In this document: positions 1-64,000 of the stretch, in pieces
Layout of the letters: every line of letters begins with the position of its first letter
Numbering within the stretch: position 1 is the first letter of the stretch
Assembly (NCBI RefSeq): GCF_900109295.1
Contig: NZ_FOIZ01000001.1
Location: 2,302,997 to 2,366,996 of the forward strand
Source: Cognatiyoonia koreensis
Lineage (GTDB): Bacteria > Pseudomonadota > Alphaproteobacteria > Rhodobacterales > Rhodobacteraceae
Length of the DNA: 64,000 nt
Reading direction: 5' to 3'
Notes under the pieces: generated by a model
The model's input: the letters and a program-made list of their open reading frames with translations, nothing else
Database searches by the model: none
What the model was told of the DNA's origin: nothing
Made by a program: the position numbers and the translations under genes

Positions 1-3000
1 CCCCAAGACCGATGAGAACGTCGTCGCCTTCATCCCCCGACAAGACATTTGCCAGTGCATTGCCTTCGAGCTTGTCATCGTAAATCGAGCCAATAAGGTT
101 TTCGATGCCATTAAGAAGGTCAATTCCACTCCCGTCAGAAGCTCTGCCGGTTTTGATGCTGGCCGATACACCAGCAAAGCGACTGATGATGGCTTCTCCC
201 TCTGGGCCGCCAAGATGCACGGTTGCGTAAGACGCCGTATCAATGCCGTCACCACCGTGAAGAATATCCGCTCCGCGTCCGCCGTGTAGCGTATCGTTTC
301 CATTGTCCCCATAAAGAGAATCCGCTCCATCGCCGCCGAAAATGGTATCATTTCCATTGCGGCCTTTGACGATATCGACACCCGCCCGCCCGACGAATTG
401 GTTGTTGCCAGCGTCGCCATTCATGGTGTCGTTCTGGTTGGAGCCGACTACAAGTTCGAAGCCCGCAAATTTTCCGATGATGCTGTTATTCGAACTAGCC
501 GCCGTTCCGGCCGCCACATCCACCGTAATCGATGCATTGGAAATCGGATCAAAAACGATTGTGTCATAGCCCGTTCCACCTGCAATCGTCGCCTGATCAA
601 CATCAAAGCTGCCATAGCGCTGCAGTAAGGCAAAATCATCACCAGCACCCAAATCAGTGATTTGATACTCGCCGTTAAGCGTTGTGTTAAACGACACACG
701 ATCGCTTCCAGCCCCGCCTGAAACAGACCCATGGCCGCCACCTTCAAAACTGACAACGTCATCTCCATCGCCGCCATCGAAAATCGCCTGGCCGCCTTTC
801 ACAATCAGTAAGTCATCTCCACCACGACCGTCGAAATCACCGATTTGGGTGCCATCAAGAATCATCGAAATCTCGTCATCGTTCTCACTTAGAACGAACT
901 TTTCGATGTCATGTGCATTCGCGCTGTATGATCGTTGCGATGAAGATAAGGATCCTGTTTCGCTTGTGGTAAAAGCCTCAACAAGATAAATCCTGCCAGT
1001 TGGCCCCGTCCCCTGTGACGTCAGCTTCCAGCGCACGTCATCCAGTTGCGTCAGATTCAACGTATCAATTTCGCGACCTCCGCCGCCATAGAAAAGCGGC
1101 GTTATGTTCTGACTGTCATCAAGAGAACTCGCGTAAATAAGATCGGCACCATCACCGCCCCAAGTAACACTCGCACCATTTGAATAGAGGGTGTCATTGC
1201 CATCGGCACCGTGAATCTCGATTGATCGTTCACGCGTACCGACAGCGCCATAGATGACATCATCCGCATCAGAGCCTGCAAACTTTTCGATTCCCACTGC
1301 GGTATCTGTCGCGATGACACGACCGCGGCTATCAAGGTGCTCGATGGTTCCGGTGTCAGCAATAATCCGGAGTGGTCCGGATGCGGCAGTGGTGTTGTTC
1401 AGCAGGAAAGTCAGATCATTACGGTTAATTGGGCTGCTTCCTTCACCGACAAACTGAAGGTCTTTGTAGACAAATCCATTGCGCGAATAACCCAAACCGT
1501 CACCGACCGAAGTGTTCGTGCCGCCGTCGTAGTGCTCTGATTTACCAGCAACAGATGCGTCTCCCGCAATCAGGAGATCATTTCCTTTGCCACCCAGAAG
1601 CAGATCAATTCCGGCACCGCCGATCAGGATATCGTCACCGCCTCTTGTGTCGAGAACGTCGTTTCCGCCGCGCCCTTCTACCAGGTCTGTGCCCTCGGCG
1701 GTCAATAAAGAGTTCGCGCGATCTGATCCCTTGACCCGGTGAACACTCAGACGGCCACCGTCCTGCAGAATGACGTTTTCGATACTGTAAAGGACGTCAT
1801 CACCTTCGGCGTCAGTATTTTTCGACACCGACTGTCCCGCGATCAGATCGACCGTGAATTCACTGTTAGGGTCATCGTTGTTCAGAACCTGGAACGTATC
1901 CCGACCACGACCGCCGTATATTTCGTCGTCGCCCATACCCGGAATGAAGACATCATTGCCAAGTCCGCCGATCAGTCGGTCGTCTTCAGTCGATCCAAAA
2001 ATGGTGTCATCGCCGCTTTGCCCATCGGCAACGTAGAAGCCATCGACTGTTTGCCCAAAGCTACTTAGGAACATCAAGTCGTCCACATCTTCGTTACCTT
2101 GCAGAATGGAGCCGCCGGTGACGGCGTCTTCCAATGTCGCAACCTCAAACGCAATATTTCGAAAGACGACATACTCGAAATTCGAGAGCGTCTCAGCCCC
2201 TTGCTTCCTGCTTCCTTCGGGTGGCTTGACGTGGGTGATGACGATGGAGCCATCATCTTCATTCACCAGAATTTCGTATTCCCCGAAGTTCCCATCAAAG
2301 TAGATCAGGTCAATTCCGCCGGCTCCATCAAGAACGTCGTCCCCCTCACTCGCCACGAAAATATCGTTCGCATTGGTGCCTGTGATGTTGTCTTTTCCAT
2401 CCTTACCATCGAACAGAACACCTTTGCCGCCCGACCGGCCACTCAGGTCGATTAAGTCAATATCTGAGGTTCCATACCACGTCGGACCAGAGTTTGAATC
2501 CGTGTTGGCTTTTCCGACAGCGTCACCGAAGATTGCGGTTTCAAGATCAACAAGGAATCCTGTTTCAATTCCGTTGGTGCTACTGAAAATGCCGAAATTG
2601 TCGACATTGAACGCATCTAGCAAATCGGCCATGTCTTGTGCATTTGACACAAGACCGTCCAGAAAGTTCTTTAACTCGATCCCGTCAGGAAGGGTGAGGA
2701 GCGCGTTGATCTCCACTTCGAGATCAATCAGGAGCTGCTTGATGCCCAAAGTATCAGTCAGAAAGTCCAGTACCGGTTGAACAAACAGGTCAAACACGAC
2801 CCCGGCTGCGTCCAACAGGGGTTTGATCGGCTCTAGTGCAGCGGCTGCAGCTTCAAGAGGTCCAGAAAGCAGATTGAAAACACCGGCAATTTTCTCCAAT
2901 TCTGCAGTGCCAAATTGCGCAGTATCAAGTTTGGCTGAATCCATCGTGCGCTGGATCGTAGTGACACGACCGGTTAGCGTTTCGTAGACGTCAACCAAAG

Positions 3001-3601
3001 GATCAATCGCTGCGTTACGATTGGCAAGCTGCGAGTCAATTTCGGCCGAAAGGTCCGCGTAATGGCTAGCCCAATCCGCACCGGTAATGAACGTCGTACG
3101 CCCGCCATCCGTTGCTGCGTCAATCGCCGCAATCGTATCGTCAAGCGTCGCAGTGTGTTCGTTGACCTGATCCTTTGCTTCGGCCACCTTTTCGGAAACA
3201 AGTTCAAGTGCGTCAGCCGCGTCAATCAGGGCCGACTTTAGATCAGCCAGAAACTCGCCCTTCTCCTTAGACCCTTTGCCAATGTTGTTGAGTTTCTCGA
3301 CCTGCTCCTCAATTGCTTTCATCGCGGGTCGCGCAATGCTTTCCAAAAGCGTCTTGAAAACCTTCGACACGCTGCTGAGCGGGCCAGCCTTTTCTGTAGC
3401 TTCGAGCAGCTTCAACTGCTTGTCGATTAGTTTCCGGATTTTACCTGCTTTGTCTCCGGACTTGTCTACGAAGCCGACAACGTCCGACGCCGTTTTGAGC
3501 GTGCCCGCGAATTCATCAAGGCTCGCGCTCAGGTCATCCAGTTCACCAGTGATGCGGCTGATGTTGTCCCTGTAGTCGATCATCGATTGTCCAGCAGGCA
3601 T
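1..3601 (-). CDS. RTX-type calcium-binding giant protein (N-terminal 1200 aa, C-terminus off the window)
   Basis: The frame is open from an ATG at 3601 to the left edge, with no stop. An AAAGGAG ribosome site lies 7 nt before the ATG. Residues 1 to about 380 are helical and rich in Ala, Leu, Glu and Lys, with no signal peptide. From about residue 400 the protein carries many blocks of glycine-aspartate nonapeptide repeats of the GGxGxDxUx type, for example GGDGADSLYGDNGNDTLHGG, in several clusters separated by beta-rich linkers. This is the hallmark of haemolysin-type Ca2+-binding proteins exported by type I secretion. The secretion signal and any enzymatic domain would be at the missing C-terminus. 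No type I secretion genes are in the window. Substrate and role (adhesin, surface layer, biofilm or enzyme) cannot be told. Confidence 0.9.
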   Translation of the reverse strand, partial: MPAGQSMIDYRDNISRITGELDDLSASLDEFAGTLKTASDVVGFVDKSGDKAGKIRKLIDKQLKLLEATEKAGPLSSVSKVFKTLLESIARPAMKAIEEQVEKLNNIGKGSKEKGEFLADLKSALIDAADALELVSEKVAEAKDQVNEHTATLDDTIAAIDAATDGGRTTFITGADWASHYADLSAEIDSQLANRNAAIDPLVDVYETLTGRVTTIQRTMDSAKLDTAQFGTAELEKIAGVFNLLSGPLEAAAAALEPIKPLLDAAGVVFDLFVQPVLDFLTDTLGIKQLLIDLEVEINALLTLPDGIELKNFLDGLVSNAQDMADLLDAFNVDNFGIFSSTNGIETGFLVDLETAIFGDAVGKANTDSNSGPTWYGTSDIDLIDLSGRSGGKGVLFDGKDGKDNITGTNANDIFVASEGDDVLDGAGGIDLIYFDGNFGEYEILVNEDDGSIVITHVKPPEGSRKQGAETLSNFEYVVFRNIAFEVATLEDAVTGGSILQGNEDVDDLMFLSSFGQTVDGFYVADGQSGDDTIFGSTEDDRLIGGLGNDVFIPGMGDDEIYGGRGRDTFQVLNNDDPNSEFTVDLIAGQSVSKNTDAEGDDVLYSIENVILQDGGRLSVHRVKGSDRANSLLTAEGTDLVEGRGGNDVLDTRGGDDILIGGAGIDLLLGGKGNDLLIAGDASVAGKSEHYDGGTNTSVGDGLGYSRNGFVYKDLQFVGEGSSPINRNDLTFLLNNTTAASGPLRIIADTGTIEHLDSRGRVIATDTAVGIEKFAGSDADDVIYGAVGTRERSIEIHGADGNDTLYSNGASVTWGGDGADLIYASSLDDSQNITPLFYGGGGREIDTLNLTQLDDVRWKLTSQGTGPTGRIYLVEAFTTSETGSLSSSQRSYSANAHDIEKFVLSENDDEISMILDGTQIGDFDGRGGDDLLIVKGGQAIFDGGDGDDVVSFEGGGHGSVSGGAGSDRVSFNTTLNGEYQITDLGAGDDFALLQRYGSFDVDQATIAGGTGYDTIVFDPISNASITVDVAAGTAASSNNSIIGKFAGFELVVGSNQNDTMNGDAGNNQFVGRAGVDIVKGRNGNDTIFGGDGADSLYGDNGNDTLHGGRGADILHGGDGIDTASYATVHLGGPEGEAIISRFAGVSASIKTGRASDGSGIDLLNGIENLIGSIYDDKLEGNALANVLSGDEGDDVLIGLG

Positions 3602-3809
3602 GGTCTGGCTCCTTTGCTTAGCAAGTGATGCCAAGCAGAGCGAACCAAGCTATCTGCAACAACCGTATCGTTTGCAATACGACACCCGGACAGTTTCTTT
3701 TGGATGAGATAGCGATTCGAGGGTCTTGACCCCCGCTCGGCATGTCAATCGCAGCAATTGTCCAATGGACAGCGCCGAATAGAAATCAACTGTGCCTTCC
3801 ACGCACCGT

Positions 3810-4550
3810 TCAATAGGTCGCGCGACCACCTGACAAATCAAAGACTGCACCGGTCGTGAAACTGTTTTCGGGTGAAACCGCCCAAACGATCATTTCTGCA
3901 GCTTCCTTGACTTCCAAGAACCGCCCCCGTGGAATTTTTGACAGCATATAGTCGATGTGCTCGGCACTCATCTGATCAAAGATGCGCGTGCGTGCAGCCG
4001 CTGGGGTAACGCAGTTCACAGCGATATCCATGCCAGCCAACTCCTTACCCAATGATTTGGTGAAACCGATCACTGCCGCCTTTGACGCGGAATAGGCCGA
4101 TGCATTCGGATTGCCTTCTTTGCCTGCGATCGACGCAATATTCAGGATACGTCCATAGCCTTTTTCCTTCATTCCTGGCACGCAGACCCGGTTCACGTAG
4201 AACGTGCCGTTCAGATTGATATCGATCACCGTATGCCATGCATCAATATCATACGTCTCGACCGGCGCATTTGGTCCGGCAATTCCAGCGCTGTTCACAA
4301 GGATCGTCGGCACACCCAATTGGTCACACGTCGCTGCATAGGCGGACTTGACCGACGCAACATCAGTGATGTCACACTGAAAGGCAGTGCCGGTACCCGG
4401 CCCCGCAAGGCCCGCCATTGCGTCGTGATGGTCAGGGTCAATATCCCAACCAGCAACGCGCGCACCGCGCGAGGACAGCAAAGTGGAGACAGCGAAACCA
4501 ATACCCTGCGCTGCACCTGTGACAACCGCGACCTGATCCTGCATTAGCAT
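3810..4550 (-). CDS. SDR family NAD(P)-dependent oxidoreductase
   Basis: This is a classical short-chain dehydrogenase of 246 aa, the normal family length. The nucleotide-binding motif TGAAQGIG is near residue 12, NSAG is near residue 90 and the catalytic YSASK is near residue 155. It ends in SGGRATY, as FabG-like sugar and polyol dehydrogenases do. The ATG at 4550 has an AGAGGA site 7 nt upstream. It lies 3 nt behind the next SDR (4554-5288), so the two are co-transcribed from the promoter region holding the TGGTATACCA site at 5336. It probably oxidises or reduces a hydroxyl or keto group of a sugar-acid intermediate. The substrate is not readable from sequence. Confidence 0.88.
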   Translation of the reverse strand: MLMQDQVAVVTGAAQGIGFAVSTLLSSRGARVAGWDIDPDHHDAMAGLAGPGTGTAFQCDITDVASVKSAYAATCDQLGVPTILVNSAGIAGPNAPVETYDIDAWHTVIDINLNGTFYVNRVCVPGMKEKGYGRILNIASIAGKEGNPNASAYSASKAAVIGFTKSLGKELAGMDIAVNCVTPAAARTRIFDQMSAEHIDYMLSKIPRGRFLEVKEAAEMIVWAVSPENSFTTGAVFDLSGGRATY

Positions 4551-4553
4551 TGG

Positions 4554-5288
4554 CTATCCTCTTCCAATGAAGGGCATATTCGTGGCCATAACAGTCATGA
4601 ACTGAACGTTCGTATTAAGTGGCAATTGCGCCATATGGAGCACTGACTTGGCGACGTGGGCAACGTCCATAACCGGCTCGACGGCCATCGATCCATCTGC
4701 CTGCGGAACGCCCTTGGTCATCTTGGCCGCCATTTCTGTCAAAGCATTGCCGATGTCGATTTGCCCGCAGGCAATATTGAAGGGTCGCCCGTCCAATGAA
4801 AGCGTCCGGGTCAGACCTGTTATGGCATGCTTGGAGACTGTATACGGTGCCGAGCCCCACCGTGGCACATAAGCCGAAACTGACCCGTTGTTAATAATGC
4901 GTCCACCCTGCGGGTCTTGTTTGCGCATCAGACCAAATGCTGCGCGCGCTGCAATGACCGCGCCCATGATGTTCACGTCCAGAAGGTGGCGGATATCTTC
5001 GACGGCAAGTTCATCAATCGGTGCCCCACCCAAACTGACTCCGGCGTTGTTGAACATCGCATCGATCCGGCCCCATTTTGCTGCGGCTTTGCCAAAAGTG
5101 CTGTCAACCTCGTCTTCATTTGTGACATCGCAAGGCAAAACCATAGCAGCCTCTTGGCCTGCTGCCGTTTCTTCAAGGGGCGCGGCGCGTCTACCGACCA
5201 GTCCCACCTGCCAGCCGTCCGCCAAAAACGCATGTGCCGTGGCGCGCCCGACGCCGCTACCCGCGCCCGTGATAAGAATGGATGGCAT
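4554..5288 (-). CDS. SDR family oxidoreductase
   Basis: A 244-aa SDR with TGAGSGVG at the N-terminus, NNAG near residue 84 and the catalytic YTVSK near residue 148. I start it at the ATG at 5288, because AGGGAGAG lies about 8 nt upstream and the TGAGSGVG motif then begins at residue 7, as usual. An in-frame extension to 5366 would place the operator palindrome inside the gene. It is the first gene of a two-SDR operon, divergent from the RraA-like gene at 5404. The intergenic region holds one perfect TGGTATACCA site, so GntR control is likely. The substrate is unknown and is presumed to be a sugar acid of the surrounding pathway. Confidence 0.87.
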   Translation of the reverse strand: MPSILITGAGSGVGRATAHAFLADGWQVGLVGRRAAPLEETAAGQEAAMVLPCDVTNEDEVDSTFGKAAAKWGRIDAMFNNAGVSLGGAPIDELAVEDIRHLLDVNIMGAVIAARAAFGLMRKQDPQGGRIINNGSVSAYVPRWGSAPYTVSKHAITGLTRTLSLDGRPFNIACGQIDIGNALTEMAAKMTKGVPQADGSMAVEPVMDVAHVAKSVLHMAQLPLNTNVQFMTVMATNMPFIGRG

Positions 5289-5335
5289 GGAGGTCTCTCC
5301 CTTTTGATTTACGGCGTTGTTGCAGGCTGTCAATT

Positions 5336-5345
5336 TGGTATACCA
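5336..5345. promoter_or_regulatory. GntR operator palindrome TGGTATACCA (site 1)
   Basis: A perfect 10-bp palindrome inside the longer symmetric TTTGGTATACCAAAA. It lies between the divergent SDR operon (start 5288) and the RraA-like gene (start 5404). The same decamer recurs in front of the other operons of this region, and it resembles sites described for GntR-type hexuronate regulators (UxuR/ExuR-like). Binding by the GntR protein at 17098 is inferred. Confidence 0.75.
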
Positions 5346-5403
5346 AAAGCAAGCAAATTTCAGCACCTTCGCGAATTTCTAACTATCCCTGAAAGGGCGA
5401 GCC

Positions 5404-6087
5404 ATGATTGAAGACCCAAGACTTCTGAGTATCCGTGAAGGTTTCGCGCGGCCAACAGCAAAGCAAGTCGCTGCGTTTCGCGACGTACCGACAGGTTTTG
5501 TTTGCGATGCGATGGACGGCCGCGGAGGTATGGGAACAGCTATCTCGCCCCTGTTGGACGCCCATATCGTCGGTTGCGCAATCGTTGCTGAAAATGGGCC
5601 AGAGGGGAATCTCGCGACATTAGGAGCGGTACATATCATGCAAGCGGGGGATGTCATCATAGCAGCCATGCGCGGTGGTCAGACTGTTGCAGCTGCTGGT
5701 GACATGGTGCTCGCGATGATACGCAACAAAGGCGGTGCCGGTTTCGTCACGGACGGACCAATGCGCGATCTGACAGGCATCCGCGATGTCGGCCTGCCTG
5801 CCTGGTGTAGCGGATTGAATCCCAACTCTCCCTACGCGACCGGTCCCGGCAGGGTCGGCTACGGTGCAAGTGTCGGTGGGCAGACCGTCGAAAGCGGGGA
5901 CATAATCGTCGCTGATGAAAATGGTGTCGTGGTCGTCCCCCACGCGCAGATTGACACGGTGATTGCCAGACTTGACGCCGTGCGCGCGGCCGAAATCTCG
6001 CTTGAGGCGAAGGTAAAAGCAGGTTTCAGTGAGCAAGCGAAGATCGTAGAAATGCTGGCTGACGGGCGCGCAGTGATCGAGGATTGA
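5404..6087 (+). CDS. RraA family protein (4-hydroxy-4-methyl-2-oxoglutarate aldolase-like)
   Basis: A 227-aa protein of the RraA/HMG-aldolase fold. The typical features are a Gly-rich stretch after a VGCAIVAE strand, GDVIIA near residue 82 and the divalent-metal/substrate motif DGPMRDLTGI around residue 117. In proteobacteria such proteins are either RNase E inhibitors or class II pyruvate/oxaloacetate aldolases. The catabolic setting and the DxxRD-type motif favour an aldolase or decarboxylase that splits a branched or 4-hydroxy-2-oxo acid. It is divergent from the SDR pair and shares their operator at 5336. Its stop codon abuts the stop of the convergent PhyH gene with no spacer. Confidence 0.85.
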   Translation: MIEDPRLLSIREGFARPTAKQVAAFRDVPTGFVCDAMDGRGGMGTAISPLLDAHIVGCAIVAENGPEGNLATLGAVHIMQAGDVIIAAMRGGQTVAAAGDMVLAMIRNKGGAGFVTDGPMRDLTGIRDVGLPAWCSGLNPNSPYATGPGRVGYGASVGGQTVESGDIIVADENGVVVVPHAQIDTVIARLDAVRAAEISLEAKVKAGFSEQAKIVEMLADGRAVIED

Positions 6088-6978
6088 TCACTTAAACGCG
6101 CTTTTTGCACCGCCAGATTGCTGCATTCTGAAAATCGACGAGTTGTCCGGTGCCGGCGGAAGAGGCATCGTGACGGGGACCAGAGCAAGTCTTGGTGCAA
6201 GGCACGGTGATCCGGTAATCTGACGATCCTGAAGGTCATCCCAAAACAAGCGCTGTCCAAGGGCATGGATATAGCTGCTGGCCCCAAGGATCGGCCACGC
6301 ATCACCAGCCGCGCACTCGAAGAACAAGATTTTGCGCGCCCGGTCTGACTTATTTGGTGCGGAGCCATGCAGAATTCTGGCGTGATGGACGGTGACGGTG
6401 CCCGCTTTTCCGGTCAGCGTTACGGCCTTTTCGAGCGTGAACAGCGGATCATCAGGGTCGATCGCGCCGCTGAACACACCGCTTGTATGATGGCTTAGGA
6501 TCGGACCTTTGTGCGTGCCGGGAATTACCATCAAAGGTCCGTTGTCCAGATCCACGTCTTCCAGCAAGACCCCAAACGCCAGCAGATCGTCGTTTGTATG
6601 CGGGTAAAAAGCCCAATCCTGATGCCACTCTACGGCCGCACCTCCACCCGGGGCCTTCGTGTTCAGCTTCGAAGTGATCAGTGTTGTATCCGGGCCCAGC
6701 AGATCGGTCAGCACTTCGGTCAATGCAGACCGTTTCAAAACGTCTTCAAAAATCTGGTCACGCTTATGCGGCAGTTTGATCCGGGTCAGTCGCGGATTAT
6801 CCGGCCCGTGCCCCTTATCGAGATCGTAAATTTCATCGCTCTCACTCACGTTGCGGGACGCGTCGATCAGCCGGTCTGTGGCAGCCTGCATCCGGGTCAG
6901 TTGTTCACCCGATATGAAGCCGTCAAGTACCAGATAGCCGTCCTTGTCATAGGCAGCCTTTTGGTCAGCGCTCAGCAT
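6088..6978 (-). CDS. phytanoyl-CoA dioxygenase (PhyH) family oxygenase
   Basis: A 296-aa Fe(II)/2-oxoglutarate-dependent oxygenase of the PhyH family. The HxD pair of the metal triad is in WHQDWAFYPH, near residue 118. The distal His is in VHHARILHGS, and the 2-oxoglutarate-binding Arg follows in DRARKILFF. The start at 6978 has AGGGAG about 7 nt upstream, and only 12 nt separate it from the stop of the beta-hydroxyacid dehydrogenase at 6991, so the two form an operon. PhyH proteins hydroxylate or demethylate small molecules. Here it may unmask a methylated or otherwise modified sugar acid before dehydrogenation, but that is inference. Confidence 0.85.
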   Translation of the reverse strand: MLSADQKAAYDKDGYLVLDGFISGEQLTRMQAATDRLIDASRNVSESDEIYDLDKGHGPDNPRLTRIKLPHKRDQIFEDVLKRSALTEVLTDLLGPDTTLITSKLNTKAPGGGAAVEWHQDWAFYPHTNDDLLAFGVLLEDVDLDNGPLMVIPGTHKGPILSHHTSGVFSGAIDPDDPLFTLEKAVTLTGKAGTVTVHHARILHGSAPNKSDRARKILFFECAAGDAWPILGASSYIHALGQRLFWDDLQDRQITGSPCLAPRLALVPVTMPLPPAPDNSSIFRMQQSGGAKSAFK

Positions 6979-6990
6979 TGTCTTCTCCCT

Positions 6991-7914
6991 CTAGTCGCGA
7001 CCCTTCGCAGCCTCGACCTCCATGTCCAAACCATTCATCCGGCCCACGTGATCAATAAGCATCGGGACGAAGTCACCACCCTTTCCGATCGCTTCGACAT
7101 GCGTGAAGTAGTGTTTCGCCGCACCAGCCATGATGTTGACCAGCCCTGCATCTGCCGCCATCGCGTTGACATAGCGCAGGTCCTTTGCGGCATTCTCGAT
7201 TGTGAACTTGTGAACCTCACGATCCCGATCAACCGCATAGGTCATGAAGGTATCAAAGAATCCGTTTGCCAATCGACTTGATCCTATCACCTCGCGTGTC
7301 TTTGCAGGTGGCAAGCCAACGGCTGCGCCAAGCACAGTGGCCTCGGCATAAAGGGCGGCGTAGCTCATCGAAATGAAGTTCATCAACAGTTTCATCTTAT
7401 GCCCGTTACCCGTCGGCCCGACATGCGTGATGTTACCGGCCCAGCACTGCAGCACAGGTTTAATCAACGCAAACGTATCCGCATCGCACCCGACCATAGT
7501 ATCCAGCGTGCCGGCCTCTGCTTCCTTTGGCGTGCGTCCTAAAGGGGCATCGACCATGGTGGCACCTTTTGCGGCTAGTTCACTGGCTAAAACCACTGTC
7601 GAGGTCGGATCTGCGGTCGTCGTGTCAATCACGACCAGCCCATCGCGTGCGCCTGCAAGAATACCGTCTTCGCCACGGATCACCGCTTCGACCTGAGGCG
7701 AGTTTGACAAGCACAAATGAATGATATCGCAGTGCTGTGCCATCTCGCGCGGGGTTGCGGCTTCTAGCGCGCCCTTCGCGACCAAGCTGTCAATCGGCGT
7801 GCGATTAAGGTTGCCTTTGACCCACATTGGATAGCCCGCCTTCATCAAATTGCAGGCCATGCCATGACCCATGAAGCCGACGCCAATGAATCCTATGGTT
7901 TTGTTCTGTGCCAT
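6991..7914 (-). CDS. NAD(P)-binding beta-hydroxyacid dehydrogenase (3-hydroxyisobutyrate dehydrogenase family)
   Basis: A 307-aa member of the 3-hydroxyisobutyrate/tartronate-semialdehyde/threonate dehydrogenase family. The Rossmann motif GFIGVGFMGHGM is at the N-terminus, the substrate-loop motif DAPLGRTPKEAEAG is near residue 120, and the catalytic Lys is in GNGHKMKLLMNF near residue 170. I start it at the ATG at 7914, preceded by AGGGGA. A longer start at 7983 would cover the operator. It is the first gene of an operon with the PhyH oxygenase and is divergent from the epimerase at 8027. The operator at 7973 lies 58 nt upstream. Its likely job is NAD-dependent oxidation of a 2- or 3-hydroxy acid in tetronate or branched sugar-acid breakdown. 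Confidence 0.87.
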   Translation of the reverse strand: MAQNKTIGFIGVGFMGHGMACNLMKAGYPMWVKGNLNRTPIDSLVAKGALEAATPREMAQHCDIIHLCLSNSPQVEAVIRGEDGILAGARDGLVVIDTTTADPTSTVVLASELAAKGATMVDAPLGRTPKEAEAGTLDTMVGCDADTFALIKPVLQCWAGNITHVGPTGNGHKMKLLMNFISMSYAALYAEATVLGAAVGLPPAKTREVIGSSRLANGFFDTFMTYAVDRDREVHKFTIENAAKDLRYVNAMAADAGLVNIMAGAAKHYFTHVEAIGKGGDFVPMLIDHVGRMNGLDMEVEAAKGRD

Positions 7915-7972
7915 GACTTTCCCCTTCAGGCAGGCACCATTGACAAGGCCCCACCAAACCGCATTGTGGAAA

Positions 7973-7982
7973 TGGTATACCA
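7973..7982. promoter_or_regulatory. GntR operator palindrome TGGTATACCA (site 2)
   Basis: A perfect copy, flanked as ATGGTATACCAT, in the 112-bp gap between the divergent dehydrogenase (start 7914) and epimerase (start 8027). It is placed to control both directions. Confidence 0.75.
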
Positions 7983-8026
7983 TCCAAGCAGTCTTGCAAG
8001 GATATGGTCAATCGGGGGAGTGCGGT

Positions 8027-8992
8027 ATGAACATATTGATTATCGGTGGCGGTGGTGTTGTTGGCCAGAAACTGGCACAGGCACTGGTGAAATCGGGCAT
8101 GCTGCGCGGTCAGGCAATCACGCGGATCACATTGGCCGATGTGGTTGATCCCGCGCCTGTGGCCGCCCCCTTCGAAATACGAACAATGATCTGTGACATC
8201 GCGGATCCCGCATCTGTTGCTGAATGTGTCAGCAAAGACACCGATGTAATCTACCTGCTCGCCGCCATCGTTAGCGCCCATGCCGAAGAAGATTTCGACG
8301 CAGGGATGAAAATCAACCTCTTCGGGACATACAACGTGTTGGAAAGATGCAGAGCGCTCGGAACGTCCCCAGTGGTCGTGTTCACATCTTCGATCGCCGT
8401 CTACGGCGGCGAGGCGCAGGATCCGTTGGGCGATCACAGCTTTCCCAATCCGCAGACGTCTTACGGCATGCAAAAAGCAGCTGGCGAACTGTTTATCAAT
8501 GACTATTCGCGCAAAGGATTCATAGATGGCCGTGCGTTCCGCCTGCCCACAATTTCAGTACGTCCCGGCAAGCCGAACAGGGCGGCCAGTAGTTTCATGT
8601 CCTCGATCTTGCGTGAACCTCTGAATGGCCAAGAAGCTGTCTGCCCGGTCGATGCCGATTTCCTGCACTATTATCTCAGCCCGCGCCGCTGCGTTGATAA
8701 CCTGATCAAAGGAGCAGAGCTCGCCGGCGATGATATCGGGCAGAACCGTGTTATGCAGATGCCGGGCACGTCTTTATCAATCAAGCAGCTGATCGATGCC
8801 ATGACCGCCGTGGCTGGACCTGAACCTGCCAAATTGATCCGTTGGGACGCGCAGCCTGATATCAAGAAGATCGTCTCTGGCTGGCGATGGGACATTCATG
8901 CCGATAAGGCAGAACGTTTGGGCCTGAAGGCAGATGACAGTTTTGAAGACAACATCCGCTACTATTTGGAAGACGACAAACCTGCAGCCTAG
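8027..8992 (+). CDS. NAD-dependent epimerase/dehydratase, D-erythronate dehydrogenase-like (DenD-like)
   Basis: A 321-aa extended SDR. It begins MNILIIGGGGVVGQ (Rossmann GxGxxG variant), has TSSIAVYGG near residue 125 and the catalytic pair in SYGMQKAAGEL near residue 147. The ATG at 8027 has GGGGGAG 7 nt upstream. Earlier in-frame starts would run through the operator. The family includes DenD, which oxidises D-erythronate to 2-oxo-tetronate and is usually found beside OtnK-type four-carbon acid kinases and LtnD-type dehydrogenases, both of which have relatives in this region. The assignment to erythronate is by family and context only. It overlaps the convergent RuBisCO-like gene by 4 bp. 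Confidence 0.8.
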   Translation: MNILIIGGGGVVGQKLAQALVKSGMLRGQAITRITLADVVDPAPVAAPFEIRTMICDIADPASVAECVSKDTDVIYLLAAIVSAHAEEDFDAGMKINLFGTYNVLERCRALGTSPVVVFTSSIAVYGGEAQDPLGDHSFPNPQTSYGMQKAAGELFINDYSRKGFIDGRAFRLPTISVRPGKPNRAASSFMSSILREPLNGQEAVCPVDADFLHYYLSPRRCVDNLIKGAELAGDDIGQNRVMQMPGTSLSIKQLIDAMTAVAGPEPAKLIRWDAQPDIKKIVSGWRWDIHADKAERLGLKADDSFEDNIRYYLEDDKPAA

Positions 8993-10248
8993 CTACGTGT
9001 AACGGCTGATTTGAAAGTTACCAGGGCTGTCGCCAGCTCTGGGTGTTCCTTGGCGTATTCTTCGACGCGAACACCCTCCTTTTGGGCTGCAGCGGCTTGG
9101 CGCAGACTGGTGATGCCAGCGGCTGGTCCATCCGGATGGCTCATGATCCCCCCACCTGCACAAAACAAGAAATCGTCATTGCCAAGCAGTTCCATGGTCG
9201 GACCAACCTGCCACGCGGTCTGCCCCGACGAAAATACAGGCAGCGCACGATGTGGCACTGTGTCGTTTAGCGGGGCCTGCACGGCGCGCGCGGCCTCTGT
9301 TACGACAGCATCCGTTTCAGTAAACTTATTGGCCAACCCATTTACGTGCAGATGGTCAGCTCCGGCCAACCGCCACATTTTCTGCATCACCGGAAAGGCG
9401 ATCCCGATGTGAGGCGAGCGTGACAGCAGGCCCCAGCCGTTGCGATGCGCATGAATTGGCAACGGACTGTGATCGCGGACAGCACGCAGGCCAGCCAAGC
9501 CAATGGAATGCAGTGATACCATCGCGCAAGTGGCTCCAAGGCTATCAAGTAGGTCCAGGTTCCGACGCATCGCGTCAATCTCGTCAGTGATGTTGAAGGC
9601 GTACATCACCTTACGCCCGTCCTTTTGGGCCGCTGTATCGATGGCTTGCATCACCTGCCGGGTGCGATCCTCAAAAGGACATGCAGGTCCATTGCCCTGC
9701 AATTCGTCGTCTTTGACAAAATCAATTCCGGCGGCTGCCAGATCGGAAACAAGGGCTGCGGTTTGTGATGCGCTAAGTCCGACACTCGGCTTTACGATTG
9801 TGCCGATCATCGGCCCACTGTCCACGCCCATCAATGCCCGCGTCCCGCTGATCCCGTATTGCGGACCAGGACAGGCTTGCGCAAGGGCTTCGGGGACATC
9901 CAGACCGACAAGACGGATTGCCGAAAGCTCTGCCAATTCGAACAAATTGCCCGCGATCGTGGCCAGAATATTTGTTAGTGACGGGCCAAAATTGTCCATC
10001 GGCCAGCTGATCGTCACGCGGCCTTGTTCATATGTGACGCCACTTAAGCGGCAAGGTAAAGCGGGATGATCGGCCGAACCGGTGATCGTCACCGCCTCAA
10101 TCCGCGCGGCAGATTTGTCACGCAAAGCATCGGTCTCGGACGCAAGACGGCTAAATGTCCCTGTAGACTGCTCGCCTGCCATGACCTCCGCCGCGCGCTG
10201 GATCCCCACCGGACTTTCGATGTCATAAGTTGCCTGTAGCCGCGTCAT
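8989..10248 (-). CDS. RuBisCO-like protein, probable 3-oxo-isoapionate-4-phosphate decarboxylase/transcarboxylase (OiaX/OiaT-like)
   Basis: A 419-aa RuBisCO large-chain homologue of the RuBisCO-like class. It keeps the loop GTIVKPSVGLS, with Lys153 in the place of the RuBisCO catalytic Lys175 and Ser155 where a second Lys is usual. It also keeps the metal-site block FVKDDE with the carbamylatable Lys179, Asp181 and Glu182, then HAHRNGWG around 266, FSSGQ around 340 and GGGIMSHPDG around 365. The ATG at 10248 overlaps the kinase stop as ATGA. Next to a DUF1537 kinase and an ApnO-like dehydrogenase, this fits the D-apionate route. There OiaX decarboxylates 3-oxo-isoapionate-4-phosphate to L-erythrulose-1-phosphate, or OiaT cleaves it to phosphoglycerate and glycolate. 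Sequence alone does not separate OiaX from OiaT. Carbon fixation is not expected. Confidence 0.85.
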   Translation of the reverse strand: MTRLQATYDIESPVGIQRAAEVMAGEQSTGTFSRLASETDALRDKSAARIEAVTITGSADHPALPCRLSGVTYEQGRVTISWPMDNFGPSLTNILATIAGNLFELAELSAIRLVGLDVPEALAQACPGPQYGISGTRALMGVDSGPMIGTIVKPSVGLSASQTAALVSDLAAAGIDFVKDDELQGNGPACPFEDRTRQVMQAIDTAAQKDGRKVMYAFNITDEIDAMRRNLDLLDSLGATCAMVSLHSIGLAGLRAVRDHSPLPIHAHRNGWGLLSRSPHIGIAFPVMQKMWRLAGADHLHVNGLANKFTETDAVVTEAARAVQAPLNDTVPHRALPVFSSGQTAWQVGPTMELLGNDDFLFCAGGGIMSHPDGPAAGITSLRQAAAAQKEGVRVEEYAKEHPELATALVTFKSAVTRS

Positions 10249-11576
10249 CTCTCGCCGCCTCCGTCCAGAACCCATCCAAAATAGTCGCGACTGCCCATTT
10301 GACCGCCTTTCAGTGCCAGTGTCAGCGGACTTGCACGACCGTGAGCATTGCAGATCGCGGCACCCGGGATCGTCGGAGCCGCAGCTGTCAAAGCATCAAT
10401 TCCCAAAGCTTTGCAGACATGGCCTGACGTATCGCCTCCCGATACGACGGCTCGATCCAGACCGGCCTTATCGACAAGCTGCTCCAGAATCCGTCCCAGT
10501 GCGGCACCGATGTCGTCGTTCACCTGCACAAGCTGATCGCCAGCAGCTGCGCGCAATTGTGCGACCGCAGGATCATCAGGACCGCGAGCGGTATAGATTA
10601 TGGGGACTTGCCCATGTACCAAAGACTGCAGTGCAAGTTCTAAAGCGCGCGCTTCCGCATTGGCAAGATCGCCACCACATACTTGTGTGACATCCAGTCT
10701 TATGTCAGCAAAACCGTTATCCAGCGCCCAAGTGATCTGATCTGCTGTCGTTGAAGAAACTGATCCGGACACAACAGCCATCCGCTCCGCACGTCCGATT
10801 CCGCTCACCGTCGGGGCGTGCTGCAATAGCCCAATTTTTTGGAAATGTGCAACCAAAGCGTAAGCAATCCCTTGTGAACCGACAACAAACCGGTTGTGAC
10901 CGTTCCACAGCAACGCACCCGCCGCTCTGACATCCTGCGGACCCATCTGATCGATGGTTACACCGCCCTTCCCGGCTTTAAGCATCGCGCAGGCGCGAGA
11001 AGGCTCAGCCAGAGTTTCCAGATCAAGACATTGGATCACTATATCCGTTTGCTGCGCCAAATGCAGCGCAACGTCGGCCTCGTCCATCGGGGTCACTGGA
11101 TGGCGCGTCATGACAGGGTGCCGATCCAACCGGAAGACGCCCGCATCCGTTCCGGCAAACAAGGTCCCAAAAGCCTGATATCGCCGCATTTCTGGAGCCG
11201 CGATCATGATCGGGATGGTGGTCGCGCCAAAAATCGCAGCCCCGATATCCATGGCTTTTCCAATTGAACCGACATGCGGCGCGGAATCGAGCGTAGAGCA
11301 TGTTTTGTATTGCACAAGCCGCGCGCCGGTTTGTGCAAGTAATTCGAACTGCGCGGGCAAATCCCGTTCCATGCGCGCGGGACTATAGGTGCGCGCCATG
11401 CTCGCAATTCCAATTCCTTGCATACGCGGAAAATCGGCCATCCGCTCCGGGCTTGGCGTATCCAGAAACAAGACAGCAGGCAGATCTGCGAATGCAAACA
11501 CCTCCATCACGGCGGCAGCGCCAGTGAAATCATCGCCAAGCCAGGCCAATACAGGTGTATCAGGCAGCGCGCTCAT
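10245..11576 (-). CDS. four-carbon acid sugar kinase family (DUF1537), 3-oxo-isoapionate kinase OiaK-like
   Basis: A 443-aa kinase of the OtnK/DUF1537 family. The N-terminal signature LGDDFTGAAAVMEVFA is at residues 13-28, and the nucleotide-binding VVSGGDTSGHVCKALG is near residue 385. Family members phosphorylate 2-oxo-tetronates, 3-oxo-tetronates or 3-oxo-isoapionate. The gene lies between an ApnO-like dehydrogenase (its ATG at 11576 directly follows that gene's TGA) and the RuBisCO-like gene (4-bp ATGA overlap). That is the order expected for dehydrogenase/isomerase, kinase, then decarboxylase, so OiaK is the best fit. A DenK/OtnK role on tetronates cannot be excluded. Confidence 0.85.
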   Translation of the reverse strand: MSALPDTPVLAWLGDDFTGAAAVMEVFAFADLPAVLFLDTPSPERMADFPRMQGIGIASMARTYSPARMERDLPAQFELLAQTGARLVQYKTCSTLDSAPHVGSIGKAMDIGAAIFGATTIPIMIAAPEMRRYQAFGTLFAGTDAGVFRLDRHPVMTRHPVTPMDEADVALHLAQQTDIVIQCLDLETLAEPSRACAMLKAGKGGVTIDQMGPQDVRAAGALLWNGHNRFVVGSQGIAYALVAHFQKIGLLQHAPTVSGIGRAERMAVVSGSVSSTTADQITWALDNGFADIRLDVTQVCGGDLANAEARALELALQSLVHGQVPIIYTARGPDDPAVAQLRAAAGDQLVQVNDDIGAALGRILEQLVDKAGLDRAVVSGGDTSGHVCKALGIDALTAAAPTIPGAAICNAHGRASPLTLALKGGQMGSRDYFGWVLDGGGER

Positions 11577-12407
11577 TCAGGTGATACGCTGGATGCTGGC
11601 AGCAATTTCATCCGGTTCAAACACCTTTTTCCAATCGTCGCGCATCAATGCAGGTTTGCCAAATTCAATCGCCTTGTTGCATGCATCAGAGAATACGCCG
11701 TCAATTTCTTCAAAGATGACCGCCCCCAAGATGTTCATATGACCCAGCAAAAAATCGCGTGCGGCATCCTTCGGCACGCCACGGCGGACGACTTCATCCA
11801 TTGCCTCGCGCATGACATCAAGAAGTGAGGCGCATACGGTCTCCGACAAACCCGGCTCCAGCAAGGCCATCTGTTCAACCGTAACACGGTAGCTGCGGGC
11901 GACAGGCGCATAGATCGCACGGCCCACTTTTTCACCAAGGGCATAGTGATCTTCGGGGCCTTGCATCAACGCATTAACGATACCCTGCCGCGCCGCAATT
12001 CCACCAAAATAGTCCTTGCGACCTGCCTCTGTCTGCTCGTCGTTGTAGATTGGGGGATGACATGGGTGCGTGACGAAATAGGTGACATCATCCCGTTCGG
12101 GCAAATGACCGGCGAACGGACCAGCGGCATCCAAACAGACAATCATTGCACCACTTGGGACTTTATCGATGATCGACGCGGCAACCGCCTTGATCGCAGT
12201 ATCGGGCACCGCCAGCAATATGACATCGGCTCCGTCCATTGCGTCATCAATTTCAACGCAGTCGACGCCGACAGCCTCTTTCAAACGGGCGCGCCCGGTT
12301 TCCGAAATCTCGACATGGGCTACATCGAAATCCGTCTTTGCAAGGTTCGTCGCACTGCGGACACCCATCTTGCCGCCTGCCCCCATCAAAACCAGCTTCT
12401 CGGTCAT
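11577..12407 (-). CDS. ApnO-like D-apionate oxidoisomerase (phosphogluconate dehydrogenase C-terminal domain family)
   Basis: A 276-aa protein with an N-terminal Rossmann domain (LMGAGGKMGVRSATNLAKT) and a C-terminal helical domain of the PGDH_C type, in which DFLLGHMNILGAVIFEE is characteristic. THPCHPP, near residue 105, is a conserved substrate-side loop. I start it at the ATG at 12407, with GGAG 8 nt upstream; a GTG at 12419 is also in frame. The family includes ApnO, which oxidises and isomerises D-apionate to 3-oxo-isoapionate. It abuts the kinase and follows a DMT transporter by 15 nt. The function is inferred from family and neighbours and was not tested. Confidence 0.78.
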   Translation of the reverse strand: MTEKLVLMGAGGKMGVRSATNLAKTDFDVAHVEISETGRARLKEAVGVDCVEIDDAMDGADVILLAVPDTAIKAVAASIIDKVPSGAMIVCLDAAGPFAGHLPERDDVTYFVTHPCHPPIYNDEQTEAGRKDYFGGIAARQGIVNALMQGPEDHYALGEKVGRAIYAPVARSYRVTVEQMALLEPGLSETVCASLLDVMREAMDEVVRRGVPKDAARDFLLGHMNILGAVIFEEIDGVFSDACNKAIEFGKPALMRDDWKKVFEPDEIAASIQRIT

Positions 12408-12422
12408 AGCGCTCTCCACTCT

Positions 12423-13343
12423 CTAATTTGCAGATGTCTGGGCGATGGTCACACTGTGACCCCGCAGTTTGCGTTCGCGGTACCAGATATAAAAACCAGC
12501 CCCGATGATGATCATGCCACCACCCAGCGTCCAGATCGTCGGGTTGGTGTGGAAAAAGATGATGCCTGCCAACGATGCACTGAAGATCTGTAGATAGATG
12601 ACAGGAGCAAGGATGCTCGCATCTGCAAGCCGGTGTGCAGATGTGGCCAGAATGTGGGCCGTTCCACCAAATACACCGATCAAGCAGAAGAAGGTCCAGT
12701 CGGCAGGTGCCGCAGGCCAGACCCAATCCATTAGTGCAAAGGGAACGAGGCATATCGTCGCCAAGCCTGACGCCCAAAGCTGTGCTGTGCTGTTATGTTC
12801 AACGCCCGCCAGCATGCGGGTCATCAGGAAATAGACAGAGGCAACAGTCAGGGCTGCAATGTTGAGCAACATCGCCGGGTGAAACGCGGCACCCCAAGGC
12901 TGCATCACGACGACAACGCCAAGAAACCCCATACATACAGCGGCAATCCGGTGGCGGCCCACCTTTTCACCTAACATCGGAATCGCCAGTAGCGTCACAA
13001 CGATCGGTCCAGCGAACATGATCGTCGTGGTCACGGTGATCGGCAGGTACTTGAGCGCTGTGAAGTTCAGACAGGTACTGCCAAATAAGCAAACCGAGCG
13101 AAGTATTTGCAGTTTTGGACTCTGCGATTGAAAGGCAGACACACCCTCACGCGGGACAAAGATCACCACCGCGAGCAGAAAGTGAAACGCATAGCGCATG
13201 AATACGACCTGCAGCGCTGGAAGCCCTGCAAGCACCAGCCACTTGGCGGATGTGTCGATCAGCGTAAAAAGCGTGACCGCAAGGGCCATCGACCCAAGCG
13301 CGAGCGCGATCCGTTCTTCTTTTGGGGCGACCGCATGTCCCAT
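12423..13343 (-). CDS. DMT superfamily transporter (EamA family)
   Basis: A 306-aa inner-membrane protein with about ten hydrophobic helices in two EamA repeats, the usual length for drug/metabolite transporters. It starts at the ATG at 13343 with no clear ribosome site, so translation may depend on the TRAP permease gene 37 nt upstream. It lies between dctM and the ApnO-like gene, inside what reads as one long minus-strand operon (dctP-Q-M, this gene, apnO-like, kinase, RuBisCO-like). It may export an intermediate or take up a second sugar acid. Direction and substrate are not readable. Confidence 0.85.
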   Translation of the reverse strand: MGHAVAPKEERIALALGSMALAVTLFTLIDTSAKWLVLAGLPALQVVFMRYAFHFLLAVVIFVPREGVSAFQSQSPKLQILRSVCLFGSTCLNFTALKYLPITVTTTIMFAGPIVVTLLAIPMLGEKVGRHRIAAVCMGFLGVVVVMQPWGAAFHPAMLLNIAALTVASVYFLMTRMLAGVEHNSTAQLWASGLATICLVPFALMDWVWPAAPADWTFFCLIGVFGGTAHILATSAHRLADASILAPVIYLQIFSASLAGIIFFHTNPTIWTLGGGMIIIGAGFYIWYRERKLRGHSVTIAQTSAN

Positions 13344-13380
13344 GCATCAACACAGCGTCAGCATGTGCCGCCCCGATGCA

Positions 13381-14976
13381 TCACAAGAACACAGTGATGA
13401 TGTTTGGCCAGATCAGCAGAACGGTCAGCGCACAAAGCTGCAGCGAGATGAAGGGCAGGAAGCCTCGGAAGATGTCTGTCAGGGAAATCTCGGGTGGTGC
13501 TACGGACTTCAGGTAGAACGCGGCAGGACCGAAAGGCGGCGACAAAAAGCTGACCTGCATGTTCATACAGAACACAACGCCGAACCAGATCGGAATATAG
13601 CGCGCATCAATGCTGCCAAGGAAACCGATCTCTTCCGCAGGCAGGCGGACAACAATAGGCAGGAACACGGGCATAATCAGCAAGACAATGCCGACCCAAT
13701 CCATGAACATCCCCATGATCAGGAAGACCAACATCATCATTAGGATGATCCCCATTGTCGGCAACTCTGCACCGATGATTAGGTTCGCCACATACGTCGG
13801 CCCTCCCACCAGTGTGTAGGCTGCAGCCAGTGCTGCCGCACCGATCGTCACCCAGATGATTGTCCCTGTTGAACGCAAGGTTCTAATCAGGCTGTCCCAG
13901 ACGATATCAAATGTCATTTCGCGGCGGATCATACCAATCGCGAATACTGCAATAACCCCCATCCCAGCCGCTTCCGTGATGCCGGTAATACCGCCATAGA
14001 TCGACCCAAGGACGACACCAATCACGACAGTTGGCGCGATAAGACCTTTGCCCATGTTCCAACCACGTGAAGTCCGTTCCCGACCCACAACGACGAAGAC
14101 AATCAACGCAAACAGGATGAATGCACCAATGATCCACGGGATGTCGGCCACCATGCCAAGCGGGATCGGATCTTCACCTTCGCGAATTGCGTTGTCACCT
14201 GTAGCCGTAAAGAACAACGCGCGTGCTAGCAAAACGCCTGTGACCCACATCGCAAACCGTGACACGAACCCGAGGAACATCAGCCGCTTTTCGTTGCCTT
14301 CAGGCTCACCTGGAACCGGATCGGGCAATGGGGCGAGCGATGTGTTCATCCGCGTCCGGATTACAATATAAAGAATAAAGAACGACGCGAGCATGAAACC
14401 CGGCAAGAAGGATGCGGTGAACAGAGCTTTGATCGACGTCTCGGTGACCAGACCATAAAAGATCAAGACGATAGATGGCGGGATCATCGTTCCAAGCGAA
14501 CCAGAAGCACAGATCGTACCGATTGCTAGATTGCGATCATACCCAAGGCGCAACATTTGCGGCAAGGCAATCAGGCCCAGAAGGACGACTTCGCCTCCGA
14601 TAATACCGGACATCGCGGCCATGATGACAGCCATGATCGACGTTGCGACGGCAATGCCGCCCCGTGTCCGGTTCATCCAGACGTTCAGTGATGAATACAT
14701 ATCGCGCGCAATGCCGGATCGCTCCAGCATTGCGGCCATGAATATGAATAAGGGCACCGATATCAGAACATAATTCGTCATTTGTCGGTAAACCGCCTGC
14801 CCGAGTACGGACAAGGGGCCGCGCCCGAAATCCCCCCACAAAAGGTCAGGTGGAAATTTCAGTGCAAGCGTTACAACAGCAAGAAATGCAGAGGCAAAAC
14901 CGAGCGGCATCCCGATGGACAGCAAAAAAAACATGCCCAACAGGATGATTAGGGAAAGCGTGCCAATATCGACCAT
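13381..14976 (-). CDS. dctM: TRAP transporter large permease subunit (DctM)
   Basis: A 531-aa polytopic membrane protein of the TRAP DctM family, starting MVDIGTLSLIILLGMFFLLS. It contains the conserved loop GSLGTMIPPSIVLIFYG near residue 155 and GMFMDWVGIVLLIMPVFLPI near residue 425. It is about 100 residues longer than the common 425-residue DctM. The excess is an insert around residues 205-300 with a charged stretch (GEPEGNEK) and extra membrane segments, as in the long-form TRAP permeases. Its ATG overlaps the dctQ stop (TGATG), so the two are translationally coupled. With DctP and DctQ it would import a sugar acid using the sodium gradient. Confidence 0.93.
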   Translation of the reverse strand: MVDIGTLSLIILLGMFFLLSIGMPLGFASAFLAVVTLALKFPPDLLWGDFGRGPLSVLGQAVYRQMTNYVLISVPLFIFMAAMLERSGIARDMYSSLNVWMNRTRGGIAVATSIMAVIMAAMSGIIGGEVVLLGLIALPQMLRLGYDRNLAIGTICASGSLGTMIPPSIVLIFYGLVTETSIKALFTASFLPGFMLASFFILYIVIRTRMNTSLAPLPDPVPGEPEGNEKRLMFLGFVSRFAMWVTGVLLARALFFTATGDNAIREGEDPIPLGMVADIPWIIGAFILFALIVFVVVGRERTSRGWNMGKGLIAPTVVIGVVLGSIYGGITGITEAAGMGVIAVFAIGMIRREMTFDIVWDSLIRTLRSTGTIIWVTIGAAALAAAYTLVGGPTYVANLIIGAELPTMGIILMMMLVFLIMGMFMDWVGIVLLIMPVFLPIVVRLPAEEIGFLGSIDARYIPIWFGVVFCMNMQVSFLSPPFGPAAFYLKSVAPPEISLTDIFRGFLPFISLQLCALTVLLIWPNIITVFL

Positions 14977-15788
14977 CAGTTCTTTCCCTCAAGGGTACGG
15001 CGGATGTTTTCGATTTCTTCTTCGTCAATTTCATCTGCGGGTGTGTGGACTTCAGGTTCCTTATTCCAATCCGCAATCAGATTTGACACAGCCTGAATGC
15101 AGACCAGCACAATGATGATCAGAAGCGCCGGTTTGACGATACCGGGAATGGGTGGATCCCACGCCGTGCCAAAAGTCTCCATTCGCAAAAAACGGTTTTC
15201 AGCGTCAGTGTAGCCGCCCCAGACAAGTGCAAAGGTAAACCCGACAATCAGCAGAACCGAAATGCAGTCGGATGTCTTCTGCATCCACCAAGGCATCAGG
15301 TCGTAAATGATGTAAATGCGGATGTGACTGCGTTGCTGCATCGCGTAGAGCCCCGCAAACAGGAAAACAAAACACGCAATCCAGAGAGAGAGTTCATTGG
15401 CCCATAAGGTGGGTTTGGAAAAGACGTAGCGCGACACAACCTCGTAGAACATCACGAGCACAATGAACGCAGTCATGATCATCGCTAGGCGGCCGAGCAC
15501 GACGGTCACAAGATCGAAAAATCCGTCCGGCGGCGTCTCGATCGCCCCCTTGCTGTCCGATAAAAAAAGCGATGCAAACAAAAGCGCGATGCCGAACACG
15601 ACAAGGGTCAGCTGCACGAGCGGCTTACCTCCCGGTCGGATCATCTCGAACATGCCATATGACTCTTCAAGAAAGATGCGTTGGCCGACCAGCAGAACGT
15701 AAAGCGCAACTGTGATTGCACAGAATACGATCATCGCGATCTTCACAGGCCCCCGCAACCGCCCAAGAAATAGCGAATTTTCCTGCAT
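14976..15788 (-). CDS. dctQ: TRAP transporter small permease subunit (DctQ), long form
   Basis: A 270-aa membrane protein. The C-terminal part carries the DctQ signature (FYEVVSRYVFSKPTLWANEL, then four helices). The N-terminal 100 residues add about two more membrane segments before a short soluble loop, which makes it larger than the usual 160-220 residues. The tail is acidic (DEIDEEEIENIRR). I start it at the ATG at 15788, preceded by GGGGAGG at a good distance; a GTG at 15803 overlaps that site and is less likely. It couples to dctM by TGATG and is separated from dctP by a terminator-like hairpin. Confidence 0.88.
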   Translation of the reverse strand: MQENSLFLGRLRGPVKIAMIVFCAITVALYVLLVGQRIFLEESYGMFEMIRPGGKPLVQLTLVVFGIALLFASLFLSDSKGAIETPPDGFFDLVTVVLGRLAMIMTAFIVLVMFYEVVSRYVFSKPTLWANELSLWIACFVFLFAGLYAMQQRSHIRIYIIYDLMPWWMQKTSDCISVLLIVGFTFALVWGGYTDAENRFLRMETFGTAWDPPIPGIVKPALLIIIVLVCIQAVSNLIADWNKEPEVHTPADEIDEEEIENIRRTLEGKN

Positions 15789-15821
15789 TACATGCCTCCC
15801 CACATGGTCATGACGTCGGTT

Positions 15822-15852
15822 GAAAAAGGCGGGCCCGGTTGGACCCGCCTTG
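15822..15852 (-). terminator. intercistronic terminator/attenuator between dctP and dctQ
   Basis: Read on the minus strand, the arms AAGGCGGG and CCCGCCTT form an 8-bp GC-rich stem, extended through a short imperfect inner stem, and are followed directly by TTTTT. It lies 29 nt after the dctP stop and 33 nt before the dctQ start. Partial termination here would give more periplasmic binding protein than permease, as in many binding-protein transport operons. Confidence 0.75.
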
Positions 15853-15881
15853 ATCTTATCTGGTCAAGCTAGGCGACCCGA

Positions 15882-16898
15882 TTACCCGCCAATCAAACCC
15901 AGCTGGGTGAGGTAGGCCTTGTGGCTTTCTACAAGCGCACCGGCTTCGGGGCTGCGTGTTGCCCAGTCATCCCATGCAGCCTGCGCTGCCACGCGGAATG
16001 CGGCGCGATCTTCATCAGACCAAGCGTACAGTGTCACGCCCTGTTCCTGCAAGGCAGCGGCTGCTTCTGTGTTGGCTTTCTCATTGGCCATCGCAATCTG
16101 GAATGAAAGCTTCTGCCATGCCGTGTCAATGATGCGGCGATGCTTTTCGTCCAGACCGTCCCAGACAGCCTGGTTACAAGCCAAGTGGTCAGACGGCATG
16201 GAGTGGAAGCCAGGATAGTTGGCGTGCTTGACGATATCATACAGACCAAGTCCAACGTTATTGGCGAGGCCGGACGCGTCCGCTCCGTCGATGATGCCAG
16301 TCTCAAGCGCCGTAAAGATTTCGGTGAAATCCATCACGATTGGCGATGCGCCGAGCTTTTCAAAGATTTCTGTTTCCATGCCCGGAGGGGACCGGAATTT
16401 CCAGCCAACAAGGTCGTCTGGACCTGCGATTGGCTTGGACGATGCAAAGGATTCCTGACCATAGATGGCCCACCCGATCAACTGCATGCCTTGAGCGTTA
16501 TACAGCTCTTGTGCGGCCTCATAGCCGTCGCCGTAATACAGCCAGCTATACTGCTGCCACGGTGTGTCATAGCCACCCATAATGTCGCCGACAAACTGGA
16601 ACGCAGGGTTCTTACCAGTCTGATATGCACCGCCAGTCGCGTCACAATCCAGAATGCCGTTGATTGCTGCATCAAAGGTTTCAACAGTCGCAACAACTGA
16701 AGAAGAATAGAACATCTCGATGGCGATCTCGCCGCCGGACATGGTCTGAACGTCGTCGATCCATGTGGCGAGCATCTTCCCAGTTGGGTGCTCGGTCGCG
16801 TAGTGGGTTTGAATACGCAGTGTCACGTCCTGAGCCACGGCAGCGCCAGCCAGCACGACGCCGGCGACAGCCGACATCAATAATGTCTTAAGTTTCAT
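15882..16898 (-). CDS. dctP: TRAP transporter substrate-binding protein (DctP)
   Basis: A 338-aa periplasmic solute receptor. The signal peptide is MKLKTLLMSAVAGVVLAGAA, with cleavage after AVA. The mature protein has the DctP fold, including GWKFRSPPGMETEIFEKLGA, which holds the conserved substrate-carboxylate Arg, and TEIFTALETGIIDGAD near residue 200. I prefer the ATG at 16898, 9 nt behind GGGAGG, because the ATG at 16907 sits directly on that site. It is the first gene of the long operon, divergent from the GntR regulator, with two operator palindromes in the shared gap. The ligand is a carboxylate sugar, identity unknown. Confidence 0.93.
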   Translation of the reverse strand: MKLKTLLMSAVAGVVLAGAAVAQDVTLRIQTHYATEHPTGKMLATWIDDVQTMSGGEIAIEMFYSSSVVATVETFDAAINGILDCDATGGAYQTGKNPAFQFVGDIMGGYDTPWQQYSWLYYGDGYEAAQELYNAQGMQLIGWAIYGQESFASSKPIAGPDDLVGWKFRSPPGMETEIFEKLGASPIVMDFTEIFTALETGIIDGADASGLANNVGLGLYDIVKHANYPGFHSMPSDHLACNQAVWDGLDEKHRRIIDTAWQKLSFQIAMANEKANTEAAAALQEQGVTLYAWSDEDRAAFRVAAQAAWDDWATRSPEAGALVESHKAYLTQLGLIGG

Positions 16899-16973
16899 GT
16901 ATTTCATCCTCCCTTGGCAGGTTTGCCCTGCCGTTTACCGTTTTCACACATCCTCCCAGAGCGTGAATCGCGA

Positions 16974-16983
16974 TGGTATACCA
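16974..16983. promoter_or_regulatory. GntR operator palindrome TGGTATACCA (site 3)
   Basis: A perfect copy, flanked as ATGGTATACCAT, 76 nt before the dctP start in the gap shared with the gntR gene. It is the dctP-proximal one of a pair whose starts are 55 bp apart. Confidence 0.75.
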
Positions 16984-17028
16984 TCTGCCCCGACGTTACT
17001 GACTGCTCGCTCGACAAGCAACAAGTTT

Positions 17029-17038
17029 CGGTATACCA
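17029..17038. promoter_or_regulatory. GntR operator, one-mismatch copy CGGTATACCA (site 4)
   Basis: This copy differs from the other six at one position (T to C). It lies 60 nt before the chosen gntR start and is probably used for autoregulation. With site 3 it could allow looping or cooperative binding between the divergent promoters. Confidence 0.6.
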
Positions 17039-17097
17039 GATTTTCCAATAAAAATACGGACCCGTTGGGCCGTCGCGCCATGCTTGGAAAGGATTTC

Positions 17098-17793
17098 ATG
17101 CAAGACCAAACCTTGCCAGAAAACATTGCGAACCGGCTTCGGCGCGACATTCTGCGGGGTAAGCTTGTGCCTGGCGATTCACTCAAGGAACGCGACAGCG
17201 CAGCCGAACTTGGTGTCAGCAGAACCCCCATGCGAGAGGCGATCCGTATCGTCGCACGTGAAGGTCTGATCACGCTTCGCCCCGCCCGAAGTCCAATCGT
17301 GGCAGTGCCCGATGTGAAAGCAGTGACCGACGATGTCGAGGTCCTTCTGGCGGTCGAAAAACTATCCGCTGAACTTGCCTGTGCCCGAGCGACCGTTGCG
17401 GAAGTCGATGAAATTGCCGCAATCCTAAAGCGTATGGACGACAATTTCGATACGATGGATCCGCTGGATATGTTCGAGATCGACATGAGCTTCCACTCAG
17501 CCATCGCGAAAGCGTCCCATAACGAGCCCCTTGCCGAAATACATGGACGGTTTCTCGCTCGATTGTGGCGCAGCAGGTTCCTTGCCGCTATGAAACGGCG
17601 CAATCGTGCCAGCGTGATCAAACATCACACCGGCATACTTGCAGCACTGCGTAAGCGTGACACCGTGGCAATCAGAAAAGCGATCAGCATTCACCTCGAT
17701 CAACTGACAGAGGACATCGTGCAGGTCATCCGAGACGAAAACGAACTACGCGAACAACGCAATGCCAAAACAGCAAATGATCTATCAGCTTAG
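17098..17793 (+). CDS. GntR family transcriptional regulator with FCD domain
   Basis: A 231-aa FadR-subfamily regulator. The N-terminal winged helix holds SAAELGVSRTPMREAIRIVA, the classic GntR recognition segment. The C-terminal all-helical FCD domain carries likely metal/ligand residues: Asp and His in FEIDMSFHSAIA, His in VIKHHTGI and His in AISIHLDQL. The ATG at 17098 has GGAAAGGA about 5 nt upstream. An ATG at 17080 is possible and would add six residues. It is divergent from dctP, with two palindromes between them. It is the only GntR regulator in the window, so it is the natural candidate to bind all seven TGGTATACCA sites, released by a sugar-acid effector. Confidence 0.92.
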   Translation: MQDQTLPENIANRLRRDILRGKLVPGDSLKERDSAAELGVSRTPMREAIRIVAREGLITLRPARSPIVAVPDVKAVTDDVEVLLAVEKLSAELACARATVAEVDEIAAILKRMDDNFDTMDPLDMFEIDMSFHSAIAKASHNEPLAEIHGRFLARLWRSRFLAAMKRRNRASVIKHHTGILAALRKRDTVAIRKAISIHLDQLTEDIVQVIRDENELREQRNAKTANDLSA

Positions 17794-17809
17794 AACTGCG
17801 CGAGGCAGA

Positions 17810-18565
17810 TTAATGGATCAGCGAACCACCGTTCACGTCAACCTCTGATCCAGTCACATAAGCCGATAGGCCAGATCCCAAAAATAGACAGCATCCCGCA
17901 ACGTCTTGTGCCGTCCCTGCACGGCCCATGGGAATTCCGGCTAGCACCTGCGCGCGCATCTCGTCAGTCAGTTTGCCAGCCGTGATGTCGGTTGCAATAA
18001 ACCCCGGACATATCGCGTTCGCGCGCACACCGTGGGGTGCCAGCTCTCTTGCCATCGCTTTGGTCAGGCCAAGAATGCCTGCTTTAGCTGCGGAATAATG
18101 CGGCCCGCCAAAGATGCCGCCGCCCCGCTGGGCAGAAACCGATGACATGTTGACGATACTTCCTGCCTTGCGTTCGCGCATATGCGGGATCACGGACTGC
18201 GACATGTAAAGTGTGCCACGCAGGTTCACATCCAACACCGCATCATAATTGTCAGGCGCTATGTCCATCAGTTTCAGCGGCTGGGTAATACCGGCATTGT
18301 TCACCAGAATGTCGATCCTGCCGAAAATCGCGATAAGATCAGCCGCCACGGCCTCACAGGCGTCTTTGTCAGTAACGTCGCAGGCCCGTCCCACATGCCC
18401 CTCGCCCGGCAGATCACTTGCAGCTTCAGCGGCAGCTTGCTCATCAATGTCCAGTATCGCAACGCGGCAGCCATGTTCAGCAAAAAGGGCCGCTGTCGCT
18501 TTTCCCAAACCACGTGGGCTTGCACCGCCGGTGATGATCGCTGTCTGGCTGTGAAGAAGTTTCAT
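17810..18565 (-). CDS. SDR family oxidoreductase (FabG-like)
   Basis: A 251-aa classical SDR with TGGASPRGLG at residues 13-22, NNAGITQ near residue 88 and catalytic YSAAK near residue 156. It ends VDVNGGSLIH. The start at 18565 has AGGAG 7 nt upstream. It is the third gene of the split-transketolase operon, 9 nt after the C-terminal transketolase subunit, and convergent with gntR with 16 nt between the stops. In this operon it probably oxidises a polyol or sugar acid to the ketose that the transketolase uses. The substrate is unknown. Confidence 0.88.
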   Translation of the reverse strand: MKLLHSQTAIITGGASPRGLGKATAALFAEHGCRVAILDIDEQAAAEAASDLPGEGHVGRACDVTDKDACEAVAADLIAIFGRIDILVNNAGITQPLKLMDIAPDNYDAVLDVNLRGTLYMSQSVIPHMRERKAGSIVNMSSVSAQRGGGIFGGPHYSAAKAGILGLTKAMARELAPHGVRANAICPGFIATDITAGKLTDEMRAQVLAGIPMGRAGTAQDVAGCCLFLGSGLSAYVTGSEVDVNGGSLIH

Positions 18566-18574
18566 GTGATGCTC

Positions 18575-19621
18575 CTATAACCACGATTTCACTGTCGCGG
18601 TGACTGCGTCGACCGAAATGCCATATTGATCGTGTAAGGTGGGCAAAGCGCCCGCGTCCAGAAATGCATCCGGTAATGCAATCTGGCGGAATGGCACATT
18701 CACGCCCGCGCGCATCAGGGCTGCACCGACAGCCTCGCCCAAGCCACCCGTGATGGAATGATTTTCAGCCGTTACAACCAGCCGTCCGCCCTTACCCGCC
18801 TCGGCCGTGATCGTTGACACGTCCAGCGGTTTAATTGTGGGCACATGCAGTACGCCGCAATCGATTCCATCGGTCTGCAATCGCTTGGCTGCGTCCAATA
18901 CGCGCATCGTCATGAAGCCGGTGGATACGAACAGAACGTCATTGCCGTCTCGGATCATTTGGGCCTGACCCAGCTTGAACTGGTATCCATATTCGCCCAA
19001 TACGTTTGGAACATTGCCGCGTAGCAAACGCATGTAAACAGGGCCAGGATGATCAGCAATGGCTCGGGTGGCCTGATCAATCTCAATCGCATCACAGGGA
19101 TCAACGACGGTCAAATTCGGCATCGCCCGCATGATCGCCAGATCATCAGTTGCCTGGTGGCTGGGGCCATAGCCCGTGGTCAGCCCCGGCAAGGCACAGA
19201 CGATCTTAACGGGCAGGTTTTCCTCGGCAATCGCCATGCAGATAAAGTCATAGGCGCGCCGAGATGCAAACACGGCATACGTTGTCGCAAACGGCGTAAA
19301 ACCTTCGCGCGCCAATCCGGCGGCAGCTGAAATCATGACCTGCTCTGCCATGCCCATTTGATAGAAGCGATCCGGATAAGCTTTGGCAAAAACGTGCAAG
19401 TCGGTGTATTTTGACAAATCCGCCGTCAACCCAACGATGTCGCTACGGGACTTGGCCAAATCAACCAACGCATGGCCGAAGGGGGCGGCGATGGTATCGC
19501 GCCCTTCCGCATCAAGCGACGCAATCATGGCAGAGGTCGTCAGCTTCTTGCCATCTTCGGACACCGGCACGGTGCGGGGTCTATATTTTGACTTGCGGCG
19601 GGACAGGCTTGCATCAGTCAT
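18575..19621 (-). CDS. transketolase C-terminal subunit (split transketolase)
   Basis: A 348-aa protein covering the pyrimidine-binding and C-terminal domains of transketolase. Clear marks are YQMGMAEQVMISAAAGLARE (active-site Glu region), TTYAVFASRRAYD and GYGPSHQATDD. I start it at the ATG at 19621, which overlaps the N-terminal subunit gene by 8 bp and follows AAGGGGAAG. A much longer open frame exists upstream but only reads through the neighbour out of frame. It forms a heteromeric enzyme with the 19614-20459 product. Split transketolases in sugar-acid clusters act on unusual ketose phosphates or ketoses; the exact substrate is unknown. Confidence 0.92.
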   Translation of the reverse strand: MTDASLSRRKSKYRPRTVPVSEDGKKLTTSAMIASLDAEGRDTIAAPFGHALVDLAKSRSDIVGLTADLSKYTDLHVFAKAYPDRFYQMGMAEQVMISAAAGLAREGFTPFATTYAVFASRRAYDFICMAIAEENLPVKIVCALPGLTTGYGPSHQATDDLAIMRAMPNLTVVDPCDAIEIDQATRAIADHPGPVYMRLLRGNVPNVLGEYGYQFKLGQAQMIRDGNDVLFVSTGFMTMRVLDAAKRLQTDGIDCGVLHVPTIKPLDVSTITAEAGKGGRLVVTAENHSITGGLGEAVGAALMRAGVNVPFRQIALPDAFLDAGALPTLHDQYGISVDAVTATVKSWL

Positions 19622-20459
19622 CAGGCTTCCCCTTGTCCAATATCTCCAACGCCCGCGCCCACTCGTCCGGCTCGACACGCACGAAATGCGTGATCTCGCG
19701 GTCTTCCAGAAACGGTACGCCTTTGCACATCTTGGTCTGGCAAATAATAACGCGCGGTACTGGATCGGGATGTGCGCGGGCGGCATCAAACGCTGCGACG
19801 ACAGCGTCCATATCGTTGCCATCGACTTCTTGCGCAAACCACCCAAAACCCTGCCATCGTCCGACTTCAGGAACCTGTGCAAGCGCCGCAGTGGTCTTGC
19901 CGTCCGCTTGTTGGTCATTGAAATCAACTATTGCAATCAGGTTATCGAGCTTCCACTGAACGGCCGACATCACTGCCTCCCACGTGGATCCTTCACCAAG
20001 CTCTCCGTCCGATAGCATATTGTAGACAAAGGCCGGATTATTCTTGCGTTTGAGGCCCAGCGCCATCCCAACCGCGATCCCAAGCCCGTGGCCAAGCGAC
20101 CCGCCGGTAATTTCCATTCCCGGCGTGTACGCCGCCATGCCGGACATCGGCATGCGGCTATCATCCATGCCATAGGTCTCGATCTCGGTGTCTGGCAAAA
20201 TGCCCGCTTCGATCATGGCAGCATAAAGGGCGATAGCATAATGCCCGATTGACAGCAGGAACCGGTCGCGACCTTCCCATTCGGGATCATCAGCGCGATA
20301 GTTTAACGCATGAAAATAGGAGACGGCCAAAACATCGGCCACGCCCAGCGCCTGTCCGATATACCCCTGTCCCTGCACCTCGCCCATCAACAGGGCGTTG
20401 CGCCGAATTGCATACGCCCGGCGCGCCAAACTAACATTCGCTCTGTCGTGTTCCATCAT
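19614..20459 (-). CDS. transketolase N-terminal subunit (thiamine diphosphate-binding half)
   Basis: A 281-aa protein with the thiamine diphosphate motif SDGELGEGSTWEA near residue 150, ending in the Asn of VDFNDQQ. The upstream GGSLGHGLGIAVGMALG is typical of transketolase N-terminal halves. The start at 20459 is followed at once by a second ATG, and GGGGAGG lies upstream. It is the first gene of the operon with the C-terminal half and an SDR. The TGGTATACCA site at 20518 lies 59 nt upstream, so the operon should respond to the GntR regulator. Confidence 0.92.
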   Translation of the reverse strand: MMEHDRANVSLARRAYAIRRNALLMGEVQGQGYIGQALGVADVLAVSYFHALNYRADDPEWEGRDRFLLSIGHYAIALYAAMIEAGILPDTEIETYGMDDSRMPMSGMAAYTPGMEITGGSLGHGLGIAVGMALGLKRKNNPAFVYNMLSDGELGEGSTWEAVMSAVQWKLDNLIAIVDFNDQQADGKTTAALAQVPEVGRWQGFGWFAQEVDGNDMDAVVAAFDAARAHPDPVPRVIICQTKMCKGVPFLEDREITHFVRVEPDEWARALEILDKGKPDD

Positions 20460-20517
20460 GTGCGCCTCCCCGTCAGACCCACATTGCGCGGGTCAGGCAA
20501 ATCGCACAATAAGATTC

Positions 20518-20527
20518 TGGTATACCA
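20518..20527. promoter_or_regulatory. GntR operator palindrome TGGTATACCA (site 5)
   Basis: A perfect copy in the 86-bp gap between the transketolase operon start (20459) and the end of the upstream beta-hydroxyacid dehydrogenase gene (20546). It serves the transketolase-SDR operon. Confidence 0.75.
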
Positions 20528-20545
20528 TTCCCTGTGAAACTCCAC

Positions 20546-21445
20546 TCATGTTTGCTTTGGCAGCGTCAGGCCCGCATTGCGCGCGTAAACCTTGGCAACA
20601 GCAGAGTCATGTTCGCCGCCAAGGCCAGACCCGGATGCCGCCAAGTACTGTTGCAAGGCCGCCGCTGTGATCGGCGCAGAGAACTTTGCACTTTTTGCGA
20701 TATCGAGGACGATCCCAAGGTCTTTTGGCCATATGTCGACCGCACTGAGTGGCCGGTAATCGCCGTTGACGATCGAAGGCGCGCGGCTTTCCAAGGCCCA
20801 GCTGTTACCTGCACACTGGGTGATTACTTCAAGGAATTGTGCGGGTTCCACACCTTGGGTCATGCCAAAAGTCATGGCTTCGGCCATAGCGGCGATCTGT
20901 ACGCCAGTCAGCATTTGATTGACAGCTTTCATTGATGACCCTGCGCCTGCAGCGTCACCAAGGCGGAATACCTTGGCGGACATCGCATCAAGCACCGGCG
21001 CAGCCTTTTCGAACGCTTCGGGCACGCCGGCAGCCAGAATGGAAAGCGTGCCTTCACCCGCTTTGATCGTGCCACCCGATACGGGGGCATCAATATAGAG
21101 CAAACCCAGTTCGGCGCAGCGCGCTTCCATGGACCGCGCGAAATCAGGGGCGACCGTTGCGCATGCAACTACAGCTGTCCCCTTGGCCAATTTTACTGCG
21201 ATACCGTCAGCACCAAAGAGCACGGCCTCGGTTTGGGCCGCATTCACAACGACGATGACCGCAGCATCAAGGGTGGCGGCAACGTCTTGGAATGCACCAA
21301 GTGCGCCGCCTTCATTCTGAAACCGCGTCATCGCATCGGTATTGATATCATAGCCATACGTCTTCAGACCGGCACGAACCAATGCCCCTGCCATACCATA
21401 CCCCATGGCCCCAAGACCAAAAATCGCCACTTGGTAGTCAGACAT
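20546..21445 (-). CDS. NAD-dependent beta-hydroxyacid dehydrogenase (L-threonate dehydrogenase LtnD-like)
   Basis: A 299-aa member of the 3-hydroxyisobutyrate dehydrogenase family. It has IFGLGAMGYGMAGAL at the N-terminus, DAPVSGGTIKAGEG near residue 122 and the catalytic Lys in GSSMKAVNQMLTG near residue 172. The ATG at 21445 follows GAGGGGGG. The DAPVSGG loop and length fit the LtnD/GarR branch, which oxidises tetronates such as L-threonate or reduces tartronate semialdehyde. Its own operator is at 21476, 30 nt upstream, so it is a separate transcription unit in the same regulon. It is not a recent duplicate of the 6991-7914 gene, because the substrate loops differ. Confidence 0.85.
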   Translation of the reverse strand: MSDYQVAIFGLGAMGYGMAGALVRAGLKTYGYDINTDAMTRFQNEGGALGAFQDVAATLDAAVIVVVNAAQTEAVLFGADGIAVKLAKGTAVVACATVAPDFARSMEARCAELGLLYIDAPVSGGTIKAGEGTLSILAAGVPEAFEKAAPVLDAMSAKVFRLGDAAGAGSSMKAVNQMLTGVQIAAMAEAMTFGMTQGVEPAQFLEVITQCAGNSWALESRAPSIVNGDYRPLSAVDIWPKDLGIVLDIAKSAKFSAPITAAALQQYLAASGSGLGGEHDSAVAKVYARNAGLTLPKQT

Positions 21446-21475
21446 CACGGCCCCCCTCAAACATTCTCAAAAAAA

Positions 21476-21485
21476 TGGTATACCA
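21476..21485. promoter_or_regulatory. GntR operator palindrome TGGTATACCA (site 6)
   Basis: A perfect copy, flanked as ATGGTATACCAT, between the LtnD-like gene (start 21445) and the stop of the Gfo/Idh/MocA gene (21511). It controls the LtnD-like gene. Confidence 0.75.
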
Positions 21486-21510
21486 TCTCTCTGGCAAAGC
21501 CCAGACGACT

Positions 21511-22518
21511 TTAGTGGCCAGAAAGTAAACCTAGCCGCGCACGTAATTGTGCTTCGATTTCCAGTGCGATGGCCAAGGTCCGGGTCGCGTCTGCAACGTC
21601 GATCAAAGGTGTGGCACCATTCATCACTTCGAGAAAATGATCCAACTGTGCGTGCAAGGGCTCGGCCGTGTTTACAGCGACATCTACAGGGGTGCGCTTC
21701 GCGGCTTGTCCCCATGCGACGCCCTGCCAAAGCGACATCGACGGAAAACTGATTCCGCCTTTGGAGCCTGTGATCCACATCATGTCCTGACCGGTCGTAC
21801 CGATATTCGGGTTCTCGCCGGTTCCAGCCTCAAAACCCCATGGGCTTGGGGCTGTGTCTGCAAAGCTGATCGTCGCCGTGGCACCGCACTCAAGACGCAA
21901 TGCAATCGCACCGCTTTCGATCCGCCCATCTCTGCGCAACGACTGTCCAGGCAAACAGACAACCTCCGCAATTTCTCCTAAAACAAAACGCAGAATATCG
22001 ATGTCATGAACGAGGTTGATAAGAACCGGAGACCCGCCAGCAGTGCGCCAGTTCCCTTCAAAATACGTGTCCGGCTTGCGCATGGCCCAGATCAGCGTGG
22101 CCGTGACTGGCGTGCCGATCGCCCCTTCGGCAAGCATGGCACGCAATTGGCGAACCGAAGCGTGATAGCGGCGGTGGTGCCCGACCAAGGATTGCACTCC
22201 GGCTTGCGTCAGGGCCGCTTGCATCACGTCCGCTCCGCCCACGTTGTCCGACACAGGCTTTTCGATCAACACATGCCAACCACGTTTAGCGGCCGTAACC
22301 CCATGGGCCGTATGCAGCCCCGTCGGAGTCGCGATAATCGCGCCGTCTACGCCATCGGGAACATCGTCCATGTCCGCAAAACGCGCAACATCAGCACCCG
22401 CATCGATGCGCATATCCGGATCGACAAGACCAACAAGCTCGCAGTCGTGATGGGCCTGCACAGCTTTCACTTGACGGATACCGATCAGGCCGCCACCGAC
22501 AACAACGATCCGTTTCAC
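21511..22518 (-). CDS. Gfo/Idh/MocA family oxidoreductase
   Basis: A 335-aa protein with an N-terminal Rossmann fold (VVVGGGLIGIRQ), the NAD-side IATPTGLHTAHG, the catalytic Lys region HVLIEKPVSDN near residue 92 and the C-terminal Gfo/Idh substrate domain. I choose the GTG at 22518, which overlaps the upstream dehydratase stop as GTGA. An ATG at 22539 is also in frame. The family oxidises sugars or inositols, often to lactones, and includes D-apiose dehydrogenase ApsD. Given the apionate-type genes at 8989-12407, an apiose or related aldose dehydrogenase is possible, but no ApnL-type lactonase is visible. The substrate is open. Confidence 0.85.
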   Translation of the reverse strand: MKRIVVVGGGLIGIRQVKAVQAHHDCELVGLVDPDMRIDAGADVARFADMDDVPDGVDGAIIATPTGLHTAHGVTAAKRGWHVLIEKPVSDNVGGADVMQAALTQAGVQSLVGHHRRYHASVRQLRAMLAEGAIGTPVTATLIWAMRKPDTYFEGNWRTAGGSPVLINLVHDIDILRFVLGEIAEVVCLPGQSLRRDGRIESGAIALRLECGATATISFADTAPSPWGFEAGTGENPNIGTTGQDMMWITGSKGGISFPSMSLWQGVAWGQAAKRTPVDVAVNTAEPLHAQLDHFLEVMNGATPLIDVADATRTLAIALEIEAQLRARLGLLSGH

Positions 22519-24023
22519 ATCACCGCACCAATCTGCCACGGCACGAATTCATAGTCTCCCAAACCTTGCGCTTCTGATTTGCTTGCCTCACCCGACGCGA
22601 CACGCAGGAACAGATCATAAATCTCGCGACCCTTCTCTGCGACACTGACACCGCTACTCAGGATCGTCCCGGCATCGACGTCCATGTCTTCGGACATGCG
22701 CACAGCCATCTCGGTATTCGTGGCGACTTTGATTGTCGGGCTTGGTTTCGAGCCGAACGCCGACCCCCGCCCGGTGGTAAAGCACACCAAATTGCAGCCA
22801 CCCGCGATTTGTCCCGTGACAGACGCCGGATCATAGCCGGGGCTGTCCATGAACGTGAAACCGCGGGCGGTCACCTGTTCTGCGTATCTGTAGACTCCGG
22901 TCAACGGCGTCGTGCCTCCCTTGGCCACAGCGCCCAACGATTTTTCGAGGATCGTCGTCAAGCCACCCTTCTTGTTGCCAGGCGAAGGATTGTTGTCCAT
23001 CGAACCACGATTGCGTGCGGTGTAGTCTTCCCACCAGCGGATCAGCGCGATCAGCTTGTCACCGACCGCACGGTCAATCGCCCGCCGAGTGAGCAGGTGT
23101 TCGGCCCCGTAAACCTCGGGTGTTTCGGCTAGAACTCCAGTACCACCTTGCGCCACCAATAGATCACACGCATAGCCTAGCGCTGGATTGGCAGTAATGC
23201 CCGACCACGCATCTGATCCCCCACACTGAAGTGCGACCTTTAATTCCGAAACCGGACAGGCCGTTCGTTTTGCCTGATTTGCAAGCGGCAGCATGGCTGC
23301 AACCTTTTCGATACCCAATTCAACAGTGCGGCGCAGGCCCGCGACGTTCTGTATATTCATTGTCTGGAACAAGGGCCCCTGTTTGAGCCCCCAGGCATCC
23401 AACAACCAGTCGATCTGGTTCATTTCACAACCCAGACCAACCATCAGCACACCGGCATGGTTGGGATGACGCGCATAACCCCACATAACGCGTTGCAACG
23501 CCTCAAAGCCGTCTCCATCACCGGCCATACCGCAGCCGGTGCCGTGTACGAAGGCCGCGACGCCATCCACGTTCGGGTAATCTGCAAGGACGTCGGGCGT
23601 GAAATGGTCTGCGATCATCCGCGCCGCCGTCGCTGAACAATTTACTGAAGTGACAATTGCGATATAGTTGCGCGTTCCGACGCTCCCGTTGTCCCGTCGA
23701 AAACCCATGAACGTATCACGTTCGTGTTCCGGTACTGCTGTTACAGGACGCAAGTCGGTCGCAAATTCATAATCCGCATCGGTCGCGCGAAAGGCGACAT
23801 TATGCGTATGCACATGTTCACCCGATGCAATGTCCTGTGACGCAAAACCGATGACTTGGGCATACTTGCGCACCGCCTCACCCTGGTTGATGGACGCGGT
23901 TGCGATCTTGTGGCCGGATGGAATAAGGCCAGAAGTCTGCACTGACTCGATCGCAGTGTTCGCCGCAAGCGATCGCGTAGCAGTTACAACATTGTCGGAC
24001 GGGTCAAGACGCACGCAATCCAT
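22515..24023 (-). CDS. altronate dehydratase family protein (UxaA-like)
   Basis: A 502-aa protein joining an N-terminal SAF-type domain (residues about 1-80, with HTHNVAF) to the C-terminal UxaA/GarD catalytic domain. Landmarks are RRDNGSVGTRNYIAI near residue 104, FVHGTGCGMAGDGDGF near residue 155, GGSDAWSGITANPALG near residue 270 and NLVCFTTGRGSAFG near residue 410. Family members are iron-dependent dehydratases of D-altronate or D-galactarate that yield 2-keto-3-deoxy acids. I start it at the ATG at 24023 with GAAGG upstream. An open frame to 24137 would include the operator. It is the first gene of an operon with the Gfo/Idh/MocA gene; the operator at 24122 is 99 nt upstream. Confidence 0.9.
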   Translation of the reverse strand: MDCVRLDPSDNVVTATRSLAANTAIESVQTSGLIPSGHKIATASINQGEAVRKYAQVIGFASQDIASGEHVHTHNVAFRATDADYEFATDLRPVTAVPEHERDTFMGFRRDNGSVGTRNYIAIVTSVNCSATAARMIADHFTPDVLADYPNVDGVAAFVHGTGCGMAGDGDGFEALQRVMWGYARHPNHAGVLMVGLGCEMNQIDWLLDAWGLKQGPLFQTMNIQNVAGLRRTVELGIEKVAAMLPLANQAKRTACPVSELKVALQCGGSDAWSGITANPALGYACDLLVAQGGTGVLAETPEVYGAEHLLTRRAIDRAVGDKLIALIRWWEDYTARNRGSMDNNPSPGNKKGGLTTILEKSLGAVAKGGTTPLTGVYRYAEQVTARGFTFMDSPGYDPASVTGQIAGGCNLVCFTTGRGSAFGSKPSPTIKVATNTEMAVRMSEDMDVDAGTILSSGVSVAEKGREIYDLFLRVASGEASKSEAQGLGDYEFVPWQIGAVM

Positions 24024-24345
24024 TTCACACCTTCGCTTTGCAAACCGGCGTGTCACCGCCACGCGCTCAAAACGGTAAGAGCGCGAGCGACGGCTCACAA
24101 GCCGGAAAATGAAATTCGTTTTGGTATACCAAAACAAAATATAGCGCGTATAGTGCCGCAGAACCGAAGCCAGTGCCGACGTGAAAACATGTCAATAAAT
24201 CAAATGAGCCAGACAGGTCGACATAACCATTGCGTCACATTGGCGAAGGCAGCAGAAGGCTGTTCGGCAAAGGCCAATCTGTCACCATTGACAGCAAACA
24301 AACGCAAGGACTCACCAACGCTGAACAGGGTCTGGGGGGATATCC
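24024..24345. other. divergent intergenic regulatory region
   Basis: These 322 bp separate the UxaA-like operon (minus) from the SDR-IlvD-FAH operon (plus). They hold the operator palindrome at 24122-24131 and an AT-rich run just after it. I see no convincing gene; short open frames here lack ribosome sites and family features. Confidence 0.6.
24122..24131. promoter_or_regulatory. GntR operator palindrome TGGTATACCA (site 7)
   Basis: A perfect copy within TTGGTATACCAA, 99 nt before the UxaA-like start and 215 nt before the start of the plus-strand SDR at 24346. It is the right-hand end of the operator set. Confidence 0.75.
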
Positions 24346-25092
24346 ATGACAAAACAAAGACTTGAAGGTAAGCGCGTGCTCGTTACCGCTGCGGGACAAG
24401 GTATCGGGCGTGCAAGTGCTTTGGCCATGGCAGCTGAAGGTGCGCAGGTTTTTGCAACCGACGTCAACACCGACGCGCTCAAGACACTTGAAGGTGTCGA
24501 GACATTTGCGGTCGATGTACGCGACCAGGAAAGCGTGGCCGATGGTGTGGCACGCGCCAATCCCGACGTTCTGTTTAATTGCGCCGGATTCGTCCATCAC
24601 GGAACAGTGCAAGAAGCCACCGATGATGAAATCGACTTTGCTTTCGACTTGAACGTTCGCTCGATGATGCGAACCATCCGCGCAGCCCTACCCGGTATGT
24701 TGGAACGCAAAGGCGGATCAATTATCAACATGTCCTCGGCCTGTTCCAGCGTGATTGGTGCGCCAAACCGTTTCATCTATGGCACAACCAAAGCAGCGGT
24801 AATTGGCCTGACGAAATCCGTGGCGGTGGACTATGTCGCCAAGGGAATCCGGTGCAACTGTATCTGTCCCGGAACTGTGGAATCACCCAGTTGGCATGAT
24901 CGCGTGGCAGCACTTGGGGAACAGCTCGGCAGCAAGGATGCAGCCTTGAAGCAGTTCGTGGAACGCCAACCAATGGGGCGCGTCGCGTCAGCAGAAGAAA
25001 TTGCAGCTTTGGTTGTCTACCTCGCAAGTGACGAAAGCGCGTTCACCACAGGACACCCTCATATCATTGACGGAGGCTGGTCAGGCCAATGA
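24346..25092 (+). CDS. SDR, 2-keto-3-deoxy-L-fuconate dehydrogenase-like
   Basis: A 248-aa SDR that begins with the [19 protein letters not shown] motif and has NCAGFVHHG near residue 82. The catalytic segment [19 protein letters not shown] is near residue 143, and the protein ends IIDGGWSGQ. This sequence style is typical of the BDH2/KDF-dehydrogenase branch, which oxidises 2-keto-3-deoxy-L-fuconate or -rhamnonate at C4. Genes for an IlvD-type dehydratase (4-bp ATGA overlap) and an FAH hydrolase follow, which completes a non-phosphorylating sugar-acid route ending in pyruvate plus a hydroxy acid. The ATG at 24346 follows GGGGGGA. Confidence 0.86.
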
Positions 25093-26888
25093 ACAAGAAA
25101 ATAGGCATCGAACAACTACGGTCGCGTAAGTGGTTCATGAACCCCGACAATCCCGAAATGACAGCGCTCTATCTGGAACGCTATCTGAATTACGGACTGA
25201 CGCGGGCAGAGCTTCAATCGGGTAAGCCGATCATCGCGATTGCCCAGACTGGCAGTGATCTCAGTCCCTGCAACCGCCACCATCTGGAACTGACCAAGCG
25301 GGTGCGCGACGGCATTATCGCCGCAGGTGGGACATGTATCGAAGTGCCCGTGCACCCCATTCAAGAGACAGGCAAGCGCCCGACAGCTATGCTGGATCGC
25401 AACCTTGCCTATCTGTCCTTGGTCGAAACACTGTTCGGCTATCCGCTTGACGGGGTCGTACTGAACATTGGCTGTGACAAGACCACACCTGCACTGCTGA
25501 TGGCCGCAGCCACCGTCAACATCCCCGCCATCGCGCTTTCTGTCGGCCCGATGCTGAACGGATGGTTCAAGGGCGAGCGCACCGGATCAGGGACTATTGT
25601 TTGGAAAGCCCGCGAGATGCTGGCTGCAGGTGAAATTGACAACGATGGGTTCATGGACTTGGTCGCCTCGTCCGCACCCTCCGTCGGCTATTGCAATACG
25701 ATGGGGACCGCCACGACGATGAATTCATTGGCCGAGGCTCTGGGAATGCAACTGCCCGGTGCCGCCGCAATTCCGGCCCCCTACCGCGAACGCGGCCAGA
25801 TCAGCTATGAAACCGGCAAGCGGATCGTCGAAATGGTTTGGGAAGATTTGCGTCCCTCCGACATCATGACCCGCGAAGCGTTTGAGAACGCGATCGTCAT
25901 CAATTCGGCCATAGGTGGCTCCACGAACGCACCCATTCATCTGAACGGAATTGCGCGCCACCTTGGCGTGCCGCTCAACAATGACGATTGGCAAAAGATC
26001 GGTCATGACGTGCCACTGTTGGTCAATCTGCAACCTGCTGGGGAATACCTGGGCGAAGATTACCAACACGCAGGCGGCGTACCGGCGGTCGTGGGCGAAT
26101 TGATCGACGCCAAGCTGTTGCCCCACCCCAATGCGATCACCGCTAACGGAAAATCCATGGGTGATAACTGTGGCGAAAACCGCAGCGAAGATATCCGCGT
26201 CATCAAGCCCGTCAGCGACCCGCTCAAGGCGCAAGCTGGATTCATCAATCTAACCGGCAATCTGTTCGACAGTGCCCTGATGAAAACCTCCGTCATCAGT
26301 CCGGCATTTCGGCAAACCTATCTGTCAAATCCGGACGACCCGAATGCATTTGAAGGACGTGCGATCGTATTTGACGGCCCCGAAGATTTTCATCATCGCA
26401 TCGACGATCCATCAGAAAACATCGACGAGAACTGTATCCTGTTCATGCGCGGTGCTGGTCCAAAGGGCTATCCCGGCGGGGCAGAAGTTGTGAACATGCG
26501 CCCACCTGCGTACCTTTTGAAAAAAGGGGTCGAGGCGCTGCCTTGTGTAGGCGATGGTCGTCAATCGGGAACCTCGGGGTCTCCATCTATCTTGAACGCC
26601 TCGCCCGAGGCGGCGGATGGCGGTGGCCTCGCCATTTTGCAAACTGGCGATCGTGTGCGCATCGATTTGAACAAATGCACCGCTGACATGCTTGTCCCTC
26701 TCGACGAACTCGCCGAACGAGCGCGCAAACTTCTTGCCGAGGGCGGTTACGCCATTCCTGACAGCCAGACGCCTTGGCAGTCTCTCTTCCGCGAAAAGGT
26801 CGGCCGTTTTGATCAAGGCATGACGCTGGAAGGTGCCGCCGATTACACAGACATCGCGCGCAAATTCATGCCGCGTGACAACCACTAA
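25089..26888 (+). CDS. IlvD/Edd family sugar-acid dehydratase (L-arabinonate/D-xylonate type)
   Basis: A 599-aa Fe-S dehydratase of normal family length. The three cluster cysteines are visible: Cys61 ([10 protein letters not shown]), Cys129 ([10 protein letters not shown]) and Cys202 (GYCNTMGTA). This is the pattern of the 2Fe-2S aldonate dehydratases rather than 4Fe-4S Edd. [20 protein letters not shown] is also conserved. It would remove water from an aldonate to give the 2-keto-3-deoxy acid oxidised by the SDR at 24346. It is coupled to that gene by ATGA and lies 12 nt before the FAH gene. The aldonate (arabinonate, xylonate, fuconate or similar) is not decided by sequence. Confidence 0.92.
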
Positions 26889-26900
26889 GAAGGAAACTCC

Positions 26901-27746
26901 ATGAAACTGGTACGCTACGGAGAGTCGGGCGCAGAAAAGCCCGGACTGATGGATGGTGACACGCTGCGCGACCTGTCGGGTCATGTGGATGACATCACTG
27001 GCGCAATGCTGGACGCTGCAACGCTGGACAAGCTGCGCGCGATTGACCCAAGCACCCTGCCAGTTGTCAGCGGTAGTCCTCGTATCGGTGCCTGCATCGG
27101 CGGCATTGGCAAATTCCTCTGCATCGGCCTGAACTACTCTGACCACGCCGCCGAACAAGGCTTGCCAATCCCGGCTCACCCAATTCTTTTCTTCAAGGCC
27201 AACTCCGCAATTGTCGGCCCAAATGATGATGTCGTCATGCCGCGTGGTTCAAAACGATCAGACTGGGAGGTCGAGTTGGGTGTCGTGATCGGCAAGACCG
27301 CCAAATATGTGTCCGAGGACGATGCACTGAACCATGTTGCCGGATATTGTATCGTTAACGATGTGTCAGAGCGCGAGTTTCAGCAGAACCTGACCGGACA
27401 ATGGACGAAAGGGAAATCTTGCGACACTTTCGGACCAACTGGCCCCTACCTCGTGACCCGCGACGAAGTCGCTGATCCTCAAAACCTTGATATGTCGCTA
27501 CATGTGAACGGCAAGCAAATGCAGGTCGGTAACACTGCAACAATGATATTCTCGGTCGCGCAGATCATCTCGCACCTATCCCAATTGTTCACACTGCATC
27601 CGGGCGACGTCATCTCAACAGGGACACCTCCGGGTGTGGGCGATGGTATGAAACCTGATCCAGTTTATCTGAAGGTCGGCGACGTCATGGAACTGACAAT
27701 CGACGGACTGGGCAAACAAAGGCAGGAGGTTCGCCAAGATGCCTGA
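26901..27746 (+). CDS. fumarylacetoacetate hydrolase family protein (2,4-diketo-3-deoxy-acid hydrolase-like)
   Basis: A 281-aa FAH-fold protein. The metal and catalytic region is LCIGLNYSDHAAEQG near residue 75 and WEVELGVVIGK near residue 117, with Glu ligands. GKSCDTFGPTGPYLVT is near residue 170 and GDVISTGTPPGVGDG near residue 234. The length and the LNYSDHAAE motif fit 2,4-diketo-3-deoxy-L-fuconate hydrolase, which cleaves the product of the upstream dehydrogenase into pyruvate and a hydroxy acid such as L-lactate or glycolate. The ribosome site AAGGAA precedes the ATG. The stop overlaps the next gene by 8 bp. Confidence 0.9.
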   Translation: MKLVRYGESGAEKPGLMDGDTLRDLSGHVDDITGAMLDAATLDKLRAIDPSTLPVVSGSPRIGACIGGIGKFLCIGLNYSDHAAEQGLPIPAHPILFFKANSAIVGPNDDVVMPRGSKRSDWEVELGVVIGKTAKYVSEDDALNHVAGYCIVNDVSEREFQQNLTGQWTKGKSCDTFGPTGPYLVTRDEVADPQNLDMSLHVNGKQMQVGNTATMIFSVAQIISHLSQLFTLHPGDVISTGTPPGVGDGMKPDPVYLKVGDVMELTIDGLGKQRQEVRQDA

Positions 27747-28668
27747 TCTTTTGCTGATCGGCGGCGCGACCGACACCATGATCGCGCGCATGGCCGAGAA
27801 ATTCACGATCCATAAACTTTCGGACGGCAACTATCCCGCAGAAAAAATCACACATGTCTGTACGAACGGGCATGACGGTGTAAAGCCCGAGATCATGGCA
27901 GATCTGCCTAGTCTCAAGCTCATCTCTTGCTACGGTGTGGGCTACGACGCCATCGACACAACAGAAGCGGTCAGACGCGGTATCGTTGTCACACATACCC
28001 CTAATGTGCTGAACGCCGAAGTCGCGACCACGGCAGTCTTGTTAATGCTGGCTTGCTACCGTGAATTGCTGCGCGACGATGCCCATGTACGGTCAGGCAA
28101 TTGGGAAGTGAACGGTAACGCCCCCCTCACCCGCTCTGCCGATAATCAGACTGTCGGCATTCTTGGCCTTGGCCGCATTGGTCAGGCAATCGCCGACAAG
28201 CTGGCACCGTGGAATCCGACGATCGTTTATCATACACGCACCAAGAAAGACGTGGCATACAAGTACTACGATGACCTTAAAGCGATGGCAGCAGACTGCG
28301 ATGTACTGATTTGCATCACGCCAGGCGGCCCTTCGACCAACAAGATCGTCAACGCAGACGTGCTAGAGGCTCTCGGGCCTCAGGGAACACTGATCAATGT
28401 CTCGCGCGGATCGGTAGTGGATGAAGCCGCCCTGATCACTGCATTGCAAACGGGCAAACTCGGATGGGCCGGGCTGGACGTATTCGAACAGGAACCGCAT
28501 GTGCCACAAGCGCTACGGGATATGCCAAACACGGTGCTCTTGCCACATGTCGGCAGTGCCACGATCGAAACGCGGGCTGCCATGGGTGCGCTGACAGTGG
28601 ATAATTTGCTGCAACATCTGGAAAACGGCACCGTGATAAGCCCGGTTCCAGAGTGTGCGGACATGTAG
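27739..28668 (+). CDS. D-isomer-specific 2-hydroxyacid dehydrogenase
   Basis: A 309-aa NAD(P)-dependent 2-hydroxyacid dehydrogenase. Its Rossmann motif is GILGLGRIGQAIADK near residue 140. The catalytic triad is Arg in NVSRGSVVDE, Glu in DVFEQEP and His in LLPHVGSAT. The family includes glyoxylate/hydroxypyruvate reductases (GhrB). After the FAH hydrolase, it could reduce glyoxylate or hydroxypyruvate, or oxidise a C2-C3 hydroxy acid released by that enzyme. AGGAGG lies 9-10 nt before the ATG, and the start is inside the FAH gene (8-bp overlap). Confidence 0.9.
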   Translation: MPDLLLIGGATDTMIARMAEKFTIHKLSDGNYPAEKITHVCTNGHDGVKPEIMADLPSLKLISCYGVGYDAIDTTEAVRRGIVVTHTPNVLNAEVATTAVLLMLACYRELLRDDAHVRSGNWEVNGNAPLTRSADNQTVGILGLGRIGQAIADKLAPWNPTIVYHTRTKKDVAYKYYDDLKAMAADCDVLICITPGGPSTNKIVNADVLEALGPQGTLINVSRGSVVDEAALITALQTGKLGWAGLDVFEQEPHVPQALRDMPNTVLLPHVGSATIETRAAMGALTVDNLLQHLENGTVISPVPECADM

Positions 28669-28671
28669 AAC

Positions 28672-29763
28672 ATGGCGAGAATCACAGATGTGACCGCACG
28701 CTTGTTCGCAGTGCCCCTCGATGAGGTTCTAGTGGACGCCAAGCACGGTGATCACACCCATTTCCATCTGATCACTGCGACCGTTACGCTTGACGACGGA
28801 CGCTCTGGCACAGGCTATACTTACAACGGCGGGCGCGGCGGGCATGCGACGGCTGCAATGATCACCCATGATCTGGCCCCGTTTTTGATCGGTAAGGACG
28901 CGCGTGGCGTCGAAGCACTGAATGATGCGATGCAATGGCATGTCCACTACGTTGGGCGCGGTGGTATCGCGAGCTTCGCGATTTCCGCTGTTGATATCGC
29001 CTTGTGGGATCTGCGCTGTAAGACATTGGATCAACCGCTTTGGCAGGTTGCTGGCGGTGCGGCAAAAACCTGCAAGGCCTATGGCGGCGGCATTGATCTC
29101 GGCTATCCGCTGCCCAAGTTGTTGGCCCACGTCCAAAGCTACATTGATGCGGGGCTAAATGGCGTGAAGATCAAGATCGGCCAGCCCGATATGGCCGATG
29201 ATATTGAACGTATTCGTAGGGTCCGCCAGCAAATCGGACCGGATGCGGCCTTTATGATTGATGCCAACTATTCACTGACGCGGGACGAAGCGATCAAACT
29301 TGCCTTGGCCGTGAAAGATCAGAACATCACATGGTTCGAAGAACCTATCATACCAGACGACTACGATGGGTATGCCGCAATCTCTGCTGCGACGGGTACT
29401 GCCGTGGCTCAAGGGGAAAACCTCCACACAATTCACGAATTCGAACTGGCACTGGCGCAGGGCGACCTTGGGTTCATCCAACCCGACGCGTCTAACTGCG
29501 GCGGGATCACGGGCTGGTTGCAGGTGGCAGAACTTTCGCGCAAAACCGCTGTGCCGGTCTGTTCACATGGAATGCAGGAATTGCATGTGTCACTGGTATC
29601 TTCGCAAAAGCATGGCGGCTGGCTGGAAGTACACAGCTTTCCAATTGATCGCTACACAACGCGACCGCTGGTCATCGAAGAACATCGTGCGGTGGCACCG
29701 GGCACACCCGGTATCGGCGTCACGTTTGACTGGGCCAAGCTCGCACCTTTCGAGGTTGCTTGA
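28672..29763 (+). CDS. mandelate racemase/muconate lactonizing enzyme family sugar-acid dehydratase
   Basis: A 363-aa enolase-superfamily protein. The catalytic set matches the mandelate racemase subgroup almost position for position: KxK at Lys166-Lys168 (GVKIKIG), metal ligands Asp197 (DANY), Glu223 (WFEEP) and Glu249 (GENLH), and the general-base His299 (CSHGMQ). Such enzymes dehydrate acid sugars (galactarate, talarate, fuconate, rhamnonate, gluconate). As the fifth gene of the SDR-IlvD-FAH operon, it may feed a second aldonate into the same 2-keto-3-deoxy pool. It starts 4 nt after the preceding stop. The exact substrate is unknown. Confidence 0.92.
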
Positions 29764-30353
29764 TGCTGGCCTTTGCGGCAGCCGTATTCTTTCTGATCGT
29801 CACACCGGGTCCGGGTGTTCTGTCGACGGCAGGGGTTGGTGCCGCCTACGGCTATCGCAATGGACTTGCCTATGTAGCCGGACTGTTCGTTGGCAACAAT
29901 CTGGTCGCGCTGCTTGTTATATCAGGCGTTGCAGCCATGGCTCTGGCGATGCCTTGGTTGCGCACAGCTTTGCTAATTGCATCCCTTGCCTATTTGCTCT
30001 GGCTCGCATGGCGCATCGCAAGCGCCGGAGCAAGGATCGGTTTCGTCGAAGCCAGCACACCGCTTGGCTTCTGGAACGGCCTTGCGCTGCAACCGATCAA
30101 TCCGAAAGCATACGTCGTGGGCACCACGCTGTTTTCGGGCTTTGCATTTATGCCTGACAACATCTGGCTCGAAACGATTATCAAGCTGTTGATCATGAAC
30201 CTAATCTGGGTGCCGTTGCATCTCGGCTGGCTGGGTGCGGGTGTCAGTCTGCGCCGCCTTGATCTCAGCGCGCGAACGCAGCGGGTCGTCAATATCGGGA
30301 TGGCCCTGTCGATGCTGGTCGCTGTTGGACTTGCGCTCTTTTCACAGACCTAA
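29763..30353 (+). CDS. LysE/RhtB family exporter
   Basis: A 196-aa membrane protein with about six hydrophobic segments. The family signature VTPGPGVLSTAGVGAAYGYR is near the N-terminus, and NPKAYVVGTTLFSGF is near residue 117. The ATG at 29763 overlaps the previous stop as TGATG, so it is translated as the last gene of the operon. LysE proteins export amino acids or other small solutes. Here it may relieve accumulation of an acid intermediate. It overlaps the convergent SDR by 4 bp. Confidence 0.88.
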   Translation: MLAFAAAVFFLIVTPGPGVLSTAGVGAAYGYRNGLAYVAGLFVGNNLVALLVISGVAAMALAMPWLRTALLIASLAYLLWLAWRIASAGARIGFVEASTPLGFWNGLALQPINPKAYVVGTTLFSGFAFMPDNIWLETIIKLLIMNLIWVPLHLGWLGAGVSLRRLDLSARTQRVVNIGMALSMLVAVGLALFSQT

Positions 30354-31108
30354 AGCGATGCGGTAATCCCACCATCAACGTACAACGTATGACCGTTGAC
30401 AAAACTCGATGCCGCCGAAGACAAGAACACCGCCGCACCCACCAATTCTTCGACCTTACCCCAGCGCCCTGCCGGCGTGCGCTTGGCCAACCAATCTGAA
30501 AACGTGGGGTCCGCCACCAGTGCCGCGTTAAGCGGCGTGTCGAAATAACCCGGTGCAATGGCGTTACACTGAAGCCCATATTTCGCCCAATCCGTCGCCA
30601 TCCCTTTGGTCAGATTGCCCACCGCCCCTTTCGTCGCCGTATATGGGGCGATGCCCGGGCGCGCGAGGGATGTTTGCACACTTGCGATGTTGATGATCTT
30701 TCCGCGTCCGCGTTCGATCATGTGTCGCGCAACGGCCTGACCCACATGGAATACGCTGGCGATATTGGTTTGCAAAAGCCGCTCAAACGCATCAGCAGGA
30801 AAATCCTGCAGTTCACCGCGGTGCTGCATTCCGGCGTTGTTGATCAGCACGTCTATCGGGCCGATTGTCTTTTCGAAATCATCCACCGCCGCACGAACGG
30901 CAACGTGATCTGTTACATCAAAGGCAAGCACATGGGCGGTGCCACCAAGTTCCTTGGCGGCGTTTTCGAGCTTGGACGCATTGCGCCCGTTCAAAATGAT
31001 CTCTGCCCCCGCAGCGGCCATGCCCTGAGCCAAAGCAAATCCGATCCCCTGACTTGATCCTGTGATCAGAACACGCAGACCCGTCAGGTCAAAAAGAGAG
31101 AGGCTCAT
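30350..31108 (-). CDS. idnO: gluconate 5-dehydrogenase-like SDR (IdnO-like)
   Basis: A 252-aa SDR. TGSSQGIG is at residues 16-23 and catalytic YTATK near residue 154. The segment NNAGMQHRGELQDFP, near residue 90, is typical of gluconate 5-dehydrogenases, which reduce 5-ketogluconate to gluconate. It ends LYVDGGITASL. It faces away from the L-idonate 5-dehydrogenase-like gene at 31183, with a 74-bp shared upstream region, and together they give the IdnD/IdnO route from L-idonate to gluconate. No TGGTATACCA copy lies between them, so control is probably separate from the GntR regulon. Confidence 0.85.
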   Translation of the reverse strand: MSLSLFDLTGLRVLITGSSQGIGFALAQGMAAAGAEIILNGRNASKLENAAKELGGTAHVLAFDVTDHVAVRAAVDDFEKTIGPIDVLINNAGMQHRGELQDFPADAFERLLQTNIASVFHVGQAVARHMIERGRGKIINIASVQTSLARPGIAPYTATKGAVGNLTKGMATDWAKYGLQCNAIAPGYFDTPLNAALVADPTFSDWLAKRTPAGRWGKVEELVGAAVFLSSAASSFVNGHTLYVDGGITASL

Positions 31109-31182
31109 GCTAATTTCCTTTGGTGCTTTTGACCAAGTATCGTTAGCTTCCGTTGGATTGTATAGTTGAAAGCGGAAAAGTC

Positions 31183-32241
31183 ATGCGGGCAATCGTCATT
31201 CATGGAGCACAGGATTTACGCATCGAACCTCAGAAAGCAGTAGCGGATCCCGGCCCGGGCGAAGTCCTGGTCGATGTTGCCATGGGTGGCATCTGCGGAT
31301 CAGACTTGCACTATTACAATCACGGTGGATTTGGTGCCGTGCGTCTGCGCGAACCTATGGTGCTTGGGCACGAGGTGTCGGGTCGGATTGCGGCACTTGG
31401 TTCCGACGCAAGCGATCTGTCCATCGGTCAACTTGTCGCCGTGTCACCCTCAAGGCCGTGCCGTGCATGCCAATTCTGTTTGCGCGGTCAGCCAAACCAC
31501 TGCGAGAACATGCGCTTTTACGGCAGCGCGATGCCCTTTCCACATATTCAAGGCGCTTTTCGACAGCAGTTGCTCGCTCAAGCAAGCCAATGCGTGCCAG
31601 CGGATGGGCTAAGCCCAGAGGTTGCCGCGATGGCCGAACCTCTCGCAGTTTGCTTGCACGCTTTACGCCAGGCAGGTGATCTGGTCGGCAAAACCGTTTT
31701 GGTGACCGGATGCGGACCGATCGGAGCACTAACGATACTGGCAGCGCGGCGTGCGGGTGCAGAGCGGATTATCGCAACAGACCTGTCGGCTTTCACTTTG
31801 GACGTGGCCTCTCAGTGCGGCGCAGACGTGGCGCTGAACCTTGCAAAGGATTCCGACGCGCTTACTCCGTTCACTGCCGGAAAAGGACAAGTAGACGTGC
31901 ATTTTGAATGTTCAGGTGCCCCAGCGGCACTGGCGACTGGCATCAGCGCGCTGCGGCCGCAAGGCACATTGATACAGCTTGGCATGGGCGGCGATATGAC
32001 TGTCCCGATGCAAGCGATCACAGCAAAAGAACTGACCGTTCGCGGCTCATTCAGGTTTCACAGCGAATTCGCGACTGCCGTGGCAATGCTGCAGACAGGA
32101 CTGATTGATGTCAGCCCGCTCATCACGCACCAATTCGATCTGGATCACGCCATTGAAGCCTTTGAAATGGCGAAAGACCGGACTCAGGCCATGAAGGTCC
32201 ACATCGCGTTTTCCGAGACGCATCGAAAGCCGGTGGTTTGA
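31183..32241 (+). CDS. idnD: L-idonate 5-dehydrogenase-like zinc alcohol dehydrogenase (IdnD-like)
   Basis: A 352-aa medium-chain dehydrogenase. The catalytic zinc Cys38 is in GGICGSDLHYYNHGGFG, a segment characteristic of IdnD, and LGHEVSGRI carries the next ligand. The structural zinc cysteines are in PCRACQFCLRGQPNHC near residue 95. The NAD fold shows LVTGCGPIGALTIL near residue 173. I start it at the ATG at 31183 with GGAAAAG just upstream. IdnD oxidises L-idonate to 5-ketogluconate, which the divergent IdnO-like SDR can reduce to gluconate. Confidence 0.87.
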   Translation: MRAIVIHGAQDLRIEPQKAVADPGPGEVLVDVAMGGICGSDLHYYNHGGFGAVRLREPMVLGHEVSGRIAALGSDASDLSIGQLVAVSPSRPCRACQFCLRGQPNHCENMRFYGSAMPFPHIQGAFRQQLLAQASQCVPADGLSPEVAAMAEPLAVCLHALRQAGDLVGKTVLVTGCGPIGALTILAARRAGAERIIATDLSAFTLDVASQCGADVALNLAKDSDALTPFTAGKGQVDVHFECSGAPAALATGISALRPQGTLIQLGMGGDMTVPMQAITAKELTVRGSFRFHSEFATAVAMLQTGLIDVSPLITHQFDLDHAIEAFEMAKDRTQAMKVHIAFSETHRKPVV

Positions 32242-32366
32242 ATGTTCGCGTTCTTGTCCGCGTCGCCAAAAAGCTGACGATCGGACGATTGAAAATTCCG
32301 TCAAAAAAGCCGTCCATAACACAGCAACATTTGCTAACAAGACGGCTATGCGTCAGTTTGTGACCT

Positions 32367-33506
32367 ATGACTATCCTCGAAGCAAATCACGATGCTTTCC
32401 TTGTCGTCATGTCCTGTATCGTCGCACTCGTTGCGGGGTTCACCGGGCTGTCGCTGACCCGTGATTTGTCCCGCAAACCGATCCTGCAAAGACAGATTTC
32501 CATTGCACTTGCTGCAATCGCCCTAGGCGGCGGCATCTGGTCGATGCATTTCGTGGCAATGTTGGGCTTGGACCTGCCCATCTTGTTCTACTACGACGCG
32601 GCCATCACGTTGGTTTCTGCACTTACCGCCATTCTCATTGTTGGAGCAGCACTCGTTCTGCTGCACTTCGTGGAACGGACACCGCGCGTAATCAATGCGG
32701 CTGGCGCCATTGTCGGCGTCGGCATCCTCGGGATGCATTATATCGGCATGGCAGGTCTACAGCTTTGCCGTGCGATCTATACGCCGCTCGGGCTTGTCTT
32801 CTCGTCAGTTGTGGCAATCTTTCTTTGCATCATCGCATTCCGAATCGCCTACGGGCGCCGCGAAAATCGCAATATCTTCCTCGGGACGATCTGCTTCGCA
32901 GTTGCGGTCTGTTCTGTTCATTTTCTGGCCATGGCGGGCACGCGGTTTGTCGCTGAACCAAGCCTCAGCGAATTTGGCCCGACAATGAGTAACGAAGTCT
33001 TGGCGCTGGGCGTGATCTTTACCAGCTTCATCATCTTCGGCACGTTCTTGTGGGTCAGCGTCACGTACCTGGTCGGAAACGTGTCGACCCCGGACGCAGA
33101 GATGCCAGACGCTGAGGCCGAGATACCAGACACTGCTTCCCTTCCACTTCAAGGTCTGCAGATTCCTTGCGAACGGGACGGCACACGCATTTTCATCTCA
33201 CCAGCGGATGTCGCATTGGTGCGCGCCGACGGACACTATACGCAGGTCTATACCGAACAAGACCGGCTGTTCTGTGTCTGGCCAATCACAGAAGCGACAA
33301 AGCGGCTGGTTTCGACCGGCTTTCTTCAGACGCATCGAAGCTACCTCGTCAATCCGCACAAGGTCTCGCGGTTTGAACGACAGAAAGACAAAGGGCGCTG
33401 CATCTTTGCAATGGACGACCTACCACCCGCCCCGGTCAGTCGATCCAAGCTGAAACTTGTTCAGGATGCCCTCAGCGCGCAGCCTGGCGCAGTTCATGCG
33501 AACTGA
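32367..33506 (+). CDS. coxC: MHYT-domain membrane sensor with LytTR DNA-binding domain (CoxC-like)
   Basis: A 379-aa protein. The first 240 residues form about seven membrane helices with three MHYT-type motifs (WSMHFVAML, LGMHYIGMAG, SVHFLAMAG). These are thought to bind a metal and sense diatomic gases or oxygen. After an acidic linker (PDAEMPDAEAEIPDT) comes a LytTR domain, seen in VALVRADGHYTQVYTE and FLQTHRSYLVNP. The same architecture is found in CoxC and CoxH of the carboxidotroph Oligotropha carboxidovorans. It sits just upstream of coxM in the same direction. LytTR-type repeats at 33489-33518 make it the likely direct activator of the cox operon. Confidence 0.88.
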   Translation: MTILEANHDAFLVVMSCIVALVAGFTGLSLTRDLSRKPILQRQISIALAAIALGGGIWSMHFVAMLGLDLPILFYYDAAITLVSALTAILIVGAALVLLHFVERTPRVINAAGAIVGVGILGMHYIGMAGLQLCRAIYTPLGLVFSSVVAIFLCIIAFRIAYGRRENRNIFLGTICFAVAVCSVHFLAMAGTRFVAEPSLSEFGPTMSNEVLALGVIFTSFIIFGTFLWVSVTYLVGNVSTPDAEMPDAEAEIPDTASLPLQGLQIPCERDGTRIFISPADVALVRADGHYTQVYTEQDRLFCVWPITEATKRLVSTGFLQTHRSYLVNPHKVSRFERQKDKGRCIFAMDDLPPAPVSRSKLKLVQDALSAQPGAVHAN

Positions 33507-33518
33507 AGCGCAGTTCGT
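33489..33518 (+). promoter_or_regulatory. candidate LytTR-binding direct repeats upstream of coxM
   Basis: Two near-identical 9-mers, GCAGTTCAT (33489-33497) and GCAGTTCGT (33510-33518), are separated by 12 bp, giving a 21-bp period. The size, spacing and core GTTN(A/G)T agree with known LytTR-domain sites. The first copy overlaps the last codons of the CoxC-like gene. The coxM start is 101 bp beyond the second, so the pair sits about where an activator of a coxM promoter would bind. Binding is inferred. Confidence 0.6.
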
Positions 33519-33618
33519 GCATTACCTCTGTATTTGATGACATTTCGCAAGCGGTCGTATCCAGCCGCATGCAAGCTTTTCCCAAACGAGAACATTTGCT
33601 TTTTAGGGAGGAGAGCCG

Positions 33619-34473
33619 ATGATTCCAGCGGCATTCGAATATCACCGACCTCAAGACATGGCCGGGGTTCTGGCTGTTCTTGAAGAACATGGAGATGACG
33701 CACGCGTCATGGCGGGCGGTCACAGTCTGATCCCCATGATGAAGCTGCGTATGGCAGACGTACCCCATCTGATTGATCTGCAGGATGTCGATGGGATGTC
33801 GGACATCGAGATTGGCAGCGATGTCATACGGATCGGTGCGCTGGTGACGCAGTCCGATATCATCGACCACCAAGAACTTGGAACTGCCGCCCCGATCCTG
33901 CGCGAAGCCGCCTTGCAAATCGCCGATCCGCAGGTCCGCTACATGGGTACGGTCGGTGGCAACGTCGCGAACGGCGACCCCGGCAACGACATGCCAGGGC
34001 TGATGCAATGTCTCGATGCGACATTCACCGTCGTTGGTCCTGACGGAGCGCGCGATATCCCAGCGCGGGAATTCTACGAAGCGGCGTATATGACAGCACG
34101 CGAGGATAACGAAGTCCTTACTGCCGTGACGATCCCACGCCCCTCTGGCGGCTATGCCTATGAAAAGCAAAAGCGCAAGATCGGTGACTATGCCACAGCA
34201 GCGGCAGCGGTTCAGATCACCAAAGATGGCGATACTTGCGCTTCTGCATCTGTCGCGATGACAAACCTGAGCGATACGCCGATCTTCTCCGAAGACGCTG
34301 GTGCAGCGCTTATCGGTACAACCCTCGATGACACGGCAATCAAGGCGGCAGTAGCCGCGATGCTGAACGACATCGACCCGACCGAGGACAATCGCGGCCC
34401 CGTCGCATTCAAGAAACACGTGGCTGGCGTCATCCTGCGCCGCGCGATCGAGCGCGCCTGGTCGCGCGCCTAA
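33619..34473 (+). CDS. coxM: aerobic carbon monoxide dehydrogenase, FAD-binding medium subunit
   Basis: A 284-aa flavoprotein of the vanillyl-alcohol-oxidase/XDH fold. The FAD-binding motifs AGGHSLIPMMKLR (residues 33-45) and GTVGGNVANGDPGNDMPG (near 112) are those of CoxM. It carries electrons from the Fe-S subunit towards the quinone pool or respiratory chain at the inner membrane face. The ATG at 33619 follows GGGAGGAG. It is the first gene of the cox operon; coxS follows after 12 nt. Confidence 0.94.
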   Translation: MIPAAFEYHRPQDMAGVLAVLEEHGDDARVMAGGHSLIPMMKLRMADVPHLIDLQDVDGMSDIEIGSDVIRIGALVTQSDIIDHQELGTAAPILREAALQIADPQVRYMGTVGGNVANGDPGNDMPGLMQCLDATFTVVGPDGARDIPAREFYEAAYMTAREDNEVLTAVTIPRPSGGYAYEKQKRKIGDYATAAAAVQITKDGDTCASASVAMTNLSDTPIFSEDAGAALIGTTLDDTAIKAAVAAMLNDIDPTEDNRGPVAFKKHVAGVILRRAIERAWSRA

Positions 34474-34485
34474 GGGAGGAAAAAG

Positions 34486-34980
34486 ATGTCAAAAAAGATG
34501 CACATCAAGCTGAATGTGAACGGCAAGGACGAAGAATTTCTCGCAGAGCCACGCGAATTGCTGATCTACACGCTGCGCGAGCGGCTCAACATCACCGGCC
34601 CGCATATCGGTTGCGAAACGTCGCACTGCGGAGCCTGCACGGTGACAATCGACGGGAAGTCGGTCAAGGCCTGCACGATGTTCGTGGCGCAGGCCAGCGG
34701 CAAGTCAGTGACGACCATCGAAGGGATCGGCGGTGCCGATGACCTGCACCCGCTGCAAAACGCATTCAAGGAACACCACGGATTGCAGTGCGGCTATTGC
34801 ACACCGGGGATGATCACCCGCGCGTCCAAGCTGCTGGAAGAAAGCCCCAACCCGACCGAAGAGGAAATCCGCTTTGGTATGGCCGGCAATATCTGCCGCT
34901 GCACGGGTTATCAGAACATCATTAAATCTATTCAGGCCGCTGCGGCGGAAATGAATGCAGCCAAGGAGGCCGCGGAATGA
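34486..34980 (+). CDS. coxS: aerobic carbon monoxide dehydrogenase, [2Fe-2S] small subunit
   Basis: A 164-aa iron-sulfur subunit. The plant-type ferredoxin cluster has Cys43, Cys48, Cys51 and Cys63. The second cluster has Cys102 and Cys105 (CGYC) with Cys137 and Cys139 (CRC). It passes electrons from the molybdenum site of CoxL to the FAD of CoxM. A strong AGGGAGGA site precedes the start. The stop overlaps the coxL start by 4 bp (ATGA). Confidence 0.95.
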
Positions 34981-37403
34981 AGGACGAAGTCACACGCGAA
35001 GACCGCGTCGCCAATCTCAAAGGTATGGGTTGCTCGCGCAAGCGGGTCGAGGATGCCCGGTTCACCCAAGGCAAAGGCAACTACGTTGACGACATCAAGC
35101 TGGACGGCATGCTATTTGGGGACTTCGTCCGCTCGCCATACGCCCATGCGCGGATCAAAAGCATCGACACAGCGGCGGCGCTCGAAGTCCCCGGCGTTCT
35201 CGCCGTCCTGACAGCTGCCGATCTTGAACCCCTTGGTCTGCATTGGATGCCAACCCTTGCGGGCGATAAGCAAATGGTGCTCGCCGATGGCAAGGTGCTT
35301 TTCCAAGGACAGGAAGTCGCCTTTGTCGTTGCCGAGGACCGCTATGCAGCTGCGGACGGTATCGAACTGGTCGAGGTGGAGTATGAAGAACTTCCCGTCA
35401 TCGTCGATCCGTTTGAATCGCTGAAATCGGATGTTGTCCTGCGCGAGGACCTTGTTGGTAAAAACGGCGCGTTGCCCGATGGCGCGCACGGGCCGCGCAA
35501 GCATCACAACCACATCTTTACATGGGAAGCAGGCAACAAGGCCCCCACCGAAGAAGTCATCGCCAACGCCGATGTCGTGGCAGAAGAGTCGATGTATTAT
35601 CACCGCACGCACCCCTGCCCGCTGGAAACCTGCGGTTGCGTGGCTTCAATGGACAAGGTCAATGGCAAGCTGACCCTTTGGGGAACGTTTCAAGCGCCGC
35701 ATGCAATCCGCACGGTCGTGTCACTGATTTCCGGAATTGAAGAACACAACATCCGAGTGATCTCTCCCGATATCGGTGGCGGGTTCGGCAACAAGGTGGG
35801 CGCATATCCGGGTTATGTTTGCTCGGTCGTCGCGTCGATTGTGACGGGCAAACCGGTCAAATGGATCGAAGACCGGATGGACAACCTGATGACGACCGCT
35901 TTCGCGCGGGACTATCACATGACCGGCAAGATTTCGGCCACAAAAGAAGGGAAGATAACCGGCCTGCAGTGCCACGTCACGGCTGATCACGGCGGTTTTG
36001 ACGCTTGTGCCGACCCGACGAAGTTTCCCGCAGGATTCATGAACATCTGCACCGGGTCGTATGACATCCCGACTGCATACCTGGAGGTCGATGGCGTTTA
36101 TACCAACAAAGCACCCGGAGGCGTCAGCTATCGCTGTTCGTTCCGCGTGACAGAGGCTGTGTATTTCATCGAACGTATGGTCGAGGTTCTTGCGATCAAG
36201 CTGAACATGGACGCGGCCGAACTGCGCCGGATCAACTTCATCAAGAAGGAACAGTTCCCCTACACCGCTGCGCTGGGCTGGGAGTATGACAGCGGCGACT
36301 ATCACACCGCATGGGACAAGGCACTGAAAGCAGTCGACTACGAAGGATTACGTGCCGAACAGGCCCAGCGGGTCGAAGACTTCAAAGCTGGCAAGACCCG
36401 CAAGCTGATGGGGATTGGTCTGTCGTTCTTTACAGAGATCGTCGGTGCCGGTCCGGTCAAGAATTGCGATATTCTGGGCCTTGGCATGTTTGACAGCTGC
36501 GAGATCCGTATTCATCCGACTGGATCAGCGATTGCCCGTCTGGGCACAATTTCTCAGGGCCAAGGTCATGCGACCACATTCGCACAGATCCTCGCCTCTG
36601 AAATCGGACTGCCAGCGGATAGCATTACAATCGAAGAAGGTGACACCGACACTGCACCCTACGGGCTTGGGACCTACGGGTCTCGTTCCACACCTGTCGC
36701 TGGCGCGGCGACTGCGATGGCAGGCCGCAAGATCCGGGCCAAGGCACAGATGATTGCAGCCTACCTGCTAGAAGTGCACGACAACGACGTGGAATTTGAC
36801 GTGGACCGGTTTGTCGTCAAGGGCGCACCCGAGAAATTCAAGACAATGAAGGAAATCGCTTTTGCCGCCTACAACCAAGCCATCCCCAGTCTAGAGCCGG
36901 GTCTGGAAGCAGTCAGCTACTATGACCCGCCCAACATGACATATCCGTTCGGTGCCTACGTCTGTGTCATGGATATCGATGTGGATACCGGTGTGCCGGA
37001 AATCCGCCGCTTCTATGCGCTGGACGATTGCGGGACGCGGATCAACCCGATGATCATCGAAGGACAGGTGCACGGTGGTCTGACCGAGGCGCTTGCCGTC
37101 GCACTGGGGCAAGAAATTGCCTATGATGACATGGGCAACGTGAAGACGGGGACGCTGATGGACTTTTTCCTGCCCACGGCTTGGGAGGTTCCGAATTACG
37201 AAACCGACTTCACCGTGACGCCAAGCCCGCACCATCCGATCGGTGCCAAGGGCGTGGGCGAAAGCCCGCATGTTGGTGGCGTGCCCTGCTTCTCAAATGC
37301 GGTGCAGGATGCATTCCGCCCGTTTGGCAACACGCACACCAACATGCCGCACGACCACTGGCGGATCTGGCGCACTGCGAACGAGTTGGGCTTGCACGAC
37401 TAA
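34977..37403 (+). CDS. coxL: aerobic carbon monoxide dehydrogenase, molybdenum large subunit (form I)
   Basis: An 808-aa molybdopterin subunit of the length typical of CoxL. The active-site loop reads SYRCSFR at residues 384-390, with Cys387 in the position of the Cys that holds the Cu-S-Mo bridge in form I enzymes. The usual form I loop is AYxCSFR, so the first residue is Ser instead of Ala. The form II loop AYRGAGR is absent. Other marks are [13 protein letters not shown] near residue 266 and [13 protein letters not shown] near 757, which holds the catalytic Glu. It oxidises CO to CO2. The gene order MSL and the following accessory genes support true CO dehydrogenase. Confidence 0.94.
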
Positions 37404-37468
37404 GTCAAATCTATGGGCATCCGACCGGCTTCACGCCAACTCGGGTGCCTATCTTGCGGGAAAACGAA

Positions 37469-38344
37469 ATGACCTGGACGGACCTTCAAACGGCACTTGC
37501 CGTAGACGGATATGTTGCCTCCGATGACCTCAGCGTCGCCATGCACCTTGCGCTGACACTCGGGCGGCCCTTGCTGCTCGAAGGTGCGGCAGGCGTTGGA
37601 AAGACACAACTCGCCGCCAGTCTCGCCACTTTGCGCAACACCAAGTTGATCCGCCTGCAATGCTACGAAGGATTGGATGCTGCGCAGGCCATCTATGAAT
37701 GGAATTATCAGCGCCAGCTTTTGACAATCCGCGCCGCAGCCGAAGACGGAGAAACCGGGAAAGCCGTCGAAGAACGCATCTTTTCGGGGGATTTTTTGTT
37801 GGAACGCCCGCTGTTGGCAGCCATTACCCAAGACACCCAGCCGGTCTTGCTGATCGACGAGATTGATCGCGCCGATGAGGAATTCGAAGCGTACCTTTTG
37901 GAAATTCTTTCGGAATTCCAGATCACGATCCCCGAACTGGGAACTGTGACAGCGACCTCAAAACCGATCGTTATCCTGACATCCAACGGCACCCGCGACC
38001 TGTCTGACGCGCTGCGGCGCAGGTGTCTATATTCCTACGTCGAATATCCCGACCATCACACTGAACTTGCGATCCTGAACGCGCGCTGCCCCGGTATCAA
38101 CGCGCGCTTGGGTGCGCAAATTGTGGGCTTCGTTCAGAAGCTACGCGAAGAAGAGCTGGAGAAGGTTCCGGGCATCGCCGAAACGCTCGACTTTGCTGCT
38201 GCCCTGATGGGGCTTGGCATAGCCGACCTCACGTCCGATCCAGCTGCGTTGCAACATACACTCAGCACGCTATTAAAAACTCAAAGCGACCGCGCGCATA
38301 TCACGACAGAGGTCGCTGGCCGCATCGCGGGACGCGCCGCATGA
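37469..38344 (+). CDS. coxD: MoxR-type AAA ATPase, CoxD-like maturation factor
   Basis: A 291-aa AAA+ ATPase. The Walker A is EGAAGVGKTQLA near residue 38, the Walker B VLLIDEIDRAD near residue 127, and sensor 1 ILTSNGTRDL near residue 171. In Oligotropha CoxD unfolds or remodels apo-CO dehydrogenase so that the sulfur and copper of the active site can be inserted. I start it at the ATG at 37469, since longer frames run back into coxL. It overlaps coxE by 4 bp, matching the known MoxR-VWA pairing. Confidence 0.9.
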   Translation: MTWTDLQTALAVDGYVASDDLSVAMHLALTLGRPLLLEGAAGVGKTQLAASLATLRNTKLIRLQCYEGLDAAQAIYEWNYQRQLLTIRAAAEDGETGKAVEERIFSGDFLLERPLLAAITQDTQPVLLIDEIDRADEEFEAYLLEILSEFQITIPELGTVTATSKPIVILTSNGTRDLSDALRRRCLYSYVEYPDHHTELAILNARCPGINARLGAQIVGFVQKLREEELEKVPGIAETLDFAAALMGLGIADLTSDPAALQHTLSTLLKTQSDRAHITTEVAGRIAGRAA

Positions 38345-39522
38345 GCAGGGTCACCCGTTTTGCCAGCCGTGACCCCGGTCCAACAGCACGGGTCGTCGGG
38401 TTCATGGCACATCTGCGCGAAAACGGCCTACGCCTCGGCGTGTCAGAAACCGAACTGGCCCTGTCTGCACTGTGCGAAGTCGATGCGAGCCAGCCGAACC
38501 ACAGCCGCCAGGCCCTGAAGGCCGTCTGTACAAGCTGCAAGGAAGAGGTGGAACGATTTGACGACCTGTTCGACAGCTACTGGATGGATGCAGGTCGCGT
38601 GAAACAGAAAATCGTACAGGCCCCGCCAAGCGAGGGCGATGACAGTGTGCACTCCTCCCGCGATGCCAAGGGCGAAGATACCGGTGGTGCAGGGTCTGCC
38701 AACGCGCCGGATGTTGGAAATGGCGAGGCGCAAAGCGACGGCGAAGGTCGCCTGATCGCAATCGAGGTGCGCAACCTGATGCGCAAAGACCTGCGCGACC
38801 TCGTGCGCCCCGAAGATATCGCAAAAGCGGAAGAGGTTGCTCGCCGATTGGGCGCTGCGCTGCGCGACCGCCGGTCGCGCCGCCGCATCGCTTCGCGCCA
38901 GGGGGATCGCCTGCATTTTCGCAAAACGATCCGCGCAAGCCTTGCAACTGGCGGCGAACCATTGCGCCTGATGCGCAAACATCGCCCAGACCGGCCGCGC
39001 AAGATTGTGGCTCTTTGCGATGTGTCTGGGTCGATGACCGTCTATGCGCAGGTCTTTCTTGCGTTTTTGGCAGGCTTGATGCGCAGCGATACAACCGCCG
39101 ATGCCTACCTGTTTCATACCCGACTTGTACGCATTACCGAAGCTTTGCGGGATAAGGATACGATGCGGGCCATCGGGCGCATGTCGCTGATGGCAGACGG
39201 TTTTGGCGGCGGCTCGGAAATCGGGCCATCAATCGCACGATTTGCCAGGACCTACGCCAAACGGTTTGTCGACGGACGCAGTGTCGTAATGATCCTGTCG
39301 GATGGTTACGACACGGCACCGCCCGAAGTGATGGACGCGGCATTGGCCGACCTCAAGAAACGGGGCTGCAAGATCATCTGGCTGAACCCGCTCAAAGGCT
39401 GGCGTGACTACGCGCCCGTAGCCAATGGGATGGCCGCCGCTTTGCCGCACCTCGACCTGTTTCGGGCGGCAAATACACTTTCGGATCTGGCGGCACTTGA
39501 ACAAGAGGTGATGACCATATGA
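38341..39522 (+). CDS. coxE: VWA domain protein CoxE
   Basis: A 393-aa protein. An N-terminal helical part and a low-complexity charged linker (about residues 95-145) lead to a C-terminal von Willebrand A domain. The metal-ion-dependent adhesion site is in LCDVSGSMTVY near residue 227, and GFGGGSEIG and ILSDGYDTAPPEV are also conserved. CoxE works with the CoxD ATPase in copper and sulfur insertion into CO dehydrogenase. Start and stop overlap the neighbours by 4 bp each, so coxD-E-F are translationally coupled. Confidence 0.92.
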   Translation: MSRVTRFASRDPGPTARVVGFMAHLRENGLRLGVSETELALSALCEVDASQPNHSRQALKAVCTSCKEEVERFDDLFDSYWMDAGRVKQKIVQAPPSEGDDSVHSSRDAKGEDTGGAGSANAPDVGNGEAQSDGEGRLIAIEVRNLMRKDLRDLVRPEDIAKAEEVARRLGAALRDRRSRRRIASRQGDRLHFRKTIRASLATGGEPLRLMRKHRPDRPRKIVALCDVSGSMTVYAQVFLAFLAGLMRSDTTADAYLFHTRLVRITEALRDKDTMRAIGRMSLMADGFGGGSEIGPSIARFARTYAKRFVDGRSVVMILSDGYDTAPPEVMDAALADLKKRGCKIIWLNPLKGWRDYAPVANGMAAALPHLDLFRAANTLSDLAALEQEVMTI

Positions 39523-40304
39523 CCCCGGCCGAATTCCTCTCGGATACATTGGCCGATGCAGCCACGGCGCTGCGGGCAAGGGACGAACCGTTCGCCTTTG
39601 CAACCATTGTCCGCACGGCTGGGGCGACCGCTGCGAAACCTGGCGCAAAGGCTTTGCTAGGTGCAGACGGGACTATCTTGCATGGCTGGCTGGGTGGCGG
39701 ATGCACACGGGGTGCGGTCAAGAAAGCAGCCTTGGAGGCCTTCATATCAGGTCGTCCGCAACTTGTGTCTGTCGCGCCCGAGGAACTTTTGGCGGAACGG
39801 GGTGTCAGTGCTGGTGACGAGGTTGAAGGAACGCGCTTTGCCCGCAACGGCTGCCCGTCAAAAGGCAGCGTTGATATCTTCATCGAACCGTGCCTGCCCA
39901 TGCCACAACTGGTGGTGTTGGGTGCATCGCCGGTTGCAGACGCGCTGGCGACCCTGGCACCGCAGTTTCATTGGGCAGTTATCAGGGAATTATCGGACGA
40001 ACAGACACCGTCGCACCAGCAGCGGATCATCGTGATTGCGACACAGGGCCAAGGCGATATTGACGCGCTGCAACAGTCCTTGCGCGCACCCGCACAACAT
40101 GTGGCCTTTGTCGGAAGTTCACGAAAGTTCGAAACACTCGCCGCAAGACTTATCGACAGCGGCATTGAGACATGCCGTGTAAATGCCGTAAAGGCACCTG
40201 CAGGTCTGAAACTGGGTGCTGTCACGCCCGAAGAAATCGCGCTCTCGATCATGGCCGATCTCATACAGGTCCGTCGCGCAGGGATAGGTGTCGCAGATGT
40301 ATAG
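39519..40304 (+). CDS. coxF: XdhC/CoxF family maturation protein
   Basis: A 261-aa XdhC/CoxI-family protein. The N-terminal domain has TIVRTAGATAAKPGAK and LGGGCTRGAVKKAA near residue 60. The C-terminal Rossmann-like domain has HVAFVGSSRKFETLAARL near residue 195 and VTPEEIALSIMADLI at the end. XdhC relatives bind molybdenum cofactor and deliver it, sulfurated, to the apo-enzyme, and CoxF is thought to act likewise for CO dehydrogenase. It overlaps coxE by 4 bp and the nucleotidyltransferase gene by 8 bp. Confidence 0.9.
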   Translation: MTPAEFLSDTLADAATALRARDEPFAFATIVRTAGATAAKPGAKALLGADGTILHGWLGGGCTRGAVKKAALEAFISGRPQLVSVAPEELLAERGVSAGDEVEGTRFARNGCPSKGSVDIFIEPCLPMPQLVVLGASPVADALATLAPQFHWAVIRELSDEQTPSHQQRIIVIATQGQGDIDALQQSLRAPAQHVAFVGSSRKFETLAARLIDSGIETCRVNAVKAPAGLKLGAVTPEEIALSIMADLIQVRRAGIGVADV

Positions 40305-40902
40305 CGTCGCTGCGATCATTCTGGCTGCAGGACAGTCTCAGCGCATGGGTGGCGCCAACAAGTTGCTTCTGCCTGTCGCGGGTCAGCCGATGATCCGTCA
40401 TGTGGTGAAATGCTATCGCGCAGCAATAGACGGCCCGATCATCGTTGTCACCGGGCATGACGCATCTAACGTAGAAGCCGCACTTGATCACATCGACGCG
40501 CACTGCACTTTCAATCCAGATCACAAGAATGGGCAGCAGACCGCGGTGGCGCTCGGCCTGTCGCATGCACCCGATGCGAACCTGCTCTTGATCGGGCTTG
40601 GTGATCAGCCACTGCTGCAAAGCGCAGATATTCGTGACCTTATCGCAGCCCATCAAAGTGCAGATCCACTCAAAATATCGATCCCCGCGATGGATCATGT
40701 CCGCGGCAACCCCATCGTCGTGCCGCATTCTCTGCGTGCCATGCTGACAGCAGACCAAGAACGTCCCGGCTGCATGCGTTTCAGGCGCGATAACCCCGCC
40801 CGCGTACAACGGCACGCCTTGCCTGCGGCCGGGTTCTACACCGATATCGACACCCCGAACGACTATGCGGCGCTGACTTCAGACAAGGAATTCATCACAT
40901 GA
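40297..40902 (+). CDS. MocA-like molybdenum cofactor nucleotidyltransferase
   Basis: A 201-aa GTA-fold nucleotidyltransferase of the MocA/MobA-like family. It has AAIILAAGQSQRMGGANKLL at residues 4-23, LIGLGDQPLL near residue 95 and the C-terminal DIDTPNDYAAL. MocA joins CTP to molybdopterin to give the cytosine dinucleotide cofactor used by CO dehydrogenase, which fits its place in the cox operon. I start it at the ATG at 40297; a GTG at 40288 is also in frame. Its stop overlaps a micro-ORF as ATGA. Confidence 0.87.
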   Translation: MYSVAAIILAAGQSQRMGGANKLLLPVAGQPMIRHVVKCYRAAIDGPIIVVTGHDASNVEAALDHIDAHCTFNPDHKNGQQTAVALGLSHAPDANLLLIGLGDQPLLQSADIRDLIAAHQSADPLKISIPAMDHVRGNPIVVPHSLRAMLTADQERPGCMRFRRDNPARVQRHALPAAGFYTDIDTPNDYAALTSDKEFIT

Positions 40903-40961
40903 AACGCCTACTCAAGACGTTCCGTCTGTTGCGTAGCAAACTCGCGCTCACACCAGAATAA
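40899..40961 (+). CDS. candidate 20-residue basic micropeptide in the cox operon
   Basis: An ATG at 40899 overlaps the preceding stop as ATGA and opens 20 codons ending in TAA. The product begins MKRLLKTFRLLRSK, with seven Lys or Arg among the first 14 residues, followed by ALTPE. It has the look of a short cationic amphipathic helix. The coupling geometry is the same as for its large neighbours. It may be a real small protein, a translational bridge to coxG (46 nt further on), or chance. Confidence 0.35.
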   Translation: MKRLLKTFRLLRSKLALTPE

Positions 40962-41006
40962 GCCGAACAAATCAGATTTCCCTGTTGCTAAGAAAAGGAC
41001 ACCACG

Positions 41007-41459
41007 ATGGAACTTGCGGACGAGATCGTGATCAACGCACCAAAAGAGCGGGTCTATGAAGCCCTGAACGACCCGGAGGTACTAAGGCAATGCATCCCCG
41101 GCTGCGAAGAACTGATCAAGCACTCCGATACAGAGCTTGAGGCGAAAGTCGTTCTCAAGATCGGACCCGTCAAAGCCCGTTTCAGCGGTGACGTGCAGCT
41201 TGATACAAGCGGAGCGCCAGATGCCTTTTCTCTGACGGGGCAAGGCAACGGGGGCGCGGCAGGCCATGCCAAAGGTGGGGCCGATGTCACGCTGACCGAA
41301 GTCGGCGAGACAACGATACTGCGTTACGAAGCAAAGGCGGCGATTGGCGGTAAGCTGGCCCAACTGGGAAGCCGCCTGATCCAGAGCACTGCGAAGAAGC
41401 TCGCGGCGAAGTTCTTCAAATCCTTTGCCGAGGTCGTAAACGAGGAAACGCCTGCCTAA
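41007..41459 (+). CDS. coxG: CoxG family SRPBCC protein
   Basis: A 150-aa START/SRPBCC-fold protein of the CoxG family, with VINAPKERVYEALNDPEVLRQ near the N-terminus, CIPGCEEL near residue 30 and a C-terminal basic helix (QSTAKKLAAKFFKSFAE). In carboxidotrophs CoxG anchors CO dehydrogenase to the cytoplasmic membrane and links it to the quinone pool. It is the last gene of the cox operon and faces the convergent VWA gene. Confidence 0.92.
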   Translation: MELADEIVINAPKERVYEALNDPEVLRQCIPGCEELIKHSDTELEAKVVLKIGPVKARFSGDVQLDTSGAPDAFSLTGQGNGGAAGHAKGGADVTLTEVGETTILRYEAKAAIGGKLAQLGSRLIQSTAKKLAAKFFKSFAEVVNEETPA

Positions 41460-41497
41460 GCCGTTCACCGAAATAGACGATTCACGCAGCAATAAAG

Positions 41498-41522
41498 CGC
41501 ATGCCATATTTGCGGGCATGCG
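41498..41522. terminator. stem-loop between convergent coxG and VWA gene
   Basis: An 8-bp perfect inverted repeat (CGCATGCC and GGCATGCG) with a 9-nt loop lies in the 103-bp gap between the two convergent stops. Neither side has a T-tract, so it is at best a weak bidirectional terminator or a 3'-end stabilising hairpin. Confidence 0.35.
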
Positions 41523-41562
41523 AAAGCTCGAAACAAAAGGACAAATTGGCGGACGTGGCCCC

Positions 41563-42702
41563 CTACTTGTCAGGCGGAAAACGCGGTGGAAAGCCTTGCT
41601 CTATCAGGTATTCGTTCTGCAGTTCCCGCCCAACCTCAAGAAACGGATACAGCACGTCGATCACCCAGTTACCGGACTCGGCGGCAATATCAGACGCTTC
41701 AAAGACCATCTGATTGGAACATTCTGCATAAAGCGGGTCATCGTCAGGGGCGTTGTTGTTTGCCGCCATGACGGCTTGCAAAAGACGGCGAGGCGCATTT
41801 CGATTGTAACAGTGCATCGCAGGGGTTGAGACCTCGACAAAGGCGCGATCAATTCGGTTCGCATTGCCCTGGACGCAGAATTCATAGGTGATCATATCCC
41901 GTTCCGATTGGGCAATTTCCTGCAACTTTTCACGCAGGATGCTTCCTGTTTCCGCCGGATAAAACGTACCACCCCCTGCGGCCGCCACAGCTTCCAACTG
42001 CGCCTGGGTTTCCGCATCCACAGCAAAGCCGATGGTGTTTACCGTGGTGCGCACGCCAGCCTCGTAGAGCGTTGTAGCAGCAGTCACAGGATCGCTGTCA
42101 CAAGTCTCCTCCCCGTCCGAAATCAGGTAGATCACTGGTGCCAATACGTCCTCGCCATCCGGTTCCGGCAACGCGGCTATCAGCTCTCCCGAATAGGTCA
42201 GTACGCCACCCATCGGGGTCCATCCCGTCGGGCTGAGCCCTTCGATCGACGTGGCCAGATCCGCGCGGTCCGCATCAAATCCGTGGATCATCTCGGATGA
42301 CGCGCACGACTCAGCCTTGCCATCCTGCTGGTTGTTGCCAAGGTGCCCGTAAACGACCAGCCCGACGGAAATATTCTCATCAAGGTCGGCCAGAAAACTC
42401 ACAGCCTCGCGTTTTGCGATTTCCATTTTCGTTTCACCGTCAATCGATCCCGCCATGGACCCGGACGCATCAATCGCAAGGATTAGGTGGGACGCAGGCA
42501 GTGCGTCATCAACTCCCGAAGGCCGGACACAATCCTGCAGATCATATGTTGGAACAACTGGCGTGCATTGCGCGATGTCGACTGGCACATCCGCCGTGAT
42601 CTCATCGAACAGCGCCTGACATTCCGCCGTAAGGCGTTGAGCCGAGACGTCCGTTGAAAAGGCAATTACGAACGCGGTGCAGGCTAAACTCATCAAACGC
42701 AT
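41563..42702 (-). CDS. exported VWA domain protein
   Basis: A 379-aa protein with a signal peptide (MRLMSLACTAFVIAFSTDVS, cleavage after SAQ or nearby). The VWA domain starts near residue 70, with the metal site ILAIDASGSMAG and later GWTPMGGVLTYSG and ISDGEETCDSDPV. Several cysteines suggest disulfides in the periplasm. About 120 C-terminal residues match no family I recognise. It resembles secreted Ca-activated-chloride-channel/YfbK-like VWA proteins. It is convergent with the cox operon, and a link to CO oxidation cannot be shown. Confidence 0.82.
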   Translation of the reverse strand: MRLMSLACTAFVIAFSTDVSAQRLTAECQALFDEITADVPVDIAQCTPVVPTYDLQDCVRPSGVDDALPASHLILAIDASGSMAGSIDGETKMEIAKREAVSFLADLDENISVGLVVYGHLGNNQQDGKAESCASSEMIHGFDADRADLATSIEGLSPTGWTPMGGVLTYSGELIAALPEPDGEDVLAPVIYLISDGEETCDSDPVTAATTLYEAGVRTTVNTIGFAVDAETQAQLEAVAAAGGGTFYPAETGSILREKLQEIAQSERDMITYEFCVQGNANRIDRAFVEVSTPAMHCYNRNAPRRLLQAVMAANNNAPDDDPLYAECSNQMVFEASDIAAESGNWVIDVLYPFLEVGRELQNEYLIEQGFPPRFPPDK

Positions 42703-43056
42703 ACTGAATGGCTCCTCATATTCAACAAGACCCTACCGCGATTACGCCATGACGCAAATCCTTGAGGCAGGAACTGTCCCGTGCATGGTGTGAGAGCAAG
42801 TTGCCGCGTCCAAGTTGGTCTTCGGCATGTCAGGTCCGGACCTGCAAGTCAGAGGCACCCAAGCATCTCCGAGTGACCGAAAACAACAGCCTATGGCAGA
42901 TTCAGCCGCTAACTCACCGAAGATGTCCGTTCATTAATTGGCGAAGATCCATCCTTCACCAAATGGGTCGGTGTGCTATTCTGACATATCTGGATTGGTT
43001 TTCCACATCACCCGATGCCAATCTCTGAAACTGACCAGCAATGACCGGAGCGCAAC
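42703..43056. other. intergenic region with a 14-bp perfect palindrome
   Basis: These 354 bp separate the divergent VWA gene and the methyltransferase-like gene. They contain CAGGTCCGGACCTG at 42831-42844, a perfect 14-bp palindrome that could be an operator. Short open frames here have no ribosome sites or recognisable features. I see no RNA gene. Confidence 0.4.
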
Positions 43057-43680
43057 TTGCAAGACTTCACCAGGAAGCTTTGGGAAAAACAAAACCAGCA
43101 TCCCGGTGACAGGTTTCGGCTCTTTCGCGCTGTCGGAGACGTCATATCTCCCAAGTCTGTTCTTTACGCCGGAAGCTACGTGGATATTGCACCGTCATTC
43201 ATTTTTCCAAGTGTGACGTATGTCGACATGGACCGCCGCGCCAAGCACTTCTTTGATGACGAAGCTGGTGTCAGGGAACTCATTGAAACCGAAAGTGTGG
43301 TCGGATCGAATGCGTCGTTTTCCTTTGTCCATACTGATTACGCAAAGCTGTCGATGCCAGACCAATCCTTTGATCTGCTGATTTCGCTCTACGCTGGGTT
43401 TATCTCGGAATACTGCACCGACTTCCTCAAAGTCGGCGGACACCTCCTCGTAAATCCAAGCCACGGCGATGCTGCACTTGCGTCCATAGACAAACGCTAT
43501 CGGCTGGCGGGGGCAGTCCTTTCAAAAGCAGGAGACTATCGCGTTATTCAAAACGATCTGGATGATTACCTGCAGCCCAAAAAAGCTGTCGAAGTCACAC
43601 GCGAAATGCTTTTCGCGACGAACCGGGCTGTTGCCTACACGCGACAAGCGTTCGCCTATCTTTTTGAGCGTGTGATGTAA
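43057..43680 (+). CDS. class I SAM-dependent methyltransferase-like protein
   Basis: A 207-aa protein that probably starts at the TTG at 43057, 6 nt behind GGAG; no ATG lies in frame nearby. It has a Rossmann-like order: SVLYAGSYVDIAP (motif I position, but degenerate), VTYVDMDRRA (motif II acidic residues), then SFDLLISLYAGF (motif IV) and LKVGGHLLVN. The glycine-rich SAM loop is not canonical, so it may be a divergent or inactive methyltransferase. It stands alone between the VWA gene and the ArsR operon. The function is unknown. Confidence 0.65.
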   Translation: MQDFTRKLWEKQNQHPGDRFRLFRAVGDVISPKSVLYAGSYVDIAPSFIFPSVTYVDMDRRAKHFFDDEAGVRELIETESVVGSNASFSFVHTDYAKLSMPDQSFDLLISLYAGFISEYCTDFLKVGGHLLVNPSHGDAALASIDKRYRLAGAVLSKAGDYRVIQNDLDDYLQPKKAVEVTREMLFATNRAVAYTRQAFAYLFERVM

Positions 43681-43747
43681 GAGACCGTGGGCACCTTGCA
43701 CTAGCTGACCTAGCAGGCCTCATCTCGGTCAACGCCCTGCTGCAATT

Positions 43748-44161
43748 TTAGCCAGCATGGGCAGACGTCCGCATTCTTGCCAAGTGTTCGTCCCAACCCT
43801 TATCCAGCGCAAGAATTAAGCCAAAGGCGTCCTCCCCTTGGGGCAGACCTTCATGTCGCAGGGATAGCTTCGTGCCACCCTCGACGTCTTCCAACGTCCA
43901 CTTTACCGTGCTTGTCTGCCCTGCCATTGGGGCGATCGAGAATGTGTATTCAAGACGGGCAAACGGCTCGGCGACAAGAACTTCGCCCCACATGAGTTTG
44001 TCGCCACTTTCAACGCCAAACATCTCGTATTCGCCTTCGATCAACGGACTCTTCGGCTTGTGAAACCAGATCGCAAGCTTGTCCGGTTCCGTCAGATAGT
44101 CCCACACCTTAGCCGGCGTCGCTTTCAGGTAGATCGTCTTTTCCAGGATCATGTCGGTCAT
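43748..44161 (-). CDS. AHSA1/SRPBCC domain protein
   Basis: A 137-aa START-like protein of the Aha1/CalC family, seen in IYLKATPAKVWDYLTEPDKLAIWF near the N-terminus and KGWDEHLARM at the C-terminus. Such proteins are commonly the second gene of a two-gene ArsR operon, as here (4-bp ATGA overlap). They are thought to bind a small hydrophobic ligand. It is the last gene of the small operon that starts with the 57-residue exported protein. Confidence 0.87.
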   Translation of the reverse strand: MTDMILEKTIYLKATPAKVWDYLTEPDKLAIWFHKPKSPLIEGEYEMFGVESGDKLMWGEVLVAEPFARLEYTFSIAPMAGQTSTVKWTLEDVEGGTKLSLRHEGLPQGEDAFGLILALDKGWDEHLARMRTSAHAG

Positions 44162-44478
44162 TGCATGTCTTTCTCTATTTCAGATTTCAGGGTGCTCAGG
44201 CGATCGTCCCAGAATGCATCAAAGTAACTGAACCAATCGATCACACGTCTCAATCCATTTGGATTGAGTGTGTTGACCCGTGTTCTGCCGCTGACTTGGA
44301 CAGAAATCAGATCACCCTCGCTCAAGATCGAAAGGTGCTTCTTCACGGCAGCCCTCGTCATGTCGAAGTTTTCGGCAACCTCCGCGATTGTCATCTCGTT
44401 CTCTGCGAGTAATCGAAGGATGTTTCTTCGTGTCGGGTCGGCGAGCGCACGAAATCCCAGATGTTCAGCGTCCGTCAT
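44158..44478 (-). CDS. ArsR family transcriptional regulator
   Basis: A 106-aa winged-helix repressor. It has FRALADPTRRNILRLLAENEM and the recognition region FDMTRAAVKKHLSILSEGDLI. No cysteine metal site is visible, so it is of the non-metal ArsR/AHSA1-partner type. I start it at the ATG at 44478, which overlaps the small gene's stop as ATGA. It likely represses its own operon through the tandem operators at 44667-44703. Confidence 0.9.
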   Translation of the reverse strand: MTDAEHLGFRALADPTRRNILRLLAENEMTIAEVAENFDMTRAAVKKHLSILSEGDLISVQVSGRTRVNTLNPNGLRRVIDWFSYFDAFWDDRLSTLKSEIEKDMQ

Positions 44479-44648
44479 GCGATCACCGTTAGGAAATCGA
44501 ATGCACCGTCTTGGTGTAGGTAGGCGACACCTTCTGAAGTTGTCCGCCATTGAAAGTCATCGGATCCGATCAACTGAATAGGGTCCGCATGGGCGTATGT
44601 TGCCAAACTCATAAATAGAATTGCAGCTGACCCCAATACAGAACGCAT
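44475..44648 (-). CDS. 57-residue predicted exported protein, first gene of the ArsR operon
   Basis: The ATG at 44648 has GGGGGCG upstream. The product begins with a signal peptide (MRSVLGSAAILFMSLATYAH, cleavage near AHA), leaving about 35 mature residues that include DDFQWRTTSEGVAYLHQDGA. The stop overlaps the arsR start (ATGA). The mature part resembles the first strands of a cupin, so it may be a truncated cupin-like protein or a genuine short periplasmic protein. A readable promoter just upstream supports expression. Confidence 0.6.
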   Translation of the reverse strand: MRSVLGSAAILFMSLATYAHADPIQLIGSDDFQWRTTSEGVAYLHQDGAFDFLTVIA

Positions 44649-44659
44649 GTCGCCCCCAT

Positions 44660-44710
44660 AAGTAATACCGATTGGTATCACTTATATGAAACCATATGGT
44701 ATCGCGTCAA
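44660..44710 (-). promoter_or_regulatory. promoter with tandem operators for the small-protein/ArsR operon
   Basis: On the minus strand, TTGACG (44710-44705) and TATAAG (44686-44681) are separated by 18 nt, close to the sigma-70 consensus. Two related 13-mers, GATACCATATGGT (44703-44691) and GATACCAATCGGT (44679-44667), lie 24 bp apart, one in the spacer and one over the likely start point. The second is inside a longer near-palindrome at 44660-44683. This is the layout of an autorepressed ArsR promoter. Confidence 0.65.
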
Positions 44711-44998
44711 GCTGTTTCTTGCGAAATCAAATCGAAGGACAGACACCGACTTTGCTTCCATTTGATAGTAAGCCACATAATTCTGAAATTGCGGGCAACC
44801 AGATGGTTGGCAGATCTGCGCTTCCGGCAGAACTCTGCTATCTCGGAAATGGTGGATAAATATCTGCCGGACCGGCAACTTATCGTCCGAAAGGACTTCA
44901 TTATCTGCACAGCGTCATTTGCGCGCACAATAGCACCTATATGATCAGTCATCAGTTCGCGTTAAGCGGGGACTCCAAAACGCGAAGGTTGTGAACTG
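44711..44998. other. intergenic region, no gene seen
   Basis: These 288 bp lie between the ArsR promoter and the 3' end of puuD. Open frames exist on both strands, but none has a ribosome site, family similarity or codon pattern like the neighbours. Confidence 0.4.
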
Positions 44999-46234
44999 TC
45001 ATTCCGCGCCGCGCACCTCACGCACCCATGCAATGATTGTCTCGCGCGACTCTTGATCCATCTGGATTGCATTCGGTGGCGGCATGGCGTGACTCAGGCC
45101 TGCTTGCAGGTAGATTTCGCTGGCGTATTTGGCAACGTCACCAGGCGTTTCCAAGTGAATACCCTTGGGCGCCCACTGCATGTTATTCCAAACCGGTTCA
45201 CGTGCATGGCACATCGAACAGTGGCCAAGCACGGTATCATAGGCGTCTTCGAACCCAGCCGCGGAAACAAAGCGCTGTTCATACGCTGTAAGCGCGCGTG
45301 CCTCTGCGTCTTCCCATGTTTCCGTTGGGCGGACAGACGACAACCATGCAATCAGGATCATTAGCAATACTGTCACTGCCCAAGTCCAATGTGGCCCTGT
45401 ACCTGTTCGGTGCATGGTATTGAAATAGTGGCGAATGGTGACACCGGTCAGGAAGATAAGGCTTGCGATGATCCATGCATACGGTGTGCCGAACGATAGC
45501 GGATAATGGTTCGACAACATCAGGAAGACGACTGGCAATGTCAGGTAATTGTTGTGCGTGGACCGCAGCTTTGCAATCGCTCCGTACTTTGCGTCGGGGG
45601 TCCTGCCAGCCTTGAGATCGGCAACGACAATCCGTTGGTTCGGCATGATGATGAAAAACACGTTCGCAGTCATGATTGTCGCTGTGAACGCACCAAGGTG
45701 AAGCAGCGCAGCCCGACCGGTGAAAATCTGGTTGTAGCCCCACGACATCACGACAAGCAGTGCAAAAAGCACAAGCATCAGAAGGGTGGGATAGTCCCTT
45801 AGCCCGCGTTTACACAATTGGTCATAGATTACCCAACCGATGGTGAGGGACGCGCCGGAAATCAATATGCCCTGCCACAAAGACAAATCCGCTTTGGTCG
45901 GGTCCAGCAGATAGATCTCACCGCCAACCCAGTAGACGATCATAAGCAGCGCAGCCCCTGACAGCCATGTCGTATAGCTTTGCCATTTGTGCCAAGTCAG
46001 ATGCTCTGGAAGTCGCGCTGGTGCGACAAGGTACTTGGTCGTGTGGTAAAATCCGCCGCCATGCACCTCCCATTCTTCGCCATACGCACCTTCGGGCATG
46101 CCCGGTGCAGGTTTCAGCATCAAATCCAGAGCGATGAAATAGAACGACGCACCAATCCACGCCATGGCAGTGATCACGTGCAGCCAACGCACGGAAAACG
46201 CCACCCAATCCCACATCACAGCTAAATCAAACAT
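44999..46234 (-). CDS. puuD: urate hydroxylase PuuD (membrane urate oxidase with cytochrome c domain)
   Basis: A 411-aa protein. About eight membrane helices (residues 1-300, starting VRWLHVITAMAWIGASFYFI) are followed by a C-terminal cytochrome c domain with the haem motif CSMCH at residues 339-343 and a likely axial Met in GLSHAMPPPNA. PuuD oxidises urate to 5-hydroxyisourate and passes electrons to the respiratory chain. The ATG at 46234 has GAGGGAG upstream. It is divergent from the LysR regulator, and the rest of the urate pathway lies just beyond. Confidence 0.93.
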   Translation of the reverse strand: MFDLAVMWDWVAFSVRWLHVITAMAWIGASFYFIALDLMLKPAPGMPEGAYGEEWEVHGGGFYHTTKYLVAPARLPEHLTWHKWQSYTTWLSGAALLMIVYWVGGEIYLLDPTKADLSLWQGILISGASLTIGWVIYDQLCKRGLRDYPTLLMLVLFALLVVMSWGYNQIFTGRAALLHLGAFTATIMTANVFFIIMPNQRIVVADLKAGRTPDAKYGAIAKLRSTHNNYLTLPVVFLMLSNHYPLSFGTPYAWIIASLIFLTGVTIRHYFNTMHRTGTGPHWTWAVTVLLMILIAWLSSVRPTETWEDAEARALTAYEQRFVSAAGFEDAYDTVLGHCSMCHAREPVWNNMQWAPKGIHLETPGDVAKYASEIYLQAGLSHAMPPPNAIQMDQESRETIIAWVREVRGAE

Positions 46235-46263
46235 GCGTCGTCTCCCTCGTCGGACTCCAAAGG

Positions 46264-46282
46264 ATGCTATGCCATAAAGCAT
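46264..46282. promoter_or_regulatory. candidate LysR-type inverted repeat ATGCT-N9-AGCAT
   Basis: A perfect 5-bp inverted repeat separated by 9 bp, in the 98-bp gap between the divergent puuD and lysR genes. The position and the T/A-ended arms fit a LysR-type regulatory site for both promoters. It is short, so chance is possible. Confidence 0.4.
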
Positions 46283-46332
46283 TATTCTGGTATTGCTGCA
46301 AAAAGCCAAAGAGCATCAAAAAAAACCAAACA

Positions 46333-47265
46333 ATGTCATACCTCGAAAACATCCGCACTTTCGTAAGGGTCTATGAGCTGGGCAGCATGTCTGCTGCAGG
46401 CCGTGACCTTCGGATATCACCTGCTGTCACATCTTCCCGCATTTCTCAACTTGAGGATCGCCTGAGCGTCCGCCTCTTCCAGCGCACGACTCGCAGCCTG
46501 ACCCCAACCGAACAGGGCAAAGCATTCTACGGCGGGGCCTGCGAAGTGCTGGAAGCCGTCGAAAACGCAGAAGCGAACGTCGTCAATATCACGGATAATC
46601 CAAAAGGATCCTTGTTTGTGGCGGCACCACTGGGTGTAGGTCGCAGGTTGATCGCGCCGCAAGTCCCAGAGTTTTTAGCGCAGTACCCCGAAGTTTCGGT
46701 CCGACTCAGACTGACGGATCGAAAGATCGACCTCACAACCGAAGGACTCGATCTTGCATTCTTTCTTGGCCAGCCCGAAGACAGTAATCTCCGCATCCGG
46801 AAAATCGCGGATGTACCGCGCGTTTTGTGTGCCTCTCCGGAATATATCGAAGCCCACGGAAATCCTGTCTCTGGCGAACAACTGATTGCTGATGGCCACG
46901 AGTGTTTGAATCTGCGTTTTCCGGGGGCGCCAGAGTTTCAATGGCCTCTGATCACTGACGACGGACCCAAGAAATTTCGGGTCTCTGGCCGTTACGAATG
47001 TGACGACGGTGACATTCTGACCGATTGGGCGTTGGCCGGCCATGGTATCGCGATGAAACCGACCTTCGAAGTGTCGAGTTATATCACCAACGGCCAATTA
47101 GTGCCGGTCGCCGTGAACACGCCGCCAGAAAACATTCAGATGGCCTGTCTTTTCACACACCGCCGGCGGCAGGACCCTAAGACAAGACTGTTTATGGAGT
47201 TCATGATCGAACGGATCGGCAAAGCCGTGAGAAATAGCTCCATTCAGGCTCAGCTGCCCCGATAG
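46333..47265 (+). CDS. LysR family transcriptional regulator of purine catabolism
   Basis: A 310-aa LysR regulator. The N-terminal winged helix is SYLENIRTFVRVYELGSMSA followed by AAGRDLRISPAVTSSRISQL. The effector domain (about 90-300) is of the usual type. I start it at the ATG at 46333; an upstream in-frame ATG would run through the inverted repeat at 46264. The gene lies between puuD and the convergent uraH (16-bp overlap of 3' ends), so it probably controls urate breakdown in answer to urate or a related metabolite. Confidence 0.88.
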   Translation: MSYLENIRTFVRVYELGSMSAAGRDLRISPAVTSSRISQLEDRLSVRLFQRTTRSLTPTEQGKAFYGGACEVLEAVENAEANVVNITDNPKGSLFVAAPLGVGRRLIAPQVPEFLAQYPEVSVRLRLTDRKIDLTTEGLDLAFFLGQPEDSNLRIRKIADVPRVLCASPEYIEAHGNPVSGEQLIADGHECLNLRFPGAPEFQWPLITDDGPKKFRVSGRYECDDGDILTDWALAGHGIAMKPTFEVSSYITNGQLVPVAVNTPPENIQMACLFTHRRRQDPKTRLFMEFMIERIGKAVRNSSIQAQLPR

Positions 47266-47603
47266 GTCGAATAGCCAAATGGCGAAAGAAGTAGCGGGAC
47301 ATGATAATGCGAGGCTTCTGACATCCCAAACCGGAGCGGGATAACATCCAGAAAACGAGGCGTTTCCGGCGCGACACCACAAGCGTCAAAATAGTCACCC
47401 GCGTGGAAGATCAACTCATAAACGCCAATCTGAAAATCTGCCTCCGGCAATATCTGTTCATCCGTCCGCCCGTCGTTGTTGGTCACAAGCGTCCTTAGAT
47501 GGGTCCGGGTAACACCTTCGATACGGAAAAGGTCGATTGTAAGTCCGCTTGCCGGACAGCCCTTACTTGTATCAAGGACGTGTGTCGTAAGATAACCCGT
47601 CAT
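47250..47603 (-). CDS. uraH: 5-hydroxyisourate hydrolase (transthyretin-like)
   Basis: A 117-aa transthyretin-fold enzyme. Key features are GYLTTHVLDTSKGCPASGL at the N-terminus, holding the catalytic His of HVLD, a central Arg strand, SHYHVPLLLSPFGYSTYRGS at the end and the diagnostic C-terminal YRGS. It hydrolyses the product of PuuD to OHCU, the substrate of UraD. The ATG at 47603 follows GGAGG. It is divergent from the puuE-uraD fusion. Confidence 0.94.
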   Translation of the reverse strand: MTGYLTTHVLDTSKGCPASGLTIDLFRIEGVTRTHLRTLVTNNDGRTDEQILPEADFQIGVYELIFHAGDYFDACGVAPETPRFLDVIPLRFGMSEASHYHVPLLLSPFGYSTYRGS

Positions 47604-47749
47604 CGTTGCCTCCATCGGTTCTAAGGTGCTTATAGACGCGCGCTTGCATCAGCAGCAAAGTGCATTTGATTGATGGTCTTTCGCATATTTCTTGAAAATG
47701 GCTAAGATTGTTTTGCTTTAACTTCACGCCAGCAATGAGGGAGTCACCC

Positions 47750-49162
47750 GTGAAGCGATATCCGCGCGACATGACCGGTTACGGTGCCGTACCACCGCCC
47801 GCCAATTGGCCGAATGGTGCCAAGATCGCCGTCCAGATCGTTCTCAACTATGAAGAAGGTGGTGAAAACAACATTCTTCATGGCGACCCCGCGTCCGAAG
47901 CGTTCTTGTCCGAAATCACTGGCGCACAGGCGTGGCCCGGCCAGCGCCATTGGAATATGGAATCGATTTACGAGTATGGCGCACGTGCAGGGTTTTGGCG
48001 CGTTCAAAGGTTGCTCGGCGATTTACCCATCACGGTATACGGTGTCGCGACCGCACTTGCGCGCGCGCCTGCACAGGTGGCCGCAATGAAGTCATCGGGA
48101 TGGGAAATCGCCAGCCACGGCCTCAAGTGGATCGAACACAAGGACATGCCCGAACATGAAGAACGGGCCCAAATCGCAGAGGCGATCCGGCTTCATACCG
48201 AAGTAACCGGTGCGCCGCCACGTGGCTGGTACACTGGCAGATGTTCGAACAATACAGTGCGATTGGCTGCAGAATCTGGCCAATTCGACTACGTCGCTGA
48301 CAGCTACGCAGACGACCTGCCTTACTGGATGCGGATTGCCGGCAGGGATCAACTGATCGTTCCTTACACGATGGACTGCAACGATATGCGTTTCGCCATA
48401 CAAGCGGGCTTTAGCAACGGCGATCAGTTCGAAAGTTACCTCAAGGACAGTTTCGACGTCCTGTATGAAGAAGGCGTAGCTGGTACGCCAAAGATGATGT
48501 CCATCGGTTTGCACTGCCGGTTGATTGGACGCCCCGGTCGCCTTGCAGCCCTGCGGCGTGCGATCAGGCATATGCAGTCTTATGAAGACGTCTGGTTCGC
48601 TACAAGGCTTCAGATTGCACAGCATTGGGCGCAGACGCATCCCCCAAGTGATATTGCCAAACCATCCGAGATGACGCGGGACGCCTTTGTTTCAGCATTT
48701 GGAGGGATCTTTGAACACAGCCCGTGGATCGCAGAGGGGGCATACGATCTAGAACGAGGGCCTACTCACGATTGTGCGCAGGGCGTCCACCAATGCCTGA
48801 CACGTATATTCCGGTCTGCATCACATGATCAGCGATTGGCAGTGCTTAACGCGCACCCCGATCTTGCGGGCAAACTGGCCGCCGCTGGCAAGCTGACCGC
48901 AGAAAGCACGTCTGAACAGGCAGGTGCCGGATTGGACATGCTCACAGATGAAGAACGCGAAACGTTCCAGTCCTTGAACACACAATACGTGGACCGGCAC
49001 GGCTTCCCATTCATCATCGCGGTACGGGACCACACCAAACCCTCCATCATGGCAGCGTTCAAGCAGCGGATCAGCAACGACCGCGAAACCGAGTTTGCCG
49101 AAGCCTGTCGGCAGGTCGAACGTATCGCGGAACTCAGACTGCGCGAGAAGTTACCCACATGA
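47750..49162 (+). CDS. PuuE allantoinase - OHCU decarboxylase (UraD) fusion
   Basis: A 470-aa bifunctional protein. Residues 1 to about 300 are a PuuE-type polysaccharide-deacetylase-fold allantoinase (RYPRDMTGYGAVPPPANWPN, NYEEGGE, SIYEYGARAGFWR, ASHGLKWIEH, GWYTGRCSNNT). Residues about 315-470 are UraD (VSAFGGIFEHSPWIAEGA, LNAHPDLAGKLA, FPFIIAVRDHTK). It would turn OHCU into S-allantoin and then open the allantoin ring to allantoate. I choose the GTG at 47750, since AGGGAG lies 6 nt before it; an ATG at 47735 would overlap that site. It couples to allA by ATGA. Confidence 0.92.
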   Translation: MKRYPRDMTGYGAVPPPANWPNGAKIAVQIVLNYEEGGENNILHGDPASEAFLSEITGAQAWPGQRHWNMESIYEYGARAGFWRVQRLLGDLPITVYGVATALARAPAQVAAMKSSGWEIASHGLKWIEHKDMPEHEERAQIAEAIRLHTEVTGAPPRGWYTGRCSNNTVRLAAESGQFDYVADSYADDLPYWMRIAGRDQLIVPYTMDCNDMRFAIQAGFSNGDQFESYLKDSFDVLYEEGVAGTPKMMSIGLHCRLIGRPGRLAALRRAIRHMQSYEDVWFATRLQIAQHWAQTHPPSDIAKPSEMTRDAFVSAFGGIFEHSPWIAEGAYDLERGPTHDCAQGVHQCLTRIFRSASHDQRLAVLNAHPDLAGKLAAAGKLTAESTSEQAGAGLDMLTDEERETFQSLNTQYVDRHGFPFIIAVRDHTKPSIMAAFKQRISNDRETEFAEACRQVERIAELRLREKLPT

Positions 49163-49683
49163 CCCAGACGATCCAGGTTAAGGAAATTTCAAAAGCCGCG
49201 TTTGTGGACTTTGGTGATGTGATCGACACATCAGGCGCTCCTGACAAGATCATCAATCAGGGTCTCTGCGGTCGCTTCCACGACCGCGCAAAACTTGACT
49301 TCACTTCGGGGCGTGCAGGTGTCAGCCTGTTCAAGGCAGAGGCGCGTTCCTTGCCAATGGCGCTTCAAATGGTCGAGCGTCATCCCGAAGGATCTCAACT
49401 GTTCATACCAATGTCAGAACATGGGTTTCTGGTCATTGTTGCACCCGATGAGAACGGAACGCCCGGTCAGCCTAAGGCATTTCTGACCAAGCCGGGCCAA
49501 GCCATCAATTTCCATCGCGGCACATGGCACGGCGTCCTGACGCCATTGTCAGAACCGGGCCTGTTCGCGGTGATTGACCGCGTCGGGACCGGAGCAAATC
49601 TTGAAGAACACTGGTTCGACACCCCGTACACCGTTGAACTGAAAAATAAAAAAACCGGTACGGGAATAGCGAAGGCATCTTAG
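49159..49683 (+). CDS. allA: ureidoglycolate lyase
   Basis: A 174-aa cupin-like AllA. FVDFGDVIDTSGAPDKIINQ is near the N-terminus, MVERHPEGSQLFIPM near residue 72 and the characteristic NFHRGTWHGVLTPL near residue 114, then GTGANLEEHWFD. It splits ureidoglycolate into glyoxylate and urea. Its start overlaps the fusion gene by 4 bp. The allantoicase that would make ureidoglycolate from allantoate is not in the window. Confidence 0.92.
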   Translation: MTQTIQVKEISKAAFVDFGDVIDTSGAPDKIINQGLCGRFHDRAKLDFTSGRAGVSLFKAEARSLPMALQMVERHPEGSQLFIPMSEHGFLVIVAPDENGTPGQPKAFLTKPGQAINFHRGTWHGVLTPLSEPGLFAVIDRVGTGANLEEHWFDTPYTVELKNKKTGTGIAKAS

Positions 49684-49698
49684 GGAGGAAACTTGACA

Positions 49699-51132
49699 AT
49701 GACCGATACATCTATCGGGACGCCGGAACAGCTGCGCGATCCCAATTACACCCCGGCACTTCACCGTGCCATTCCACTGGGCATCCAGCACGTGCTGGCA
49801 ATGTTCGTTTCGAACGTGACACCTGCCATCATCATCGCAGGTGCAGCTGGCTTTGGATTTGGTTCTGACGCAGGCGCGCAGGGCTTCCCTGACATGACCT
49901 ACATGATCCAGATGTCGATGCTGTTTGCAGGCATCGCGACATTGTTTCAAACGATCGGAATGGGACCGGTCGGCGCACGTCTGCCAATCGTTCAAGGCAC
50001 AAGTTTTGCTTTCATTCCAATCATGATCCCGCTCGTGGCCGGTAAGGGCGTTGACGCACTTCCGGTCCTGTTTGGTGGGGTCTTGATCGGCGGCTTGTTC
50101 CACACGCTCTTGGGAACATTCATTGGGAAAATCCGCTTTGCGCTGCCACCGCTGGTCACCGGCCTTGTTGTTACGATGATCGGTTTGGCATTGGTCAAGG
50201 TCGGCATTCAATATGCAGCCGGTGGCGTTCCTGCCATCGATCAGCCGGAATACGGGTCGTTGCTGAACTGGTCGATCGCACTCGTCGTTGTTCTCGTGAC
50301 GCTCGGGCTGAAGTTCTTTGCCAAGGGGATGTTATCAGTTTCCGCGGTCTTCGTCGGGATCATCGCCGGTTACCTCGTCGCCCTGTTCTTCACGGACATG
50401 GTTTCGTTTGAAGGTATCTCAACAAGCATGAGCCGCGCGGCAGCTTTCCAGGTGCCTTCACCCTTCAAATATGGGTTCGAGTTCAGCCTCGCAGCAGTCA
50501 TCGGCTTCTGCCTGATGTCCTTTGTTTCAGCCGTTGAAACTGTTGGCGACGTGTCAGGTATTACCAAAGGTGGGGCTGGCCGTGAAGCAACTGAACAAGA
50601 AATCCAAGGTGCAACATACGCCGACGGTGTTGGTACAGCAATCGCTGGCATCTTTGGCGGTCTGCCGAATACGTCCTTCAGCCAGAACGTGGGCCTGATT
50701 GCAATGACCGGCGTGATGAGCCGTCATGTCGTGACCATCGGTGCGATCTTCCTGATCATTTGTGGTCTGATGCCAAAAGTGGGCGCGTTGATCCGCACGA
50801 TCCCAATCGAAGTTCTGGGTGGTGGTGTGATTGTCATGTTCGGCATGGTCGTTGCGGCAGGTATCTCGATGCTGTCCGATGTGAATTGGAACCGTCGGAA
50901 CATGGTGATCTTTGCCATCGCCTTGTCGATTGGCCTTGGCCTACAGCTTGATCCGAAAGCAGTTCAGTACTTGCCTGATACGCTGCGCATCTTGATGACC
51001 TCTGGTCTGCTTCCAGCTGCCCTGATCGCCATCGTGCTCAATCTGATCCTGCCAGAAGAACTGTCAGATGAATCGACCGAAGAAGTCTCCGGCGGCCTGT
51101 CCGGTCACGGCGATGGATCGCTAAAAGGCTGA
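49699..51132 (+). CDS. NCS2 family purine (urate/xanthine) permease
   Basis: A 477-aa nucleobase:cation symporter with about 14 membrane segments. It shows IPLGIQHVLAMFVSNVTPAI near residue 25, the NCS2 motif region IVQGTSFAFIPIM near residue 100, SAVETVGDVSGI near residue 278 and the end of the core GGLPNTSFSQNVGLIAMTG near residue 320. The Gln-rich FSQN motif is typical of urate/xanthine carriers. A TTG at 49693 is possible, but the ATG at 49699, 10 nt after GGAGG, is preferred. It supplies the substrate to the puu genes. Confidence 0.92.
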   Translation: MTDTSIGTPEQLRDPNYTPALHRAIPLGIQHVLAMFVSNVTPAIIIAGAAGFGFGSDAGAQGFPDMTYMIQMSMLFAGIATLFQTIGMGPVGARLPIVQGTSFAFIPIMIPLVAGKGVDALPVLFGGVLIGGLFHTLLGTFIGKIRFALPPLVTGLVVTMIGLALVKVGIQYAAGGVPAIDQPEYGSLLNWSIALVVVLVTLGLKFFAKGMLSVSAVFVGIIAGYLVALFFTDMVSFEGISTSMSRAAAFQVPSPFKYGFEFSLAAVIGFCLMSFVSAVETVGDVSGITKGGAGREATEQEIQGATYADGVGTAIAGIFGGLPNTSFSQNVGLIAMTGVMSRHVVTIGAIFLIICGLMPKVGALIRTIPIEVLGGGVIVMFGMVVAAGISMLSDVNWNRRNMVIFAIALSIGLGLQLDPKAVQYLPDTLRILMTSGLLPAALIAIVLNLILPEELSDESTEEVSGGLSGHGDGSLKG

Positions 51133-51154
51133 TACCGCCATAACACCGAAAACA

Positions 51155-51184
51155 AGGGCCCGGTCGTGCGACCGGGCCTTTTTT
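51155..51184 (+). terminator. rho-independent terminator of the purine operon
   Basis: A 9-bp perfect stem (GGCCCGGTC and GACCGGGCC) with the tetraloop GTGC is followed by TTTTTT. It lies 24 nt after the permease stop and closes the puuE-uraD, allA, permease operon. Confidence 0.92.
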
Positions 51185-51853
51185 GTCTGGCAGCATATTT
51201 GCATTTGAGCTGAAGAGGCCATTGCGGCCTATCGGCGTCAATCCAACCGGCACAGATGAATTGCGTTTTCACGCGACAGCGTTGATCGCAACTCAAACCA
51301 TTGGTCGGGAATTCAATCGCTTTGATCGTCGGTCGTCGATACTGACGAAACCCTTGTGCAGGACCGTCACAAATTGCTTGACGGCGCGGACCGACGGCAC
51401 CCATCCGTGCCATCAATTGCTATTGCATCAGGCAGTAGAGCGGGTTCAAACGGCCTCTGGATTAATGGAAACGCCGCAAAACTTTTCAATTCAAAGGTTT
51501 TCCTAACACGAGTCGGTCAAGGCCGAACCCGGCAGGAAAGACAGCAATCATTCGTGACAAGCGAATACATGGGCACCAAAGGCGAAAACTCGGCACCTTG
51601 TAGCGCTCGGTCAACACACCAGTGTGAACCCATGTTCTGAATTTGAGGAATTACCCTATAAGTTCAACACACTATAAGGGTGATTTGGCGGACTGGGGAA
51701 CCGTATAACCCCTGTTTTTACACGTTCGCAAAAATTCGGCAATATCCATTTTTATTTATATATATCAGATAGGTAAATTCGCATGCATCTATTGAAGTTC
51801 GCAACCGTTCACCTTAAATCTGAAATCAGTGTGGGAACAAATGTGGGAACAAA
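51185..51853. other. island left junction, non-coding, with tandem repeat before int
   Basis: These 669 bp separate the purine terminator from the integrase. I see no tRNA, although P4-type integrases often sit beside one. Just before the integrase start there is a perfect 12-bp tandem duplication of TGTGGGAACAAA (51830-51841 and 51842-51853). CTATAAG occurs twice about 17 bp apart near 51656-51680. The left attachment site is probably in this region, but without the right partner it cannot be fixed. Confidence 0.5.
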
Positions 51854-53035
51854 ATGTTATTGAGCGCTCAAAAGGTCAAAGCAGCGAAGCCGGGGCGGCA
51901 CGGGGATGGGCGCGGTCTTTTTCTTTACGTCAAACCGTCAGGCACACGTTCGTGGATTCTACGGTATCAAGTGCAAGGACGGCGGCGTGACCTAGGGCTG
52001 GGCGCATACCCAGACGTGACGCTGGCCATGGCCCGCGAACGCGCAACCGAAGCCCGCCGATTGATTGCCAACGGCGAAGACCCGATAGCCAAAAAGAAAC
52101 AAGCCAAACCAAAGACGTTCAAAGATGCAGCACTTGAATTGATCGAAAACAAACGGCACGGCTGGAAAAACGCCAAACACGCTGCACAATGGACATCGAC
52201 ACTCGAAAGCTACGTCTTTCCAAAGATCGGACAAGTTCAAGTATCCAAGATCGAAACTGCGGACGTGATCAGCACATTGACCCCAATCTGGTCCGAAAAG
52301 CCCGAAACAGCCAACCGCGTCCGTCAACGCATCGAAGCAGTGATCGACTACGCATCCGCCTTGGGTATCCGCACAGGCGACAACCCCGCGCGCTGGCGCG
52401 GACATCTTGACCACCTATTGCCGAAGCCAAAGAAGGTGCGCGCAGTGAAACACCACGCCGCCCTGCCCCATGCCGACATTGCCGACTTCATGACAGAACT
52501 GTCCACGCGCACAGGCATTGCAGCACAGGCGCTGGGCTTTACGATTCTGACGGCAGCACGTTCAGGCGAAACGCGTGGCATGATTTGGGGCGAAGTCGAT
52601 CTTGAAAATGCGACGTGGACCATTCCCGCCCAGCGCATGAAAGCAGGCAAAGAACACCGCGTTCCTTTGAGCAAAGCTGCAATTGCCCTTCTTGGCCCGC
52701 GCCGGGACGCCAACGCGCTGGTGTTCGAAAGCGAAGCCAAACCCGGCAAGCCTATATCAGACATGAGTATGACCGCCGTCCTACGCCGTATGAAGCGCGA
52801 CAACATCACCGTCCACGGTTTCCGATCCACATTCCGCGATTGGGCTGGAGAAACGACAGGCTTTCCACGCGAAGTGATCGAAGCCGCACTTGCACATGGG
52901 ATCAAAGACAAAGCCGAAGCGGCCTACGCTCGTAGCGATTTGTTCGACAAACGGCGGTTATTGATGGAAGCATGGGCGAGCACTACCGCTTCGCACTCCC
53001 AACCCGGCAACGTCGTGTCTATGAAATTAAACTGA
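51854..53035 (+). CDS. P4-type tyrosine integrase (DUF4102 arm-binding domain)
   Basis: A 393-aa site-specific recombinase. The N-terminal arm-binding domain (residues 1-80) shows KAAKPGRHGDGRGLFLYVKP and SWILRYQVQGRRRDLGLGAY. The core-binding domain follows, then the catalytic domain with Arg in TAARSGETRGM, HGFRSTFRDWAGE (His and Arg), the second His in ALAHGIKDKAEAAYARSD and its Tyr. This is the standard order for islands and P4-like elements. It marks the left end of the mobile region. The frame is intact. Confidence 0.95.
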   Translation: MLLSAQKVKAAKPGRHGDGRGLFLYVKPSGTRSWILRYQVQGRRRDLGLGAYPDVTLAMARERATEARRLIANGEDPIAKKKQAKPKTFKDAALELIENKRHGWKNAKHAAQWTSTLESYVFPKIGQVQVSKIETADVISTLTPIWSEKPETANRVRQRIEAVIDYASALGIRTGDNPARWRGHLDHLLPKPKKVRAVKHHAALPHADIADFMTELSTRTGIAAQALGFTILTAARSGETRGMIWGEVDLENATWTIPAQRMKAGKEHRVPLSKAAIALLGPRRDANALVFESEAKPGKPISDMSMTAVLRRMKRDNITVHGFRSTFRDWAGETTGFPREVIEAALAHGIKDKAEAAYARSDLFDKRRLLMEAWASTTASHSQPGNVVSMKLN

Positions 53036-53100
53036 GCTACTCCCTGATGTTTGGGCAGGTTTGAGCGAAAATTAGACTATTTAACTTACGTTGCGTGTTG

Positions 53101-54399
53101 TTAGCGTAGCCGAAATCTCGTTCGCAGACCGAGAGCCAAAAAGAATAATAAGGGCAATGCCGCAACCGTCTGAATTCCTGATACGAATTGCATGGTTGGA
53201 GACAGCGCTTCTAGAACCTCTTTCAAGAACGTCCGTCCGAAGCCAAAAATTGGAAGCAGGTTTGAAAAACTGGTAGCTAGAGACAGCGCCGCAGCATCAC
53301 GAGTGCTATACGAATCAAGCAATTCCGCGAATAGCATACCACCTCCAAGCGCAAATAAAACTGCGAGGTAAAACAGCGGCCTTCCAATACTATTTCCATA
53401 ACTAGAAAACCAATCAAAGGCATAGTGTAACATGCGTTGTGTCACAGAACCGATATGTTTTGAGAATGCTAATTCTCGTCTGTAGAAAAAGTGTTCGCTT
53501 TCCGGAAAAGACTGCCGGGCCATTGTGTGTCTCAATTTACTTGCAGATATTTTACCCTCAAATGCATCTTGGAGAGCAGCTTTATCTGTATTCACATTTG
53601 CTCTGCGCAGACGAGACTTCAGGATTTCCCAATCCGTATGTTCTTTGGGCCAGTAGGACTCGTGTGCTGTAAAAGTTGTGATCTCATGAAGATTTGCTCC
53701 ATTCAGAACTGGGAAGTGGCTCGTGAACTTTGCTCCGTCGAAGAAACTCACGGCATCAAACCTCGTTCCGCTGAAATCAGCTCGGCACGCGATATCCCTA
53801 TCTGAAACACCGAATATGGCGCGGCTGAATACTGTTACAGCTTCGAATGTAACATTCTGAAAAGAAACGTTTTTATGGAAGTTCGCTCTTTCAAAGACCG
53901 CACGATCTAAGAAATTTGCGCGGTAGAACGACGTTTCTTCTTGAAAATTGACTTCGTAAAAGCGGGCACGGTCACAGAAGTAAGCGCGGTCAAAATTTGC
54001 TGTTTTTTCAAAAACAGACCTAGCGAAAGAAAGTATGCGCACTATGAACTTATCAAATACGACATGATGCTTAAATCTTACATTGCGTAGATTTATGACT
54101 TCTTCTGAATTAGGGATAGCCGGCGGGATCGAGTCTGGACCATTCCGCTTGTGCCACTCTCGGTTGAACTGAATTTGAAGCTGCGGCAAGTCCACTTTTC
54201 CGGTATCATGGACTGATAAGCGGTTCCTTGCTGAAATTAGTTTGCATTGTTTGGGCTGTAAACCTTGCGACGCCCACGAATTCCAGGTTTGGCGGTTCCT
54301 CGCGTGCAGTTCCCAGTCAATCTCAGCATCAAGTTGTTCGCCGTGCATGGTCATTAGTATGTACCATGCGTTCTTGTTCGCATCTTTCAATATAGTCAT
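53101..54399 (-). CDS. pentapeptide-repeat membrane protein
   Basis: A 432-aa protein. The first 110 residues are soluble and unassigned. Residues about 115-250 form pentapeptide repeats of the A(D/N)(F/L)xx kind (FDRAYFCDRARFYEVNFQEE, FYRANFLDRAVFERANFHKN). The C-terminal 120 residues hold about three membrane segments (GRPLFYLAVLFALGGGMLFA, then a re-entrant-like stretch and PLLFFLALGL). The layout resembles pentapeptide-ion-channel-like proteins found in defence islands. It lies opposite to, and between, the integrase and hsdM and is more AT-rich than its neighbours. I start it at the ATG at 54399 behind GGGG; a TTG at 54441 is also in frame. Confidence 0.75.
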   Translation of the reverse strand: MTILKDANKNAWYILMTMHGEQLDAEIDWELHARNRQTWNSWASQGLQPKQCKLISARNRLSVHDTGKVDLPQLQIQFNREWHKRNGPDSIPPAIPNSEEVINLRNVRFKHHVVFDKFIVRILSFARSVFEKTANFDRAYFCDRARFYEVNFQEETSFYRANFLDRAVFERANFHKNVSFQNVTFEAVTVFSRAIFGVSDRDIACRADFSGTRFDAVSFFDGAKFTSHFPVLNGANLHEITTFTAHESYWPKEHTDWEILKSRLRRANVNTDKAALQDAFEGKISASKLRHTMARQSFPESEHFFYRRELAFSKHIGSVTQRMLHYAFDWFSSYGNSIGRPLFYLAVLFALGGGMLFAELLDSYSTRDAAALSLATSFSNLLPIFGFGRTFLKEVLEALSPTMQFVSGIQTVAALPLLFFLALGLRTRFRLR

Positions 54400-54854
54400 C
54401 GTTACCCCAAATCCTTCAAGAGATTGACCAGATTTAGTCAATCAAGGCAAGAAGTTGCGCCAAAAAAAAATGAAATTTAGTGGAGATATCAAGCCGGATG
54501 CTAAAATTGATGGACCGCGAACTGGCAACAGCCTTGGATCACGACACCCTGAAATGCCATGTGATCATTGATGGCAGTTTGGGCAACTAGCGACCATCTT
54601 TACAAATTGCAGCATCGATCGAGACAGGCTCAATATTGTTTCTCAACGTAATTAGGATAGCGGTTCGCTTTGGAGCTTCCAAATTGATATTCCTGAGCGG
54701 GATGCTTCACGGTGCCGGTTTCCGCTGATCAAAACTGTCGTTTGCTTACTTAGCGATGATGCTCATGTTGACGATGGGCACGTAACGACCCGCATATTCG
54801 CGTTGTGATCCTTGAGGCGCAACTCTAATTTGCAGAAAATCAAAGGAATCCCAC
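54400..54854. other. intergenic region, no gene seen
   Basis: These 455 bp separate the divergent pentapeptide-repeat gene and hsdM. A 30-codon open frame at 54498-54590 has no ribosome site and no recognisable similarity. The hsd promoter is probably in the right-hand part, but no convincing elements are seen. Confidence 0.4.
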
Positions 54855-56297
54855 GTGTTTGAAAACGCCTTCAACAGCATCGACCGTGAACTACGCAACG
54901 AAGAAGGGCTGGCATCTGAACTGGACTACGCGGAACAAACGTCGTGGATTTTGTTCCTCAAGTACCTCGACGACATCGAACAGGAACGGCAGGACGAAGC
55001 GGAACTGGCGGGCGAGGACTATGCCCCTACCCTGCCAACCCCGATGCGCTGGAAAACATGGGCGTCGGCCAAGAATGACGACGGGACCGACCGTAAGGAC
55101 GTGCTGACGGGCGAAGACCTGATCACCTTCGTCAATCAAACGCTCTTCCCGACGCTCAAGAAGTACCGGGAAGACGCAACCAGCCCGGACACCATCGAAT
55201 ATAAAATCGGGGAGATCTTTTCCGAGATCACAAACAAGTTCCGCTCGGGCTATTCCCTGCGCGACGTGCTCGAAATCGTGGACGGGCTGGAATTCAATAC
55301 CCAAGAGGCCAAGCACGAACTGTCTGACCTCTACGAGTCCCGCATCAAACGCATGGGCAACGCGGGGCGCAACGGGGGCGAATACTACACGCCGCGCCCG
55401 CTGATCCGCGCCATGCTCAAGGTGATCGATCCCAAGATTGGCGAGACGGTCTATGACGGGGCCTGCGGCTCTGCGGGGTTCTTGGTTGAGGCTTACACCC
55501 ACATGCTGACACCTGAAATTTCCGCGACCGACTTCAACACGCTCCAGACCAAGACCTTCTACGGGCAGGAAAAGAAATCGCTCGCCTATATCATCGCCAT
55601 CATGAACATGATCCTGCACGGGATCACCGCCCCCAATATCCGGCGCACCAATACGCTGAACGAAAACGTCATGGATATTCAGGAAAAGGACCGGCACGAC
55701 GTGATCCTTGCCAATCCGCCGTTCGGGTCAGGGGAACGGGCCGAGGTTCAACAGAACTTTCCGATCAAATCGGGCGAGATGGGGTATCTGTTCATCCAGC
55801 ACTTTATCCGGAAACTCAAGGCTGGCGGGCGGGCCGCTGTGGTGATCAAGAACACGTTTCTATCCAATGGAGACGCGGCGGCGTTACGGCGTGAATTGTT
55901 GGAGACCTGCGACCTGCACACGGTGCTGGACTGCCCCGCCAAGGTGTTCCAAGGGGCGGGGGTGAAAACCGTCGTGCTGTTCTTTGAGAAAGGGCGCAAG
56001 ACGCATAAAACGTGGTACTACGCGCTGGACCCGGAACGGTCCTTGGGCAAATCATCCCCCCTGCGCGATGATGAACTGGCCGAGTTTGTGGAGCTGCAAA
56101 AGACGCGAGGTGACAGCCCCAAAAGCTGGACAGTGCAGCGCGGGGATATTGATGCGGAGACGTTTGACATGTCCGTCAAGAACCCCAACGCGCCAGAGGA
56201 AGCCCCCCTACGCGAACCGGTGGAGATTATTGAGGACATGCTGGCGCGGGATGCGGAGACCGCCAAGATCTTGGAAGAGATCAGGGGAATGCTGTGA
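54855..56297 (+). CDS. hsdM: type I restriction-modification methyltransferase subunit
   Basis: A 480-aa N6-adenine methyltransferase. It has the HsdM N-terminal helical domain (residues 1-150), SAM motif I in DGACGSAGFLVEAY (201-214) and the catalytic motif IV NPPF at 287-290. GNAGRNGGEYYTPRPLI, near residue 170, is also typical. The GTG start at 54855 follows AAAGGA. Its stop overlaps hsdS as GTGA. With HsdS it methylates the recognition site, and with HsdR it forms the restriction complex. Confidence 0.95.
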   Translation: MFENAFNSIDRELRNEEGLASELDYAEQTSWILFLKYLDDIEQERQDEAELAGEDYAPTLPTPMRWKTWASAKNDDGTDRKDVLTGEDLITFVNQTLFPTLKKYREDATSPDTIEYKIGEIFSEITNKFRSGYSLRDVLEIVDGLEFNTQEAKHELSDLYESRIKRMGNAGRNGGEYYTPRPLIRAMLKVIDPKIGETVYDGACGSAGFLVEAYTHMLTPEISATDFNTLQTKTFYGQEKKSLAYIIAIMNMILHGITAPNIRRTNTLNENVMDIQEKDRHDVILANPPFGSGERAEVQQNFPIKSGEMGYLFIQHFIRKLKAGGRAAVVIKNTFLSNGDAAALRRELLETCDLHTVLDCPAKVFQGAGVKTVVLFFEKGRKTHKTWYYALDPERSLGKSSPLRDDELAEFVELQKTRGDSPKSWTVQRGDIDAETFDMSVKNPNAPEEAPLREPVEIIEDMLARDAETAKILEEIRGML

Positions 56298-57460
56298 AGG
56301 CGGGCTGGGAGGTTAAGCCGCTTGGGGAAGTTCTTGAGGTGCAGAACGGTTATGCCTTTGCCTCAAAACAGTTTTCCGAAAGTGAAGGCACGCCGATCAT
56401 CAGGATTCGCGATATTACGGCGGGAACAACCACTAAGCGTTTTGTTGGGCCCTTTAACGAGGACTACGTCGTTAAGAACGGTGACTATTTGATCGGGATG
56501 GACGGTGAGTTTCGTTGCAATCAATGGCAGGGCGATGACGCGCTACTGAACCAGCGGGTTTGTCGCCTTCGCGAATTTTCCGACGCGCTGCTTCCCCGCT
56601 ATCTTTATTATGGGGTCAATAAATATCTGAAGGACATTGAAGACGTCACTTCATTCACCACCGTGAAGCACTTGTCCTCTAAGTCCATCAAGGCAATTGA
56701 ATTTCCAATCCCACCCCTCGAAGAGCAAAAGCGGATTGTGGCGGTTTTGGATGCGGCGTTTGAGGGGCTGACCCGCGCCAAAGAAAACGCCGAAGCCAAC
56801 CTCCAAAACGCGCGGGAGTTGTTTGAGGCAACTGTAACTGCGTTACTTTCAAATCCGTCTGGTGAATGGGAGCGAGCCAAACTTACCGAATACTGCGAGA
56901 AAATCACTGTTGGTCACGTCGGGCCAATGGCTTCCAAGTATGTCGATCAAGGCGTGCCGTTTTTGAGATCACAGAACGTCAGACCGTACAGAATTGACTT
57001 GGAAAATGTGAAGTACATTGATCAAGGTTTTCATGGAGAGTTGGCCAAGTCTAAGCTTTCTCCCGGAGATGTGGCCATCGTGCGTACCGGTTATCCGGGT
57101 ACAAGTGCGGTTATCCCTGATGATCTTTTGGATGCAAATTGCGCAGACTTAGTGATCGCCAAGACGGGTCCAAAGCTCGACGCCCATTTTCTTGCCCTGC
57201 TTCTTAACTCTGACTATGGGAAGAAGCTCGTTGCTGGTGCAGCAGTCGGGGCCGCGCAAAAGCACTTCAATGTTGGCGCAGCAAAAGAAGCTTTGTTTGA
57301 TTTCCCACCTCTCTTTGAACAACGCGCGCTAGTTGAAAAACTTGAGGTGGCGCGCAGCCAACTAAGCGAATTGGAAAATTTCGGGGCCACCAAACTCACC
57401 GATATCGCAGACCTGCGCCAATCGCTCTTGCAAAAGGCCTTTGCGGGGGAACTGACTTAG
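56294..57460 (+). CDS. hsdS: type I restriction-modification specificity subunit
   Basis: A 388-aa specificity protein with two target-recognition domains (about 5-140 and 200-335). Each is followed by a conserved helical spacer, seen in EFPIPPLEEQKRIVAVLDAA and in DFPPLFEQRALVEKLEVARS. The two half-sites of the bipartite recognition sequence cannot be predicted from the protein alone. It starts with GTG inside the hsdM stop. Both halves are full length, so the system looks intact. Confidence 0.95.
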   Translation: MKAGWEVKPLGEVLEVQNGYAFASKQFSESEGTPIIRIRDITAGTTTKRFVGPFNEDYVVKNGDYLIGMDGEFRCNQWQGDDALLNQRVCRLREFSDALLPRYLYYGVNKYLKDIEDVTSFTTVKHLSSKSIKAIEFPIPPLEEQKRIVAVLDAAFEGLTRAKENAEANLQNARELFEATVTALLSNPSGEWERAKLTEYCEKITVGHVGPMASKYVDQGVPFLRSQNVRPYRIDLENVKYIDQGFHGELAKSKLSPGDVAIVRTGYPGTSAVIPDDLLDANCADLVIAKTGPKLDAHFLALLLNSDYGKKLVAGAAVGAAQKHFNVGAAKEALFDFPPLFEQRALVEKLEVARSQLSELENFGATKLTDIADLRQSLLQKAFAGELT

Positions 57461-57475
57461 GGCTAACCTCAACCC

Positions 57476-59815
57476 ATGATTGATGAATCCCCCCTGAGCC
57501 GCGAAACAGAGGCCGACACCCGCGCGATGCGGATCGACCCTGACTTGGCGGCCAACGGCTGGGAAGGCCCCGCCAAGATCGACGGCGCGCGGGTGCATCG
57601 CGAAGAAATGCTCTGGCCCGGTCGCATTATGTCTGGCGGTCAGACGAACGGGCCAAAGCCTGCGGATTACGTCCTGCGCATGAATGGCCACGTCATGGCG
57701 GTGATGGAGGCCAAGAAGGCCAGCCTGCCCTATACCGACGGGCGCAGCCAAGCCTATGACTATGCCAACCGCATCGGTGCCCGCTTTGCCTATTGCACCA
57801 ACGGGCTGCGCTATCACGAGATTGATATGCACACGGGCGCGGAACAAGAGGTGGACGCCGTACCGCCCCCGTCCGAGTTATGGGACCGCTGCTATCCCAC
57901 CGGCAACGCATGGCGCGACCGTTTCGGCCAAGTCCCGTTCGAAACCGACGGCGGCAAATGGCAACCGCGCTACTATCAAGCGGGCGCAGTGAATGCCGTG
58001 CTAGAGGCGATGGCCGACGGCGAAAAGCGCATCCTGCTGACACTAGCGACAGGTACGGGCAAGACCTCTATCGCGTTCCAGATCGCGTGGAAGCTGTTCC
58101 AATCGCGCTGGAGCCTTTCGGGCGAACCTACCCGCCGCCCGCGCATTCTGTTCCTTGCCGACCGCAACATTCTGGCCGATCAGGCCTACAACTCGTTTTC
58201 CGCGTTTGAGCCGGATGCCCTAAGCCGCATTAATCCCAAGGAAATCAGCAAAAAGGGCAAGATGCCCCGCAATGCGTCCGTATTCTTTACGATCTTTCAG
58301 ACGTTTATGACCGAGAACAAGAACGGCGAAGAGGAATTTAACTTTCGCGAGTACGAAGAAGACTTCTTTGACTTCATCATCATTGATGAATGTCACAGGG
58401 GCGGCGCGAAAGACGAAAGCACATGGCGTAAAATCCTGGAGTATTTCGAACCCGCCGTGCAGCTAGGCCTGACCGCTACGCCCAAGCGTAAAGTGAACGC
58501 CGACACCTATTCCTACTTCGGCGAACCCGTCTACACATACGCCCTGCGCGACGGGATCGAAGACGGCTTCCTGACCCCGTTCAAAGTCCGCCAAATGGCC
58601 AGCACGATTGATACATACGTCTATGATCCTGATGATGAAGTGGTTGGCGGTGAGATTGACCCTGATCACGTCTACACCGAGGCCGAGATCAACGCGAAGA
58701 TCGTGATCCCCGAACGCGAACAAAGCCGCATCCACGAGTTCATGGATCAGATCAACCCGCGCCAAAAAACGCTAGTGTTCTGCGCCACCCAAAACCACGC
58801 CGCCGCCGTCCGCGACTACATCAACCAGATCAAAGACATCGACGATCCGCATTATTGCGAACGTGTCACAGCCAATGATGGCGCGCTGGGCGAACAGCAT
58901 TTGCGCGAGTTTCAGGATAACGAACGCAGCATCCCGACGATCCTGACGACATCGCAAAAGCTATCGACTGGTGTGGATGCCCGCAACGTCCGTAACATCG
59001 TGCTGATGCGCCCTGTGAAGTCGATGATTGAGTTTAAGCAGATTGTTGGACGGGGAACGCGGACGTTTGAAGGCAAAGATTTCTTCACGGTGTTCGACTT
59101 CGTAAAGGCTTATGAACACTTCAACGATCCTGAGTGGGATGGCGAACCATTACCGCCTGACGTACCAAATCCGAGGCCCGCGCCCGCTGGTGGTTCGCGC
59201 CCGGAAGGTCCACCTGATCCGAGTCCAGAACCCGAAGCGAAGATCATTGTGAAGCTTGCAGACGGTAAGGAACGCCAAATCAAGTATGTCGCGACGACGA
59301 CCTATTTTTCCCATGATGGCAAGATGATCTCGGGCCAAGAGTTCATGGACCAGCTGTTTGGTGACCTTGGGGATTTGGTGCGGGACGAAGATCACCTGCG
59401 CGAAATCTGGAGCAATCCCGAAACGCGCGTGCAGTTCTTCAAAGTTCTTGCGGATCGCGGCTATGACTCTGACCGTTTGGAAGACATGAAACTGTTGATT
59501 GATGCGCCGAACAGCGACGTTTTTGACGTGCTTGCCTACGTGCGTTTCACGCTGCAACCGTTGGAGCGCTCAGAGAGAGTAAGCAAGGCCAAAGACGTCG
59601 GCCTTTCCGAAATCGAAGGCGAGATGCGTTCATTTCTGGAAGCTGTTCTGAACGCTTACGAAATACATGGCGTAGATGAACTTGCGCTGACCAAGATCAC
59701 CGATTTCTTGCGTGTTCGGTATGGCGGCACAAATGGTGCAAAGCATGCCTTGGGGGGCATACCGCAAATTAAGCAGGCATTCACAGAAATACAGGCGCAC
59801 CTTTACGCTGATTAA
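57476..59815 (+). CDS. hsdR: type I restriction endonuclease subunit (EcoEI-like)
   Basis: A 779-aa restriction subunit. The N-terminal nuclease domain has a PD-(D/E)xK site (Asp64 and the Glu78-Ala-Lys80 of VMEAKKA). The helicase part has Walker A in LATGTGKTS near 189-197, the DEAH-type box DECH near residue 303, TATPKRK and the motif VI region IVGRGTRTFEG. After a Pro-rich linker (about 560-585) comes the EcoEI-type C-terminal domain. The family norm is about 780-810 residues, so it is complete. It starts 15 nt after hsdS. Confidence 0.94.
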   Translation: MIDESPLSRETEADTRAMRIDPDLAANGWEGPAKIDGARVHREEMLWPGRIMSGGQTNGPKPADYVLRMNGHVMAVMEAKKASLPYTDGRSQAYDYANRIGARFAYCTNGLRYHEIDMHTGAEQEVDAVPPPSELWDRCYPTGNAWRDRFGQVPFETDGGKWQPRYYQAGAVNAVLEAMADGEKRILLTLATGTGKTSIAFQIAWKLFQSRWSLSGEPTRRPRILFLADRNILADQAYNSFSAFEPDALSRINPKEISKKGKMPRNASVFFTIFQTFMTENKNGEEEFNFREYEEDFFDFIIIDECHRGGAKDESTWRKILEYFEPAVQLGLTATPKRKVNADTYSYFGEPVYTYALRDGIEDGFLTPFKVRQMASTIDTYVYDPDDEVVGGEIDPDHVYTEAEINAKIVIPEREQSRIHEFMDQINPRQKTLVFCATQNHAAAVRDYINQIKDIDDPHYCERVTANDGALGEQHLREFQDNERSIPTILTTSQKLSTGVDARNVRNIVLMRPVKSMIEFKQIVGRGTRTFEGKDFFTVFDFVKAYEHFNDPEWDGEPLPPDVPNPRPAPAGGSRPEGPPDPSPEPEAKIIVKLADGKERQIKYVATTTYFSHDGKMISGQEFMDQLFGDLGDLVRDEDHLREIWSNPETRVQFFKVLADRGYDSDRLEDMKLLIDAPNSDVFDVLAYVRFTLQPLERSERVSKAKDVGLSEIEGEMRSFLEAVLNAYEIHGVDELALTKITDFLRVRYGGTNGAKHALGGIPQIKQAFTEIQAHLYAD

Positions 59816-59895
59816 ATTAGGTAAAAACAACCCAAACTTGCAACGAACGCACACGGACCCCATATCTCTGATAGTTTATTTCAGAGGCACAACAT

Positions 59896-61116
59896 ATGGC
59901 GTCATATAACGGTTTTCTTAGAAAGTCCCCTTCGCACCGTCTTGAAAAGTATTTCCACTTCAAAGGCGTCGAAACACGTAAAGACTTTGACTGGACTAGC
60001 ACTGGTCGCGGGACTGAATTGGTGGAGTCAATCAACGGGCTTTTGGCCGAACTTTCCGACCTTAAGCAAGATGTTTTGAAAGCCGAGATTGACCACCTTG
60101 CCAGTTTGGCAAACGACAACGGGCTATTGAGTGCAGAACAGGTTTGCGCTGGGCAAAGCATCGACCTTGAGGGTTTTGAAGGCGTCCAAGACATTCTGTT
60201 GATGCTTTCGGTTGAACACCCCCACTTGATCGACCGTGTTTCAGCACAAGCGTCGCTGATCCAACGAACAGGGGGCAAACAGTGGTCAGCGTTTCAGTTC
60301 GAAAATGATGGCAAGCCATGGGCTTTGGGTAGCGTTGAGGCCCGCGAAGGTTTCTTAGCCGAAGCAATCGAAATCCTCGAACTGCCCGCGCATCGCCAGC
60401 GTGAAGCCGACTGGTTCAAGGTAATCCGCTTGCACCCCATTACGGGCGAAGAGATCGAAATTTTGCAGGCGACAATCTATGTCGAAGAACGCGCAGAAAG
60501 CGAACTTGCCTTTGGTCCGACCAACACCCTTGAACGCCAGATTGTCCCCAAAGTGGTCGAAGTTGGCCTTGCCTGTAACGCCCAAGAACGTGTGATTGAA
60601 ATCTGCGCGAAGGGCGGCAAAAAGGTCCGGGATCAATACGCAAAAGCCTTTGCAAATCACTTTGCACCAGAAAGCGAAATACCCGTTGAAACCCCGCGTC
60701 GCGAGGTGCATCTAGGTCACCTTCGCAGCATGCCAGCTTTCGAAACCGAACCTGCGGACGGGATTGAACGGGTCGAAGTCTCTTCACTTGATTTTTTTTC
60801 AAGCGGCGGCGGCTTTTCCCGGTTTGAACGCAAAGGCGAAGGCGAAAACATCTATCGGTTTCTTGAACGCCGCTTTGGTCCATCGTCACCATTGACGGCA
60901 AGCGGTTGGGACATCTTGGGCGCGACAATCCGCATTGTGGTTGCCGCTTCAGAAGAAAAACGACGCCGCACCCTCACGGTCACGCTACGCGCGCCGAACA
61001 CGACCACCCTGCCCAACAAGACCGAAACCGACCGTCAATTCGTGTTCGGCCTGCTAGAACGCTGGAATCTGATCGCACCACCAGAAAAGGAAGCGGAAGT
61101 CATTGAGGCTGCTTAA
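59896..61116 (+). CDS. hypothetical protein of unknown function downstream of hsdR
   Basis: A 406-aa protein whose family I do not recognise. The ATG at 59896 has GAGG 8 nt upstream, and the codon use looks real. It is soluble and acidic, with no membrane segment. A leucine-rich, possibly coiled-coil stretch is at about residues 40-80 (ESINGLLAELSDLKQDVLKA). A Gly-Ser turn (SSLDFFSSGGGFSRF) near residue 300 precedes a C-terminal beta-rich part ending LLERWNLIAPP. The next gene begins directly at its stop codon, so the two are co-expressed. It may be an accessory of the restriction system or part of a separate two-gene system. Confidence 0.7.
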   Translation: MASYNGFLRKSPSHRLEKYFHFKGVETRKDFDWTSTGRGTELVESINGLLAELSDLKQDVLKAEIDHLASLANDNGLLSAEQVCAGQSIDLEGFEGVQDILLMLSVEHPHLIDRVSAQASLIQRTGGKQWSAFQFENDGKPWALGSVEAREGFLAEAIEILELPAHRQREADWFKVIRLHPITGEEIEILQATIYVEERAESELAFGPTNTLERQIVPKVVEVGLACNAQERVIEICAKGGKKVRDQYAKAFANHFAPESEIPVETPRREVHLGHLRSMPAFETEPADGIERVEVSSLDFFSSGGGFSRFERKGEGENIYRFLERRFGPSSPLTASGWDILGATIRIVVAASEEKRRRTLTVTLRAPNTTTLPNKTETDRQFVFGLLERWNLIAPPEKEAEVIEAA

Positions 61117-61935
61117 TTGACCACTATCGCAACGCTTGCCAGGATCATCGCCCAGCGCGGCAGGACTTCAAAAACCTTCTTTGAAAAGCAAGATGGTTTT
61201 TACCCATTGATTGACGCTGGATTGGTTGAAGTTACTGGCAAAGTGCAGTCAATCTTGTGCGATGCATGTAGCGACCCACACGACGCGGAAGTCATCTTTA
61301 GGGATGGAACTTATGGGTTTTACTGCGGTGAAGTGGGCTTTTGTAGCGTAGATGAAAGTGACGTTATAGCTATCGATCCAAACATTGGCGGGCTGGTCGC
61401 ACATCTTGCATCAGTGTTTGCGTGCAAACGACGCAAATCGACCCCCATCCACGCCGACACTTGGCGGATTGGCGCAATTGACACACCCGGCGGTGATCTG
61501 GCGCTCTATTTTCATCCAACCCTGCAAAGCGAACTAGACGTTAGGGCTGTTGAGTCTGCCTTGAACGAAGAGACCAGATCAGCTTTTCGATTGATCATCA
61601 GCGCAGTCGGCAAACTACCAATTGCAGGCGCAAAATCCGCCGAACTTGTGGACGTTGTCGAACTGGATAGCAGGACCAATGAACTAACCGCATTAACCGA
61701 CCCAAGGATCATTGCGGGCGCGCCCCAAGCCGTCATTAATGGACGGCCCAATCTTTATGCTGAAATGTTACAACCGCTTATTTTAAGCCGTATTGAAGAA
61801 AACTTAGCGCATTCTGGGCTAAACAAAGAAGCGAAGGCAATCCGCGAAGTGTTATTCCAGAGTTCACGCGGCGGACAAGTCCCGTCGCTTTCAACAATCA
61901 AATCATATCTGTCTAAGACTCGTACTGGTCAATAA
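61117..61935 (+). CDS. hypothetical protein with zinc-ribbon-like cysteines and C-terminal helix-turn-helix-like end
   Basis: A 272-aa protein starting at TTG, directly after the stop of its partner at 59896. The N-terminal 80 residues include ILCDACSDPHDAE and FYCGEVGFCSVDESD, a CxxC and C-x5-C set that could hold zinc. The middle is beta-rich. The end (IREVLFQSSRGGQVPSLSTI followed by KSYLSK) looks like a helix-turn-helix recognition segment. I do not recognise the family. The pairing, position and possible DNA-binding parts suggest a regulatory or nucleic-acid-sensing role, but this is speculative. Confidence 0.65.
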   Translation: MTTIATLARIIAQRGRTSKTFFEKQDGFYPLIDAGLVEVTGKVQSILCDACSDPHDAEVIFRDGTYGFYCGEVGFCSVDESDVIAIDPNIGGLVAHLASVFACKRRKSTPIHADTWRIGAIDTPGGDLALYFHPTLQSELDVRAVESALNEETRSAFRLIISAVGKLPIAGAKSAELVDVVELDSRTNELTALTDPRIIAGAPQAVINGRPNLYAEMLQPLILSRIEENLAHSGLNKEAKAIREVLFQSSRGGQVPSLSTIKSYLSKTRTGQ

Positions 61936-62016
61936 ATGGTCAGTAACTATCGGGCTGTTTTGAACCAGCTTTGATCCGCGAACGTCCGCTTGCAAACGTA
62001 CAGAAAGGTATGAGCA

Positions 62017-62220
62017 ATGACGGACTTTAACAAAACCCAATCGCCAATCGCAGTCTCACCAAACGAAGCCGCGCGCCTTGCAGGCGTGGGACGGACAACG
62101 CTTTACGCCGCCTTGGCAACGGGCGAACTCAAAAGCCTCAAGATCGGCACCCGCCGCCTGATCAAGGTGACCGCTATTCATGATTGGCTGCAATTGAACG
62201 AACAGCGGAACGGCGGGTAA
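62017..62220 (+). CDS. small helix-turn-helix protein (excisionase/AlpA-like)
   Basis: A 67-aa protein made of one MerR/excisionase-type helix-turn-helix: VSPNEAARLAGVGRTTLYAA, then the wing LKSLKIGTRRLIKVTAIHDWL. Such proteins act as recombination directionality factors or as small regulators in islands. It is followed 4 nt later by the 141-aa HTH protein and then by a recombinase, so an excision-control job is plausible. The ATG at 62017 follows AAAGG. Confidence 0.85.
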   Translation: MTDFNKTQSPIAVSPNEAARLAGVGRTTLYAALATGELKSLKIGTRRLIKVTAIHDWLQLNEQRNGG

Positions 62221-62224
62221 GGCC

Positions 62225-62650
62225 ATGCCAAAGCAAGCCAAACTTAACCGCATCAAAGCTTTCCGATCTTACACAATCCAAGAGGCGGCGCACATCGCTG
62301 GCGTCTCTGATCATACGATCCACAATTGGGGCAAGAACGGTTTGCGGATGATGGACGCAGCACAGCCTACGCTTATTCGTGGTGACGATCTGCGCGACTA
62401 CATCAAGGCCCAGCGCAGCAAGCGCAAGTCGCCAACCGAACCAGACACATTCTATTGTGTCGTTTGCAAACGGCCACGCCATGCCGCTGCAAACATGGCG
62501 GACTGCACAATCATCGGCAATCGCGCCACACTAACGGCGCTTTGCACAATCTGCGAAACTGTCGTGTCTAAGCCGGTGGCCAAAGCCAATGTCACGTCAC
62601 TGGCCCGCACACTCGACCTCACAATCAAACGGCATGAAACAACATTATAG
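62225..62650 (+). CDS. helix-turn-helix protein with C-terminal zinc-ribbon-like domain
   Basis: A 141-aa protein. Residues 15-60 form a MerR-like helix-turn-helix (YTIQEAAHIAGVSDHTIHNW). After a basic linker (QRSKRKSP), residues 75-120 carry two cysteine pairs, YCVVCKRPRH and LCTICETVVS, with MADC between, a likely zinc ribbon. The combination of a DNA-binding head and a zinc-ribbon tail next to a recombinase recurs in mobile elements, but I cannot name it. It lies 4 nt after the excisionase-like gene and 92 nt before the recombinase. Confidence 0.72.
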   Translation: MPKQAKLNRIKAFRSYTIQEAAHIAGVSDHTIHNWGKNGLRMMDAAQPTLIRGDDLRDYIKAQRSKRKSPTEPDTFYCVVCKRPRHAAANMADCTIIGNRATLTALCTICETVVSKPVAKANVTSLARTLDLTIKRHETTL

Positions 62651-62742
62651 TGGTACGCATCTGCCCCCTTGATTTGTCACTTCATCGCAGAACGGCCCCG
62701 CGCTGTTTCGACACCAAAATCCAACATTGAAAAGAGGCTAGA

Positions 62743-63786
62743 ATGTCTAAGTCACCTATTGAAAAAAACGAACGCATCAAGCGGCACTTTCTGGAATATC
62801 GCAAGTACGCCCGCCAACTGTCAGACAAGACACTGGATCGAGAAATGGCGGCACTTGAACGCTTTGACGTTTGGAACCAACGCAAAGACTTCGCCCAGTT
62901 TCATATCGAACAGGCGATGGGGTTCCGCACGCACTTGGGGCAAGCCAAAGGGGCCGGGAACAAACCTTTGGCCAAGTCTACAATGCGCGCCACGCTGGCA
63001 ACCCTGCGAGAATTTGTTCTATGGCTTTCCCAGCAAGATGGCTTTCGCAGCCGTATCAAGCCAAAGGATGCAGACTATTTCAACCTATCCCGCCGGGACG
63101 AAGCCGAAGCCCGCGCTGCACCGCCGCGCCCTGCCCCAAGCGTAAATCAGGCCAAACGCACTTTGTCCCTTATGCCGACAACCACGCCAATCGATCTTCG
63201 TAATAAAGCCGTGTTCGCATTGCTTTGCCTGACAGGTATTCGGGTCGCGGCGTTAGTGTCTTTGCGGATTAAGCACGTCGATTTGGCAGAAAAGTCTGTG
63301 ACGCAGAACCCGCGCGAAGTCGCCACAAAATTTGGCAAACGCATCGATACTTTCTTTGCACGCGGGTTTGAGGACGCCGAGGATGTCTTGGCGCAATGGA
63401 TAGAGCATCTCGACGAAGTTGAACTTTATGGCCCAGATGATCCGTTGTTCCCTTCCACTGCGTTGCTATCAAACTCAAACGCAGGTTTTGAACGTAATGG
63501 CTTTGATCGGCGGCACTGGAAAACCACCGAACCTGTCCGCAAAATCGTCAGAGAAGCCTTTGATGTTGCTGGTCAACCGAACTACGGACCGCACTCATTC
63601 CGTCATATGCTTGCCCGCCATGCAGTCGATACGGCAGAATCTGTAGCAGAGATCGTTGCGGCATCGCAGAACCTTGGTCACTCGGGCGTATTGGTTACGC
63701 TCACGAACTACGGCCAGGTCAGCCGCGAACGGCAACGCCAGCTTGTGACAGGGAATGTGGAACGTCGCGCACCTTTGACTCGATAA
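62743..63786 (+). CDS. XerC/D-like tyrosine recombinase
   Basis: A 347-aa tyrosine recombinase without the P4 arm-binding domain. An N-terminal SAM-like core-binding domain (residues 10-105) precedes the catalytic domain. The catalytic residues are Arg in LTGIRVAALVSL, Lys in a beta-hairpin around TKFGKR, His and Arg in PHSFRHMLARHA, His in QNLGHSGVL and Tyr in LTNYGQV. GAGG precedes the ATG. It is unrelated at domain level to the integrase at 51854. Together with the two HTH genes it forms a compact recombination module. Confidence 0.93.
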   Translation: MSKSPIEKNERIKRHFLEYRKYARQLSDKTLDREMAALERFDVWNQRKDFAQFHIEQAMGFRTHLGQAKGAGNKPLAKSTMRATLATLREFVLWLSQQDGFRSRIKPKDADYFNLSRRDEAEARAAPPRPAPSVNQAKRTLSLMPTTTPIDLRNKAVFALLCLTGIRVAALVSLRIKHVDLAEKSVTQNPREVATKFGKRIDTFFARGFEDAEDVLAQWIEHLDEVELYGPDDPLFPSTALLSNSNAGFERNGFDRRHWKTTEPVRKIVREAFDVAGQPNYGPHSFRHMLARHAVDTAESVAEIVAASQNLGHSGVLVTLTNYGQVSRERQRQLVTGNVERRAPLTR

Positions 63787-64000
63787 ACCGGATTTTCTGA
63801 ATCAGATAAGAAGGCCGCGCCATGCAATATTGACCCAAACGTCAAGCATTTCTGACTCAGACCGGACCTACGACGCAGGAAACGCGGAGGTCAGGTCTGC
63901 GGACGAAGCGGACATTGACTACTTCAGCTGATGTCGAGTTCGACGGTAAATCCACCGGCTATTAGTTTGCTGCCATCGAAAACTGGCTCTTCCGCCATCG
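63787..64000. other. right end of window, no gene assigned
   Basis: These 214 bp follow the recombinase stop. A minus-strand frame from 63998 to its stop at 63924 (24 codons, open to the window edge) could be the C-terminus of a gene outside. It is too short to judge. I see no terminator or repeat matching the left junction. Confidence 0.35.

Follow-up and report, generated by a model that had tools for sequence, protein, structure and literature searches.

Members of the FadR subfamily whose operators carry a 2-bp gap include, in the available part of the published account (PMC4494728), GntR, HpxS, HypR, MdcY, PrpR and UxuR. The protein encoded by gntR (17,098–17,793, plus strand; 231 amino acids) in the 64-kb window (the whole stretch of DNA that was analysed) shares with these regulators, as far as that part of the account goes, an HTH and an FCD domain, TGGT/ACCA boxes around 2 bp, a site near its own gene and divergent operons; in contrast, it scored under the cut-off of every named NCBIfam regulator model (UxuR, 37.5 versus 442 bits; phnR_burk, 79.6 versus 271.5 bits). 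FadR- and HutC-type double-site divergons, as presented in the same partial source, likewise carry a pair of sites where the regulator and structural operons diverge, one site plausibly for each operon, whereas the distance here is nearly fixed (54–58 bp in 49 of 53 two-site loci; exceptions of 23, 60, 111 and 111 bp) around a conserved promoter block. On the catabolic side, the cluster has in common with the Route III non-phosphorylative pathway of Herbaspirillum huttiense, in the available portions of its descriptions (PMC6336799, PMC11199699), a UxaA-family dehydratase, a putative SDR 4-dehydrogenase and a putative FAH-family hydrolase by sequence, but adds TRAP uptake, GntR control and extra modules. 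The D-apionate families OiaK and OiaX (NCBIfam) are also represented, by a kinase next to a RuBisCO-like protein, but the scores of 413.2 and 386.2 bits are below the cut-offs of 700, so that the substrate is probably one other than D-apionate. Among the literature matches listed, we found no published account of the regulator at 17,098; RegPrecise and the supplement of PMC4494728, which may list the group already, lay outside this search. The matches listed for the palindrome TGGTATACCA included no title on a bacterial regulator, its combination with GntR returned no paper at all, longer palindromes combined with UxuR or ExuR were absent from the matches listed, and those on apionate and RuBisCO-like proteins included no useful pathway paper.

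The initial annotation had described six exact copies and one single-mismatch copy of this decamer in front of sugar-acid operons. All seven coordinates were confirmed: TGGTATACCA occurs six times and CGGTATACCA once, and a scan allowing up to one mismatch returned these seven alone, in agreement with the claim that the window holds no further copies. The rarity expected by chance was also borne out, with dinucleotide-preserving shuffles of the window (n = 100) giving a mean of 0.51 matches (maximum, 2) even with one mismatch allowed. The palindrome has the TKGT/ACMA boxes of FadR-subfamily operators, and presumably resembles the E. coli UxuR motif. Its placement, described as intergenic throughout, holds with downstream ATG starts (chosen by the look of the N termini), whereas the longest mechanical ORFs overrun several of the sites. 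In the 3.65-Mb genome, all six exact copies of TGGTATACCA lie inside the sugar-acid cluster, and unrelated genes therefore do not carry it at equal density. Sites with one mismatch number 27, 26 of which are outside the cluster; these look like background, because a reversed control pattern gave more genome matches at up to one mismatch than the decamer did (71 versus 33). With a 16-bp matrix, which favours the cluster sites because it was built from sites picked for the core GGTATACC, the seven cluster sites scored 17.7–26.1 bits, and nine of the ten outside sites scored (from the 26 with one mismatch) reached 3.1–13.9 bits, eight of these nine falling inside ORFs of 150 codons or more. The tenth, TCGTATACCA (L127), equals the weakest cluster site at 17.7 bits and precedes another GntR-FCD gene.

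The genes behind the predicted operators are probably those of sugar-acid uptake and breakdown. The first copy of TGGTATACCA (5,336–5,345; 26.1 bits) lies between an SDR pair (4,554–5,288, minus strand) and an RraA-like gene (5,404–6,087, plus strand), and the second (7,973–7,982; 21.7 bits) between a 3-hydroxyisobutyrate-dehydrogenase-like gene (6,991–7,911, minus strand) and a D-erythronate dehydrogenase (8,027–8,992, plus strand; NF043036, 395.9 bits, cut-off 325). Genes for a RuBisCO-like protein, the OiaK-like kinase and a PGDH_C protein follow (8,989–12,419, minus strand); the nearest solved relative of the RuBisCO-like protein, 3nwr, bears a name that gives no function. The TRAP transporter genes dctM, dctQ and dctP (13,381–16,907, minus strand) lie to the left of the twin site, at 16,974–16,983 and 17,029–17,038, that adjoins gntR, as the initial annotation had noted. 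Reading the transporter ligand from the DctP sequence did not fix it: the best solved relative is 4pe3, followed by ABC-type, ketoacid-binding and lactate-binding proteins. Downstream of gntR, predicted operators precede an operon of a split transketolase and an SDR (operator, 20,518–20,527, 19.0 bits; genes, 17,810–20,459, minus strand) and an L-threonate dehydrogenase (operator, 21,476–21,485, 23.7 bits; gene, 20,546–21,445, minus strand; NF043037, 395.8 bits, cut-off 350). The last (24,122–24,131; 25.3 bits) separates a minus-strand operon containing a UxaA/GarD-family sugar-acid dehydratase (22,515–24,023; PF20629 and PF04295; 380.2 bits with the galactarate dehydratase model, whose cut-off is 730.85) from a plus-strand SDR–IlvD–FAH operon, in which the SDR (24,346–25,092) is nearest to L-2-keto-3-deoxyfuconate 4-dehydrogenase (8xwk; 284.4 bits) and the FAH-family protein (26,901–27,746) to L-2,4-diketo-3-deoxyrhamnonate hydrolase (8gsr; 345 bits; NF053535, 437.3 bits, cut-off 500). 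The passing of both curated dehydrogenase models links the cluster to D-erythronate and L-threonate catabolism and upholds the view that the sites front sugar-acid operons. No Rfam match was found in the window.

Both domains of the regulator exceeded their cut-offs (PF00392, 57.9 bits, cut-off 27; PF07729, 87.5 bits, cut-off 24.3), giving the FadR-subfamily HTH and FCD architecture. It had been singled out as the sole GntR-FCD protein; this is true of the window, whereas the genome has 11 FCD genes. Asp129, His133, His177 and His199 are invariant in all 16 aligned GntR-FCD sequences (the window protein and 15 of 80 relatives), and we take these residues to fit the FCD metal-site pattern Asp-x3-His, His, His.

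Comparison across 295 genomes of the host's family supported the assignment of the decamer to one GntR regulator. Every genome with a close homologue of gntR (36/36; E below 1e-54, a cut placed after inspection of the list, in the gap from 3.8e-55 to 4.4e-50) holds at least two decamers, as opposed to 39 of the 238 that lack a homologue at E ≤ 1e-30 (Mann–Whitney test, own genome excluded, p about 1e-22). Where the best homologue was a weaker one (21 genomes), the mean was 1.14 copies, close to the background of 0.79, indicating that the decamer tracks the close homologue group and not FCD proteins generally. The 35 close-homologue genomes other than our own contain 201 decamers versus 60 matches to the reversed control; based on 199 of these copies (five of seven in G237), a decamer lies within 1.2 kb of the gntR homologue in 29 genomes and none does so in six; in one of these (G088), no copy lies on the gene's contig out to 50 kb. 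In 80 loci centred on relatives' gntR, 156 of 164 decamers immediately precede a homologue of a cluster gene (tblastn, E ≤ 1e-15, no identity floor), a count that dctP and gntR dominate by design because of this centring. Homologues with at least 45% identity were found for DctM (66 loci), DctQ (66) and DctP (68), and site positions recur ahead of the same genes across genera. Two core sites precede gntR in 53 loci, one in 16 and none in 11, and five of the 80 lack the decamer altogether. Beside this regulator, the predicted switch is found again in many relatives of the host.

The sequence between the twin sites reads as two interlocked divergent promoters. The left copy (TGGTATACCA) adjoins the putative dctP start; the likely dctP −10 (TAACGT, 16,993–16,998, minus strand) is marked by a conserved ACGNTA; in 48 of 53 motif pairs (sites 50–62 bp apart, taken from any part of the loci and including the window, a set differing from the 53 two-site loci), this sequence occurs 36–37 bp ahead of the right operator. 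The candidate gntR −35 (TCGACA, 17,011–17,016, plus strand) is marked by the conserved TCGACAATCAA, which lies 18 bp ahead of the right operator in 47 of the 53 pairs and at any position in 6% of shuffles; this −35 would interlock with a putative dctP −35 (TTGCTT, 17,016–17,021, minus strand). The right operator (CGGTATACCA, 17.7 bits), whose variant C also appears in five loci (L046, L047, L048, L050 and L051), would cover the gntR −10. Given this arrangement of the spacer, each twin site probably silences one promoter. Strict helical phasing of the twin was dropped, as the spacing varies over 54–58 bp, and no third degenerate site was found midway in the 111-bp loci (L118 and L123) at up to four mismatches.

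These observations bear unequally on the possible explanations. That the decamers are chance matches or a dispersed repeat without regulatory role is hardly credible: we found nothing in its favour, and the shuffle counts, the differing flanks of the seven cluster sites, their confinement to the cluster, the recurrence ahead of the same genes across genera, the family-wide co-occurrence and the conserved twin all speak against it. It is very improbable, too, that the decamers are read by another transcription factor, for instance a further FCD protein, with gntR as a passenger of the cluster. Such a reader could be drawn from the other FCD genes in the genome, one of which is preceded by TCGTATACCA, and another protein may indeed read the same decamer in four homologue-free genomes, since these carry 4–7 copies; however, the decamer follows close rather than weaker homologues of gntR, site pairs precede gntR in 53 of 80 loci, and the paralogue at L127 shares just 29% identity with the regulator over 143 residues.

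Somewhat less improbable, though still unlikely, is that the same regulator acts through the same sites but activates some promoters, or does both, with the right site activating dctP. This operator is indeed placed like an activator site, directly upstream of the putative dctP −35 and at a constant distance from it, but the position of the left operator at the presumed dctP start and of the right one over the presumed gntR −10 fits repression. Most FadR-type catabolic regulators are repressors. We favour, with a probability of about 85%, the reading from sequence that the 17,098 protein is a FadR-type repressor that controls sugar-acid uptake and catabolism as well as its own gene and senses a carboxylate, probably in a metal-dependent manner. 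In this repressor model, a ligand-free GntR-FCD dimer on each palindrome would block the adjacent promoters, including its own, with the left twin site covering the dctP start, the right covering the gntR −10 and the two interlocked −35 boxes in between. A carboxylate, which would probably be a sugar acid or one of the early 3-deoxy-2-keto intermediates, bound together with a metal in the FCD domain, would cause release, upon which the TRAP importer and the flanking sugar-acid enzymes would be expressed together.

A broader proposal, for which we consider the odds about even, is that an undescribed regulator group alone governs a sugar-acid island of modular build, in which a common TRAP importer and Route III core are joined by lineage-specific modules that gain the decamer. 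If so, the erythronate and threonate dehydrogenases, the RuBisCO-like protein with its OiaK-like kinase and the split transketolase would be such plug-ins, and the regulator's own promoter would be a fixed device in which two operators flank the interlocked divergent promoters, a single geometry thus setting both importer and regulator.

The seven palindromes are most likely the switches by which one regulator controls this block of sugar-acid breakdown. The decamer is so restricted that a single 10-mer scan recovers the regulon here, together with enzymes that probably share one substrate group; the uncharacterised RuBisCO-like protein, OiaK-like kinase, split transketolase and several dehydrogenases are thereby tied to sugar-acid breakdown. 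The conserved promoter geometry offers a clean case for one repressor setting two divergent promoters, and the acid that releases the regulator would point straight to the substrate.

A scan of the window located the 10-bp palindrome TGGTATACCA (hereafter the decamer), the putative operator of the GntR-FCD regulator, at 5336, 7973, 16974, 20518, 21476 and 24122, and a single-mismatch copy, CGGTATACCA, at 17029. These are the six exact copies and the one variant claimed in the initial annotation, and its statement that none occurs elsewhere in the 64 kb was borne out: no further match at ≤1 mismatch was present in the window, and shuffled windows held a mean of 0.51 such matches (maximum, 2). 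A genome-wide scan for the decamer placed all six exact copies in the genome (3,648,231 bp, 4 contigs) within the surrounding cluster of sugar-acid genes. Allowing up to one mismatch raises the genome total to 33, made up of the 6 exact copies, CGGTATACCA at 17029 and 26 sites outside the cluster, compared with 71 for the reversed pattern counted as a control. Ten of the 26 outside sites were read and scored with a 16-bp matrix derived from relatives, which is biased toward cluster sites because its source sites were picked by core; nine score 3.1–13.9 bits (eight of these fall within open reading frames of ≥150 codons), and the seven cluster sites score 17.7–26.1 bits.

Decamers and homologues of the regulator (gntR; 17098..17793, plus strand, 231 aa) were tallied across one set of 295 genomes from the family, representing 294 genera. 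Homologues at E ≤ 1e-30 were found in 57 genomes. All 36 genomes with a homologue at E < 1e-54 (own genome included) carry at least two decamers (mean, 5.75); two or more copies are present in 7 of the 21 genomes with only a weaker homologue (mean, 1.14) and in 39 of the 238 without one (mean, 0.79) (Mann–Whitney p = 1.1e-22 for decamer counts, own genome left out). The sole other sampled genome of the genus has neither a homologue at E ≤ 1e-30 nor a decamer. Four homologue-free genomes hold 4–7 decamers each (G063, 5; G106, 4; G136, 7; G217, 4), so a different regulator may read the same site there. The 35 other genomes with close homologues contain 201 decamers versus 60 reversed controls. 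Among 199 listed copies, 130 lie ≤50 kb from the regulator gene on the same contig, and 29 of the 35 genomes have a decamer ≤1.2 kb from it, counts that are lower bounds because the contigs are draft; in one genome (G088), the contig that carries the gene has no decamer ≤50 kb from it.

In 80 loci surrounding gntR relatives (1.46 Mb in total, titled largely with genera that we take to be Rhodobacteraceae), the decamer occurs 164 times versus once for the reversed pattern; five loci have none. For 156 of the 164 copies, a gene homologous to one of the window's cluster genes starts ≤330 bp away, and none of the remaining eight sits within a cluster-gene homologue. The most frequent neighbours are dctP (117) and gntR (116), counts partly raised because the loci are centred there, and others include IlvD (9), HIBDH and DenD (5 each), and SDR_b, LtnD and 2HADH (4 each). 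At ≥45% identity, and with some loci cut by contig ends, the conserved surroundings comprise DctP (68 loci), DctQ and DctM (66 each), FAH (61), the UxaA-family protein (55), EamA (50), the SDR of 24346 (45), both transketolase halves (22 each), DenD (10), and the RuBisCO-like and OiaK-like proteins (8 each). The regulator also occurs with decamers in three records titled Oceanospirillaceae (metagenome-assembled genomes) or Tistlia consotensis (L052, L059 and L113), which may reflect transfer or, for the former, mislabelled bins.

Upstream of gntR, two GGTATACC cores are present in 53 of the 80 loci, one in 16 and none in 11; twin cores are spaced 54–58 bp apart in 49 of the 53 (otherwise 23, 60, 111 and 111 bp). 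Aligned twins show, in order, GATGGTATACCATC, ACGcTA, TCGACAATCAA and TTTTGGTATACCAAAT. Among 53 pairs 50–62 bp apart (window included), TCGACAATCAA recurs at ≤3 mismatches in 49, and in 47 of these it precedes the right operator (gntR side) by exactly 18 bp; it appears in 6% of shuffled spacers at any position. ACGNTA precedes the right operator by 36–37 bp in 48 pairs, a count made with no shuffle control, and the spacing varies mainly between this element and the left operator (dctP side). From this conservation, we infer that the spacer carries two sigma-70-type promoters arranged back to back, their −35 boxes interlocked: the rightward one would consist of TCGACA, 17 bp and a −10 within the right operator, and the leftward one of TTGATT (TTGCTT in the window), 17 bp and TANCGT, with the left operator just past the start.

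The regulator combines a GntR helix-turn-helix with an FCD domain. All 16 aligned sequences share Asp129, His133, His177 and His199, the pattern of the FCD metal site. The regulator reached no cut-off among named NCBIfam regulators. The genome encodes 11 FCD genes. One distant GntR-FCD paralogue (29% over 143 residues; locus L127) is preceded at L127 1170 (genome C2:325931) by TCGTATACCA, the tenth of the outside sites that were read, which ties with the weakest cluster site at 17.7 bits, so cross-talk or sister specificity is possible. According to PMC4494728, FadR-subfamily sites have TKGT/ACMA boxes, set 2 bp apart in some groups, and paired sites flanked by divergent operons are an established type, which makes this system one of a known kind. 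Literature searches, RegPrecise not covered, found no description of this regulator group, which on that basis appears undescribed.

Given the downstream ATG starts that we chose, on which placement depends, every site precedes one or two operons: an SDR pair and an RraA-like gene (5336); a 3-hydroxyisobutyrate-dehydrogenase-like gene and D-erythronate dehydrogenase (7973); TRAP transporter, EamA, PGDH_C, OiaK-like kinase and RuBisCO-like genes on one side and gntR on the other (16974 and 17029); the split transketolase and an SDR (20518); L-threonate dehydrogenase (21476); and a UxaA/GarD-family dehydratase with a Gfo/Idh protein opposite an SDR–IlvD–FAH–2HADH–enolase operon (24122). Judged by position, nearly all genes in 3810–29763 lie downstream of a site, and their operon membership is inferred. 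The SDR and two-gene split transketolase (17810–20459) occur together beside gntR in approximately one quarter of the 80 loci. The RuBisCO-like, OiaK-like and PGDH_C proteins form one operon (8989–12419), all below the D-apionate models, and possibly act on a new substrate. Elsewhere in the window, a minus-strand frame of >1,200 codons (2–3634) runs off the edge and has repeated GGDGxD-like stretches, as in RTX-type calcium-binding proteins, and integrase-like frames flank both sides of type I restriction-modification-like frames (51854–63786, by eye), perhaps a defence island.

D-Erythronate and L-threonate dehydrogenases scored above curated cut-offs; no cluster protein reached those of the OiaK, OiaX or galactarate dehydratase models. 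Among solved structures, the SDR of 24346 is nearest to the H. huttiense L-KDF 4-dehydrogenase (8xwk; PDB number confirmed in PMC11199699), which also binds D-KDP, and the FAH protein to L-2,4-diketo-3-deoxyrhamnonate hydrolase (8gsr). In H. huttiense, according to PMC6336799, L-KDF 4-dehydrogenase shares a gene cluster with a D-arabinonate dehydratase of the UxaA/GarD superfamily. By analogy with these structures and this clustering, we propose that the cluster encodes a putative Route III core, in which dehydration and 4-oxidation would come first and hydrolysis would then yield pyruvate plus a hydroxy acid.
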